Of a stretch of 64,000 nucleotides of DNA, positions 1 to 64,000 are shown piece by piece. Source of the DNA: Apostichopus japonicus (lineage: Eukaryota; Echinodermata; Holothuroidea; Aspidochirotida; Stichopodidae); NCBI RefSeq assembly GCF_037975245.1, contig NC_092564.1, positions 17,066,984 through 17,130,983 of the forward strand. The letters are read 5' to 3'. The notes under the pieces were generated by a model that ran no database searches, was not told the origin of the DNA, and saw only the letters and a list, made by a program, of their open reading frames with translations. Within the stretch, counting starts at the first letter, position 1. Every line of letters starts with the position of its first letter. A program made the translations under genes and the position numbers.

Positions 1-72
1 CCTTCCCCATCCGGTCCCCCGCACGGTCCCGTCCCGTCCCGTCCCAGCCCGCCACGTCCCTCCACCCACCTC
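1..72. repeat. GTCCC-rich simple repeat
   Basis: C-rich stretch with several GTCCC pentamers, cut by the window edge. No coding signal. Confidence 0.6.
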
Positions 73-2164
73 CATTTACTTTACTCCATAAACGAATTAT
101 TAAATTAAATGTAACGATATTTCACGAAATACCAAGCCAAAAGACATTTAGTTTTATTTTACAGGCTAACTGTGTGGATTTAATTACACACGGCCCTTAA
201 TGTGTTTGAGTTAAAAGGAAACTTAGTCTGCATGCGAGTAAATCAGTGTGAGCTACTTTGGCAACAAAGAAATATTTTCAGAACTAATAAATATTCATTA
301 TTTGCATAAATTAATTTCAGAATTTTTAGCATTGATACGTCCGTTCCACTAAAAAAAAAAAAAAAAAAAAAAGTTTCGTTCTTGCGACACAACTTCTTGA
401 ACATTTTATTAGCCGAGAAGAACCTTTGATAACGCGCTTTCTTTAAATTTCCCGGGGCTTCAATTTGCAAAAACGCACGAAGCATTGATGTCATCTTTAA
501 TGATTTATGAATATGTAATTAACGCTGACCAATGCCAATGAATATACAACAAGAAATTTGGCAAAATCATTTGTTGATCAAATATGTTAATTCGTTAATT
601 GCTTTCTGCGTGGTTCTTTCAAGATATAGATTTAGCAGAATATCCTGTGGCAAAAGTGGTCAATTAGAATGTTTGAAGAAAATTCAATTTGTTTGTAAGC
701 GGCCCTGGGTCGACCTCATCTTTTGGGGTTAATATAGTTTCTTGAAATGGATCGATGGTTTTGGCGCCAGTTCTTCGTTTTCACCGGCTCTAGGGCAGTT
801 TCGATAACTTGCCGGACGCCCTCACTATACCAATCTTTCCTTTCTCCCAGTACTAATCTCAGATGCACACAGTCAATTGTTTTTACTTTTTTTTCGTTGC
901 GGAAGAATCTCTTGTCGGCGGAAGCGGTTAACCCCTTCGCCGAATTGACTGTTAACATTTAATCTTATGTAATATTTTGCCACGCAAACACCTAACGCAC
1001 GCTTCGTTACACACGAGTTAAAAACCATTCCAACGTGCGCACGCGAGCGCGCCTTTCACCTGTCAATTAACTATTTTCAAATAATAATTCCAAATCTCAA
1101 CTAGGAACAAGAAAATAAGTCCCTTGAACCGCAAAGATAAAAAAAAAAAAGATAAAAAAAAAAGATCTTTTCTGCGGCAAAGTTTGGATCGATACCTTTT
1201 GATGGTATTTCTGAGGTTATCTAATTAAGGGAAACGATTACATGCAAGTAAAAACAAACTGCAATGACGGAATGAAATAGCGTTTTCCCCTTAGCAATCC
1301 TTGGAACGCGAAGAGGGACATAAGGTTCTACGATTAAGTAAATTAGCTGAGAACACTATTGATTTAGGAAGTTAGGCAGCTTGTTCGGCCTCTGGTTAGG
1401 AGATAATTGAAACAGTTTAAATCGATGAAGAAACGTCTTCCTGTCTATAATCCTCTGGCGTAGTCAGACGATATTAAGCGTTTCATAAGAAGGAAAAAAA
1501 TGGCGCGAAAATTGTCAAAAAAGGAAAATTTATTAGCACGTGATTTTGTCACCTATAGCAAATACCATATAGGAGAATGAAGTTATTACTTGGATTAAAT
1601 TTCTCTTTCAAGAGTATTGACTTCCTTCTATAGTTGGAAAGAAAAGAAAATGTAATAGAAAACAAAGAAGAATAAGAGGAAGAAGAAAGAAATGTATGGA
1701 AAATATTGCTTGTAGATATTCGCTTCGATTTAACATTTCGAAACGGCTCTATTTCACAGTTATATATTGTATAAAATTTTAATCGCGCGGGAAATTGTCC
1801 GTGATTATGGAATTTTGGTTACTGTTACGCAATCAGATTGATATTGGTGAAGGTAAAACTTTTTGTTTGTTTTCATATGCGAGTTCGTTTGTTAAGAAAG
1901 CGGAAAACAAACCGAAATTAAGTTTTTGCCTTTTATTTATATTTGGTTTAGGTGATTTCTCTAAGATGTTTACATTTTTACGAGGCAGAGGAGGAAGTAT
2001 ATGAGTGAAGACAACCGCAACATCACACACTCAATAATATCTAATTTCGCTTAAATAATAATAATAAAAAATAGTTGTTTTATTATGTGGGCAAGGGATA
2101 AAATTATTTATTCTATGTATTCCTGTTAATTAATCATATATATTTTGTTTACTATTCCTTGCAG
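73..2164. other. Presumed intron upstream of the homeobox exon
   Basis: No convincing exon is visible. The homeodomain exon that must precede 2165 (encoding helices 1-3 up to Arg53) was not found, so it should lie before position 1. The stretch contains a poly(A/T) run near 350-372 and A-rich simple sequence near 1139-1165. Confidence 0.5.
716..958 (-). pseudogene. Possible decayed retroelement ORF fragment
   Basis: An 80-codon minus-strand reading frame is less AT-rich than its surroundings. It contains DWYSEGVRQVIETALEP, which resembles the W-x-x-(R/E)GV(K/R)(E/Q)(A/V)I segment seen near the C-terminal ends of GIY-YIG-bearing retroelement proteins. There is no catalytic domain, no partner exon and no element ends. 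The resemblance is a family impression, not a search result. Confidence 0.25.
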
Positions 2165-2528
2165 AACAAAATGGAAGAAACAAATGATGGCACGTCTGAA
2201 GATAGCTAATCGACACGGTCTTTGGGGTTCTCATTTCTTTCCGCCCTGGTTTGGCCCTCTCGGTCCAATGGGTCCTGCATTAGGACCACTAAATACAACG
2301 TCAGCTCCGCCATCATTTCTAGCGGCGACGCTTCCCCCTGCAGGGACCATCATGTCATCCGCGTCGTCTTTGCCATCTAGTGACGTCATCACTCTGTCAA
2401 ACGGCTTGAACAAACAAATGAAAGTAAACCCTCCTAGAGTTCTCAGTGTCGGAGATATTCCTCCGCGTTCACCGTCTTCGACAACAAACTTATTTGCTCC
2501 TTTTCCGTCTCCCCTTCACAAAGCATAA
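2165..2528 (+). CDS. Last coding exon of a homeobox (ANTP/NK-like) transcription factor
   Basis: The exon opens after a polypyrimidine tract and CAG acceptor (AG at 2163-2164) and reads (R)TKWKKQMMARLKIANRHG, then a Pro/Ser/Gly-rich tail, ending at TAA 2526-2528. TKWKKQ fits homeodomain residues 54-59 (helix 3 after WFQNRR); the first base completes a codon that would encode Arg53, so the intron is phase 2 inside the homeodomain. Such proteins are nuclear DNA-binding regulators. TKWKKQ is typical of NK-like classes, but the rest of the homeodomain is outside the window, so no family name is given. The tail has a GPLGPMGPALGPL stretch and repeated serine-proline. A candidate AATAAA lies at 3432. 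A tandem duplication begins inside the exon, but its second copy falls after the stop, so the protein is unaffected. Confidence 0.62.
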
Positions 2529-2904
2529 ATCTGGTTAACATATGCAAAATATGTTTTCATATTGCTCATGAATATATGGAGTTTGCAAAGGCATTAGGAC
2601 CACTAAATACAACGTCAGCTCCGCCATCATTTCTAGCGGCGACGCTTCCCCCTGCAGGGACCATCATGTCATCCGCGTCGTCTTTGCCATCTAGTGACGT
2701 CATCACTCTGTCAAACGGCTTGAACAAACAAATGAAAGTAAACCCTCCTAGAGTTCTCAGTGTCGGAGATATTCCTCCGCGTTCACCGTCTTCGACAACA
2801 AACTTATTTGCTCCTTTTCCGTCTCCCCTTCACAAAGCATAAATCTGGTTAACATATGCAAAATATGTTTTCATATTGCTCATGAATATATGGAGTTTGC
2901 AAAG
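2277..2904. repeat. Two-copy 314-bp tandem duplication
   Basis: Copy 1 is 2277-2590 and copy 2 is 2591-2904. They look identical by eye over the full unit. The unit begins in the coding exon at GCATTAGGACC, covers the stop codon and runs into the 3' UTR. Both junctions share GCA microhomology. The second copy keeps an open frame of the duplicated tail, but it has no acceptor and follows the stop codon. Confidence 0.9.
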
Positions 2905-3431
2905 GCAAAATATCACTGCGTAATAATAAGAAGTTTAGTTAAGTTAAACAGTTTCAGAAAGAAGCAGAATGAAAATGATATATATGTAAAATTTAATTGT
3001 GTATTCATAATCGGGTATGGATCGGTGCAATTGTACACACTTTTCAACCTTTCTACATTTTCTTCTTTTAAACTCTCTTTTTCTTTCCTGTATGGGTTGA
3101 CGGGGAGCCGGGGGGGGGGGGGGTAAGGGGTTGTAGGACAGGGAACTGCGAAAAGATCATACAGTGAGTGGAAGGGCAAACTTATTTTTGGTTATAGAGG
3201 TAAAACGTTTTCGTTTTCAAGAACTCTATGAGGACAAACTGCATTGTTTCATAATAGTTTAAATTACTTCTCTCTTTCGCACTATGTTATTTGCTTCTCT
3301 GCTTCATGTCACAATTGGCTGCAATCATTTAATATATAGAACAATAGGTTCTAACTTTAAAAAAAATGCTTTGTCTACATACTAAGCACTCTTTCATCGC
3401 AGGTGGGTCAATCTAAACTAGCCTAATTTGC

Positions 3432-3437
3432 AATAAA
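3432..3437 (+). terminator. Candidate polyadenylation signal AATAAA
   Basis: AATAAA lies about 0.9 kb downstream of the homeobox stop codon on the same strand. It is the first canonical signal I noticed. Assignment to this gene is inference. Confidence 0.3.
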
Positions 3438-3575
3438 GAATTCGGTATGAAGCTGTAATCAATCTTTTCTGGCTTGTCACCGTTTTTTTCACCATTTTCG
3501 ACATGGAGCAGAAAACTTCATGAAGAATCTTCACAACAAAAATCCAAATGGATATTGAAAGAAACTGGTTCAAAG

Positions 3576-4052
3576 CATAGGCGTAGGAGCCCAATTTGAT
3601 TGGTGGGGGGGGGGGGGGGGGCTGAAACGACTTGCCCGAAAAATATAACCAAAACGTTCAACATGGCAATGTACATATCATATAGGCATGCATCGGTTAT
3701 TACACCGCATGCCATCGTGTACATTACGGTCCGTGAAAGTTGCGCGGGATGCAACTGTAGACAACGAAATGTCTTATGTAAATGAAGATAAAGTATGGAG
3801 GGCCAATTATGTCAAAACTCTCTTTTGCATTAGTAATGGCGAATTAGTCGGGCAAGCTTAGAACTTTATTTTAATTACCAAGGAGATTTTTTAAAACTAT
3901 TGATATCCTTAAGCTACATCATTGCAATTTATTTTTCTTTCAGTAGACGCCCGAAAATTCTCAGCATATTGCCCGAATTTTCCCAAAAATATTTGGTTGG
4001 GGACTGCAGCCCCCAGCCCCCAGCCCCCCCCCCCCCGCCTCCTACGCCTATT
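3576..4052. mobile_element. hAT-like non-autonomous element (477 bp)
   Basis: Ends are inverted: CATAGGCGTAGGAG on the left and CTCCTACGCCTAT(T) on the right. The flanks are GTTCAAAG (3568-3575) and GTTGAAAG (4053-4060), an 8-bp duplication with one mismatch. The interior has long G and C runs next to the ends and GCCCGAA(A/T)-type motifs shared with the element at 31224. An 8-bp duplication and CA(G/T)...GGCG ends are usual for hAT transposons. No transposase. Confidence 0.78.
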
Positions 4053-7000
4053 GTTGAAAGTGAATGTAGTTATGACACAAACGCATTTACTTTTAATCGC
4101 AGTCGTCCTCTTGTAGACGAGTTTATTCATAATTAACTCGAATAACTGAAATAACACTAGGCTCACGACGATTCATGTTAGGCTACACATCAATCCGCAC
4201 TTTGTATGGCTTATTTATCGAACCTTAAAAGTTATTTATACATTTAAGGTTTCGCTATTACAGTAAAATTCAGAATAGAAAATTGTGACAATATGAAATG
4301 TATTCGTTTTGTTTTACTTTTATCGAAATAATTATGATTATGAGAAAATAATGTCAAAGGTATAAAAAATTATATTTATCTCTTTATTGAATTTTTATTA
4401 TCGTAGCTTGTGATATTAGCTTAGACACCTTTAATTATGTGCTTGAGTATATTGGTCGTTTTTTTAAAGAATGATACCGTTAAAGTATATACATTATAAC
4501 GTAATGATTAGGCCTACATTATAATGATGACTACATTTTAAAACATTTGTGTACATTTTTGTACAAGTTTTATGTCAAGTTTTGTTTTAATATTCGATGT
4601 GATGCTCAGAGCTCCAACATAGAGAATGATTCAATAAAAACTCGAGAAATTAGAAACCTAATAAAGATATATATATATATATATATATGAAATTGTATAT
4701 GTATGCATATAGTCTCTGGTTCTATGCATTCACGAGAGGTGGCGGAAAAGTGTTCGATCGGCAGGGGGGCGATGGGGGTGGGGGTTGGGTGGGGGGTGGG
4801 GTGGAAACGAGATAAACTTCGAGGGGCAGGAGGACGTGTGACTTTGAATTGAGGGGGCAAACCCCCAAATCACTTCAAATTTTCCCGTTTTCCTCTGTTC
4901 ATTTAGTACCACAGAATCCAATACTTGGAATGTTTTTCAATCAAACGGTCCTTATTTTACTTACACTTCTAGTTTTATATTCTTCAACAAAACGGCACGT
5001 TTTATTCCATTTTTCTTAATGTTTTAACAACATAGCACTTTTAAATACCAAAAGGACACTGTTTTGTCATAACAAAGATGAAAAATGCACTTCTAATCAA
5101 TGAAAACGTGTTTTTTTAAATTTTTTGCACAAGGGAGAGGGGGGGGGGGTGTTGACTGAACCCTGTGCCCCGCACTCCAAATCACGTTAAGGTATATACA
5201 ACGATAACACTGTCAAGAACAGTTTATGTATAATCCAATCACACACATTTTTTAAAAATTGACAAACTTTTGTCGTAAAATTAAAGTATGTTACATTCTG
5301 GTCCACTAAAATGTCTTAAAGTGGGTGGGTTTATATCGTAAATTGTCAAGGATTTAAAAAAAATAACAAAATCCATTTCAAGTGAATGAAAACATCAGTG
5401 CTGTTTGTTATATTCGTTGTAGTAAGAATAATACAGAAGTCCTTCTATTAAATGGAATCCTCGTGGGAGTAGAGTTAAAATATCTTAGCCTACTTAATAT
5501 CTCCCATTATCGAACGGCATGCATGTATATTAGTGCCTTACAGATGATTAACTTCAAGTAGCCTAGCGTCGCCAAGTAGGAGTAGTAGGTATCCATGAAT
5601 TTTCCGCCCTCCACTGGTGCCCCCCAAATGAATTTGCCATGTCCAAAAGAGAAAAAGGGGCAAGAACATACCGAAATCTTTCTCTTCTACAGACTATCAG
5701 ATAAATATTACAAGTTTAATTAACTGGCGTATAACCTCCAATATTCAGCAGATTTGATGCTGGTATTATAACTTCCGGAAAGTTTCAGAGGATTTCACCC
5801 CCTTGGACCCGACGCCGAGAAGGCTTCACGCTCGGCTCTCGCACGGGCGACTCCCGCACATGACCCGCATTCTTTACCCCCCCCCCCCACACCAGTGCAA
5901 ACGTCGCTTTCATTTGAGTGTGCCCCTCCACCTCACTTCCAAATGTCAAGCGACGTCACTGGCTTCAAGAAAGTTAATTTCACTTTAAACTTTTCTTTGT
6001 TAAGAGTTGATGTAATGATCCAGCCTTACGTTATAAAACGAGACTTTCCATGCAAGTGAACATAGATTTATTCTAATTTGCATATGATTCTCAGGGCGAA
6101 AGTTGTTCCTGACAATCCCGCGTCAAAATGAGTGATTATAGTCTATAGTCGCCCGATTTTAGAAATTCAAAATGGATGATTTTGGTAAAACGGTATGGGA
6201 TTCAAAAATCTACCATTCAAGGCATTGTCATGGTAACCAGATCAACGTAGCTAATAAAAATTGGGTTATTGCGTTACATTTAGTCCAATTAAAAAAAGTT
6301 CAATAACTTTCGGATGATAGTAGGGACTCCGCCTTCAGAATATGTTAACCTTTAGAAATTTGATGTTATCTTTTTATGGCAGGCATTGTTACAATTATGT
6401 GATAAAAAAAGGTTCCTAAACAAAGAAATGGAAAGAAAAAAAAACATAATTGAGGAAGCAAAGTCTTCCTCGTAACCAGAGATTATTTTTTCAGTTTATT
6501 TGAATTTATTTAAATCCTTAAAAGGCTGGTTGTGACGTGTTCCCTGACGTCACCAACTCAATTGTCTTCAGATACTGTTTTTTGTTTGTTTGTTGGGAAG
6601 TTGTTATTTTATCCTTGAAATATGTTATGCTTAGGAAGAATTCCTAAAGCTGCAGTAAATTATTATATAGCTGAGAGGAATACAAATCACGATTTCTTAG
6701 TATTTGACCTTGGATAATTACAAAAGACAATCAGAAAAAACAACAACAATATCAATTAAACAAGAACAAAAGAAACTGATTTTGAAATGGTGATCAATTG
6801 AATTATTTTAAAAGAAAATACGGAACTCAAACATCAAAGACTATATCTGGCGGTAGAGCGATGGGTGGGGGTGGGGGGAGGGGAGGGGAATTTTGGGGAT
6901 AGGGATACCACATGCAAACGCAACTTTCGGGCTACAAACAGGTGTTAATTAAACAGTTGTATAAAACAACCAGAATTGATTTGGATTTTGAAAATAGAAA

Positions 7001-7972
7001 GGAGTCAACTAAATGTTTTATATTAAAGATGTTTAAAAAAACATTCAGATTTTACAACTTCTGTTCTTCTTTACTATTGCTTACATCTTTATTCCGTTTA
7101 GTTTCCACATGCACACACATATGTTTTTTTACATTTTTTTAAATATATTTTTATACATATATGAACACCATAACGTACGTGCATGGAAAGCAATAAGGAA
7201 AAAAAAAACCCATATATTTAAAATAATTTGTTTTAAGAAGTTTAGTTTAAAACGAATAGCGATGGCTTTTGTAAAGCTATGCATGCCTGATGTTGTTATA
7301 TAAAGCCATCGATTAGGTTGTCAGTGCACACTGAATCATTAATTACATGCATCTTTGTATGTTGAATCACAGACCGAGTTTACTGTTGAAACACCTGCCT
7401 GAGACGTGTACACATGAACCACTCAAGCAACATAAGTTAAGTAACAATTAAATCAACAAAAGCCATTTCCTATACCTATGGTTAATTCTTAACGACAGAT
7501 TCTTCCTCTCTCTCTCTCTCCACCTATTTCTCTCTCTCGTTTTTTTTTTTTTTTTTGGTTTTGGTATTTGCAGGAAAAAAGCTCTTGTTTTCATTTAATT
7601 AGCCTTGATGAAGTAAACCATTGATTCAAGGTAAGATATCATATGCATGGTGTTATATCACATTAATTGGCCTATATCTCTATAGGAACAGTGTAACTGG
7701 TCGCTCATTCAGCCGTTAAGACACGTCACCATGCTTGGTTGCTTGCGAGATATTCTATATATCGTAAAACCAAATAGAATTATGTCGTGGGGAGAAATTT
7801 AGTTTAGTGCATGTTAACAAGTAGATTAAGGAAATCGGTGAATTTGTCGTCTGGCTTTCAAAAATGTCACTTAAGTTTCAGTCTATAAGGCATTAAGACA
7901 TACATGAAAAGTGTGTTGAACCACCTCCACCCACGGCAACCACCCCCTCAACAGGCAAACATACAAGTGTAT

Positions 7973-7973
<1 letters not shown>
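4053..7973. other. Gene-free stretch with simple repeats
   Basis: No supported exon. Contents: short (TA)n at 4667-4688, a G-rich block at 4760-4803, one copy of a diverged dispersed repeat (4741-5180), several poly-C or poly-G runs (5136, 5877, 6865), and a CT-rich microsatellite at 7505-7555. Short open frames here are uninformative. Confidence 0.6.
4741..5180. repeat. Dispersed repeat, copy A
   Basis: Shares a scattered but collinear pattern with 14480-14890: a G-rich start, CTTCGAGGGGCAG, a GGCAAAC...CTTCAAAT block, an AT-rich middle and a G-run near the end. The copies are strongly diverged and no ends were defined. Confidence 0.5.

Positions 7974-8032
<59 letters not shown>
7974..8032. 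repeat. (TA)n microsatellite
   Basis: Roughly 58 bp of alternating AT followed by GTGTGTGT, abutting the Penelope-like fragment. Confidence 0.95.
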
Positions 8033-8040
<8 letters not shown>

Positions 8041-8203
8041 TGAGACTAATTGAGACTAGTGGAACACTAGTAGTTGTAACTCAGAGTTTCACGCGTTGAG
8101 CGTTCATCAGACAACTGCAGTTGTCTGATGATCATACATATATTCCGCTCTGTCCACCGGACATAGAGCACTCTGCGCCAAGATAGACGCCAACCAACCA
8201 ACC

Positions 8204-8210
<7 letters not shown>
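8033..8210 (-). mobile_element. Penelope-like pLTR fragment with hammerhead ribozyme, rearranged
   Basis: The minus strand at 8072-8116 reads as a compact hammerhead: stem I AGTTGT/ACAACT, core CTGATGA, stem II ACGC/GCGT with a 5-nt loop, GAAA, a 3-bp stem III, then the cleavage-site T. This short-stem-III form is known from Penelope-like elements. At 8117-8210 a second pLTR piece follows in the opposite orientation and ends with repeated CCAA at 8191-8204. The same pLTR is found at 22978, 26905 and 52761. The element is broken; no ORF is attached. Confidence 0.72.
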
Positions 8211-8264
<54 letters not shown>

Positions 8265-8340
8265 TTAAGTTATATATATTATATATATATATATATATGT
8301 GTATGTGTGTGGGTGTGTATGTATGTGTATGTATATTTAT
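8207..8340. repeat. (TA)n / (TG)n microsatellite
   Basis: Interrupted alternating TA with a TATATTATATTTAAG break, passing into TGTGTATG-type repeats. Confidence 0.9.
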
Positions 8341-9728
8341 GTGTGTGGCTGTGTGTAATCCACCACATCCTACGCAAGCAAAGTGAAGGACCCCAAAATG
8401 TTGAGCTTACTCATAGATGACCTGTTATGTTGCCGTTTGAATTAAAATATTTACGTTTATGAGAACAAGGGTAGATATAAATATCTTGAATTTGTCGAAG
8501 TTAAACCAAATATGAGGATCTATTTACTTCACCATATAAAGTTGCTTAGCGTAAAATTTCTCTTTTCATGCTTTTAAACTGAGAGGAGTAGAGGGCGCGT
8601 AACTGATTTTCAGAAATTTATTGTCCCATACCTGTAGATAATCGCTATAGATCAGCTTTACACTGAACTGGTTCTCATTAGTATGCACTATTTGTGACTT
8701 TCGTGAGGGCGGGAGTTGACCAACCGGCATAATGGCTAGGAACCGGTGCGCCGCTCGCTCCCAAGGCGCTGCCAGTGTGCCGATTTTCTCTTCGTCGCAA
8801 AATGTGCTATAGTTTCATCCGAGGCGTCAAGTGAGCGTTGTACAATGTTAACCATCTCCAAAGTCTAGAAAGGAAAGTCGGGGATAGATAATATAAGCTG
8901 AACCGTATTTTACCATCTTTGCATATAGGGCAGGGTGGATAGTATGCGTTGTTATTTCAGATCACTGTAGACGAATTAAAAGAGAGGGTAATTTCATGGT
9001 GTAAAGGACACAACTTGAGCGCTCTTAACGGTGTAATCTTTAAAAAAAAAAAATTGACGTAGGTGAGGACGCCCAACTGATATACCAAACAAAGATGTAA
9101 ATTGCTTTATCCTGTAGGAACCGTGCCACAATTAGAGTAGTGTGCGTCCGCCTGACGGGTTAAAATAGGCCAAAATTGGTTATATTCATCACAAAAATGA
9201 TGTATATCAGTAAGGAGCAAATGATAATGGTTGAGTTGGCTTTTATCTTTCGAAGAAGTATTTTGTCCCTCTATTTCGGGATCTGATATGTTCAAGCGAA
9301 ATAATTTAATCTACGCTAATGGAATAAAAAATAATAATAATAATGGTCAAAACGTAATTTTTTTCATGTTTGCTGTACTGATCATGAACTGCAAAATATG
9401 TTTTACCCTTTGTTAAAGTGTTTTGATTGGTCGAAGAGAAAGAAAAAGATACAAAAATGAAGGAGAAGGAAATGAAACCCCCCCCCCCACCCAAGAAAAC
9501 CCTTCTGGGTGTTTTTGGACATTTTAACTAATGTGAGATTTTAGTGTATACATTTCCGCTCATTTATGACTATTTATTCATCTTTTCACATGGGGGCCTC
9601 TCAATTATTGTGGCTATTCTCAAACCTTAGGCGTTATAGAAACATTCCATTTCTGTTCGGTTCGAAAAATACATTTCGCCTATCGGCAACGTACGCTCTA
9701 AGTTCGTTGGTTATTCTCTTTGCATTGG

Positions 9729-9811
<83 letters not shown>

Positions 9812-12800
9812 TCCCCTTTCAAATTCCTTATATTCTCAAATGTACTCAAATATAAGAAAATGACGACGATCGTTTACACAAAATTCCAGTGAACAATTTA
9901 CGTAATTCAGTAAGCACTTAATGTAACCAAACGGAGCGTAAGACGAATAAAGAGGGAAGGGGTAGGGTGGAGGCAGTGCGCAAGGGAGGGAATGGCCCCA
10001 ACGCCATCGTCGTATGAATCCGGTTTTATTTCATAATTACAGAATATCAATTGCGTTTGTATCTAGTTCAAAACGCAATTTTATTTATGCTTCGGAATGC
10101 ACCATTTTTCTGGGGGGGGGGGGGGACTCCTAAACCCCGTCTCCTGCTCCTACATGAAAGTTCACTTCAATTATACCAGGCCATACACCATATACTCTCA
10201 GACTTTAAAACCTTGGTCCGCCTCTGGTCCTTCCATAAAGGTCAAAGCCTCTTCCTAGATCAGTCGATAGAAACTTAGAATTTAGCATTTACGATGTACG
10301 TCAAACATTTGATTTTTATTTTGAAATGTTATTAATCTATCTGGCAACATCAGAATGAGTCAGTGATATTGCCATGACAACTGCATTGAAAATGTCCTTA
10401 GTTTTCCTCATTTACAGAGGATGATTTTATTCTTGAAAACAAAGTGAATTTTGGCATAACCTTCATCATTTCCAGCTTATGCAAATCTATTCAGATTCTT
10501 TGTATCACAATTTCGAGAATTAGCCGAGAAGCTTTTCAAGAATCTGTTCAATGCTGACGTCACATCTCTGATCCATTTCCAGGGGTAATGAAGGCTTTCT
10601 TTGGGAAAGTTAAGACCCATCAGATGCAAAAATCAAACACAAAAAAAGAAACCGCAACAACAGATTTTTTTACGCTAGCACTGTTTCTAGAATATTTTTC
10701 CCCTTCTAAATATAAATGTTATTGTTACTCTTCCCAAGATAGTAACTCCAATTGGAATAATTAAATCAAAAACAAATACCCTGACAGTCATTACATCAAC
10801 ATGCATTTTTATCTCTCTATGAAAATAAATGAAGAAATTCTTAGACGTTGAACTATTCACAAATCTTGTAATCTGGAAGCAATGAGTTTCAAAAGTCATG
10901 CCTGGTTAGAAATTGTGTTTCCTTCACCTAACACACTCGTAGACGTAACTTTACTGTGACATACAAATTTTAATCCACATTATTCGTCGGTAGTTCTTAT
11001 CATTAGCAAGTTTTTTCTTATTTCTTGAATTTTAAGGAACCCCCCAAAAAGATCATTTTATAGAGACAAATGCTTCCAAATGTACAATTCCTACTTTGCT
11101 GGGGATTTAAATAAATTGGCCAATCATTCTGAACCAGTGGCCTCAGAATCTCTAGTCCTGTAAACTACCAACTCAGCTTTCCAACCCTTGGTTGGTAATA
11201 ATACATTTTTACACCTTCACATCTTTAAGTACTTGTTATTAAACATATTTGAAGCTAGCACAACGGAATAGTTCTGTAAAACAAAATATAAACACAAACC
11301 CTCAGACCTCAACTTAAATCTACCTCAGTGTTTTTAAACCAAACTAAACATGAGCCTAGAACTCATTCCACTAATTGCGTCATCCCACTATGAAATAATC
11401 GCAGTTTCCTAGCTCCAAATATGGTAAGACCATGACAACATAATGGAAGCCTTTAGGCACAAAAATTAATTATGATATGTTATGAGAATGCTATAAAAAA
11501 ACACTGCCCTCAGTCTCAATCGGATTGCTATAACACTTTTAAATGTTTGAGAAATGACCATTTAAACAAGTGAGGTTCACTAATTAAAATGACTGCACTA
11601 GTTAGTCTAATATACATACTATTTAGGTCATTTGCTCAGACACTCAGTTTTGTAATACAAAACGCAAATGACATGATTACAATACATAACAAATTTGTTG
11701 ATGACAAATGGTGTTTGGATGTCACCACAAGGTGGCCCTGTTTCTTGTAAGAGTTTTTAATAAACATATATAAAAAACATATGTTTAGGTTGAATTATTA
11801 GAATTGATAAAAACAATGAGTTAACATCGATATTTTGACATGTGATGAGAAGCTGACGTTAACCTTCCTTGTAAGCATTAAAGTAGCATTCCAGGATAAT
11901 AGAATACTTTAAACGTGAATATCTTGAAATCCTGCAATAGCTATATCAATGTTGCTATCACTCACATATTTATTTTTTATTTCTCCCTTTTTTTGTTTTT
12001 TGATAATAACATATCAAGACTTAAATTTTGCCTGATGTCACCCTTGTCTCATATTCAGATAAAAACTTCTTCCAAGATCAAGAACCAATATGTTAACGTA
12101 CATAACCGTACAAACGTTACATTTTGCAAATAGGGCCGGCATAGTGAGCAATAAAAATAAGGCCAAAAAAGTTCATGCCTTTTCTAGTCGAACAAAAATT
12201 TACTTTTCATAAGGCACATCATTTGAACTACAGAGTTGGAAAGTATCTATAGTTATATCAAGGAGGGTTGTTAAATTGAAAGTGGTATTGTCTTTAAATA
12301 TGCTAGAAAATATCTTAACTGGTTACCTACCACACTAACTTATGATTCATGTTCTCTTTAAAGGTCATGTGTATTGGTACGACATTTTCGCATTATAAAT
12401 TCACTCAGAGTTGTCAAATGAGTACTTATCGAAACTTTTCTGCTCTTTTTAAAGCTATGCTCACACATTGAGGAGTGTCGTATTAGACAATTAAATACCT
12501 AAATGAGCAAGAATGTTAAAAAGGGTGGCAGTAAATACCCATTGTTCAAGTTTGACCTTATATTTTTTCGGGTCAATCCACACGAATGGCACCATTTACC
12601 AATTCCGAATCCACAGCAAATGTTATCAGATGTGAATTTAAAATGAATGATTCCTCCTCTGAGTATATGCGTAGGTTTTTGGTTATTTACATTTTTCATT
12701 GCATCTTTTTTTTTTAATATTTCATTTATAGTCCTCCTCATCAAGTAGTCCGTCCATCAGTCTGATGGAAAACAAAACTGTGCAAGGTTATACTTCCTTC

Positions 12801-12968
12801 AAATTTGCTTTTGATTTTACGATAAACTAACATGAAAGATTTCTGGTAAGATACAACAAAAAATAGGGGAAAAAAAGGAAGAGAATAAAACAACGGCAGC
12901 TTCAGAAAGCTGTGAGGCGGAATCTATGGAAATCAGGAAGATTGGTTCTTGAGTTGTGTGAGGAGGTA
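8341..12968. other. Gene-free stretch downstream of the canopy gene
   Basis: No supported exon on either strand. It includes a long (TA)n at 9728-9812, a G-run at 10111-10123 and AT-rich unique sequence. It probably includes the 3' UTR of the canopy gene next to 12969, but I could not fix a polyadenylation site. Confidence 0.55.
9728..9812. repeat. (TA)n microsatellite
   Basis: About 80 bp of nearly pure alternating AT. It produces a false open frame of alternating Ile-Tyr. Confidence 0.95.
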
Positions 12969-13000
12969 TTAAAGCTCATCTTTATTTGGTCTGCAGTAAC
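12969..13000 (-). CDS. CNPY2: Canopy exon 5 (KDEL-encoding)
   Basis: A 32-nt terminal exon after a TTTTACAG acceptor. It completes a split Gly codon and encodes YCRPNKDEL then TAA. It carries the sixth cysteine and the ER-retrieval signal. Confidence 0.9.
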
Positions 13001-16000
13001 CTGTAAAACAAGAAAATGAGAGGGAATACGTTTAGACAGTCTAAAGCCAAAACCAAACTCGAATCACATCATTTCAAATCAAGCAATGGTAGTATATTCA
13101 GCAATAAAGAAACCAAATAAGACTACGAAATACTAAGCATTTTATCTTCCATCTCGTGAAGAATTTATTTAGGCCAACAGGAGTAGAAAAAAAAAATCAT
13201 CTATATTAGATAATGATGATCTAAGATGCATTGTGATATATAAAGTGTCTTGTATACCATCATGCAGAAGTTATGAGGGTAATAACTGAGGAACTACTGT
13301 TACCCCCACCCGCCCCCCCCCCCCCACCTCACTTCCTATCATCCCAACCCCCTCCATACTCCAACTGTATTGCATTTCCCAGTTAACAATGATCAAGGAT
13401 GGTAAAGTAACTCCCAAAGGTATAAACTATTTGAAAAGATCAAAGAAATTTGATTGGTTGGAGCGAGATTAAAAATCAATGACCTAAGGTCAATGGTTCA
13501 ATATTCCAGCCAACCAAAAATTTTTTTTTTGCTCTTGTCAGATTCTTTACAATTTTCCAGGCATTTTTTTTTGTTTGTTCCATTTTGGATATACAATTTC
13601 AACACCCCCAAAAATTGGACAATGTGAAATAGTTGAGTCAATATTGTTTTTTTGTTGTAAATCTTACAAATAAAATATACATATTTCATGCAAAAAGAAG
13701 TTACAAAGACGGTTTTTGGTTTTCAGAAAGCAGTATTTTTTTCATCGTTTTGTTGCAAACAATGTTTTCTTTATTTATTTTATTTTTTTGCTTCATTTTT
13801 CAATCCATCGATCTGACCTTGGATTAGATAGGGTTCTAACTAAAAAGAAAGATAAACCAATGAAATGGTTTCATAATTCAGCTACATCCCTATTCTAAAG
13901 TAGAAGACTGGATGTAAACTTTCACGAGAAACGTGCAACACATTTGTCAGTGTGATTTTATTGACATGACACCTGCAAGCTAGCTTCAAGTTCACTTTTG
14001 GTGCAAAACGTTTCAACTTCTTCAAAGGTAGTTATCTCGAAAATGGTACGTAGGAGTTCAATGCAAATTTCACCAACGATGCTTTAAGAATACGTTTTCA
14101 CTTCCCAATAATTGTTTTTAACAAGCTTTTCATAGTCAACTCTTTTTACTCTTTCAACCAGTCAAAAAGTAAAGTTTCACCTAGGCTATCATTCACAATT
14201 AATTGCTTGAGAAGTTTGGACTTACCTATAATATTGTCACAAAGTTCTTCATGAATATTCATCGTTTTGGCTTTAAAATGTGCAATTATATCATCCTCGT
14301 AATCTTCCAATATGTTACCACACTATCGAAAGAAAAAAAGAAAAGAAAATAGTTAAAACTAAAATTAAACCGTGATTGCTTGCTTGCTCAACTCTTGTTT
14401 TATATCAGAGGTCCCTTGGATTTGAGTTTGATCATCAATTCGTAAACATATTTTGAGCAGTACTCGGTTAGGTTGATAAAATGGCTGACCATACAGGGGG
14501 GGGAGGGAGGGGGTACAAGCTTCGAGGGGCAGTGGGAGTGTGGGACATGTCATTCTGATTTCAGAGGCAAACCGCAAAGTTACTTCAAATCTTTCAGACG
14601 AAAGTTATCCTTTTGTGCATTCCATTCTACAAATTTCAGTATTTGAGTGTCTTTCAGCAAAAGGGCATTTTATAATGACTTTTTTAAGTACCTTAATTTT
14701 TCAACAACAGTACATATTTAAATAACAAAAGAACACTTGTGAATAGGAAAATGTAAATAGTGTACGTTTTATTACTACAAGGGACAATATTTGGTTATGA
14801 GAAAGGGCACATTCCAGGTGTTTCAATTTTTTATGGCGGGGGGGGGGGATGGTAAAGAGGGGGAATGTGCTCACTGTTCCCCTGGCTACCCAACCCTGAC
14901 AGTAACTAACAAAAGCTGCTTTATGCCGTGGTTTTATCTTACAAGAGGAAGTTTTGTGTAAACCACATCTAGTGGCGTGCACAGAAGCCCATACGTGTGC
15001 ATGTGACTCTACGTCACCGTGGCGACCTATTTCTTAGAACCTTACAGGTGGGAGATGGGAGGAAGCCATCAAATAGAATTTCATGACAAGTGAAATAAAC
15101 AACTTCATGATGCTACAAAAAAAGTTCAAATACATTCAATGAAGCTTTCCTGGAAGGATTCACTATATATTTTATCTCAAAGACTTCAAAGGATCCTCAT
15201 TAGCAGAAGGCTGTTGGTAAACGCCCCACCCCCAAGGCAGTAAAAGTCAAGGTAGCAATATAATGGGAAGATTTAAAAATGCAATGTCACCAGCATCAAT
15301 CAAGGTGATGAAAACCATTGTCCAACTGATACATCAATTTCAGAAGACTCAAAGTAAGCTTATAGCAGATCAGAGAATGCAAGGACAGTGATAAATATCC
15401 CTTACGACTATCCCCACGACGTCAACCCACATGCACGCACACTTTATTGGAGTTTAAAAAAGGTAAAGGTAAAAAAAAAAAAAAAAAAAAGAAAAAAAGA
15501 AAGAGAGAGCATGTTCTCTTTTTTTTTGTAACTTCTTTGAGTTCACATTATATGTATCGTCATTGGAAATGAAAGGTTTGGTTACAGTTTTGTAAGACCA
15601 GTACATTTGCTGAGATAAGGCCACAATAAGTTCAGAGTGTTTGGTGAGTATAGATGCAATCTCAAATTCTACTCAGTGGAGTGACGGAAGGGATTGGGGA
15701 GGGAGGGGAGTGGGGGTAGAGGGGAGTGGGGAAGGGTGGGAGTGCGGGGAAGGGAGTGGGAGAGAATGGATGGGGGAGTGGGAGAAGAGTGAGGGGGAGT
15801 GGAAGAAGGAGTGAGAGTGGGAGGGAGTGGGAGAGTGGATGGGGGGAGTGGGAGAATGAGAAAGTGGGAGGCAGTGGGAGAAGGAGTGAGGGAGGGAGGA
15901 CGAAAGCAAAAAACTTAAAATGAAAATGTAAGGAGGAGAAGGAAGGGGTGGGGGTGGGGGGACTTGTTGGGGTAGGTAGGGTAAGCAAGGCAGACTGTAT

Positions 16001-19000
16001 CACCATCCTAAGTACTTACCCCCTTTCTTTTTATTCCTTTTTCCATCAACTGAGTATTCCAAAACACATATGGTTTGGATATTTATGGGCAATAAACTCA
16101 TCTCATATGACTGCACGTTCACACTACCATAACTAGAGCACTTGATAACCTTTTAGCAATGTCTCCCAACCTGTGGCTGGCCCATTGAGGTCTACAACTC
16201 TCATTCTCATGTATGCATTTGTTGCGACAAGACTTGATTTCTCAATTCTCAATTCTTCAAGTTGCAATCTGCATTGAGATCTCCTTTGTTTCACTAAACA
16301 TGATCAAGTTGCACATTTCGTAAGAAGTAGACACTTAATTTGCAAGCACTTATTGAAACCACTGACAATAGCAGCTGATCTAGAAACATGTCATTGATAT
16401 CAGAGAAAATAAAGTACCCGACCTTCCTCAAGACTAAACACAAAATGACAAACAGTAATTGACATGGCTATGAACACAATTTCTCTGCCCAGATGGGGAG
16501 CTTTTGCCAAATGCTTCGTTAACTACGTCAAAACTTACAGCTATTTTCAATTTCTTTCCCGTTTCCGCAGTTATAGATATGTGTTCAAGCTCCAAAGGTT
16601 CGTCTCCTCTCGCTTGGAATCGGACATAGCTGATCTTCTCCGTTTCTGGGTCGGTTTTTACGGCGTAATCCGTCATCTTGTCACAGACCGTTTCCACAAT
16701 TTCGTGCAGGTGTGTCTCTGAGCCTGCATATGGTATCTAAGGAGGAGGAAAGAACAGAGGTTGAAATATAATATTGTTTATATCAGATAATCTAATAAAC
16801 TTCCCAACTGGACCAATAGAGAAAATATTTCCTTTGTTTGTCTTAATATCAATATTTGTGTTACAGGTTTTCTGAAGCCATTGAGGAGTTTCCTTTTGTT
16901 GTTAAAATTTCTACAATGATCACAGAGTGCAATCAAAGATACAAGGACAAACTTCCATCTATGATGTTATCCACTGCTAGCCTATTGGACAGAATTTATT
17001 GCATCAGAGACACCACCTTGCATAATAAATACAAATATTGATATTTAAGTAGCTGGTAGATAGGTCCGACTTTGATTGCCATTGATAGCTTTCTTTCGAC
17101 CCATTGATATCTCCTGAAAATACTTCAGGTTAGATCAGACTAATATTAAATGGAAAGCCCAAATGAACGCTGATTCAGAACAGTGACAACTTTTGAGATT
17201 GCTTGAAATGAAGGTTACGCAAAAGCATTGTATTTGAATGGGGGCTACAAGCAATAGACAAGACATGCTCAGTTTCGATAGGTAATTACATTAATTACAT
17301 TATATATACATTATAATTACATATCTTAACTTTCTCTCTCTTTATTCTCAATTTCAGGATAAACATCTCTCCCTCTACCTCTCCCTCTGAAAGTCAGCAA
17401 CCCTTTTTTTACTAACAAAATATGGGACTTGTTTACCACGGGATAACTTTGGCAAATTTTCTTTCCTCTTGGCCTGAACATGCAATGAATAACTTAAGTA
17501 TGGGATACACCTCAGAGGGATATACTGTACCTTTACACCTTGAAGGGACACACCTTTATTTCCCGAAGTTGATTAAATTACCAACAGGGATTTTTTTGAG
17601 CCACTTTTTCAATAATATCAATAAGAGAAAAGGATAAGGGGAAAAAAAGGGGGCGCTATGGAAAAATTAACAGCACACACATGTTTTTGTCCATATCTGA
17701 GAAATCCAATTAAAGGAAGGTAATATCTTTTTCCAGTCATTCTGGGTTTGAAAAGTGAAACCAGAATGTAAGCACACTGCAACAGGAGATGGTTCCATTG
17801 GCAGGTTTATGACACTTGTATGCTTAAGTTCATGGGAGAATACAGACAAACCCAAAACTAAGATATGAAAATTACTTTTGAAGTGTTAGTCTAAATAATT
17901 TGCAGAACTGCTTTACAGATAAACCCCCCTCTACCCCCCCCCCCCAAAAAAAAAACCACAGAAAAAAAAAACAGATTATAATACAAGGGGAACAGTATTT
18001 TGAAAGTTATTTGAAGTAAATAACCTTTGTTATTTTGAAATTATTTGTAAGTTGGATATGTATGGTAATAAGTACATTTATAAATTTCGTATTTTGAGTA
18101 AATTTTTTAAAGCAGCTTTCTTAGTTTTCTGTTCCTTCATGTTTTGACTCCTTTCAATAAACAATGCAGTCCATTCACTTGCTTAAAGGCATTCAAGACT
18201 CGCCCCAAACCGCGTGCGGCCATCTGAAAAAGTTTACTTTCTGTTGCTTGCATGTGACGTTTTGTTCGTGTCGCTACAAAATGCAGACAGTAATGATACG
18301 TGATACCTTAATTGTTTTCTTTAGCTGGACACGAGATGTCTATCGCTGTATCGTTTGTATGCTGTGCTGTGGGTATTGACCGCAGCTGTATGTACTGACT
18401 GTACACTAGTGTCTAATTACCGACGGTTGCAAGCTGTGTGTGTGTATCTTCTGGGATCGATGGTGGTGTTTAACACTTCTGTTACACCTTATTCGAAACT
18501 AGGTCAAATTACCGGCATTAGACGTTTCTTTTTGTGCGAGTCTTCACACCCTTTAAGTCTACTTTTTTTCCCCATAAAACTTAAGGAAAAAAATTAAACA
18601 CATTTTGATTTTACATACATGTATACTTTCTTTTGCATACTATACTAAATGATATTCAATATTGTAAAAACAAATGGTGTGGGATGACATCCAAAAGTTG
18701 TTCTGTTTACAATGGATTAACATTAACATTTTGACTTTTTCTTATGAACAGACCTATTGACCTGTGTGTTAGACTAAGTCGTTCAGTCACTTTAACTGAT
18801 GAGCCTCTGAAGATTAAAGGATCATTTTTAAGAAACTAGACAGCAGGATATAGAAACAGGCCCCGCACTGATAATTTAAACAGTGAAGGGGGGGACACTA
18901 AATTAATTTGGCGGGCCACGAGGATACATCTACCCGACTCCATGTGCCACAAGATTGGACTCATAGCATTTTATGGGAATTAAAGGTTAGAATATTCTAA

Positions 19001-20302
19001 ATGCATATATTGTCTATCTGTTATAATCCTGGTCCGATACACAAACTGCACAAAATATAAATATTTCAGGTTTGACCTAGTTACGAGGTTCTGAGTGCCG
19101 CATTGATATGGTTGATGAAAAGCTTCTCTTCGGCCACAAGCGCATATTGTTTTTTAGCAGGATGCATATCAGCACACAGGCACCACTTTGCCCACCCGTG
19201 ATCTAAATTACAACAGATTAACATCAACATTTTTGTGCCTATTTACTGTCAACCGTTAAACAACCATGCTAACATACTTAATATCTTGATACTAGTATTA
19301 AATACCGTTTCGTGTTTTCTTTGGCCGTTTGGGTCAATCCTAAAGCTTCCAACATCTATCTTCCTTCGAGGATCTTCGGTCTCGATTACGTACCTGATTT
19401 CATCGATTAATGCCGTGCAAGCTGCCAAGAAAAACAAAAAACAATGTCGTAAAGTATTTAATTCATCTTTTATGATTGACAGAGGCACAACCCCCCCCCC
19501 CCCCCCAGGTAAACGACCTTAATTACTTCTTGTTCAACAGGATACCCTTTGCCAAGGGTGGGATCACCATGAGGAAGATGCCAGATGTTAGCACAAGGCA
19601 AGCAAGAGATCTGCATGCATGTGCAAGAAAACAGAGATTGGTACAACACTGTGTCATGGCAACAATGACAATAATGTCACTTTCATTACAAGACCCTGCG
19701 TGTTTTAAAAACTTGTTAATTTGACACAACATTGTCACTAATTAGACTTTCATGTAAGATCTACATGAAATTTTACAGAAACTGATATATGTTTCAATTC
19801 ATAAATATGCCTGTGAGTACTTGATTTCAGCCCGTAGATTGTTTATGGAGTATGTATTGTTTTAGCCAAAAAAGGCTAAAATTGGTAGGAAAAAAAATTG
19901 TAGGCCAGTTCTAGCGTTATTAGCTAGTAGATACTAGTACATGTGACCAAGGAAACGTGACTTTGTCAAAGAAGTTACATAATCTATTGGCCTTAAAGGT
20001 TGAGAACCTCCAGAAAAATCACTTTTGAAACAATTAGCGATATTAGCAACATTTAACGATTTGGAGCCGGCTAAAAACTGATGACCTCTAACTGTTTTAT
20101 AAAATATTTAAAAGAATGTTTTGCCTAGACTAATGCAATAAAGTGGATAATACAGATTTCATTTGAAGGAATCTATTCCAACTTCCATCAAAGTCAACTT
20201 ACCTCCGCAATAAATCTGGGGATCTCTTTTAGCCCATACTTTATCGGTTTGTAGCAAGATATTGAAGAGTGAAATGACGATTGTGCAACAAAATGTGTTC
20301 AT
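12969..20302 (-). CDS. CNPY2: Canopy family protein (CNPY2-like), complete five-exon gene
   Basis: Coding exons in transcript order are 20302-20203, 19421-19306, 16736-16539, 14322-14226 and 13000-12969, giving 180 residues (human CNPY2 is about 182). All junctions have GT-AG, mostly GTAAG donors. The protein has a signal peptide (residues 1-24), then the saposin-like canopy fold with six cysteines at 32, 35, 90, 139, 166 and 173. Family-typical blocks are YCGAC, VGSFRIDPNG, PYAGSE and EDYEDD. The C-terminus is KDEL, so the protein should be retrieved to the ER, where canopy proteins act as chaperone-like factors. The ATG at 20302 is chosen because it opens the signal peptide; an acceptor just upstream (CTTCACAG) implies a separate 5' UTR exon. 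The symbol denotes the closest family match by eye. Confidence 0.93.
13001..14225 (-). other. Canopy intron 4
   Basis: AT-rich intron bounded by GTAAGT (14225) and TTTTACAG (13001). It contains a poly-C run at 13312-13325. No other exon seen. Confidence 0.8.
14226..14322 (-). CDS. CNPY2: Canopy exon 4
   Basis: 97 nt between TCGATAG and GTAAGTCC. It encodes CGNILEDYEDDIIAHFKAKT and continues to LCDNII, with cysteines 139 and 166. The acidic EDYEDD stretch matches the family's EEYEDE block. Confidence 0.92.
14480..14890. repeat. Dispersed repeat, copy B
   Basis: Collinear with 4741-5180: CTTCGAGGGGCAG near the start, GGCAAAC and TTACTTCAAAT blocks, AT-rich middle, G-run near 14839. Boundaries undefined. 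Confidence 0.5.
15678..15960. repeat. GGGAGTG/GGGAGAA purine minisatellite
   Basis: About 280 bp with almost no pyrimidines on the plus strand except T, built from imperfect GGGAGTG, GGAGAAGG and GTGAGGGA units. It creates long false Pro/Ser-rich frames on the minus strand. Confidence 0.9.
16539..16736 (-). CDS. CNPY2: Canopy exon 3
   Basis: 198 nt, phase 0 at both ends, between CCTCCTTAG and GTAAGTTTT. It encodes IPYAGSETHLHEIVETVCDK and the central part of the domain through GKKLKIA. It matches the PYARSEAHL...CD.M..Y segment of vertebrate CNPY2. Confidence 0.93.
16737..19305 (-). other. Canopy intron 2
   Basis: Largest intron of the gene (2.6 kb). Contains a poly-C/poly-A patch at 17934-17956 and unique AT-rich sequence. 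No second gene seen. Confidence 0.8.
19306..19421 (-). CDS. CNPY2: Canopy exon 2
   Basis: 116 nt between TTGGCAG and a GTATTT donor. The first two bases complete Ala34; the exon then encodes CTALIDEIRYVIETEDPRRK and VGSFRIDPNG, a hallmark of the family. Confidence 0.92.
19422..20202 (-). other. Canopy intron 1
   Basis: Bounded by GGAG|GTAAGT at 20202 and the TTGGCAG acceptor at 19422. Contains a poly-C run at 19492-19506. Confidence 0.8.
20203..20302 (-). CDS. CNPY2: Canopy exon 1 (signal peptide)
   Basis: Starts at ATG 20302 and encodes a hydrophobic signal peptide, a likely cleavage after VWA, then KRDPQIYCG. It ends with the first base of Ala34 at a GTAAGT donor. Confidence 0.9.
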
Positions 20303-22583
20303 CTCCATCTCTGTGAAGATATAAAACCATACCATGTTCAGTTAAATGGACCATTCAATCAAGACATGAAGTCAGCAGTTTCGATCCCAATTATGGTTTC
20401 GATCCCAACTATTTCTGACAGAAACAACACCATTATGTAGCTCTGCATAGCAATTTTGCATGACAAAAAATATGAACAGATATTCAAATTTTGTGATATT
20501 TTGTGAACGCAGATCTGGTATTAACTGCAGAGAGAATGATGTCATCACACAAGTTCGGCAGAAAATTTTGGATTTTTGTCTTTTGGCTTATAATATTTAT
20601 TTCACTTATTCTTAAAAGGAAGATAATATTTCTGCCAAAAAGTTGCATTTTGATGAAATTCTATAATTGATGAAAAACACTGAAAACCATGGCAGCTATG
20701 TAAGCATTCAAACCTTATAACAGCAGGAAAGTTAAGCTTTTGAAGAAAATTTGCCATTATGAGGTAACAGAACATCTACTGTGATCTACAGTAGGGTAGA
20801 CTCTAGGCTTTACCCTGCCAAAATAGGTTACATATATATCTTGAGTTAGTATGGGCAAGATATTGAGATGGGGGTTTCAAACTAGCAAAGTGGTGAATAT
20901 TTTTCTCTTCGATATTATAAGTTTCACATTGTTTGTTACTGGTCAGAAAATCCTTATTTAGTACAAGAGCCCTGTTTTTTAGCTTACATTAAATGTTCTC
21001 ATGTGAAATTTGGCAAGGAATCACTCTCAGCCAACGAACCATATGGGTTGAGTTAGGAACAAGATAACTGAGACGGGATTATCAATTAATATCAGTGTAG
21101 AAGATATTTCTGCCACCAGCACATCCCTATTAGCTCCTCTCCTCTCTGCCCTCCGTTCTTAATAACTTCCAAAAGAACTGGTCAACTTCAAAATAGATAA
21201 TGTTGTCCTTAGTTACCACACAAGTACACAACTAGTACTTAATATCACTGGTGAACATACTATTGCCTAGCAACTATTGTTATAGGCTAAGGAAACAATT
21301 GAAATAAACCTGGAAGATCACAAAATATCACACTTAAATATTAACAGTAATACCAATTTAATAAAGTATGATAAGTCGATTGAAGGTTGAAATGAGGCAC
21401 AAATAATTAATAAGATGTCCTGAAAAGAAAATAATATATATCACTGTTGGAAACACTGAAACATACAGCAGCCTAGGCTTAAAGTTAAAGCCCAATTATT
21501 CATTCTATTCTATTCTACGAACTAACCAATCCTTCACTCAACAATGGTTTTTGGCAAGAAAGTACATCATCATGGTTGTGTGATTATTTACAACACAATA
21601 GTACTGAAAAAAAGAAGGTTTACACCACCGAGAGTCAATGTGGAATGACGCTTTAAGGTGACAAAACTTACAGTACTCCTCCAGAGTACAACAAATTTAT
21701 AAACGTTAACGTAACAATGTACCGACTGAAACAAGGCCTTAAGTAGTTACATCGACTGTTATTGTGCTCAAGAGTCAATCATCTCTTTGAAACAACTATT
21801 GTATGGAGGCTTGGATTAAATGTTGTCAATTGTCAAGTAGCATATACGCCTATCATACCTATAAACACAAACTCCTACTCCTAGTAGATTTGCTGTTACT
21901 GCTGTTATTACTTATGTTTACTCTGGTTAGTAGACTTGACTAATACAAGTATCTCAATAATGAGAGAGCTTTGATCGAAGACTACCTGTATCTATTCAAA
22001 TTTAGCATTAAGATGCAAAATTTTATGTAAGATCGCACTTGCCATCGTTAAGTTTGAACCCAGGCTGGGTTTGAACTTAGGCTATTCCTAAGGAAGAAAT
22101 TGTATAGGCCTAATGCCGACTTCGCCTAGCCTGTCTCATCTAACTTCTAAGTTCAAGTTGACTTTCTTTGCCAGTGTAGTTACTAAGCCTTAAAAGTACC
22201 AATTTTGTGACGATCCTTTTGATAGTTTCGCTATAACAATCCAACGCTGAATACACATAACCGAGAAGGAAACATTACGTGACCGAAATTTCAATGAACA
22301 CCGGAATGTGTTATCTGCTGGCACCTGATACCTCTGATACTTCACAACAACAGGGATACATACATACTCTAGAAAAAGTACACGTGTATAAACGACCGTT
22401 GCCCAGTTACGCGACGAAAGGGAAGTTCCCATCAGGATGTACAATTGTATTATCGATCCTACCCATAATTAAAATACGTTACTGTTCGAAGAGAAAAAAA
22501 GAGGGCGTTTGATTTCTTTTTAGCTGTTTTACTTAATTTAATTTGTGTATCTCACTCGTGTTCCAGCTATTCTCTAAATGCAG
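20303..22583. other. Upstream region of the canopy gene
   Basis: No coding exon recognised. It should hold the canopy 5' UTR exon and promoter on the minus strand, because a splice acceptor abuts the initiation codon. I could not place the start site. Confidence 0.45.
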
Positions 22584-22683
<100 letters not shown>

Positions 22684-22689
22684 TTTTTT

Positions 22690-23115
<426 letters not shown>

Positions 23116-23466
23116 AACCCCGTTGTAAGGTCTGTCATCACATTATCACGGACCCTGATATTCAGCTCTCTCCTTCAGGGGTATGTTACATCCAGGTACA
23201 TACAATTATTGTAACACTACCTTTGTTGGCGAAACCAAAACCACCCTCAAGAAGCGATTCTATGGTCACAGATCCCCAGTCAACACCATGAAGACTGAGA
23301 CCTCAGTTGGAGAACACTTTAACCTTCCCAACCATGCCACTAATGACATGTCCCTATACAGGAGATTGAATCCTTAGGTAGCCGCCCCGATCTAGTACGA
23401 ATCAGCAGAGAGAAACCGTGGATGCAACGTCTTCGCACCATTCGACCTCATGGGCTCAACATTTAG
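23116..23466 (+). pseudogene. Penelope-like GIY-YIG C-terminal region, frameshifted
   Basis: Three consecutive frames together cover one protein end. Frame one has [11 protein letters not shown] (a CxxC knuckle). After a frameshift near 23187 the next frame reads YNYCNTTFVGETKTTLKKRF, then a histidine and GEHFNLPNHA. After a stop the third frame gives RISREKPWMQRLRTIRPHGL and ends at 23466. FVGET, the RF..HR spacing and E..W...L.T..P.GLN are typical of GIY-YIG domains in Penelope-like elements. At least two disruptions make it a pseudogene. Confidence 0.72.
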
Positions 23467-23684
23467 GAAGGACATGAATAACTTTTCTTTTGTCCCCCTC
23501 CATCTCCCTTGCCCACCACCCCCCCCCCGCGACACTTCCCTTCTCATAGCTGTCTTGCACCCTTTTTTTCCTCACTCCTGTCTATGTCCTTCTCTAGTTT
23601 ATGCCCTGCTCCTTCCTATCTTTGTCCCTCTACTGTTTATCTCCTTTCCTCTTCCCCTGGTTGTTCTTTCTTTCTTCTCTCAAT

Positions 23685-23687
<3 letters not shown>

Positions 23688-23768
<81 letters not shown>
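23688..23768. repeat. (TA)n microsatellite
   Basis: About 75 bp of alternating AT ending in ATACATAC. Confidence 0.95.
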
Positions 23769-23769
<1 letters not shown>

Positions 23770-24653
23770 CATATATATCCGCAGTGAAAAGAACTTAATG
23801 TATCAATGTATGTATACAACGCTTGATTCAAGTCCCCAGGGGAATTTCCGCTGTGGAAATTTTCTCACCTATGGAGAAATGTGTTCAAAGTCTCACATTT
23901 TTAGCCCACGCGATCGACCAAACTTTGTCCAGCCTTCTTGAAAAATCCATACATTTCAATGGCATATGCATGCTGATCCAAACACACAAAATAATTCGAC
24001 ACCACAACCCTATATATGAATGTATAGGGTCCACTATCCGTAATGATCAAGGATAATGATGATAATCATGATACTAATAATAATCATCATCATAATAATA
24101 ATAATAACCTTCTAACAAGCACCTGGTTCAGCAGTATGATAATACTTTGTGTAAATAATCAATTATCGCTCTGTACAAAATGATTGTGAAAACTGGTCAC
24201 ATGTCTAGTATAGCGACAGGTGTTGAAAGTGCTACATATAAACGCGACTGCGAAAATAACAATGTATAGTTACCGTGGCATTGCGCATATGAATATATAT
24301 GCCTGACTAATCATTTAACGTCATCATGCAATCAAATGCAGCGTAGGCTTATTCTTTAACTACCTGTTCATGATTTTATGGATAAAAAACGAATGAAAAA
24401 GGGTTTAAATTGTACCCTAGAGAATATTCTCCAAGTGGGAAAGCGGAACATTGACCGCTTTCATCAGGAGTTTGAGAGAAGAACGGGGAGGAAGACATCA
24501 TCGCAGAATAGTTTGCTATAGCTGGGAAATTAACCGTCATCACTATATAGTAATTGGTAAATCACGGGCACACATACGTTACTAGTGGATGTTTTGTAAC
24601 CCGCAGCGATTGCCGAGATTTCGTTACTTTTGAACAGGTTAAAGGAAAACGCC
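23769..24653. other. Upstream region of sulfotransferase gene A
   Basis: Unique sequence with an (AAT)n/(ATC)n patch at 24050-24110. A likely acceptor (TGAACAG, ending 24637) precedes the first coding exon by 16 nt, so a 5' UTR exon should lie further upstream; not located. Confidence 0.5.
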
Positions 24654-24732
24654 ATGGAGAAAAGCAAACAATTCTTCTTAACCTTGTCCCTGGGAATCTG
24701 TGTATTGGTCACGTACTATCTTTTGGAGCAAG
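24654..24732 (+). CDS. Sulfotransferase A exon 1 (membrane anchor)
   Basis: 79 nt from ATG (context ACGCCATGG) to donor AAG|GTATGG. Encodes MEKSKQFFLTLSLGICVLVT and YYLLEQ. Same length and phase as exon 1 of gene B. Confidence 0.85.
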
Positions 24733-26208
24733 GTATGGTTAATCGATCGATATGTATGTATGTGTGTATGTATGATCGATATGTTTGATCGATATGGGTG
24801 TATGTATGTATGTATGTATGGGTGTATGTATGTAGGTATATATGGAACATTCTCATTACCTGTGAGGGTACCTGTGATGTAACTTGTCATTAGTCACAGT
24901 ATACAACTGCAGCCGCCTGGATGGATTGTCTCTGGCACAGATTATCATTGACCATGGGTATTTAACGTATGTAAAACGCTTTGAGAGCTATTGCTTGTAC
25001 AAAGCGCTAAAAGTAGAAAATTATTATTATTATTATTATTATATTTATGAAGATGAGATACAGTAAAATGTTCAATATCAATGAAAGTCGTTTTGCTTTT
25101 AATTATTACAGGACAATTAATACCCTTCGCTGATGTATTCGGGAAAAAACAGAGGAACATTTATCATCCTAGTGTGGATGAGGCAACTGCGTCCGAATCG
25201 AGTCATTTAAGAAGAAAGAAAGTTATATTTCTGGTTTCATCTAAACGGTCTGGCTCGTCTTTTGTCGGAGAATATTTCAACAAACATTCCGATATCTTCT
25301 ACGTCTTCGAGCCTTTGCAGATGCTTACTTTTTACGTACTAGAAGGGAAATTAAATAACAGCGCATTTGATGACGTTGCCATGGATATCATGCAAGGTTT
25401 GGTAGATTGCCAATTTAACCATGGCTACAATTCTGCCAAAGAATGGTTAAGGCGTGCTTCATCAGTTTGCGCTTTTAACCAGGAAATAGGAAAGTCAAAT
25501 CTTTGCCCCTTTAAACACTCAAGTGTTAGCCAAACGGAAGTGGAAGCAATGTTGACAGATACTTGTGAGACTACAACAGACATTGCCTTTAAGTTAATAA
25601 GGATACGAGACATTGAATTTATCAAACCGTTAGTATTAAACCAAACTATAGATGCTAAAGTATTGTATCTTGTACGAGACCCTCGAGGTACAATGAACTC
25701 AAGAGACAGAGGTGGAAAGAACTTTGATCTGATTCGTCGGATGCAAAATGCATCATTGGAAGTTGAAGACTTGTGCGATACGATGGAGAAGAATCTTAAG
25801 CATTACTGGATGGATACACCCACGTGGTTAAAAGGGCGGATTAAAATGATACGATACGAGGATGTCTCCCTCAATCCGATCGATCTCGGAAAAGAAATCT
25901 TTCAGTTTATAGGAAGAGATTTCGATCTGGAAGTCATAAAATGGTTATTTTTGAGCACTCAAAATCAGATGACTGATGAAGTGGGTAAAGCACACTATTT
26001 TACGACCTCTCGTAATTCCGCTGAAAGAGTGACCGGTTGGCGAAAAGAAATGAGTTGGTCAAGAATTTCATCTATCCAGAATAAATGTGTAAAAGCTATG
26101 AAAATGGCAGGATACTTGTCTATTCAATCAGAAATATTTTTAAGAAACTTTAGTATTCCTTCCTTTTTACCATATCAACCTTTAATTAACAGTACCACTA
26201 CCCATTAA
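24654..26208 (+). CDS. Carbohydrate sulfotransferase gene A (two coding exons)
   Basis: Exons 24654-24732 and 25112-26208 join in phase 1 to give 391 residues. It is a Golgi-type II membrane enzyme predicted to move sulfate from PAPS to a sugar hydroxyl on glycans. Residues 7-25 form the single membrane anchor after a short basic tail. The 5'-phosphosulfate loop is [17 protein letters not shown] (about 66-82); the 3'-phosphate motif is [13 protein letters not shown] (about 212-224). A late TGWR precedes the helical C-terminus. Both motifs are intact and no frameshift is present. The pattern fits the GlcNAc/Gal/GalNAc 6-O-sulfotransferase (CHST1-7) superfamily; the sugar substrate cannot be read from sequence. 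A close paralog lies at 48958-52490. Intron 1 is 379 bp and holds a GTAT repeat and a SINE tail. Confidence 0.9.
24754..24845. repeat. GTAT/GATCGATAT short tandem repeat in intron
   Basis: Repeated TATGTATG and two GATCGATATG units between the donor and the SINE tail. Confidence 0.85.
24880..25045 (+). mobile_element. SINE/LINE-type 3' tail with (ATT)n
   Basis: Contains GATTATCATTGACCATGG and AAAGCGCTAAAAG before an (ATT)n tail at 25021-25043, the usual 3' end of tRNA-headed SINEs and CR1/L2-like elements. It shares the ATCATTGACCA segment with the SINE at 54.6 kb. It sits directly before the exon 2 acceptor of sulfotransferase A. Confidence 0.55.
25112..26208 (+). CDS. Sulfotransferase A exon 2 (catalytic domain)
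   Basis: Begins after the ATTATTACAG acceptor and ends at TAA. Encodes the stem and the whole catalytic domain with both PAPS-binding motifs and several NxS/T sites. The upstream in-frame ATG at 25081 is intronic and not the start. Confidence 0.92.
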
Positions 26209-26283
26209 TGTTTCATTCTATCGTTGTTATGTTTTGTTGTTCTGCTCGACCTGAAACCGCGAGTATAGCCTATATATATAGAG

Positions 26284-26285
<2 letters not shown>

Positions 26286-26378
<93 letters not shown>

Positions 26379-26430
26379 CCTATATATAGCCTATATAGCC
26401 TATATATATAGCCTATTTATATATATACCT
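26286..26430. repeat. (TA)n with GCCTATATA units
   Basis: About 90 bp of pure TA followed by several GCCTATATATA units; the same units recur at 26833-26885. Confidence 0.92.
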
Positions 26431-26904
26431 GTTGTGAAGTCTATAAGTAAGGATAGGAAAGCTGCTTATGTCCTAGGATTACAAAGCTGGGATTACTTTG
26501 TACGTAAAGACTTGCTAATAGGATTAAAGGATAGAGCTAGAGATGAGGAGAAGGGGTTACGGACAGTTGGACTGTGGCTTTTTGAGGTGAGGAGCCAAGG
26601 TATTAGGAGAGGAGAAAAGGAGAGAAGCGTAAGGGAGTGTGGGAAGATAGCGAGGATAGTGTTGCAAGGAAGCAGAGGTTGTTTAAGGAGAATTGATGTT
26701 AGTGAATTGTGAAAGGAAGCAGTGGAGTTATGTGGAGCTATGTGGAGTTTGAAAAATAAAGGAAGAAAAGCAACGAATGACACTGTCTTGAACTTATTAC
26801 CCCACACTACGTAACAGTACCCTATATGTAAAGCCTATATATATAGGCTATATATATATATATATAGGCTATATATAGGCTATATATATATATATATATA
26901 GAGC
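26431..26904. other. 3' flank of sulfotransferase gene A
   Basis: Purine-rich sequence with an open but unrecognised frame (26434-26712). An AATAAA at 26755 could serve as poly(A) signal for gene A, 550 nt past the stop. Confidence 0.35.
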
Positions 26905-27108
26905 AGGTTGGCGTCTATCTTGGCGCAGAGTGCTCTATGTCCATTGGACAGAGCGGAATATATGTTGATACTAGATGAGACTAGTGGAACACTAGTAGTT
27001 GTAACTCGGAGTTATAGCGATCTTCAGACAACAAGTTGTCTGAAGATCGCTATAACGCGTGAAACTCCGATTTACAACTACTAGTGTTCCACTAGTCTCA
27101 TCTAGTAT

Positions 27109-27115
<7 letters not shown>
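26905..27115. mobile_element. Penelope-like pLTR pair forming a large palindrome with hammerhead motif
   Basis: Begins with GGTTGGCGTCTATCTTGG. From about 26961 to 27114 the sequence is an inverted repeat centred near 27033: two pLTR ends face each other. The plus strand at 27034-27079 reads as a hammerhead with core CTGAAGA (position 7 tolerates change), stem II CGC/GCG and GAAA, but stem III carries a mismatch. The left arm lacks about 9 bp around GCGTGAAA, so only the right arm keeps both core boxes. The right end runs into another (TA)n. Confidence 0.7.
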
Positions 27116-27167
<52 letters not shown>

Positions 27168-27186
27168 TGTGTGTGTGTGTGTGTGG
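27112..27186. repeat. (TA)n(GT)n microsatellite
   Basis: About 50 bp of TA followed by about 20 bp of GT. Confidence 0.95.
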
Positions 27187-30100
27187 ATGTGTGCGTTTGT
27201 TTACATTTAATACATAGGTCCCTGATGCTTTCTTGTAAGAAAGTACCTTTCACATGGGTGGCAACAAGTGTATAGTTGCTTGCCGGCTGTTTGATCATTT
27301 AGTATATAAGTATGTTTCATTCATGTTACAATGTATTGGCTCATGTTGACAAGGTTGTTAGCATCTGACCTTGTTCACTGTTTGTCCATGCTATAGAATA
27401 TTGTTCTTTCGAAATTTCCACAATTTTATCTCAAAGATTGGACTGTTTCTTGCCTTACATTTCGGATGTTTTGTCATCAATTTATGGTTTTTTATACGGA
27501 AAATTCGAATGTTTATGCCAAAATCTGGAGCTTTTCATGTCAAATTTTCATCGGCTTTTTTATTCGAATTTCTGTTGCACGAAACATGAGTGACGAAATG
27601 TCCTGACAAACTGTCACGATTTCAGCCTTGCAACCGCAATTTTCACTGATTTTATGTCGAGATTAAAAATTTTCTCTCGAAGATTTTGCTGTTCTCTAAA
27701 AAGTTCGGAAAGTTTTCGAATTGCGTTCGACTCTTTTTGCTAAAGCAATTCCGTTGAATTGGATGAATTTACTGACATGGAGAACCAGGATGAACCGTAA
27801 GTTAGAAAAATGAGGAGTAACGTACTCCTGTCCCCCTCTCCCCCTACCCTATACTTTTGAATTCAAAATAGAGTGAAGCTGTCCCATCTGCCCGTCCCCC
27901 TAGCCCTCCCATTTTTCTTACTATATGTCAATATGTAGCTTTCAGGATGTGTCTTCAACGGAGTTTGGATTACGAATTTACAAAATCGATAGATGAACCT
28001 TACGAATGTTCCTCGTGTAATTCACACAGAGGTTGATTGGCGATAATTATATTACTCTGATAAAGTTCTGGTAACAGCTGGACATTTGTCAACAGTGCCC
28101 TAGCAACCAGTGGGATTATTGCAAGATAGAGACAGTTATTATACCTCCAATCAAGATCATTTAAGCCACTAAACTAGTTGCTTCTGGTCGTTAAACGGGT
28201 TGCCAGCCAGATCGCATAAAACCAAATGATACAATATATGATAGGTATTAGCAGCCAGTGGCGTAGGAAGGTACTTTTGAGTGGAGGGGCTGAAGACTGA
28301 TCACCGGCCTGGGGGAGGGGTCTAAGGGGAGGGGGTGTCCCCCTCCCCTTTGGAATTTTTTTGCATTTCCAGGTGGCCTCAGATGCAATTTGGTGCAATA
28401 TAGCACACTTCAACCCACCCACTCCATTTTGTGTATAATTTTGCATTTTCACCTGGCCTTAGATGTTATTTGGTGCTCCAAATGAGATTTTTTTCTCATT
28501 TGGAAATGAAAAAGGGGTTTTCTGACTTGCGAAGCGGGGGGGCGGAATGATACTTCCGCCCCTCCACATTTTTCACTGGGGGGGCTGGCGCCCCCCAGCG
28601 CCCCCGGTTCCTACGCCCTTGTTAGCAGCAACGAACAAGGAATTCTCATCATGAAGCTACAATTATCTTAACTGGTTGATACTGTAGACTTCATGCATTC
28701 ATTTGTTGACGTCATCATGACAATAGTTAGAATATTAGGGGGTGGGGTTATGTGGGGACTTGTGGTGAGGGGTGGGGGGATGGGCGTGATCTTTCATTTT
28801 ACCAAACGTACCGATTATTAAACAAAATATGGTTGAAAACGATCCAAACCTATATAGGCACCCTCCTATACTTTCTCTCGTCCCGCCATATTGTACATTT
28901 AATCATTAAGTAATATTTTTTTCCCGTTCGGTGCTCTGACATTTCGTTTCTCGGAAACTTTTGTTCGTATACTCGTATTAGTCTCGTATGAAAAACCGCT
29001 GCTGACTGGCTGACGTTTTCGTCCGTTTATGAAATGAGACTATAGTTGGCTAATCAAGTTATTGAAACATAACCTGTTAATGGATTTTGACATCGAATAG
29101 CTTAGAAATATTGATCAAGAACAGCACAACAACCTACATTCCGTCTATCAAGGAAATAAAAAGAATGTATCAGAAATGACCTGAATAGGTTAACAGCGAA
29201 AATACAATTTAACCCAAACAAATGCTAACATGAGTAAACATACGGCGGTTATTTGCCTGAAAACTACAATTTTTCTGTTCAGTTATTTCCATGAGTGATA
29301 TTTTCAAAAGTGAGCGACTAAATACTCTAATCTCTAGCATAAGAAATATAGGAAGAGAGAGATGATTACGGAAAGGGGGGCATGTAGTGAGAGGAGGAGG
29401 GGGGTTAGAGTTAAGAAGTTGTAGAGGAAACAAATTAACAAATTAAAGAATGGACACAAACAGTGGAAGTCAATAGAGGGCGCTATGTATTTATTGTCAA
29501 ACACCGAAGAAGGTTTTCGAGCACAATTAGACTACTGACATATTCAGTCTTACATAACAGTAAAACCGACTGAAAGCATATCAGCGACAAACTGAGCTGT
29601 ATCTATAGTCTATGAAACATGTACCCGCTGGGCAAATTGAATCATTCTTGTTCTGCTAAAAGCAAGGCAAAAATATTTATTTTATTTTTATATGCTCCAA
29701 GTTTACCATCATTGGTCCCATACGTACCGTGTAAGCCCCCCCCCCCCTGTAGCAATTCAAACCTCAGATCAGTCAGAATAAGCGACATATAAGAGGAGCT
29801 GAGTGGCGTAGAAAGGGTGTAATTTGGGGATGGAGGAGTCAGAGTGGAGGAGCACTCCGAGGTGGAGGGGGGGTCAATAATAACAGACTCCCAGTTTGGT
29901 AACAAAAACAATGAATTTTTGTAATGAAATTTCCCATCTTGTTAATCACACTCCAATGTGCCCTTCTAACGAAAAGTTTTAATAAAGTAAACATTTCCAA
30001 CATAAACATTGATGCAAAGTTGCCTATTGTTCAGTAATGAAGAAAAATATAAATCAAAGTACTAGTCTTGATTTCACCAGCGCCTCCCCTGTTTTAGAAC

Positions 30101-31083
30101 CAAAACAAGGCTTTACAATCGTCGTAATCTTCGCAGACAATGAAGGACTAAAGAAACGAAATACCCGGAATTAACTGAAAACTTTATAACGCATAGAAGT
30201 ATATGAATAAGGGAACACTGTTTAGTAAATTATAAGCAATGGAAAAATGCTATCCAGTCATAATGCTTGTTGAAAGCGTTCCATAAAAAAGGGCCATTTC
30301 TTAAATAGGGGCGCTAGACAGATTTGTTTGGGGGAATTCATGACTAGCAAAGCGAGTGTGAATTCAGTACAATTGCCCCCCCCCCCCTCCTCCTTGCCTC
30401 CTAGAGCAGATCATTATTTCCCCGGGCAGTGATTATGTGTTGACTCTTGGCGATGTTTGGTCTACCGGTATGTGGATTCCGCCCCCCCCCTCCGCCCCTG
30501 AAAAATAAACACTCAGACGTCAAATGGTGAATTCTGAGGCATATTTTGACTACAAATTAGGCCTTTAATTAAGCTGTCTTAACGCCCGGTTTAACTATAA
30601 AATACTTTTCTTTTCTTGTATAAACAGCCTAGTGTACCTTTCTTTTTCACAAAGCTATTTTCCCGTATCTATTTGCTGTGTTGCCCAGAGAACGCCCACG
30701 GCAACGCTTTCGATGGTGACATTCGTATAATGTTCCGACGTCTCTATGTTCCGACGTCTCTCTATGTTCCGAAAAAAGAAAAAAATCGGAACAATTTTTT
30801 TTTATCGAAAAATTTGTTTGTACCAATAAAAGTAGTTTTGTAACCCCAATATTTTTGTGACCAAATTTTTGAAAGACTTTTTTTTGGACCAATATATTTC
30901 GGAGCAAATTTATTGAGACCAAATTTTTTTTCACGAAAAAAAAAAAAAAAAAATGTGATCCAAAGTTTGTTAATTGGGGGCAGTGGCCTGCGCGATTGAT
31001 ACTAGGTTTGTATCGGACATATTCTCGGGTATGTAAAATACAGTGGGCAGGCCCATTCGTGGTAGGGAGAAACGGACTCTGAG
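27187..31083. other. Gene-free stretch
   Basis: No supported exon. Holds the hAT-like element at 28256, G- and C-runs (29741, 30370, 30481), a three-copy repeat of the 9-mer TGTTCCGAC(G) near 30731-30771, and T-rich quasi-repeats of GACCAAATTTTT (30855-30955). Confidence 0.55.
28256..28621. mobile_element. hAT-like non-autonomous element (366 bp)
   Basis: Left end CAGTGGCGTAGGAAGG, right end GGTTCCTACGCCCTTG. Perfect 8-bp duplication TTAGCAGC at 28248-28255 and 28622-28629. G- and C-rich blocks lie near both ends; no transposase. Confidence 0.88.
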
Positions 31084-31111
31084 CAGGGAGTTGTTATGGA
31101 ACAACTCCCTG
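31084..31111. mobile_element. Palindromic micro-insertion (28 bp)
   Basis: Perfect 12-bp arms CAGGGAGTTGTT/AACAACTCCCTG around a 4-nt loop. Flanks CTCTGAG (31077-31083) and CTCTGAA (31112-31118) match at 6 of 7 bases. Confidence 0.7.
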
Positions 31112-31282
31112 CTCTGAAGCATGTACAGTCTGCACACGAGCAAAATAGTATTACAAACGACTTGGCCAAGACTAAGACGCGGTAATCTCTTTGTCTTCGT
31201 CTGCTTCAAATCGTATGGACAGCCATAGGCGTACGAGGCGGGGGGGGGGGCAGGGGGGGGGGGCAGACTGCCCCCCCCCCAA

Positions 31283-31435
31283 ATTTCCAGAGGACAAGAA
31301 ATTCGGGCAAAAGTCCTGAAAAATTCGGGCAGCCTAAGAGGAGAAAAAAAAATATCTATATATATATTTTTTTTCTCCTCTTAGGCTGCCCGAATTGTTC
31401 AGGACTTTTGCCCGAATTTCTTGTCTTCTGGAAAT
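31283..31435. repeat. Long hairpin inside the hAT-like element
   Basis: Inverted arms of about 70 bp (CCAGAGGACAAGAAATTCGG on the left, mirrored at 31410-31432) separated by a short AT loop. A few mismatches between arms. GCCCGAAT occurs twice per arm and again at 31470-31540. Confidence 0.85.
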
Positions 31436-31634
31436 ATATATATATATATATAAATATGCAGTAGCTTGCCCGAATCTTTTTCAAATTTTTGCCCGACAAT
31501 TCCATGATTTTCTTTATTTAGCATCATGATGCCCGAATATTTCCGTGTAACACCACCGTAAGCGCAGTTCATCTGGGCTACCACGCTTTTTGCACGATCA
31601 ATTTTTTTCTAACTAGTCAATTGTATACCTGGAC

Positions 31635-32284
31635 CAAGGGCGGCGGAACCGGAGGGGGGCACAGGGGGCACGTGCCCCCACTTTTCCTCAGGTTAAAAAT
31701 GTGCCTTTTATCTACATAAAAATTGAGGTGCCTCAAGTTAGCAAGAGGCCAGGGAACCAGAATGAACACTCGGGAAGGGCCGTTTCCGGCCATCTGAGGG
31801 GTTAATAAAACCAAAAATTTTATAGTACGCTCCGCGCCAACCAATGGTGGCGCTCCGCTCAGATAGTCGTGCATACAACTTTGCAAATCCTGGCTAAGCC
31901 CCTGACTTTTAATGAATTTCTGTGGGTCAAACTCAAAGCTATTTCGAATGGAAAAGATTTGTTTAGATATTAACAAGAAAAAAACTCTGATTCGGAAGAT
32001 TCCTACATTAGCAACTAGCATGATTTCACCTCATTTTGTCTCAAAAGAAAACTTGTTCTTTGTTTCCCAATTTGCACATTGGATATTGCAGTGCTAGTAT
32101 GCATATATTCCTTTAGGGGGGGGGGGGCGTTGATGGAGTGATGTGTTTACACAAATAAGATAATACAATAAGAGTTATAAAGGGTACTAAATATAAGGCT
32201 GCATCAGTCCAATCGAATATCTGCAAAGTGCCCTTCGACACGTTGGTGCCCCCCCCCAGATTAAAAGTGCTTCCACCGCCCTTG
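31635..32284. mobile_element. Nested hAT-like element (650 bp)
   Basis: Ends CAAGGGCGGCGGAACC...GCTTCCACCGCCCTTG. Perfect 8-bp duplication ACCTGGAC at 31627-31634 and 32285-32292. It contains one copy of the shared ~100-bp module (31770-31875). Lies inside the element at 31224. Confidence 0.87.
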
Positions 32285-32851
32285 ACCTGGACATCCCCAA
32301 CATGAGTGTATATAAGAAACGTATTCTTGTACATGGATGGTGGGGGGGGGGGGGTGCCTACAAGCCTAGAAGTACAGGTTTATCATATTCTTTGTTATAT
32401 TTTATACTTTTTTGTGAGACAAATTGCAGTCTCACCCGACACAGCGACATTATCCCGCCTACGTGTCGTTGAACAATGTATGTTTTTCTGGAGGTAGCTG
32501 AGTACTGTGTTAAAATAATAAATAAGGTAACTAAATAGGAGCTTCAAAAATATACTGTCCCATTTTTCCCCTTCAAAGTGATGTTACCATTTTTTCTTCT
32601 TCTAATTTACCAAATTTTTGGGGAAGTGTAAAATTTCTAAAACGTGAGATTATAAAATAAAGAATGTTTAGATGCAACTTGCAAGGCCTCAGAAGTGCCG
32701 TTTCCGGCAATCTGAGAGGCATTGTGTGCCAAAAATTTTCTTGTACGCTACGCGCCAACCGATGGTGGCGCTCCGCTTAGATAGTGTCATGGGAACTTTC
32801 GGGCACAAAAAGTTCTGCCCCCCCAAACTGAAATGGTCCCGTACGCCTATG

Positions 32852-33583
32852 TGGACAGCCTGGTGTTGCAAATCTCAGTGTAGTTATATATACTCTAGAT
32901 ATGATACATGGAGATACATGGACCAGCAAAACATGACATAGGCCTAGTTGGATTTATACTGTACTATCATCGCCCGCCACCTGAAATGTAACCATCTTCC
33001 TACACAACGAGCACTACTGCACTAATCAGCAACGAGGGAAAGCGTTACGAATAGATCTTGACTTTCAGTACTGCTGTTTACAGCAACTCATAAACCGACG
33101 ACTACACAGCGACCGTGTACGTAACCGGGATGTGACCCGTACGAAATTTCTCCGCCGCGGATTAGTTACGCTACGACGCACGCGCAGTTGTGCTTTATTG
33201 TCTAGTATTTCTTCGATTGACCCCTAATGATGAGCAAGACATAACATATATTGACTGTATGTCACAGATCAACTGTGTGGCGCTAGCTATCCGCTAAAAG
33301 CAACGCTGCTCGAGGACTATATGGCTTCACACATGTTCAGGTAAAACAAAATACTTCAACTTATCATCCCACCAATCTTTAGTCCTTCCTTGTTTTGCAA
33401 AGGAAGGACGTATAAACCGATTGAAGTGTCAGCCTTTCCTGTGTGTGGTTCATCTTTCGGAAACAGTATACGGATGATGTGCCCAAGCAATATTTTCCGT
33501 TATTAGATCGTGTTACAGTGTCAAACCATCTCATCATTTCTGCGGGCTATGACAAATCGGCTGTTTCGAATCATTCCGTAAAG
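32852..33583. promoter_or_regulatory. Candidate promoter/5' region
   Basis: Around 33150-33200 the sequence becomes CpG-rich (CCGCCGCGG, GACGCACGCGCAG) against an AT-rich background, ahead of a possible first exon. A 10-bp hairpin (GTCCTTCCTT/AAGGAAGGAC, 33382-33409) lies between. No TATA box assigned. Confidence 0.25.
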
Positions 33584-33611
33584 ATGTCTGCCACTGTCGG
33601 CCGGTTGTACA
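33584..33611 (+). CDS. Candidate first coding exon of an unidentified gene
   Basis: ATG in good context (GTAAAGATG) encodes MSATVGRLY and is followed by a consensus donor A|GTAAGTC. I found no matching downstream exon, so this could be chance. The upstream in-frame ATG at 33443 has a poor context. Confidence 0.22.
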
Positions 33612-34257
33612 GTAAGTCTATTTGACTGTTATTTCGTATAAAACTCTATATTAGTATTTGACAAATACGTCGGTGGCATTTTCTCATTGTGTTCTACATA
33701 CGTATCATTGTAATTGATCTATTTATGAAAATATTTATATTCGAAGTATAGTAGGCCTATGCTCATTTCAGCAGCTTCAGTCCTCGAATGTTTTGGAATG
33801 GTTTGTCGAATCGCCATTGCGTATCAGGTTTTTATGTTTTGCCTGTTGTGTTGATGATTAATGTATATTTAAGATTGTGAAAATGGTTAATTACTTGTAA
33901 AGTGTATCGATGTAGTACATGAGCAGGACTACCCTTATTCAAGATGACAATAATAATTAAAAAACAAAGTACTGGTATACAGTCCAGCGTGGTCATACAT
34001 CACAGGAGAATACTTGCAGGGAATGCATGGTACATCCATGCAAAGTTTCTGCAGGCCTGGTAAGTTCGCGATGACAAGTCAATCTATGTATGTGTGTGTG
34101 TATGCGTGTTTGTGTGTGTGTATGTGTTAAATATAACTTGGCGTGTAATCCCGATTACCCTAAATGTTTAGAAATAATGTTAGTCATTGTGTTAGAAACG
34201 GTATGTGGTTAGTAGATGAACCGTATAACTAAGCACAAAAACCATGTTGCTTTTTGT

Positions 34258-34430
34258 AGAGGTCAAAGGCCATTTCAAGGTCACCAGAGGTCAAGGGTCT
34301 AAAATTCTTGACAACGGATTAGTTTTGATATAACTTGCAAGAACTTCATAGTAATTAGTAATGTTTCAGCGTCCATTTAAAACTTAGTTCCAGAACAGAC
34401 CGTCTCTTTGAGGGTCAAAGGTCATAGACC
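34258..34430 (+). promoter_or_regulatory. Cluster of AGGTCA nuclear-receptor half-sites
   Basis: Contains GAGGTCAAAGGCCA, CAAGGTCACC, AGAGGTCAAGG and AGGGTCAAAGGTCA (34411-34424), the last a direct repeat with one-base spacing as bound by HNF4/RXR-type receptors. Could equally be part of an old repeat; function is inference. Confidence 0.3.
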
Positions 34431-36035
34431 TTGGTGTATAGCGCCACCTTTATGAGTATAAGAACGATATTTATCATCCGTGGATGTCAAAGGTTGGTTG
34501 AAAACTCCGAAACTTATTTGTGAAAGAACTTTGCTGTCAACGATTGTCAAAACCGTGAAATATTATGGTGTGTCGTGTTTTATTTAATGTTTCACATAAT
34601 TAAATGTGACAAGGAATCACTAAGCCTATATTTATGTTATCTGGACTACTACATACCCCTCACTCATAGTGTGAGACGTGAGGTTGACTAACTTGACTAT
34701 GTTGTGTGTAACGTCAATTACGTATGTCATAATGTTCACCACCCATCAGAACAACCCATTCATCCGTTTTTTTACCAAATTCTTTATCGCTCAACTTCGA
34801 TACATTAGTGGTAATGTGGCTGGGAAATTAGAAAGCATTTTAGAATTTCAAATCATGATTGATAAATTGAAAAACCCCAATGCAACTTTGTGCTTGAATA
34901 TAGTTATGTCAATATGTCGATTCACTTTTTTACTTCTTTGAATTGCATTTATCTTGGGATTGGTTACCGCCTTTCATGTGCGTGCAGTTTGATCATTTGA
35001 ATTCACAGCTATACATACACCTATATTGTATGTAATAAACTATTGATTGATATATGATTCATGACGGGGAGAAATCTAACACATCTCTACATCCCTGGCA
35101 CATGTCTTCATCCGTTTACTATATAACAGTCGTACGTGTGAACTATATTGGCAACAATCCGTCCTATATACCATCAATTAACATAAATATATATGCAGCT
35201 GCATCCGTCCGATCTGTAACTTTTCATCACTATAATGATCATCATATACCATAGTTAGTATCTTCACACCTTATTTCATACCCCTCAAGGCCTCAATGCT
35301 ATATTCTTTACTAATATACGTATAGTTTGCGATCATATCTCAATTCTGAGTACGGTCTTTGAGATAACAGCATTTGAAGTTGGCACGTTTTGAACTCAAA
35401 AGTAAACCTGAAGCAAGCTGGTGTGATGAAATAGAATCACAGTGACCATTTCGTTTATGTTTTTCTATAAAGTTAACATCCAAGTTTTACCAATTCAAAT
35501 TAAGGATGCAACTCAATATGAACACACTACATGTAGTCATTGGCTAATTATTAACTCTCCATCCCCTTAGAACAAGTTGTAAGTCTATATCCAGTCCAAG
35601 GTCAAAACACATTTAAAGAAAAGGAAACCATTTTGCTGCCCGGTGTGCAACTATGACGTCACATCAGCTGTTTGTCTCAAGTTCAACTATTGCGCAATCT
35701 GTGTCAATGATCAATATCTCTATATAACGCTATGTGGGAATTGCTAGCAAATTTCAGCAGAATGCTTATAATGCTTAGAATTTATTACTCTTTCGACAAA
35801 ACAAAAAAATCTTCTTTACGTTTCCATAACTTAATAATGGATTTACAAATGAATTTATTATGTGAATGAAAAAATAATGAATTGGTCAATTTGTGGCCAA
35901 TGTTAAAATATTTAGTGATCGATAATTCGAGCCATATATAGTTGAAAGTTGCCGAGAGATCTTATCATTTTGACGATACCTTTTACGTTTCGATATACTG
36001 TATATATAGGTGAGTGTTTACGGCGTAACTTATTA

Positions 36036-36057
36036 CATGGAGGTAAAAACCTCCATG
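36036..36057. mobile_element. Palindromic micro-insertion (22 bp)
   Basis: Perfect 9-bp arms CATGGAGGT/ACCTCCATG with AAAA loop, flanked by perfect 7-bp CTTATTA at 36029-36035 and 36058-36064. Confidence 0.8.
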
Positions 36058-36904
36058 CTTATTAACACTGGTTTTCGACTGTTTACGTTCATCGTGAGCA
36101 GGTGCCTGTCAAATAATGCTCGCAATCGTTCAACGCGTTCTTTCTTTTGTGTTGTTGACCTTTCGCGCTAATGCCAGATTATGTAATACTCACTCAGCCA
36201 TGAAACTAACTCCTCGACTCCTCACTTCAACGGTATAGGTTAACGGTAGGTTAATCGAAGACACACGTTACTCACACCAGACTGTACATAACAGCCTTTA
36301 TGTATAGTTAAGGGTATACACAACTGCGTATGTAGCTATGTATGCATACTGTTAATCAAAGCAAGTATGTGTTGTGTTATTGGGGGATGATTGTTTATAC
36401 TTACTTGGCATGGATGTTGCTTTTCTACACGGTGTTAGAAGATAAACATTTGATCTCTCCGTCGTTTGAAAGGATTTCACAATAATGCTCTTCTGCTTAT
36501 TCGGTAAACCGTCAGGTAAGTTGTCGTTACAATTTTGATGGTACCAACTAAGAACTCTCAACTGGGTTTTGTCCTCTAATACTGTAACCGACCAATACAA
36601 TGCAATCTGTCTGCTCTGCGAGAACGACTTTCATGCACTGAATCAATAGTGTACGTACATTTTACCCCTATAGTATAGAAATACACGGTATATCGTCTTA
36701 TTATGATTATGATTATATTTGTTTTTGATGCGGTGGAAATGAATTGATACTTCTTTAATTTTGTCAGAAGAATTAAGAAATTAAACCTTCAAGTGTAAAC
36801 AGGACTTTATGCATCGTTATTGTACAGGTCTCGGTCACATCAATATAGCGTTTTGAAAATTGTTTCCAATATACTGTATATATCGACTATAGGTATAGAT
36901 ATAT

Positions 36905-36928
36905 CAGGGAATTGTTAACAACTCCCTG
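36905..36928. mobile_element. Palindromic micro-insertion (24 bp)
   Basis: Arms CAGGGAATTGTT/AACAACTCCCTG meet with no loop and one mismatch. Perfect 7-bp flanks GATATAT at 36898-36904 and 36929-36935. Confidence 0.75.
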
Positions 36929-36986
36929 GATATATTAGCCGTTCACAACAATTTGATCCATTCACACCATTTTGGTGGGCTGCATC

Positions 36987-37384
36987 CAGTGGCGGAGCTA
37001 GGGGTATTGGTCAGGAGGGGCGAGAATGGTCTGTAGGGGCGCTTTCGACACTAAGCGGAGCGCCACCACAGGTTGGCGCGTAGCAGAAAATTTTTTACAG
37101 AAATTTTTTGAGTAAAGAAGATACTCCCTATAGATCGCCGGAAAGGACCCTTTCCGGGCCTGGCTAATTTGCAGATAAACGAAGAATAAATAGGTGTCAT
37201 CGCCAAATTGCACCAACAAAATGTGACAAATGTCAATAGGTAGTTGAGAGCGCAATAAAAAAGTCAATAATCACGAATAAGTAGCAAGTGGTAAAGGGCT
37301 GAAAAGGGCGCCAGCAGTACATTTGAGTCCGTCAGGGGGGGGGGGCATTCGCCCCCCCCTGACTGTATGGACGCTCCGCCACTG
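36987..37384. mobile_element. hAT-like non-autonomous element (398 bp)
   Basis: Ends CAGTGGCGGAGCTAGG...CGCTCCGCCACTG, perfect 8-bp duplication GCTGCATC at 36979-36986 and 37385-37392. The interior holds an inverted copy of the ~100-bp module also found twice in the 31224 element. Confidence 0.88.
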
Positions 37385-38557
37385 GCTGCATCCATTCAAC
37401 AGCTCTTGATATATTGTATGTACGGCTGAAACAATGAATTTGTGATTAAGGTATAGATAGAAAGTGCTATGATATAATGAGTCATCATTAATGACGTAAC
37501 ATCGTCGTCGTTATGAAAAATATTCGTAGCAAGAGTATCCATGTTTATATCGATGTATTTAATTTGTTTTAACAAACATCCACTAAACCATTTGGCATTT
37601 GGTTATAGAGAATATCATTTTGATATGTAACATTTATTGACTGGACCTCTCCTCCCTCTCTGAGATATTTACCTTCTGAAACTGGGGTCCGTGACATTCC
37701 GCCGTCGGTACATCCCGCCATAGAAAATGTGCTTTTGCCGCCAGGTAGAAAAGGGGCCATTCCGCCATTTTATCCCGATGGCGGTAAAGCACTTTTTGTA
37801 TGGCGGAAACTCCGGAAAGAGCACATCATTGTGGGTGCACTGTGGGCCTATATGCACTGTATATTGCTTCGCTTCACACTTCCTAGGCCCGCAAAATCGG
37901 TCATTTTAATCGTAAATCAGAATCGGTAGTTTGAATAAACAATCAGCCGAATTTAATTTCGATTTATTTAACCAACTGTATATATATTTGAAGGCAGTGT
38001 ATCGACTCTTACGAACTAACAATTAAAACTATTCAATCAATCTGTATACATTGATTAAAGACTCCCAATTCTTGTCTTTACTACAATTCAGTCTATCCAG
38101 CGAACTATTACATTTGAAGACGAAGTACTATAGTACCTACGTATCCTTCCACGCGTTTCAAAGAAGTTTCAAAGAAGTTTCACCGATGCATTCCTGTACA
38201 CCAGGGTAAAATCCATTCCTAAAATGTACCTTTCCGCCAAACTTACGCATTACGAGTAGAACACCGGGCCTTGTGACTAATCTTACGCGGTACAGGTAGG
38301 ACCCTTGCAATGTCATCTGCGAATTAATCAGGTCAGTGAGGTCACACATCCGGAGTCTATGCATGCTGTGTTCTTCAACACCGTCCTGATTCCTTTCGGG
38401 GGACATTCATACTGTATAGTTTCGTTTTTCGTCTTCTCTTTTTGAGCGCCTAATGATGTCTTGTTAGTTGTTACCACACAGGCTATGCCAAGCTGAAAAC
38501 AAATATTCTTATTTACTAATGCGGATTAAGATCTGGGCTTGTGATAGTCCTTCATAT

Positions 38558-38586
38558 CATGGAGCTATTTCGTTAATAGCTCCATG
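38558..38586. mobile_element. Palindromic micro-insertion (29 bp)
   Basis: Perfect 12-bp arms CATGGAGCTATT/AATAGCTCCATG with 5-nt loop. Perfect 7-bp flanks TTCATAT at 38551-38557 and 38587-38593. Confidence 0.82.
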
Positions 38587-38786
38587 TTCATATATAAAGT
38601 TCACGCTGGCAGTACCTCAAGTATATATATATAGTTCAATGGTTGATCGATCTCAGGTTTCTTTTGCATGTGTGATTCGTCCTTTCGGGGTCATCCGATG
38701 CCAACACTAGGGTGTCACTCACATAAATCTCATAATCACAAGTAAAAATTGTTTATAATTACTGTGGCCGAAAGCATGCATGTAAC

Positions 38787-38812
38787 CAGGGAGTTGTCAT
38801 GGAAACTCCCTG
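38787..38812. mobile_element. Palindromic micro-insertion (26 bp)
   Basis: Arms CAGGGAGTT/AACTCCCTG with 8-nt loop. Perfect 7-bp flanks ATGTAAC at 38780-38786 and 38813-38819. Confidence 0.8.
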
Positions 38813-39523
38813 ATGTAACGCAAGCAGGAATTTGTATAGCGAATTGTTGAAATAGACTTTGTTAGATATGGTCAGGTGTCACTCTGTGGTAGACTGTATT
38901 ATTATGTAGAAGTAGAACCAAATGTGTTTTCGTCACAGAGCACGCGCCACAGGGTTAAAAGGCACCGATTGTAACATGCAAAACTGTGGTTTTAAAGTAT
39001 CACTATATTCGTTAAAAACGTTCCTGATTTGTGGCAACAACAGGACGACCGTGTAACAATCGTCAACAACGTCCAGATATGTAGCAACGGGAATGTAAAA
39101 TTCGTTAATAACGTGATTTGTAGCAACGGCGCCCTTACAGAAAGTTTTTGGGAGGCGAAGTTTTTCTCTTCGCGTTCCATAACAGAACCGAGCGTTCACG
39201 CTTAAATCTTGCACACCTTTCTGCTAATATCAACAAACGACGAAAGTGTATGACCTGCCAAACCTTTTGATTGAGTTTTTTTGGAAAGACCCCAAGGGTA
39301 ATTCTTTTTCTACTCAGTACTAATTGCTGCTGTACTCCTATACTTGGGTAAGTCTGGTAATAAGGCTTTCATCTGTGGCTTTTATCTTTTGTGTGGCCTT
39401 ATGCATAAAAGCCAATGAAGCAGTCATCTGTAAAAACACACAAAAAAACCACACAAAAACCCAGCCAAGAACCAGTATATCTTCGCGTACCGCAAAGCAC
39501 CAATGCCTACGGTGACGAGTATC

Positions 39524-39925
39524 TATGGAACGCCAAAAGGACCACAGGTGGCGCTACTACTCTAAACAGGAGGTGCTACTACCCTAAACAGGAGGTGCTA
39601 CTACCCTAAACTGGGGGTGCTACTACTCCTATTAGGAGGTGCTACTACTCTAAACAGGAGGTGCTACTACTCTAAACAGGAGATGCTACTACTCTAAACA
39701 GGAGGTGCTACTACTCTAAACAGGAGGTGCTACTACTCTAAACAGGAGGTGCTACTACTCCTAAGTGACGATGCTGCTGTAAAAAGGTGGCGCTGCTACT
39801 CTAAATAGGCGATGCTACTGCTACTACAGGCGGCGATGCTACTGTAAATTAGTGGCACTACTACCCTAAACGGAAGGTGCTACTACCCTGTAACCAGGGC
39901 GTGTTTCCAAGGCGTGTTTCCAAAA
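39524..39925. repeat. Left inverted repeat with 22-bp minisatellite
   Basis: About ten units of GGTGCTACTACTCTAAACAG plus two bases from 39548 to 39770, then a more irregular part with GATGCTGCTG and GGCGATGCTACT, ending near CCAAGGCGTGTTTCC. Confidence 0.9.
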
Positions 39926-40105
39926 CAATTTGCACACGGGGTCAGCGAAGGTCACTCTTCAGTTTTCCTACATATACATATTCATGTCTGTACAGAATGA
40001 GAGTATCAACGGTTACTACCATATGAAACGTTAGTTTCGATATTAAATTGTGGGAAAATTCAAACAGTTTACGCGAAAAAAAAATCCATACTATAATTAC
40101 AAAGA

Positions 40106-40270
40106 ATGTCGTTCAACGTGGACGAGAAGATACGCGAATACGTAGAGATGGGTTTTACAAATCAACAAATGGCTGAAATGTTGGACATAAGTGTAACAAC
40201 GACTAAGAGGAGACGTCGCGATTTGCACATACGAAAGAAAGATTTGAATGTCAAACTTAGTGGTCAGTGA
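40106..40270 (+). CDS. Small helix-turn-helix ORF in the transposon (54 aa)
   Basis: ATG 40106 to TGA 40268-40270. The product contains EKIREYVEMGFTNQQMAEML followed by DISVTTTKRRRRDLHIRKKD: a recognisable HTH with G(F)TN.QMA.ML as helix 2 and a basic recognition helix. Such N-terminal HTHs precede integrase/transposase domains in many eukaryotic elements. A possible splice donor (GGTCAGT) overlaps the stop, so this may be the first exon of a longer, now lost transposase gene. Function inferred from position inside the element. Confidence 0.55.
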   Translation: MSFNVDEKIREYVEMGFTNQQMAEMLDISVTTTKRRRRDLHIRKKDLNVKLSGQ

Positions 40271-41269
40271 TTTCTTATTTCCTTAAATGTAACTCAAACA
40301 GGCTCAGGACTGTTAATTCTAGATACATGCTAAATAACGGTGTAGTAAGAATCAACCAATTGTACAATCACATCTAGTAATATATATTAATCGCATATCT
40401 CTCATAGTTCAACTGTCAGAGTTATGCAAAAATGCATCGTTTTCAATCCAAAGAGGCAAAGGTTTCCCGATTGATCGAACGAAATATGTTCTACATGTAT
40501 CTTATAATGATGGGCGAGGTTGTGTTCGGTAGTATAGTAGCTAATGCTTCAAAGTAAATGGGGCCTGACGTTTCGATCCTAGCATAATCTTTCCAGAGGC
40601 TGGATGACCAGTGCATTATTTTACAATAGTAACTAATTATTCTTTTTTTACGCATTAATAAGAAGGTATGTTCTCTCCTTAATGTGCCCTCTTCAAATTA
40701 TTATCAGAAAGAGATTAATGACTATTTCGGCGTAGAATACCATTTAAGGGCTGATCCATGGCGTATGAAAGGAGAGGGGGCCATACCTCCATAGTCTGTC
40801 CGAAGGGTAACGTTTTAGTCGTCGGGGGGGGGGGGGGCTTTCGGGGAAACCGTGAAAACAAACAACAACTTTTGAATTTTGTTTCTTCAAAATTTAAAGT
40901 TTCAACATACACAACCATGTGTATATATAAACCTAATTATTTACCTAATTTGATTTAGGCTAAACATACATTTGAAGCCCGAACTGTGTAAAATTCTTCC
41001 GAGAGCACTCCCCAGGAAAATACACATTCATGAAACCCATAGTCACAGCCTGTCTTTAAGGTGTATACCTCAACAAATCATTCGGGGAGAGCGATTGGAA
41101 TTTAGTCCCCACCTTTGGAATTATGTGCCCGTCACCGGGGCGTGGGTAGGCTATAACGTTTATTGAAGTTTAATGCCAGAGTTACCATGATCACAATTTA
41201 CCTAACCCATACAATCTTGTAAGGTAGATTGTGTTCGAGGAACGTAATAAACTTGGCGTGGTGAAACCA

Positions 41270-41293
41270 AGGAGCTGTTACTTGCTCCCTGTC
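41270..41293. mobile_element. Decayed palindromic micro-insertion
   Basis: CAAGGAGC...GCTCCCTG arms with one mismatch. Flanks share only AAAC, so the 7-bp duplication is not convincing. Confidence 0.35.
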
Positions 41294-41594
41294 CAAACAG
41301 GATGACAGTATATAGATACACTATAAATGACACAATACAAAACTTTTAAGTATGACAGTCTTTCATATACTTATTTTAGTTAATGGCTCATGCACATATT
41401 TAAACCTGAAACAAGAGTCACAGAGTAAAGAACCCCCATTCCCCCAACACAAAATAAATCATACTAATGTTTACATGGTGATACACCTTTTCCTTACGGA
41501 CATGTTTGCAACCGCGCCACAATGAGTAACAATAATGGGTTGACAGAAAACTTTATTTTTACCAAGGAATTGATACGTAACTCATTGGTTCTAC

Positions 41595-41621
41595 CATGGA
41601 AGTCTGATCAATACTTCCACG
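41595..41621. mobile_element. Palindromic micro-insertion (27 bp)
   Basis: Arms CATGGAAGT/ACTTCCACG (one mismatch at the end), flanks GTTCTAC (41588-41594) and GTTCAAC (41622-41628), 6 of 7 matching. It lies inside the large transposon, so it inserted after it. Confidence 0.65.
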
Positions 41622-41762
41622 GTTCAACCGATGACAGGTTTCTTTGAATAATAATAACAACTACATTGAGGTAACCGAGCAATCAATTTGGTATATGTTG
41701 TCACAAAGAGATAACACCACCCTTCCTTGTCGCAAACCCGTACGTCCCTAAAAACACATTAA

Positions 41763-43356
41763 AGACCAACTATGGAGACTTTTCGATGAACATAAAATCC
41801 CACCATTTTTCATGTATGTAATCCTTAACTGACTCCAATTACATTGCTGTAATTAACTTTACCAATTTCGGACGTTAAATAAGTGAAAAATGGGACGAAA
41901 AGTCAGCTTCTATTTCAGACATTCCTGAAACATTCCTAAGACATCAGGTGACCATGTGACGTCAACGTTTGTATACCTCACTCACAACTATACTTTTAGT
42001 GTGTAAAGTCGTATACTTGAGCTGCCAAAAACATCAACGATATTACTCCTTTTTCCTCAAAATGTCACAATTCTGTGTTGTTGGAGGTTGCAGTTATACC
42101 TCATCCAACAAAATCATCAGCTTTTTTAGATTTCCGAGTAAAAGAACCGACGTAAAACGCCGCAGACTTTGGATCAATTTTTTGAGATCCACGCGGAAAG
42201 ATTTTTCAGCACCCGGAGTATCTCATGCCCATGAGTCCACATGCATGACCCTGCTTCTGTGTATGCTGCAAGCCTGCAAATGTCTCATTCTGTGAAAATT
42301 ATATACTGTCGATAGCTGTGTCGGACCATGGTCGGACATAGCTAATGTGAAATTGACCGTAAACACGCCCTGGACGTCCTTACATGTAACATTATATCAC
42401 GCAATTGACAGTAATATATTTACTGTAAGAGATGACCGTATATATATACGGTAGTTAGTTACAACTCTCGCCGGCGTTGGCTCACAGCATGTGTAAATAG
42501 CCATGTTAGGATTTATCTATTTCATTTGTTGTATTCCAGTATCGTGAGTTCGTGATACATGTGTAATATTGTCCGTTCTGTTTATTCCGACATCTGCATG
42601 GTCCAAGGAGTTGAATAAAAACGGTAGTATGTAGCGATCGGACGTTTTATTTCGTTAGTGACTGTCTTGTGATTGTGGGATGTTAGTACTGGTCAAGGCC
42701 TGTTTCAACTAGACCTAACTCTATGGAATTACACAGACTCACGGTAGTTTTTCGCCCAGGATTGAACAAGAAACGTGGATTAGGATATTCACTGCTAAAT
42801 TTGTTACAGGATACTTTTTCTGTGTTTGTATACTTTTGGATTTTAAAACGAGTAAGTACTATGTAAGTATATTGTACCGCACGGACCTATTGACGCTACG
42901 CTATGTAAAAGATGCCTCCATTTGAGTGGAAATTTTGCTAATAAAATAAGCAATTTAACTAAAATTTCTGCTTATAATTTTCTTAAAACTTGTTGTTAAC
43001 CTTCATGTGTTCTTGTTTTAAGCTAACAGCTTTTCAAACGCTCGAAATTGGAAGTCAAAAACAGTACAATTGTTCGCTATCTGTGTACAAACAGTGCCTA
43101 TATCAGCGTTTGATTTTCGCGGTATACAAACTTTGACGTCACACGGTGACCAGAGGCTCCTTTGGGTCAATCTCTGTTTTCAGACATTCCAGAGGTTCAT
43201 GTCACGTGACTACCCAAAATGTCCATTTTAGTGGTCGTTTTTGATGGGTTATAGTAGGTTTTGGAAGATTATTTTTTACACATATTGATTATGGGTATGT
43301 AAACTCCTAAATTAATGGAAAATCTCAAAAAAAAAAATTGCCTCCATATTTGGTCT
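41763..43356. mobile_element. Nested TTAA-flanked element with THAP ORF (Kolobok-like)
   Basis: Ends AGACCAACTATGGAG and, inverted on the right, AGACCAAATATGGAG, each next to TTAA (41759-41762 and 43357-43360). A longer sub-terminal similarity pairs GACGTCAACGTTTGTATACC (left, near 41960) with the mirrored copy near 43120-43145. TTAA target sites are used by Kolobok and piggyBac elements. The interior encodes a THAP-type zinc finger. No complete transposase. Confidence 0.7.
42062..42292 (+). CDS. THAP-type zinc finger N-terminus, likely damaged
   Basis: From ATG 42062 the frame reads MSQFCVVGGCSYTSSNKIIS, then FFRFP and RRRLWINFLRSTRKDF, the layout of a THAP domain: C-x4-C, HRFP-like motif, W, then a C-x2-H pair. 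At the expected C-x2-H the sequence is VSHAH, so the third zinc ligand is Ser (TCT, one base from TGT Cys). The frame stops at 42293-42295 after an unrelated tail. THAP domains bind DNA and are common at the N-terminus of P-element and Kolobok-type transposases. An in-frame ATG at 41969 exists, but 42062 fits the domain start. Probably an exon of a dead transposase gene. Confidence 0.6.
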
Positions 43357-43848
43357 TTAACCACTTTGTGGGTCTATTTGTGGCCGATTAACTCTTCGAG
43401 GCTATCACATGGAAACTTTTAGCAATTTGTCAAAGCAGAGAGAAAGAGAGAGAGAGACACCATATGCCAACAGTAAATAAACCAGGATAATTACTCAGTA
43501 TATGCACTTCGAACATTTCCATATTTTTTACACAATCAGTATAAGGATAGCTTGCTTTTTCAAGTTGATTACCCTTCCCTTCACCTCCTTTTTCTTAAAT
43601 TGGTTTATTGTATTCATTAAAGATCAGTGCATATAAATTATTATCCCCTTTCATGTAAATAAATGTATATCAGCGACAGAAACTTCACTCTGCAGTTTCT
43701 TTCTATATTTAAAGGAGTTTAACCGCTGATCGACCTCGCGAGAGTTTCCTGTGGGGAATAATAGCTTTGTTAAGAATAATGTGGTTTGATTACGCAATAA
43801 CCACATGCGGCGTGGAGATTGACCTTCATGATAACCCCCTCTATGCAT

Positions 43849-44232
43849 ATTGTTTTGGAAACACGCCTTGGAAACACGCCTTGGATACAGGGTAGTAGCG
43901 TCTCCAATTTGGAGTAGTAGCACCTTCCGTTTAGGGTAGTAGCGCCACTAATTTACAGTAGCATCGCCGCCTGTAGTAGCAGTAGCATCGCCTATTTAGA
44001 GTAGCAGCGCCACCTTTTTACAGCAGCATCGTCACTTAGGAGTAGTAGCACCTCCTGTTTAGAGTAGTAGCACCTCCTGTTTAGAGTAGTAGCACCTCCT
44101 GTTTAGAGTAGTAGCACCTCCTAATAGGAGTAGTAGCACCCCCTGTTTAGGGTAGTAGCACCTCCTGTTTAGGGTAGTAGCACCTCCTGTTTAGAGTAGT
44201 AGCGCCACCTGTGGTCCTTTTGGCGTTCCATA
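43849..44232. repeat. Right inverted repeat with 22-bp minisatellite
   Basis: Mirror of 39524-39925 with fewer repeat units and one extra block near 43891-43912 not present on the left. Ends with CCTTTTGGCGTTCCATA. Confidence 0.9.
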
Positions 44233-44238
44233 AGTATC

Positions 44239-47017
44239 CACATGTCGGAATCGTCTAGTCTGTATCCAGCTGAATAAGGTTTGTTGCATCAAACTCTTCA
44301 TTTTTGAAATCACGGAGAGATCGATATACAATCTGCTATATATAAATATATATGTACGTTTTAAAGGTACTGTATATTATAGGCGTTGCTTTACAACTTA
44401 TTTGCTTTCTGCATCAGAATGCTTGCCACTTGTAATACCAATATTTAAACTTTGAACAAATACGAACCAGACATAGGAATATAGGCCTACATATAATGTA
44501 GGCATCGTTACAACACATGCAGACATATATTTCAAACGATGTGGTAACTTTGTACTTTTAGGTATATAATCATTAAGATAAATATGCGAATTCAAGAGTG
44601 GGTTTAAGTGTCCCAATTTGTTTATATTAATGATATGTCTCTTGTTTGTCCTCGTCAGTATATATCCGGAATTAAAGGTGTAAAATAAAGGTATCTTTCA
44701 TTAAACACCAGGCAATACACCATGAAATGAATTTGATGGGAAGAAAAGAAACTGCTTTTCATTTTGATTATGCAGGGTAAACACAAGGGGTTAGTTAAAT
44801 ATTCATAGTTAGGTCACGTTAATGCATGTCTTACTATATGAAATACAGTTTTTATTTCATCACACAATGTCATCATTTAAGATTCTGCGAAACCAGTTCG
44901 TGGCTCAGATCCGATATATCTTTTATTAAGGCATACATCATATGGTGTTGAACATCAGTTGGTCAGATAGAGTATACGAATCATACTGTACAACATAAGT
45001 AACGGGAAGGATTGGCTAATGATTTTTTTTTTCTTCAAAATCAATTTCAAGCACACATGTCAATTTGGTGGGGAATTTGATCGTTCATTTAAAAAAATTA
45101 AGAAACCCGAAAAATTATACATAATCACCATATGAAAAATGCCATAAATCGCGGTATCGTTTTGGGGCCTATTGTAATCGTACGCTAAATTTCATCTCGA
45201 TATACTTAAACGATGTATCGTAATATCGTTGTAATGCTACTTATAAAAGTAAAACAACAATTCTCGACACTGAGGGAACCACGTTTAAACAAAGAAGAAG
45301 CTCATTTTCATGTCAGGGCGGGCAACTCATGATTGGAACATTTCCTTATATCTTATACGTTGCAATGCAATGTTCACATTGCCATGCAGTGTGACGAAGT
45401 GTAAATTCTTCAGTAGGGTCGTACTTTGTTCTGGGGACTTATAATACTATCTGGTAAATCGATGAATTCGAAGAGTAAATTTAAAACTTGTTCATTCTCC
45501 TTTATTTTTACTTCTATATAGTAATAGGTGAATGTTGAGTGTTGACAAACTTGACCTTAAAATGATGATCATGTCAAGTTAAAGTGCTTGCACGTGACGT
45601 TTTTGATTCCGTAACTGAGAACGATAACATTGATATTAAACTTTAAAAAAAATAATAATTATATGAAAGGTGTGTGGTTTGGTGATGTCATATGTAAATT
45701 TAGACATTTCTTATAGGCCAAACTGTGTGTTAAAAGGAACATTAAATGGAATAAATCTTTCTTAGCTGTTTGAGGAAGTTGGTAATGACAGTTATCTCTT
45801 CGATAGACCAATTGGTTGTGTTTCCTGTAAAAACAAAACAATAACAAACATATATATATGTATATATATACAGACACACACAAACACATTGCAGACAAGA
45901 AACAGGATTACAAGCACAAAGCTCGTACGTTAGAGATAGCAGGGCATTGTAAATCAGGATGTTTCCCTGGTTCTACTGTATAGTGTTCTTTATACAGTGC
46001 AGTGACGAGTCGTAAAATTCCATGGAAAGTGACACGTTAAAAAGCGTCACACGTTATTCCCCATAAAGAGATATTATAGTATATAACTCGAGTAAACTCG
46101 AGTCCAAAACATATGACTTCGACTATAGTCATGAAAATCCCTTTGCAACTGACTCGACCTAGGACCGTACAATGAAGGCTGTATACAGCGCGGTACATAA
46201 TTCCACACAGTCGTTAGTTTGGTGTACAGAGTGTTGTTACGTATTATCTGTTTGAAGTATTGTCAAGTTGTACATGCTAGCTTGCGATGCATGTTGCCTT
46301 GAGGCATATGCTCTCTAGTCCGTAGTAATACGGAGGCGTCTATCGGAAAGAGAGATACAGTACTGTATGTTGTGGATTTCCTGTTACAGGAAACAATTGA
46401 GGGACAAAAACTTATGTAGTATATCGAAGCCTATGCCAATTTTTCTATGCAATTATGTCATATACATAATACATGGTCAGTATTCAGAGGAACAGTTTTC
46501 ATAGACAGTATACGTCCATGATTCATTTGTGTTCTTTGCGCTCATGGAAAGCCCTTACTAAGGACACGGTGATTAAGTGGTTTGATACGATTGCAACCTG
46601 AAACCATGCAACGGTCTTTTATACTAACTCCAAGAACAAAGGGGAAAAAAAGTAAGGCGATATTTGTATTTTTTTTTTATTAAATTTATTTCTATGCACC
46701 AATTTCGCGAACATCAGTGTCGAGAGCAACCGCGACTACTTTGGAGGTTAATATGAAAGTTATACAGTAATTTAACATTGGTGCATGCCCATTACCGATA
46801 TGATTGGTATAAGGAAATTCACTGTGAAGTAATATTCAAATATTTCTTCATGTTCATTTACTCTAGATTTAACTTATATATATACCTAACCTACATGTGC
46901 CTATAACGTCAATAGTCATGGCTACTTTACTAACTCATCAAAGTTACAAAATCGTTAAATTTCGTATAGCAATGGAGTAATTTGTATAATAGCCAATATT
47001 ATACTTTTTAAGAAAAA
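44239..47017. other. Gene-free stretch
   Basis: AT-rich unique sequence with no supported exon on either strand. Only short simple repeats such as (TA)n at 45851-45869 were seen. Confidence 0.5.
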
Positions 47018-47195
47018 GTCGCCCAGGAAAGAACCTGGGCACGAAAACCAAACTACTGAACGACTGATCCGCTTCTAAACCCAGTCCCCTTACATCAGGA
47101 TTGTGACTGTGTGATCATCGTCAGGTGTGCATCACCATTCCCCTCGAAGGGAACAGATACTACACATGATCTTAGCCAAAAGGCCGAGAAGCGAT
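47018..47195 (-). ncRNA. U2 snRNA-like gene with non-canonical body
   Basis: The minus strand from 47195 reads ATCGCTTCTCGGCC, TTTTGGCTAAGATCA, then TGTGTAGTATCTGTTC: a perfect U2 5' domain and branch-point recognition region apart from one A-to-T change before GTGTAG. After that it departs from canonical U2: a CCCTTCGAGGGG hairpin and about 90 nt unlike stems IIb-IV. Near the 3' end lies GGTTTTCG (a weak Sm-like tract) and a perfect 7-bp hairpin GCCCAGG/CCTGGGC. It may be a divergent U2 gene, a U2-headed SINE or a chimeric pseudogene. The U2 head assignment is strong; functionality is open. Confidence 0.75.
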
Positions 47196-48957
47196 ATTAT
47201 ATACATGTTTGGGTGGGGTTGTATATGAGGAGTAAGTGACGTCAAGGACTGAACCACATCGACACTAATTAAAGAAGTGTGGGTCCGCTCACAACCGCGG
47301 TGTTAATCTGCACACCTCACTATCTTGGAATGTATTTGGGACCATAGTATAGACCGAGAGTGACATGTGATTATGAAAAGCAAAGTGTTCCATATCATCC
47401 GAATTCGAATGGCTACACTGTACGTAAGCATGGACGTCTTCATCGTATGCAGTGGATACATAATAACATACATACTACATAATACTACATAATACATACT
47501 TAAAAGACATGGCTCCCTGATAACACAACTGGGAACAACGGTAAGTAAGTGAAAAACCATGACCAGCAAAATATATCTTCACTGATCCATGTATGAACGT
47601 AAGCATCAACATGCAGAGTTGTTTATCTGTGTATTATAACATCATATTGCAGGATATTAATGATATTCATATATCGTTAACCAATAACCATAATTAAAGT
47701 CACTTTAATAATGCTGGTATATGCGAACTGTTCACGATAGCAGCATCGTTTCGTATGTTCATAATTTGTCACTGTAATATGCGATACATCATACAGTATT
47801 ACAGTTACCATGGCTTCAGTATGTCCAATCGATGATATGCGATCACGTGGTTACATAATAACAAACCACTTATACAGTAAAGAACCATGTACAGTACTCA
47901 GGTACTTAACGAAGCTTTGTCTGTATGGCTGGTATATGTCCGATGTTTGAAACTATACCAAATTATAGGCTAAACAGTATACTGATAAAACAGATGGTTC
48001 TGTGGCAGGAGCCCATGTCTTTATCCAACAGGACCCCCCTCCCCCTCACCTCCAGTTACAACAGAAATATGAGAAACACTACATAGCGTCCACATATAAT
48101 GTTAATGAATCTATACTGAGTTTCTTGAATGAATCTGATGTTAAATGCATGGAATATGATGTATGACGTAATTTTGATACTGGGATGTATTGCAAAGCAC
48201 TTACTTTGCTGGACTCTATACAAGTGTTTTATATCCACAGTGCTTTGTAAGCTGTACCTGGATAACACTAAGCAGACAAGGAGTAGGCTACAGTAGACAT
48301 GTTCGTTCATGTAATGAAATGTCTTTTAACCATTAGTTGTTCTGCTCGGCTATTGGCATGGCAATGCGTCTGTCTGTCTATCTGTCTGTCTATCTGTCTG
48401 TCAACAATGGTTGAGAGGCTATACTACTCACAGGTCCTCTGCTAAATTTTACCAGGCTGCTGGGGGGGGGGGGGAGTCGTTAAATACATTAGGAGGGTAT
48501 CGATTTCATCCTTTTATAATCCTTTGAATCTTTCAAACTTCTAATCCTCCATTTCCTCTTATTTCTTATTTGTTCGTGGTTGTACATTTTTACGTCTTTC
48601 GTATAGCATTATTATGTGTCCTATTTATAAATTTTGTAATTTATACTGGAATAAAGAAATTGAGATCAAACAAAAGGTCTTGTCATTTGTGTCATGATAA
48701 TAGTACAAACAGTGAAATAACGCAAAGGGCTTCTCAAACTTGATGTACTCTATTCTAAGGTCAAAGTTCATTGGTGTTAAAAGGGTAATAATAAATTGTA
48801 AAAATCAGCTAACTAGCTCAATTGCTTTATCAGTGAGCTAACTGTAGGTTAAAATTTGAGGGGACAGAGGAAAGGCATCACAAAATCACCAGGCTCTCTG
48901 CCTTTTAATTGATCAACATAATTTCATTACTTTTTGACAGATAACCAAGGAAACGCC
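47196..48957. other. Upstream region of sulfotransferase gene B
   Basis: Unique sequence with a CTGTCTAT repeat (48370-48402) and a G-run at 48461-48475. An acceptor (TTTTTGACAG, ending 48940) lies 17 nt before the ATG, implying an upstream 5' UTR exon. Confidence 0.45.
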
Positions 48958-49036
48958 ATGAAGAAAAGCCGGCTATTTTTCTTTACATTCGCCCTGGGAA
49001 TTGGTGCATTGCTTACCTGCTTTCTGTACGAGGAAG
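48958..49036 (+). CDS. Sulfotransferase B exon 1 (membrane anchor)
   Basis: 79 nt from ATG (context AACGCCATG, shared with gene A) to donor GAAG|GTATG. Encodes [20 protein letters not shown] and CFLYEE. Confidence 0.85.
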
Positions 49037-49156
49037 GTATGTTGGTATTATTTAAAGCCTATTTTTTCCATATATATATATATATAAATATATATATATA
49101 AATAATATATATATATATAAATATATGTATATAAATGTATATATATATATAAATAA

Positions 49157-49227
<71 letters not shown>

Positions 49228-52200
49228 CACACACAGTATACTTGAAAATCTTGCTTTCAGTTTTTTTCTTTCTTCATAGACAAATATAAATATATATAAA
49301 TAGCTATAGGAATCACTATGCCAACTGGCTTTCTATTTTTGGATATAGAAAACACTCTTTGAAACCTCACAAAGAGGAAGAAATAAAAACGTAAAGAAGA
49401 AGATAAGAAAAGAAAGTAAAACAACATAACATTTTGTGATTAACGATTAGTTGTTTTGTTTTCTGTTGTAATATGGCAACTTTCTCTTACGAGGCGGATG
49501 TATTTTTCAAATCATAATGTTGTGTATTATTATACCTCCAAATGATACTATGATTTTGATGTAATTTGAGAATTGAGAGGGGATCTAATGTTTTAATATA
49601 AACTCAAGTTCACGGAAATAAAGTCCGTTTTCAAAATATACCTGATACTACGAATGCCGTCACCTCGTTTGTTGTCTGAATCAGTCATGAACTTGTGACC
49701 TTTATAGCATGTTGTAAGGATTTGTCCATGAAAAATAAAATAAAAATGAAATGATAATGATGAGGAACTCAATGCCACTGACAACTAGATGGATTTGGCG
49801 CCTTCTGGCAGTAATGCAATAAGCTCAGAAAATGGACTCACAAACTGCACCACTAGAAGTGATTATTTTCTGATTCAGAGGAGGCCTGGAACACCTATAA
49901 CCCCTCCCTCGTTTTACTCCTCTGAATTTTACGACCGTCGTCTAATTAAAACTGTCACTGTAACATGCTAACACGCTCTCTTATAGTACGGATTTATAAC
50001 GATTCCATCATTGCTATTAAATTAGTCTCAGGTCTGTATAGCATGAAGATTGCAGGAGTTGAATTCTATGGGCGAAATTAAATGACCAAAAACAAAGTAT
50101 AGGGATCCACGTATGATGGATGGTATGCAAGAGACTGTGTGAACTCCCATGCACACTTCTGACTGCATCTGTATATACGTAATAACAATAATAGTTTGGG
50201 CAAAGGCGACTTTTAGAGAGGGGGTAGGGTCAGTATTGTTATTAGGATGATTGAACCAGGGAGACTCCCTGATTGAACATACGGCCAAGGAAGTGAGGAT
50301 ATCAGCGCCTCAAGAATATTGCATCCGCTGAGAAAAATTAGAAGAAAGGGACGGGGGGGGGGGGGGGGTTGATGCATCCGTGTTGCAGTCGGTCATAAAA
50401 GCGCGCCTTTTCGGATTTTCCCGTGCAAGAACATATATTGTAATGCATGATTTATCATTACCCCAATTGACTCATTGGCTTGTGCGGTATGTACCGTTCT
50501 GACTAATTGGCTTGTACGCATGTACCGTTATGACATTGACAATGGCATATAATGTATGCACTTATTCGGATAACCTTGAGCCAAATTAAGAGCTCTATAC
50601 CAAAAAGTTCGTTGAGTAATTAACCGTTCAATGCAGAACAGAATTGCCTGTGTCCCACACATAGTGTTAGTGTAGCGAGTCATGACTGGTAACCACTCAT
50701 ACTTTCAAGTGAAAAGGAATGGGGTAAATAGTTGACGTAATTACACTATTGCTATTATAAACAAATATAAATATTAACTTAACTGTATCATGGTTTGACG
50801 GATGACGGCAGGAAGAATCTAATCAATACTATACAAGAAAATTAGAAATTTGAGTACTGCTATAACGTCATATTGCTACTTCGCTTTTCAAGATTTTTAC
50901 CTTTCGAATGTCTGAAATGCCACTTTAAGGCTTGAGGAGTTGATGACGTAGGCGGCACAATTCAGGTCTAAATGCTCAGTAGTCCATTTCTTGTATAAAT
51001 TCGAACTTTTCAACCAAAGACTGTACTTTTAACCTTCATACCAAGCAAAATTTCCCCTAAAATAAGTTAAATAACACAAAATCTCTACCTCTGCGCCATC
51101 TGTTAATGGCATGCAGTTTGTAAATTCATTGCAGATTGGAGGTTTTAGGGAGGACGGAGGAGAAGGGAGGGGGAGGGGTGGGGTGAGACGGGGTCCTCGA
51201 GGCTTTCAATTTGATAAGAAACGGATATGTGATCTTGTTGTAACAATGACGGAGAGAGGGAGAGGTGGAGATAGAGTATGGTGAAGAGAATGGGGCGATA
51301 AAAATGGTTTTGTCTGAGTATTCAATTTAAACTGAATTCGTTTTACATTTTGGTTTCATTACCAAAATTAATATTTTTTTCTTATTTCAGGAAAAACGAT
51401 ACCTTTTGCAGAGGCCTTCGGGATCAAACAGAGGAACCTTTATCATTCGGAAGTTAGCGAATCGACTGCGTCAGAATCGAGTCACGTCGAAAGAAGGAGG
51501 AAAGTTATATTTCTGGTTTCATCGAAACGGTCTGGCTCATCTTTCGTCGGAGAATATTTCAACAAACATTCCGATATCTTCTACGTCTTTGAGCCTTTAC
51601 AGATGCTAACTTTTTACGTACTAGAAGGGAAATTAAATAACAGTGCATTCGATGACGTTGCCATGGATATCATGCAAGGTTTGGTAGATTGCCAATTTAA
51701 CCATGGCTACAATTCTGCCAAAGAATGGTTAACACGTAAAGCGCCAATTTGCATCTTTAACCAGGAACTAGAAAAGACCAAACTGTGCTCTGAAGATCAC
51801 AATGAATTTACCTTAACGGAAGTAGAAGCAATGTTGACGGCAACTTGCGAGACTATGAAAGACATTGCCTTTAAGGTAATAAGGATACAAGATCTTGAAT
51901 TAATCAAACCGTTAGTATTAAACCAAACTATAGACGCTAAAGTATTGTATCTTGTACGAGACCCTCGAGGTACAATGAACTCAAGAAACATCAATGAACA
52001 GAACTTTGATCTGATTCGTCGAATGCAAAATACCGGTACGCTGTTGGAAGTTGAAGACATGTGCGACACGATGGAGCATAATCTTAAACATTATTGGCTG
52101 GATACACCCACGTGGTTAAAAGGGCGGATTAAAATGATACGATACGAGGATGTCGCCCTCAATCCGATCGATCTCGGAAAAGAAATATTTCAGTTTATAG

Positions 52201-52490
52201 GAAGAGATTTCGATCTGGAAGTCATAAAATGGTTATTTTTGAGCACTCAAGATCAGTCGACTGATGAAGTAGGTAAAGGACAATATTTTAAGACCTCTCG
52301 TAATTCCGCTAAAAGAGTGACCGGTTGGCGAAATGAATTTAGTTGGTCAAGAATTTCATCTATTCAGAATAAATGTCAAACAGTTATGAAAATGTTAGGA
52401 TACTTGTCTATTCAATCAGAAGTATCTTTAAGAAATTTTAGTATTCCTTCCTTTTTACCATATCAACCTTTAGTTAACAGTACTCGTTAA
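48958..52490 (+). CDS. Carbohydrate sulfotransferase gene B (two coding exons)
   Basis: Exons 48958-49036 and 51391-52490 join in phase 1 to give 392 residues, the same architecture as gene A 24 kb upstream. Residues 7-25 are the membrane anchor. The PAPS 5'-phosphosulfate loop ([17 protein letters not shown]) and 3'-phosphate motif ([13 protein letters not shown]) are identical to gene A. The protein is predicted to sulfate glycans in the Golgi; the substrate is unknown. Most of the catalytic domain is nearly identical to gene A at DNA level, but a block of about 33 codons after KEWL differs strongly. The intron is 2,354 bp and was enlarged by (TA)n and other repeats. The frame is intact. 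Confidence 0.9.
49070..49225. repeat. Interrupted (TA)n microsatellite
   Basis: About 155 bp of TA with AAATA interruptions, ending in CATACACACACA. Confidence 0.95.
50257..50271. mobile_element. Palindromic micro-insertion, smallest (15 bp)
   Basis: CAGGGAG-A-CTCCCTG with perfect 7-bp flanks ATTGAAC at 50250-50256 and 50272-50278. Lies in the sulfotransferase B intron. Confidence 0.75.
51391..52490 (+). CDS. Sulfotransferase B exon 2 (catalytic domain)
   Basis: Follows the TTCTTATTTCAG acceptor and opens [16 protein letters not shown] in the same frame as the catalytic domain. The true protein therefore extends about 70 codons upstream of the internal Met at 51603. Ends at TAA. Confidence 0.9.
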
Positions 52491-52634
52491 TGTGTTAACT
52501 CGTTCTTTCTCTTGTTGTAAATCTGGTTTCTATGTTACTCTTTGTCTTTCATAAGTTTCTTGGCGATATTCACTTTTCTGGTTGAGTCGGTGAAGGCCGT
52601 TATTGATCATACTAAATTTATATATTTTATATGT

Positions 52635-52661
52635 GTTATATATATATATATATATGTTATA

Positions 52662-52704
<43 letters not shown>

Positions 52705-52726
52705 TATATATATATTAATATATATA

Positions 52727-52762
<36 letters not shown>
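52635..52762. repeat. (TA)n microsatellite with TTAA breaks
   Basis: About 125 bp of TA interrupted by TTAATA, joining the Penelope-like fragment. Confidence 0.93.
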
Positions 52763-52765
<3 letters not shown>

Positions 52766-52847
52766 ATACTAGATGAGACTAGTGGAACACTAGTAGTTGT
52801 AACTCGGAGTTTCACGCTTTGTAGCGATCTTCAGACAACTGGTAGCT
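52761..52847 (-). mobile_element. Penelope-like pLTR fragment with intact-looking hammerhead ribozyme
   Basis: Minus strand 52840-52795: stem I AGTTGT/ACAACT, core CTGAAGA, stem II CGC/GCG, GAAA, 3-bp stem III ACT/AGT, and U at the cleavage position. Every conserved position I can check is kept (position 7 is A, which is tolerated). It shares GATACTAGATGAG with the copy at 26.97 kb, also downstream of a sulfotransferase gene. Confidence 0.75.
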
Positions 52848-53180
52848 TCAAGTTATGCTCCATGAATATATAGGATCCTCGTCGGGATTACCGGGGATTA
52901 TGCGGTTGTTGGTGTATTGTTCTGCCTGAGTATTCTCTTTCGCGTCCGTTCTGTTTGTGGGTTTGTAAGACTTTCTTCGGTGTTCGGCTGTTGGTGTATT
53001 CTCTTTTGCGTCCGATCTGTTGTTGGGGTTTTTTGCCTTCCTTCGGTGCTCGCTCCTTAGTTGTGTGTGGTTCTCTTGACGGTGTTTGGTGGTTGGACTG
53101 GAGTTGTTTATGTCAACATAAACAACATAAAATACATCCCGTCTCTCACGAAAGGGCTCCTTCCTCCTCTCCCTCTTCAA
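52848..53180 (-). CDS. Unrecognised basic, repetitive ORF next to the hammerhead
   Basis: 110 codons, Arg/Lys/Asn-rich, with a 22-residue tandem repeat (EHRRKAKNPNNRSDAKENT, then EHRRKSYKPTNRTDAKENT). It ends within 10 bp of the hammerhead motif, on the same strand. It may be part of the retroelement or a chance frame over a 66-bp DNA tandem repeat. No known domain. Confidence 0.3.
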   Translation of the reverse strand: MKRERRKEPFRERRDVFYVVYVDINNSSPTTKHRQENHTQLRSEHRRKAKNPNNRSDAKENTPTAEHRRKSYKPTNRTDAKENTQAEQYTNNRIIPGNPDEDPIYSWSIT

Positions 53181-54465
53181 CTACCTGCTCCCACCCCACT
53201 CTCTCCCCTCGACTCTTTCTCGCTTCTTTAGTTATCCTTTCTCAATCTTTAAGAAAGGCTTGCAATGTTTACAGAAAAGCCGGCACTACGAAGAACTGAA
53301 ATAATACCGATGTAATAATAACAATAATAATAATAATAATAATAATGATAATAATAATATTAATAATCAACAGTTATTTTTACGACGGTTAAGCGACCAC
53401 TAATGTAGGAGAAGCGGGTGGCTTCCAATTCAACACTGTAACTCAAATTTGGAATCTTTTCAGAATATAATATCGGCTCGTTATGAAACGCAGACCTATC
53501 GCTTACTTGTTTTCACCCTTCAAAGGCATTGTAAACATTTCTTAACACTTGATGTTACAAAGTTTGAGTTCCTTCTGAGGATAAACGACCAAAATGGTAT
53601 GTCATAATAATAATAATAATACCAATAATATTAATAATAATGATGTCTTGGTATGCCAGCCACTTTAGTGAATTAACAATCCGTAAGTCGGTAAGGGTTC
53701 CTTCTAAAAACTGAAAGTATTATTGGTCAATGGGAATGTAGTTTGAACTGATATTATATACATCTTAAATGAGTACTGCATGTCAACCTTGCTTCTTTAT
53801 CTTTTACGTCATGTTTTAATGAGGCCATAAGATTTTTTTTAGTCTTTTCTTTTAAAAAGTGTTCTACCACTGTCACAATACTTGCACATTATCTTGCGTG
53901 CTGACAGCAAACTCAGTGAGGAAGGTTAAGGCCTTTGTTTTATATTGATGAGATTTCTGTATAATTAATACCCATGGAACAGAAGGTGTCACGTGAACCT
54001 CCTGTGTGTCATCTGTCATAATCTTTGCGTCATTCTATTCTTTATATATTATCACAATGCACCTGGCAATAATGGTAAGGAAGGGGCGTACCGTACCCAC
54101 GGGTATGTTCAGGTGTCGCGGTCATTCCGTGGAACGCCAATTCACCACAGTCTTACGTCAAGATGAAAAAGTATAAAAAACAGAAATAATATGGAGATTT
54201 GGAGAGAAAGGGAAAGGAACCGAAAGGAGAATAAACACCACATAGAGTACTATATAAGAAAAAGGTATCATGACGTATGATATTGTATAATGTCGTTGAA
54301 AATTCACAACACGAATATGGAAAAGATCAGAAGTTTTGTTCCATCTTTATTCAATTTTCATATTTGCTTATCTTATGTAAAATCTAAGTAAAGTCTTATC
54401 AAACTTGCAAGAAGAAAACTACTTAAATTTGATGTCAAGTATGAAACCGAATGAAAAGCCTTAGT
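53181..54465. other. Gene-free stretch with AAT repeats
   Basis: (AAT)n patches at 53311-53370 and 53606-53642; no supported exon. Confidence 0.55.
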
Positions 54466-54468
54466 TGG

Positions 54469-54511
<43 letters not shown>

Positions 54512-54832
54512 TAATAATAATAATCATCATAATAATAATAATCATAATAACAATAATAATAATAATAATACCGATAACGGTGCTAAAGGCGCATCACAAT
54601 ATTACTCTGGTCAATGATAACCTGTCAAACATAAAGACAATCCCTCCACATGGCAGCAGTTAAACAGCGCCCAGCTGACAGTTTTATCTGACCGGTCCCC
54701 ATTTATACACCTGGGTGAAGAGAGGCATTGGAGATAAAGTGCCTTGCCCAAGGACACAACGTAATGATCTGACCAGGATTCGAACCTGCAATCCTTAGAT
54801 CACACGTCCACTTAACCACTTGACCACAACAA
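54466..54832 (-). mobile_element. tRNA-headed SINE with (TTA)n tail
   Basis: On the minus strand the head at about 54832-54765 has an A-box-like GGTCAAGTGGTTAAG and a B box GGTTCGAATCC. A conserved SINE core follows (TGTCCTTGGGCAAGGCACTT, CCCAGGTGTATAAATGG), then the 3' part with ATCATTGACCAG and a (TTA)n tail at 54570-54466. The head-core-tail order and tail type are typical of invertebrate tRNA SINEs. Target duplication not resolved. Confidence 0.8.
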
Positions 54833-55329
54833 TAAGAACATGTAAGAAGTTAACGCTGATTTTAATTGCCCATAAATAATAGATGACCTAAGTTGTGCCA
54901 AAGTTTATCGCAAATTAAATCCTCTTTAATTTGTTTTACCGAAAATATAATAAAAGTTTCATTGTTAAATATTGTTATATATTACTATATCAATGTTCAA
55001 AGAGACACACAAAAAAAAACCCACACAAAAATTAACACGTGTATGCATTTGATCATGCATCCGTTTTATCATTCATTTCTGTTAACGTGGTACTAATGAA
55101 AATAGGTTCCCTTTTTGCAAATTCGGGAAGAACGTTTCCCATGTATAGTAATGAAGCTTTAGTATAGGTCTCACGGTGTCTCCTCTCATGAAAAGATATA
55201 TGCAGATAGGTATGTCATGTGGGTGTCGTGACTCAGTCATGAAATACGACAAGACGACGTCTAGTGTGCCCTTTTATTGCTTCTCGTGAAAAGTTACATA
55301 TAGAGCTCGGTCATGCACGAACACCTCCC

Positions 55330-55445
55330 CACCCCCCCAAATCGATCCACTCTCAATTCAAGTTCCCTTATACACTGAGACTACCATAAGACGTACGATC
55401 GTGACGTCATCACGTCAAGTGAGTACAACGAGTCTCTTGGGAAAT
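55330..55445 (-). pseudogene. Decayed relative of the U2-like RNA
   Basis: On the minus strand shares TTTCCC...CTCACTTGACGT, CGATCGTACG and GAGTGGATCGA with the copy at 56.5 kb, and through it with the body of the U2-like gene. The U2 head is missing. Confidence 0.5.
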
Positions 55446-56445
55446 AGAAAAAAAATAGTTGTTCAATTGCTCAGTTGGAATGAAGAGAACAATTGCACAT
55501 TTTGCAGAACAATGTCGAATTGACGAGATATGATAAGTTGTCTATTAAACATTTTGTAGAAAATTGTTCAATTGATCAGTTAAAGCAACTGACCAATCCA
55601 ACATTTTTTCTGATTTTTGATAAGATATTATCTTGTCATCCAAACAATTTACTGAAAATTGTCAACTTATGGGGCAAAGATTTTCTTATATTGATGGCAC
55701 TTTTAAGCTTCTGTAGATTCGTGTACTTACACATTAAAGTGAAGATAGGCATGAGAGCTTCTCACGAGGTTACAACAATTCAGTGATGCATCACATGCAG
55801 TTCACTTACATCCCATATTTAAAAAAAAACATAACCTTTGAGCGAAAGGATGTTTAGTCGCAAAACAGACCGTGTCTAAACAAAGAAAATGGCTACATAT
55901 GCCGTGGTGCATCTTTGCTAGGAATGGGCATAATGGTATATAACACGGCAGCTAACAGTTTTTGTGTCATTAAGGGATATGGACTTTTTAGAAGCCATGT
56001 CGTTTGGCTTGGAACGAGTGAAACATTTTGAGTCACAGACAACGAGGTGACCATAGAGCCAAGAGTCACATCAAATCACGAAGAGAAGTTACAGGCCGAA
56101 TCAAATCGAGTCCTTTTGACCTATATACGAATCAAATTGATGCATTGGTGTCTTTCAATCATAAGGTCCCGAGTTCGAGTCACTCCAAGATTAATGTTTG
56201 TCGTCCAGTTACAGAGTTGTTGACAATTGACAATTCCTAATCATGGACGTTAAAATATGAATCTAAGAGACTGACTTGCAGCTTGCGGCTTTGATAAGCC
56301 GAACAAACATACTTTTCATGCAAAAGTCACAAAAGTTAAAGCTTGGGAACGAAACAACAAACATCTATCTTGACCCATTCTTTCTTTGTCATCCTATCTT
56401 GAACGAACTCGAGTAAATATACTGATGCGATAGAGAAGCGGAGCA
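55446..56445. other. Gene-free stretch
   Basis: An AT-rich open frame at 55493-55786 resembles nothing known and has no splice or start context; no other signal. Confidence 0.45.
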
Positions 56446-56585
56446 AGAAAACCAAAACCAATTCGATCCACTCATATCATTCCATTCCCCTTACATCGAG
56501 GCTGTAACCGTACGAGCATGGCGATGTTACGTCAAGTGAGCATCACGGGGTCCCTTAGAAAGGGAATACATACTGAGCACGTGCG
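56446..56585 (-). pseudogene. Decayed copy of the U2-like RNA body
   Basis: Minus strand matches the U2-like gene collinearly: GTGCTCAGTATGTATTCCCT against GTGTAGTATCTGTTCCCT, then a GTGATGC-CAC-TGACG block, GATGTAAGGGG and TTTGGTTTTC near the end. The first ~30 nt of the U2 head and the 3' hairpin are not conserved. Confidence 0.6.
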
Positions 56586-56804
56586 GACATAGAACAGGTT
56601 TAATGACGTCACATGAAAATGTATGTACTTGTGGATACATGTCCGGTTATTTGCCCTTTAATTGAGGGCGACAAAGTGAAATGGTATATCGCGAGCAATC
56701 CTTTTATACCCCGTATATCATCCGATCAACGTTTACATGTGGTCTCGTAAAATGAGCTATTTGCGTGAAGTCGTCAGTTCCGAGAAAGGTCTATATGTTA
56801 TACA

Positions 56805-56833
56805 CATGGAACTATTACGGTAATAGCTCCATG
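56805..56833. mobile_element. Palindromic micro-insertion (29 bp)
   Basis: Arms CATGGAACTATT/AATAGCTCCATG with one mismatch and the same arms as the 38558 copy. Flanks TTATACA and ATAAACA match at 5 of 7, so it is an older insertion. Confidence 0.6.
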
Positions 56834-56840
56834 ATAAACA

Positions 56841-58483
56841 TAATTATTACCTAAACTGTAATGGTACGGTCAATGTCATATGTCATGGATATTCATGTAT
56901 GAATGCTGGAGAAAACGAGAAAGAAAAGATGGCCTGATAAAGTATTCACATCAATTGAAAACATCTCTCCACTATCATACAGTTCGACACCGTATATAAA
57001 TATGGCTAGGAGTTGGTTCTCCTTTAAAGAATAAGAAAAAGTAAGGAAAATACCAATATATTTGTCAAATCCTGGAGAATCGTGTGTACTATCTGATGAC
57101 ATGTTTGCAAACACTTTTTTTTTTACCATGTTATTGCAGTTGCAGTATATATAATGCTAGTTTTGTTGAGAATACCGATTAGCGTTGCAGTGCCGAGCTC
57201 GCTTTAGGCTAACACACAAACCTATTCGGTACTGACCAATCATCACTCCTTGATCCCGGGAAAGCAATGTACCGATATTCTTTAAAATCCTATAGTACCG
57301 TATAGGCCTATAACATGCCGATTCCCATTATTGCGAGGGTTATATTCAAGTCAATTGTTACCGGTACAATTATAGCTAAGCATTACTTTTTGCTTAATCT
57401 GACCTCTCACTTCTCACCTTTCGTAATTCTTAACAGATAAATGTTTGAGAGACAGAAGTTCCCTGCACAGTGTACTTCCCTACCAAGTGTGAGAAATATC
57501 GGCCGAGCCCTTTACTAGGAATAGATTTTGACCCACAAAATGGCACTTTCTAGGCCGTTTTAAGGTTCAGATTCGTACATGCGACCGAGAATGTTTCAAA
57601 TTTGGCTACTTCGTGTGCATGGTTTGAAAATCAGTACACAAATTTGACAGATATTTAAATTGTACATTTAAACCATGACCTTTGACCTCAGTTGACATTG
57701 TAACCGCATATATTGATAACGCTATGCATGCTCATTAAAACTGTGAAGAGGTATTTTGAAGGTTTCCCTTTGGGGGTATTGCAAAAAAAGTTAAATTTCG
57801 TTTAATTAAGTTCACCTCTAACCTTTACATTAGGTTTGAGGAAAATTCGGCAAGCCGTGAAGAAGGTGTTTTTAAGAAAAATTTCCGATGCATAAGACAT
57901 ATAACCACTCGCTTGAAAAGCTTTTACCACTCTCCCAGGTATGAACTTCCGGTCACCATACACCTTCGTCCCCTTGATCCGCCGCATGATGTAACAGTGA
58001 TGCATTTAACAGCTTTGGGGTGCAGCATTCTGGGCCACATATAGCTACCGCAAGACATTTCCATAACGGCAACAGCAATTCCAAATTTGAAACATGACAT
58101 TTTACAGTGCAATATAAAAGTCTTAGACTTGGTCTAACGTGAATAATTTAACTTTTCGATAACGAAAGACGTAGAAACCAAGCCTCGCATCTTCCATGGC
58201 ACTTAACTGTAACCGAAATCAGTCTACAAAACATAACGCTTCAGCGTTCAGCGTATTAATATTCCACCATCCTGCGAATCGGCTAAATTTGTTGGAAGTT
58301 TCGTTTGTCAAATAAGGCTTACGTATACTATAAGCGCGGGGTTCCTTTGTCAAATAAGCCTTTGGTGTAAGCGCAGTCTAGAAAGTATCCCTCCGCCTCA
58401 ACACTATACATCCGCCCGCGAAAACTGTAGCCCTGACTATGCAATGAAAGGACTATCACGCACCTCAAGTACGATATAATACA
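56841..58483. other. Gene-free stretch
   Basis: No supported exon; one TGACCTTTGACCT nuclear-receptor-like motif at about 57678. Confidence 0.45.
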
Positions 58484-58686
58484 GTACCTCTTCATCGTAA
58501 AGTCCAACGCCGTTCCGTTCGCGGATCAATTAGTGTACTGTACATATACATCGACGACAGCTTCTATGCAGTATACACATACTCACTATACTGTACATGG
58601 TACACTAAACCTTTGTAAGCAGCTTGCTTGCATCGCAACTCGTGTCGGGCGACCAAGCAGCTGAGCAAAAGTACCGTTGAAATTGT
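58484..58686 (+). promoter_or_regulatory. Candidate promoter and 5' noncoding exon
   Basis: Relatively CpG-rich stretch ending in a consensus donor TTGAAATT|GTAAGTAA (58686/58687). The next plus-strand coding exon (62001) has an acceptor 20 nt before its ATG, so a noncoding first exon must lie upstream; this is the best candidate I see. Confidence 0.3.
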
Positions 58687-61600
58687 AAGTAAACACGAGC
58701 TTTTTTACGAAGTGGATTACTCGACATATCTATTGTTCATGACAGTTGTATAAAATATTACTCCTGGTTTAATAATGTGTTTATTTTGAGGTAATATGTA
58801 TCTCAAGTGTTGAAAAAGAAGCATTTTCTTAGCTACGTGAACGTTTTAATTCGGCAGTAATATGTTCGCAAGAGGCCTTTCGTTAGCATACTGTGTTCGT
58901 TATGTATAACTATATGGTGGTGATAACACTAGGCGTTCTTTGTGTGCATGGTTTCGTTGATTTGCAGGGCTTCGTAGCACTTTATGATTGACGTAGGGCT
59001 AGGCTAGCGTGTGGGTAGAATTATCAAATCACCGATGAACATGCTTCACATACAAGTAAGATATCTTGTGGTCATTTGTGAACGTGTTTCGCAGTGACTT
59101 AAGAACAACATAGTAAGTCATACTGAAGTAACACTGGTGGTTAGGCCGTACCTTACTACCGTACAGAGCAAATCGTAAATAGAAGGATTGTAAACTTGTC
59201 TAAGAATGTAGTACCGGTAAGATAAAGAGTCATTGTTGAGAAGATACCTGTCGCCCTCTTTCAGCCTATTCCCTACCCAAACGTGTACAATTGTATAGTG
59301 TAAACACTAGCCTAACATATGTGCTGATAATACTCCTTAAGCACATGTTAATAAGTTTTTTATTAAATTTTGATGAGTGTTAATGCATTACAGTACACGG
59401 TGCACAGTATTAGAAAACTGGTTAGTTTTTCATGATTCTAGTGAATAGCATTTCAAAAAGGCCAACCAATTTTTTCTTCATCAACTAGCTGTAGACCTAC
59501 CATTATGTCTGAATTCTCAGTTCCTGTTAGTCGAATCAAACTTAACTGCAGAACACGGACAACAATTTATGGGAAAATTTTGTGGCCATTTAGTTATGAT
59601 TGATAAAACAACAACGTTATAACATTCTACAAAATCAGTGACTATGGAAAAACAATGGAAAACCCAACATAAGATAAATTGTGTACTCCACCTGTTGACA
59701 TGTGTCATTGCTTAAGCACAGCTACTGTAGATAACAGTCCTGAATTGGCTGTACATTGCATTAAAGCATTGTCTTTTGTTACAATTCTTAGTATAAATAT
59801 TTATTTGTGTATACATTTATTTATTATGTGTTACAATTCTACAAGGATGTAATAACCTGAGGATAGGTAACTGTTTCATAAATTTCAGTGTTGTGTCTTG
59901 GTATTTTTCTTAGCATTTAATCGTTCATGCAGTATGTGGAGACTTACATGGACCAATCAGTAAGCGTGTAAGCCTAATATTAACCAAAAGGAGGTTCTCC
60001 AGTTCAAGCCTATAGTATATGTAAGCCCACAGGTTGAATTTATAACCAGTATAAAAATTCTGTGTTGATATTGAAAAAAAATGTGTCATTGATTTTGGTT
60101 TTCACATTTTTCTGTTATCACCCATATTGTGCAATGAGTGCAGTAGTGCTGATAGTCGTAACCGGAAGTAGTCGTGATTACACTGGAAGTTTGATTAATT
60201 GTGCTCAAATCCTAAGTTGCGATTACTCGACTACAAGCTAGCACAACACATCTGCTTTTGCAAAATAGCCTAACCTATCAAAACAAGACTAAAGCAGTTT
60301 GTTAGCAAATATCGCAAAAGTACAGGTTCTCACAATGCTACACTAGAACTGTGTTATGTTAAAAATCGGCAAGCACCTGCTCCGGTTCGATTTATGCGTT
60401 TTCTTGTAAGTAATACGCTAGTTGTACAGTGCAACATTCAGTCTTAGCAATGTTTGATCATTGCGCATAATCGCAAATTCGTAAGTTATTAATCTTTTAC
60501 GATTGCCAAAGTATTTGTCATTTCTTCAAACATGATTACAATTACTTCATACTGGCCTGGTTCACATTTATCAGAAGTCTGATCGAGTGTGTCGATTGCG
60601 GTGTAGTATAATTTCAATGTGCCTGCAATTGCGCTAGGCTAGAGCATAGCCTAGAATGTTGAACATCCTAGATCTACAGAAAATTCTTGCATACTAATCA
60701 TCATACCGCTACAAGGTGTTACATCTATTCGTTGTTTGCACGTTTGCTGTTGTTAGTGCTAGCAGTTGGATTAGCCTCGTAGATTCATTCGAAAGTTTTT
60801 GATTTTCTATGAAGGTTTTTAAGAAACGTTGTAGAGCGAAAGTTGTTCACAGGTTTGTTTGTTAGATGTTTTAACATGATTTAGACACCACACGTTAAGA
60901 CACAAAGAACAAATAAAGACAGTGCACCATGGAGAAAGATTTGTTTTGACTGTATTTCTGCAAGGTAAAAATGACAGTGAGGACGTCATAACTCTAACGG
61001 AGAAGAGCTATTTGGTTAATCGACAACAAAAGTAAGAGTCCACTATCAGCATTCAGCACTAGAGTGCAGTATGGTAAATTGCGTAAAATGTTACATGGGC
61101 TTGTGTGTTAGGATACATACAGTAAGCCAGGTAGTAACAACCTGGTAGGCCTACAATGCAAGTCAATGAATGTCTGCAAATTTGTTGCCAAAAATCACTG
61201 TACATATCAAACTTTTTTTAAACTGCTCAACTTTTTTACATTGGTTAAAAATACCAATAAACATTTAGAAAATTACACAAAAAATCAATGAAATATTTGC
61301 CACCTCTCATGTATTGTTATTTTGATGCAAATCATGTCGACAATCCAAATTAAAATACTACCTTTCATTACTTTTCGTTACAATAAAGCATTTGACCACT
61401 CTGCAGTACTTAACATGCATGCATAATTTGAGAATAAATATTTTCCAAAATGTCAAATAGTCGTGAATTATGCGAAATGTAATTTAGTGTTCAAGGTTTT
61501 TGCAGCACTTTTGAAGGCTCTGAATATTTGTCTTTAAAAAAATAATATGACCTCTCTGTATGAAACTTCTGATTTTCTAAATTTTTCTAAATTGCTGAAT

Positions 61601-61981
61601 GTAACAAAGTTTTGAGGTTTGGTCATGTTCTTTCAATGGTTTTACAAAATACTGTACAGCTTTGGTCAGCCATACAGTAGTGTTTAGTAGTAAGGAATAG
61701 ACTCCCATCACCTACATGAAACTCAGTATTTAAGACAGTGGTGAGATACTGAAATAACTGAATAACACTCTCATCTGTCCATTGGGGAATATACACTCCT
61801 GCCCTGTAATTCTCTAAATTGTACCCTGTCCTGCACTGCTAATGTTTGTATATAATAGATGACATCGCTGTACAGTTTGTTTTTATGTTGGATACATCAT
61901 GTCCCTGCTTATAATCACATTGTGTATCCCACTGTACAGTGTTTGCATTGAACAATGTTTTTTTCCCCCTCTCTTCTGCAG
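58687..61981. other. Probable 5' UTR intron of the downstream gene
   Basis: AT-rich, with no repeat arrays and no supported coding exon. A weak palindrome CAGGTAGTAACAACCTG lies at 61128-61144. Confidence 0.45.
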
Positions 61982-62000
61982 GATTGCTTCATTATCCATC

Positions 62001-62187
62001 ATGTCTGTGGGTCACGGCTTGGACGTTTTGTTACTCTGCTACGATGAGGAACTTCAGCCGTGGCAGAAGGCCGTCTTTGAAAAACACAAACAGGCAGAGA
62101 AGAAACATGAAGAAGATTTGAAGAATTACAAACAAGAGATGCGGCAGTTTTATGCCGGTCTTGGTGTTACTTACAATAAGAAGAATG
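62001..62187 (+). CDS. Exon 1 of the unrecognised 3'-end gene
   Basis: 187 nt, 62 codons plus one base, ending at AATG|GTACG. The upstream in-frame ATG at 61899 precedes the acceptor and is intronic. Confidence 0.75.
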
Positions 62188-64000
62188 GTACGTTGTTTTG
62201 CGATGGGTAACATTTGGTGTATAAAAAGGCAAAGATAAATTTATTGCTTTTACAGTCATGCATTCATTTAATTGATCCAGCTTAGTCTTCCTTTAATGTG
62301 TCACTGTTGCAGCAGGTATTTTCATAATAACTGTATTATGACAGTGATATGTTTGAAAAATGTTATAACAGAGAGCAGCTGTTTGAGATGTCTTTTGATA
62401 TGCTCTACAAATGAAATAAAATGAAACAAGTTGAGCAGGAAAAGCACCGAAAGGGTGTTATCAAGTCCAACATACACTTAAAGTAGCATATTGTGTTTAA
62501 ATATCACCCCAAAGTGATGCCTGCATACTAGTTATTGTGATCCTTACCCTACTCCAAACATACATGTACCAACATATTTTGCTGGAAAAACAGAAGAAAA
62601 AAAATTGTAAAAAGGATGAACATTTTGTCAGCAAATCGACTAATTGTCCAACGATAAGCCAGGCCTGTCCTCTCTACTACTGTACATGCATTTCATACAT
62701 ACAGGTCAAGTCGGTAACCTGAGTACTGTGCAATATGTGTATAATTTCAGAATAACTAACCGTCCCATATACTGTACCAGTGTGCGAACGATATATATAC
62801 AGTGCATTATAGTCCTTTACGAATGATGAAAGATGAACTTGCATATTGCATCGAAAATCTGTCATTTTTGCAACACTAGCCGGCTTTCCAATTAGAACTT
62901 AAAAACACTTTAAAATGTAAATGAAACTTAAATGTACAAATTTTACAATATAAACAAAGAAATCATGACTACAACCAACGTGCAGTTTACGAATAATCCA
63001 AGCTCAAAGTCGGCAAGGACCATTACGTGTTGTTAATCACGAATCGGACGTGACAAAAAATACCCACATGAACACTGATTGGTCAGTTTGAAAACAGGTT
63101 ACATTGATTATTTTGAGAACAGTTAGCGAAACATTTAGGAATATACCGTGCGTTATATCAAAGGCCAAACGGCTTAGGACTATTGAGTAAGTCTAGTATT
63201 TATTGCATTTCTACGACCTTGCTTTTGCCATGATTGATTCGTTTCACGAACGTCTAATACACAAACTAACGTTACTCGTAATAGTAATACGCTTATGGTA
63301 CCTACAGGCTGCAATTATTATACAGTCAAATGATTTGCTCGTGTTAGGCTAGCTAGCTCGTTCGAAAGCTTCAGTTCATGTATATAGTGAATATTTGTAT
63401 ACGTCTATTAGGAGGTTGTTTTGTAAGAAATGGATGTGAGCACATGTTTAGTAAATTGTGAACACATTGTGAGTCAAATACCCCCCAAGCTGCTCTCCAT
63501 GTGGCACTCATTAGTTCATGATAATGATGATAAAATTTGACTTGATTTCCCAAAAGACATTGTCAATAGATCTGGACAAGTAGTTATTCAGAATCTATTT
63601 GTCTGCCACACAAATTATACTTGTGTCACTTATCAAGCTCTAAAATCATTTTTTTTTATTGCTTGATTTCAGGGGAATCCTCTGCAATGGAACAGCAAGT
63701 ATCTGAATCAAACAACGGAGTGACCAGACTTGTGACAACTCTCCCTGTCACAAAGTCCCCGATAGCCAATCCTATCGGTGCACCTGTGACCTCAGTCGGT
63801 AACGTTCGTTTTGCACCCCAGACGAAACAGGTGAAGAAAATTATCACACCTGTCATGAACGCACAGTCTCCTACGATAAAGCAACTCCAACCGAAGCAGT
63901 ACCAACCGTACAAAGCTCCGACACAGATATCTAAACCGGCACCGGTGATAACAGCTGTCAAACCATTCCCTAAGATCACCATGCAGTCTGTTCTAACTAC
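62001..64000 (+). CDS. Unrecognised gene, first two coding exons, truncated by window end
   Basis: Exon 62001-62187 and exon 63673-64000 (open at the edge) join in phase 1. The first exon follows a strong acceptor (CCCCTCTCTTCTGCAG, ending 61981) and opens with MSVGHGLDVLLLCYDEELQP, then a highly charged helix, FEKHKQAEKKHEEDLKNYKQ. The second begins GESSAMEQQVSE and is Pro/Thr/Val/Gln-rich with many KxP, low in hydrophobic clusters, like disordered regions of nuclear proteins. I do not recognise the family. The charged helix vaguely recalls the last helix of an HMG box, but the rest of that fold is absent. Real splice sites and clean frames make a true gene likely. Confidence 0.72.
62188..63672 (+). 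other. Intron of the unrecognised gene
   Basis: 1.5 kb bounded by GTACG and TTGATTTCAG. No other coding exon seen. Confidence 0.65.
63673..64000 (+). CDS. Exon 2 of the unrecognised gene (partial)
   Basis: Opens after TTTCAG and stays open to the end of the window. Encodes a low-complexity, basic, proline-rich stretch (e.g. KQLQPKQYQPYKAPTQISKP). Confidence 0.72.

Follow-up and report, generated by a model that had tools for sequence, protein, structure and literature searches.

The window, a 64,000-nucleotide stretch of sea cucumber DNA, contains a series of short palindromes, each set between similar 7-mers, and the question raised by this locus is how such inserts came to be there. The earlier note had suggested that they might be either mobilised deletion derivatives or a new class of hairpin insert. 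Our analysis favors a different origin: the palindromes are, with a probability of about 0.94, excision footprints of cut-and-paste transposons of the P superfamily, and the genome most likely holds thousands of such scars. The features of the window are collected in Table 1.

Table 1. Putative excision scars and a paralogous empty site in the window (positions are counted from its first letter).
Feature	Position	Strand	Left 7-mer	Palindrome	Right 7-mer	Flank match
Scar 1, CAGGGAG type, commonest junction	31077..31118	.	CTCTGAG	28 bp, 31084-31111	CTCTGAA	6/7
Scar 2, CATGGAGGTAAAA type	36029..36064	.	CTTATTA	22 bp, 36036-36057	CTTATTA	7/7
Scar 3, CAGGGAG type	36898..36935	.	GATATAT	24 bp, 36905-36928	GATATAT	7/7
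Scar 4, CATGGAGCTATT type	38551..38593	.	TTCATAT	29 bp, 38558-38586	TTCATAT	7/7
Scar 5, CAGGGAG type	38780..38819	.	ATGTAAC	26 bp, 38787-38812	ATGTAAC	7/7
Possible ninth scar, decayed and weak, CAAGGAGCTGTTACTTGCTCCCTG (CAAGGAG...)	41268..41291	.	GTGAAAC		TCCAAAC	4/7
Scar 6	41588..41628	.	GTTCTAC	27 bp, imperfect, 41595-41621	GTTCAAC	6/7
Paralogous empty site	42481..42487	+	CTCACAG (single)	absent		
Scar 7, CAGGGAG type, two short arms	50250..50278	.	ATTGAAC	15 bp, 50257-50271	ATTGAAC	7/7
Scar 8, CATGGAACTATT type	56798..56840	.	TTATACA	29 bp, 56805-56833	ATAAACA	5/7

All eight palindromes reported in the earlier note are present at the positions given there, each between similar 7-mers, and its tally of flank matches (7/7 at five sites, 6/7 at two and 5/7 at one) and the absence of family members from 1-31 kb were both confirmed. 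Shifting the right flank by 1 to 3 bases leaves a match of at most 5/7 at all eight sites. A motif-free scan of the window for palindromic inserts between identical 7-mers recovered five of the eight sites and otherwise AT-rich tandem repeats only, with no hits in Markov controls (0 in 5/5 and 0 in 3/3), while the same scan with 8-bp duplications returned nothing except AT-rich tandem repeats. The eight sites span 25.7 kb, a clustering with a chance of about 0.009 under uniform placement that could be explained by local hopping. The family extends beyond the window: four further palindromes with 7/7 flanks and one one-armed case lie in the 200 kb downstream, and the 22-mer of scar 2 recurs at C1:9342693 in the genome listing. 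In the 671.6 Mb of genome searched, the pattern CAGGGAGTTGTT(N0-20)AACAACTCCCTG occurs at 728 places as against 0 for the reversed-pattern control, and CATGGAG(N0-24)CTCCATG at 1789 as against 48. The flanks of 24 genome-wide places that were fetched, three of them duplicated copies of other fetched places, match at 7/7 in 13, 6/7 in five, 5/7 in three, 4/7 in two and 3/7 in one; one of the two 4/7 places (L011) carries a perfect 8-bp duplication.

Two paralogous empty sites reveal the state of the target before insertion. One (L048) displays a single CTCTGAG, lacks the palindrome and has flanks 75% identical to those of scar 1 over 108 bases. The other lies in the window itself, and its filled counterparts, the scars at C1:2762521 and C1:2908470, contain a 28-bp palindrome with CTCACAG on both sides; the regions around these two scars are copies of one duplicated region. 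Because both empty sites show a single 7-mer without the insert, the 7-mers are target-site duplications, as had been proposed from the window alone.

Longer elements with the same ends, for which the earlier note had suggested a search, were found together with a transposase. Inward-facing end pairs occur on C3 (12,042 bp), C17 (13,118 bp), C2 (4,560 bp) and C12 (4,480 bp), and the 7-bp duplications are perfect (7/7) in all four. Their terminal repeats are inverted, about 30 bp long with CA...TG ends, and exact over 33 bp in C3 and C17 and over 25 bp (30/31 identical) in C2 and C12. The earlier description of the inserts as two terminal repeats back to back holds. Matches to the P-transposase RNase H family lie between the paired ends in both C3 and C17. 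Two frames of the C3 element match PF21787 (1.8e-29), PF12017 (2.1e-5) and PF21789 (3.2e-8), all above the Pfam cut-offs, so that both the helix-turn-helix and the RNase H domain of a P-type transposase lie inside the paired ends. The GTP-binding insertion domain PF21788 had no match in the two C3 frames scanned and is present in L046, another P-like gene of the same genome; a search for a THAP-like C2CH pattern in open frames of at least 35 residues, covering the initial 7.7 kb of the C3 element (12 kb), found none. Judged by its sequence, the CAGGGAG-type parent is a member of the P superfamily. Parent elements were identified for the CAGGGAGTTGTT type only, and by analogy the CATGGAG-type scars would share an origin in P-element excision. 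For CAGGGAGTTGTTATGGAB (139 places), no inward-facing pair at most 10 kb apart was found among the 100 places listed. The inward-facing ends C17:20864855 and C17:20911604, which lie 46.8 kb apart, were not counted as a pair because their flanking 7-mers differ.

Comparison with these parents defines how much of each terminal repeat the palindromes contain: no more than roughly the outermost 18 of its 25-33 bases. Among the 50 listed of the 728 CAGGGAG-type places there are 17 junction types, whose interiors vary while their outer ends are fixed. Sixteen of these were compared with the 33-bp repeat: no arm exceeds 18 nt, apart from one of 19 that includes shared bases, where the search pattern would have permitted arms of up to 32 nt. 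The joints between the stubs consist of microhomology or short insertions. Given 18-nt stubs, exactly three joints with at least 2 nt of microhomology fit the search pattern, and all three occur, accounting for 30 of the 50 listed. The 28-mer junction alone makes up 27 of the 50 and has the sequence predicted by a 2-nt microhomology, while scar 3 is the 24-bp microhomology product with one base different. Microhomology explains three of the 50 listed junctions with a 17-nt stub, 30 with an 18-nt stub and 31 with 19- and 20-nt stubs. The non-palindromic ends that match 18 nt (n=82) diverge from the repeat at base 19 in 39 cases and at base 20 in 17; the other 26 match through base 20, and 17 of these are element ends or derivatives. 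From these sequences, the CAGGGAG stub is best read as about 18 nt long. The CATGGAG types, to which four of the eight window scars (2, 4, 6 and 8) belong, likewise show variable junctions and appear to have a fixed maximal arm length; the evidence on arm length is weaker here because the scars also supplied the reference arms.

These data have led us to propose a model in which insertion of the element duplicates 7 bp of target, as seen at the empty sites and in the four end pairs. At excision, the transposase would make a staggered cut, with one strand cleaved at the edge of the element and its partner about 18 nt into the terminal inverted repeat, a position suggested by the arm lengths and by the known P-element cut at 17. 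Left at the donor site would be the target duplication and, from each terminal repeat, a single-stranded stub; the junctions point to closure of the break by end joining, through either short microhomology or small insertions, yielding the order 7-mer, stub, reversed stub, 7-mer. Such a scar would be palindromic because both terminal repeats are identical. Loss of one stub would produce a one-armed scar, and if the element were partly recopied before the ends joined, products such as those of 68 and 83 bp could result.

Both kinds of irregular product occur. In the one-armed scar L069, ATGGAAC is repeated after the arm; L063, L065 and L077 are also one-armed, with the second 7-mer minus two bases, and the one-armed case noted downstream of the window lies at 135168 of a 264-kb stretch. 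Bases 18-20 were fixed in the pattern used to select L069, L063, L065 and L077, so the arms of these four may be anything from 17 to 20 nt long (up to 22 in L069). Five unpaired ends (L061, L066, L067, L074 and L075) could represent longer arms. The 83-bp product, on C14, joins 66 nt of one end to 18 nt of the other with one base shared, and in the 68-bp product (L062) stretches of 58 and 13 nt overlap at TAA; their duplications, GTATGAC and GTTCGAC respectively, are both 7/7.

MITEs are short, non-coding elements with paired inverted repeats and target duplications, and the palindromes resemble them in each of these respects. That the palindromes themselves are minimal mobile elements moved by a transposase, and thus the smallest MITEs, would account for their numerous dispersed copies with target duplications, and the dominance of a single 28-bp sequence is what an amplifying micro-element would predict. 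We nevertheless consider this very improbable. Unlike MITEs, the palindromes have no fixed interior, as the 17 junction types demonstrate, and the dominant sequence is the one that microhomology predicts; the evidence favors scars over mobile units. Furthermore, P elements carry internal transposase-binding sites according to PMC7776569, and the palindromes are too short for any. The arms that end about 18 nt into a longer repeat and the one-armed and aborted-repair products also count against a minimal element. Neither of the earlier ideas, mobilised deletion derivatives or a new class of hairpin insert, is supported: repair of an excision break fits the arms, the variable junctions with their microhomology and these irregular products better than hairpin insertion, as far as sequence comparison can tell.

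It is still less probable that the palindromes are footprints of another superfamily such as hAT. The window does hold short elements, which we take to be hAT-like, that have CA...TG ends and are bordered by perfect 8-bp duplications, but they differ in their ends and in duplication length, and the long elements that share the scar ends contain domains of the P superfamily and have 7-bp duplications. Excision of hAT elements, moreover, leaves behind little of the element end. Least credible of all is an origin in chance palindromes or replication-slippage hairpins with accidental flanking repeats: imperfect flanks at 56805 (5/7), at 41268 (4/7) and at six of the 24 fetched places (at most 5/7) might be taken to suggest it, yet the 7-bp shuffled controls gave zero, the genome-wide counts far exceed their controls, and the paralogous empty sites hold a single 7-mer.

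P-element excision scars of this architecture have been described in Drosophila, where at P{wa} excision junctions two copies of the target duplication bracket terminal-repeat remnants of at most 17 nt apiece, joined through microhomology or a short insertion; also described are junctions in which most of one arm, or of both, has disappeared, and incomplete-synthesis products (PMC2895639). Those junctions were induced in the laboratory and involve 8-bp duplications and rejoined 17-nt tails or overhangs (PMC2895639), whereas the sea cucumber scars are natural, number in the thousands, and have 7-bp duplications and stubs of about 18 nt. In duplication length and target they agree not with the canonical P element, which duplicates 8 bp, but with 1360 and Galileo, members of the P superfamily for which 7-bp duplications and the palindromic targets GTTNAAC (1360) and GTANTAC (Galileo) are reported (PMC3276498, PMC4168063): of the 48 positions compared between the eight window 7-mers and GTTNAAC, 25 match where 13.05 are expected, a value reached by 3 of 20000 controls. 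The 8-bp duplication at L011 likewise has a counterpart in the occasional 8-bp duplications of Galileo (PMC4168063). The terminal repeats of Galileo are described as long and internally repetitive (PMC3573991, PMC3688188), unlike those found here, which start with CAGGGAGTTGTTATGGAATG and are exact over 25-33 bp. Zebrafish Pdre2/THAP9, another P-superfamily element with CA...TG ends, differs in its 13-bp terminal repeats and 8-bp duplications (PMC10983969).

This kind of footprint is already known; its scale here is remarkable. In a eukaryotic genome, short palindromes flanked by 7-bp repeats become readable as past excision events rather than mysterious hairpin inserts, and such scars reveal P-element activity after most elements have been lost, adding a P-type lineage with 7-bp duplications. 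They also provide a natural set of about 2,470 exact repair junctions (728 + 1789 - 48) for studying long-overhang end joining in an unmanipulated germline. By exact patterns, the CAGGGAG type is represented by 728 scars as against four paired and six single long ends. Tentatively, a hyperactive P lineage may have burned through the genome, and in this germline microhomology end joining may have closed most of its breaks, with copying from the sister a rarity, leaving scars in excess of surviving elements by some two orders of magnitude; if so, the lineage is known mainly by its scars, which naturally record end-joining events in their thousands.

Several other elements of the window and genome were considered as sources. 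Scar 6 sits within an element at 39524-44232, one frame of which had no match in phages. The THAP exon at 41960-42292 was rejected as the source transposase: it belongs to this element, which has a 6-bp duplication (AGTATC), and is not linked to the scars. Also discarded was a candidate of 4,375 bp at 41595-45969, flanked on either side by GTTCTAC, because its two ends disagree at 6 of 14 bases and it runs across the end of the element at 39524-44232. The sequence CATGGAGCTAT at L046 6909 has no partner in the 12.2 kb of L046 sequence covered. For the P-like genes L045 and L046, permissive scanning for paired ends yielded 14 and 12 candidates, and these were attributed to chance. One candidate at L045, 871-6598, has CA ends with 9 of 12 bases matching and GTAAC-type flanks.

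Re-reading of the sequence found all eight palindromes and their flanks as the earlier note had described them, with 6, 7, 7, 7, 7, 6, 7 and 5 of seven flanking bases identical in order from 31084 to 56805; shifting the right flank by 1 to 3 bases gave at most 5 of 7 at each site. A motif-blind scan at a 7-bp duplication recovered five of the eight, its remaining hits all being AT-rich tandem repeats, and the same scan yielded no palindromic insert in Markov controls. The window and the 200 kb downstream, 264 kb contiguous with 2,500 N, hold 12 palindromic cases, eight of them in the window: 11 came from a separate scan of this stretch, and 41595–41621, missed there because its end is CG, was added. 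Exact palindromes across the genome searched (671.6 Mb, 35 contigs) numbered 728 for the CAGGGAG arm type and 1789 for the CATGGAG arm type, against 0 and 48 for the reversed-pattern controls. Among 24 CAGGGAG-type places that were fetched, the flanks agreed at 7/7 in 13, 6/7 in five, 5/7 in three, 4/7 in two and 3/7 in one; without three duplicate copies (L006 of L005, L015 of L014 and L023 of L018) these counts become 11, 4, 3, 2 and 1 (n = 21). L011, which belongs to the 4/7 cases, carries a perfect 8-bp duplication, GTTAAAAC.

The 7-mer duplications flanking the palindromes are real. Empty sites were sought by joining the flanks through a single 7-mer and matching them against the fetched sequence, and two paralogous ones were recovered. 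The relative of scar 31084 in fetched stretch L048, with 75% identity over 108 bases, reads GACTCTGAG-GCAT; it has a single 7-mer and is 35 bases shorter (28 + 7). CTCACAG stands on each side of the scar at C1:2762521, as it does in a copy of that scar at C1:2908470; their relative in the window has a single CTCACAG (42481–42487) and is likewise 35 bases shorter. The earlier note had held that palindrome-free sites with both 7-mers would refute transposition; both testable sites hold only one.

Excision of a P-superfamily element would leave a 7-mer, a stub, the reversed stub and a 7-mer. The longer elements with matching ends and a transposase that the earlier note had suggested seeking were found for the CAGGGAG type. 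A search for ends by the pattern CAGGGAGTTGTTATGGAADK, designed to exclude most palindromes, gave 82 places, among them four inward-facing pairs ending in GGAATG and spanning 12,042, 13,118, 4,560 and 4,480 bp. Each pair is flanked by a perfect 7-bp duplication (GTCTGAC, CTGAAAC, GTTTAAC and GGTAATG); exact identity of the terminal repeats extends for 33 bp in two pairs and for 25 bp (30/31) in the other two. The two long pairs, on C3 and C17, contain P-transposase RNase H domain matches from an independent family search, which returned 45 matches in the A. japonicus genome and no match in any of 14 control genomes. In the C3 copy, two frames gave hits above cut-offs to three P-transposase Pfam models; the C3 and C17 copies are 98.8% identical across the 6.5 kb compared, and an identical scar-like palindrome lies inside both. 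The GTP-binding insertion domain (PF21788) was not matched by these two C3 frames, and a C2CH pattern search of open frames of at least 35 residues, covering the first 7.7 kb of the 12-kb element, gave no THAP-like hit. Parent elements are shown only for the CAGGGAG type, that of scars 31084, 36905, 38787 and 50257; the remaining four window scars belong to the CATGGAG types.

At L049 1576–3459, in the C3 copy, the N-terminal portion of the frame for the P-type transposase weakly resembles the RAG1 importin-binding region (0.0019) and zf-AD (0.027), in both cases below threshold. An open frame of 764 aa that carries four P-transposase Pfam domains lies at 2129–4423 of L046 (C17:17639800-17646800); a search for paired terminal repeats at this frame gave none that were convincing, and it is perhaps a domesticated THAP9-like gene. 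At 871–6598 of stretch L045, candidate ends of another P-type element flank a transposase frame, with CA ends, 9/12 bases matching and flanks CATGTAAC / CCTGTAAC; their pairing may be chance.

Fifty matches were listed per arm type, all from contigs C1 and C2, and the junction counts are samples, not genome-wide figures. The 50 CAGGGAG-type matches listed fall into 17 junction types, and for 16 of these the arms were compared with the 33-bp terminal repeat of the parents. The longest arm in the types compared was 18 nt, one type reaching 19 with two bases assignable to either side; the palindrome search would have admitted arms up to 32. At C7:4087231 a 36-bp case can be parsed as 18 + 18 or as 19 + 19 with two bases in common. 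Across the 82 pattern places, departure from the repeat was tallied at base 19 in 39 and at base 20 in 17, and 26 matched to base 20: eight ends of the four pairs, an 83-bp product on C14, six ends that continue into the element for over 100 nt, two short derivatives, four one-armed scars and five unassigned ends. With 18-nt stubs, exactly three joints having at least 2 nt of microhomology fit the search pattern; all three were observed and cover 30 of the 50 matches listed, the 28-mer alone accounting for 27. The corresponding fit was 3/50 for 17-nt stubs and 31/50 for stubs of 19 or 20 nt. The remaining junctions among the 50 listed share fewer bases, are joined bluntly or carry insertions of at most 5 nt. 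For the CATGGAG types, 17 of the 49 matches listed agree fully with the 17-nt reference arms, with variable letters beyond; here the arm-length evidence is weaker because these references were derived from the scars themselves. From the arm lengths and the known P-element reaction we infer the position of the inner cut, with 17, 18 and 19 nt imperfectly separated.

Incomplete products were also present. In the one-armed scar L069 a second ATGGAAC 7-mer comes directly after the arm, and in L063, L065 and L077 the 7-mer there lacks its first two bases; these four were selected by a pattern fixing bases 18–20, and their arms are therefore readable as 17 to 20 nt (up to 22 in L069). Another one-armed case, at 135168 of the 264-kb stretch, has GTTTGAT on either side of CATGGAGGTAAAATG. 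The 83-bp C14 product joins 66 nt from one end to 18 nt from the other with one base in common, a 68-bp product in L062 joins 58 nt to 13 nt over a common TAA, and both retain perfect 7-bp duplications. These two products are as expected from partial recopying and subsequent end joining.

Drosophila P transposase makes one of its strand cuts 17 bp within the 31-bp repeat (PMC7776569), and recovered P junctions show the 8-bp duplication, up to 17 nt per repeat, and microhomology or an insertion (PMC2895639); 1360 has a 7-bp duplication and the target GTTNAAC (PMC3276498), and Galileo has the target GTANTAC and a 7-bp duplication, although three cases from one species have 8 bp (PMC4168063). The canonical P element differs from the scars in duplication length (8 bp versus 7 bp here), whereas 1360 and Galileo share it. 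Titles and abstracts retrieved by searches of open-licence literature gave no report of genome-wide P-type scars, which is weak evidence of absence. The eight window 7-mers fit GTTNAAC at 25 of 48 positions, with 13.05 expected and 3 of 20,000 controls scoring that high; for GTANTAC the fit is 23 of 48, a value attained in 30 of 20,000 controls.

The window, at C4:17066984-17130983 of the genome searched, looks eukaryotic, with a U2 snRNA match, sulfotransferase and THAP domains and only four ORFs of at least 150 residues. Its 4.7-kb element may belong to the IS3EU superfamily, which also has 6-bp duplications. The short CA...TG elements are presumably hAT-like, and some of their ends reappear in the next 200 kb with different 8-bp duplications.

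Additional features of the window, by position
Position	Feature	Details
2277–2907	Tandem duplication	314 bp, 100% matches
25081–26208	Sulfotransferase-like open frame	PF00685, 7.8e-13
51603–52490	Sulfotransferase-like open frame	Like the preceding, ~26 kb apart
28256–28621; 31224–32851; 31635–32284; 36987–37384	Short elements	CA...TG ends, perfect 8-bp duplications
39524–44232	4.7-kb element with long inverted repeats of 22-bp tandem units	Ends TATGGAACG...CGTTCCATA; 6-bp duplication AGTATC
39588–39886; 43914–44212	Arms of the 4.7-kb element	94% complementary
40097–40270	Helix-turn-helix-like frame in the 4.7-kb element	Below cut-offs
41960–42292	THAP exon in the 4.7-kb element	Pfam 2.8e-6
47098–47195	U2 spliceosomal RNA match	Minus strand; 53 bits, E 1.1e-7; 98 bases matched to a 192-position model
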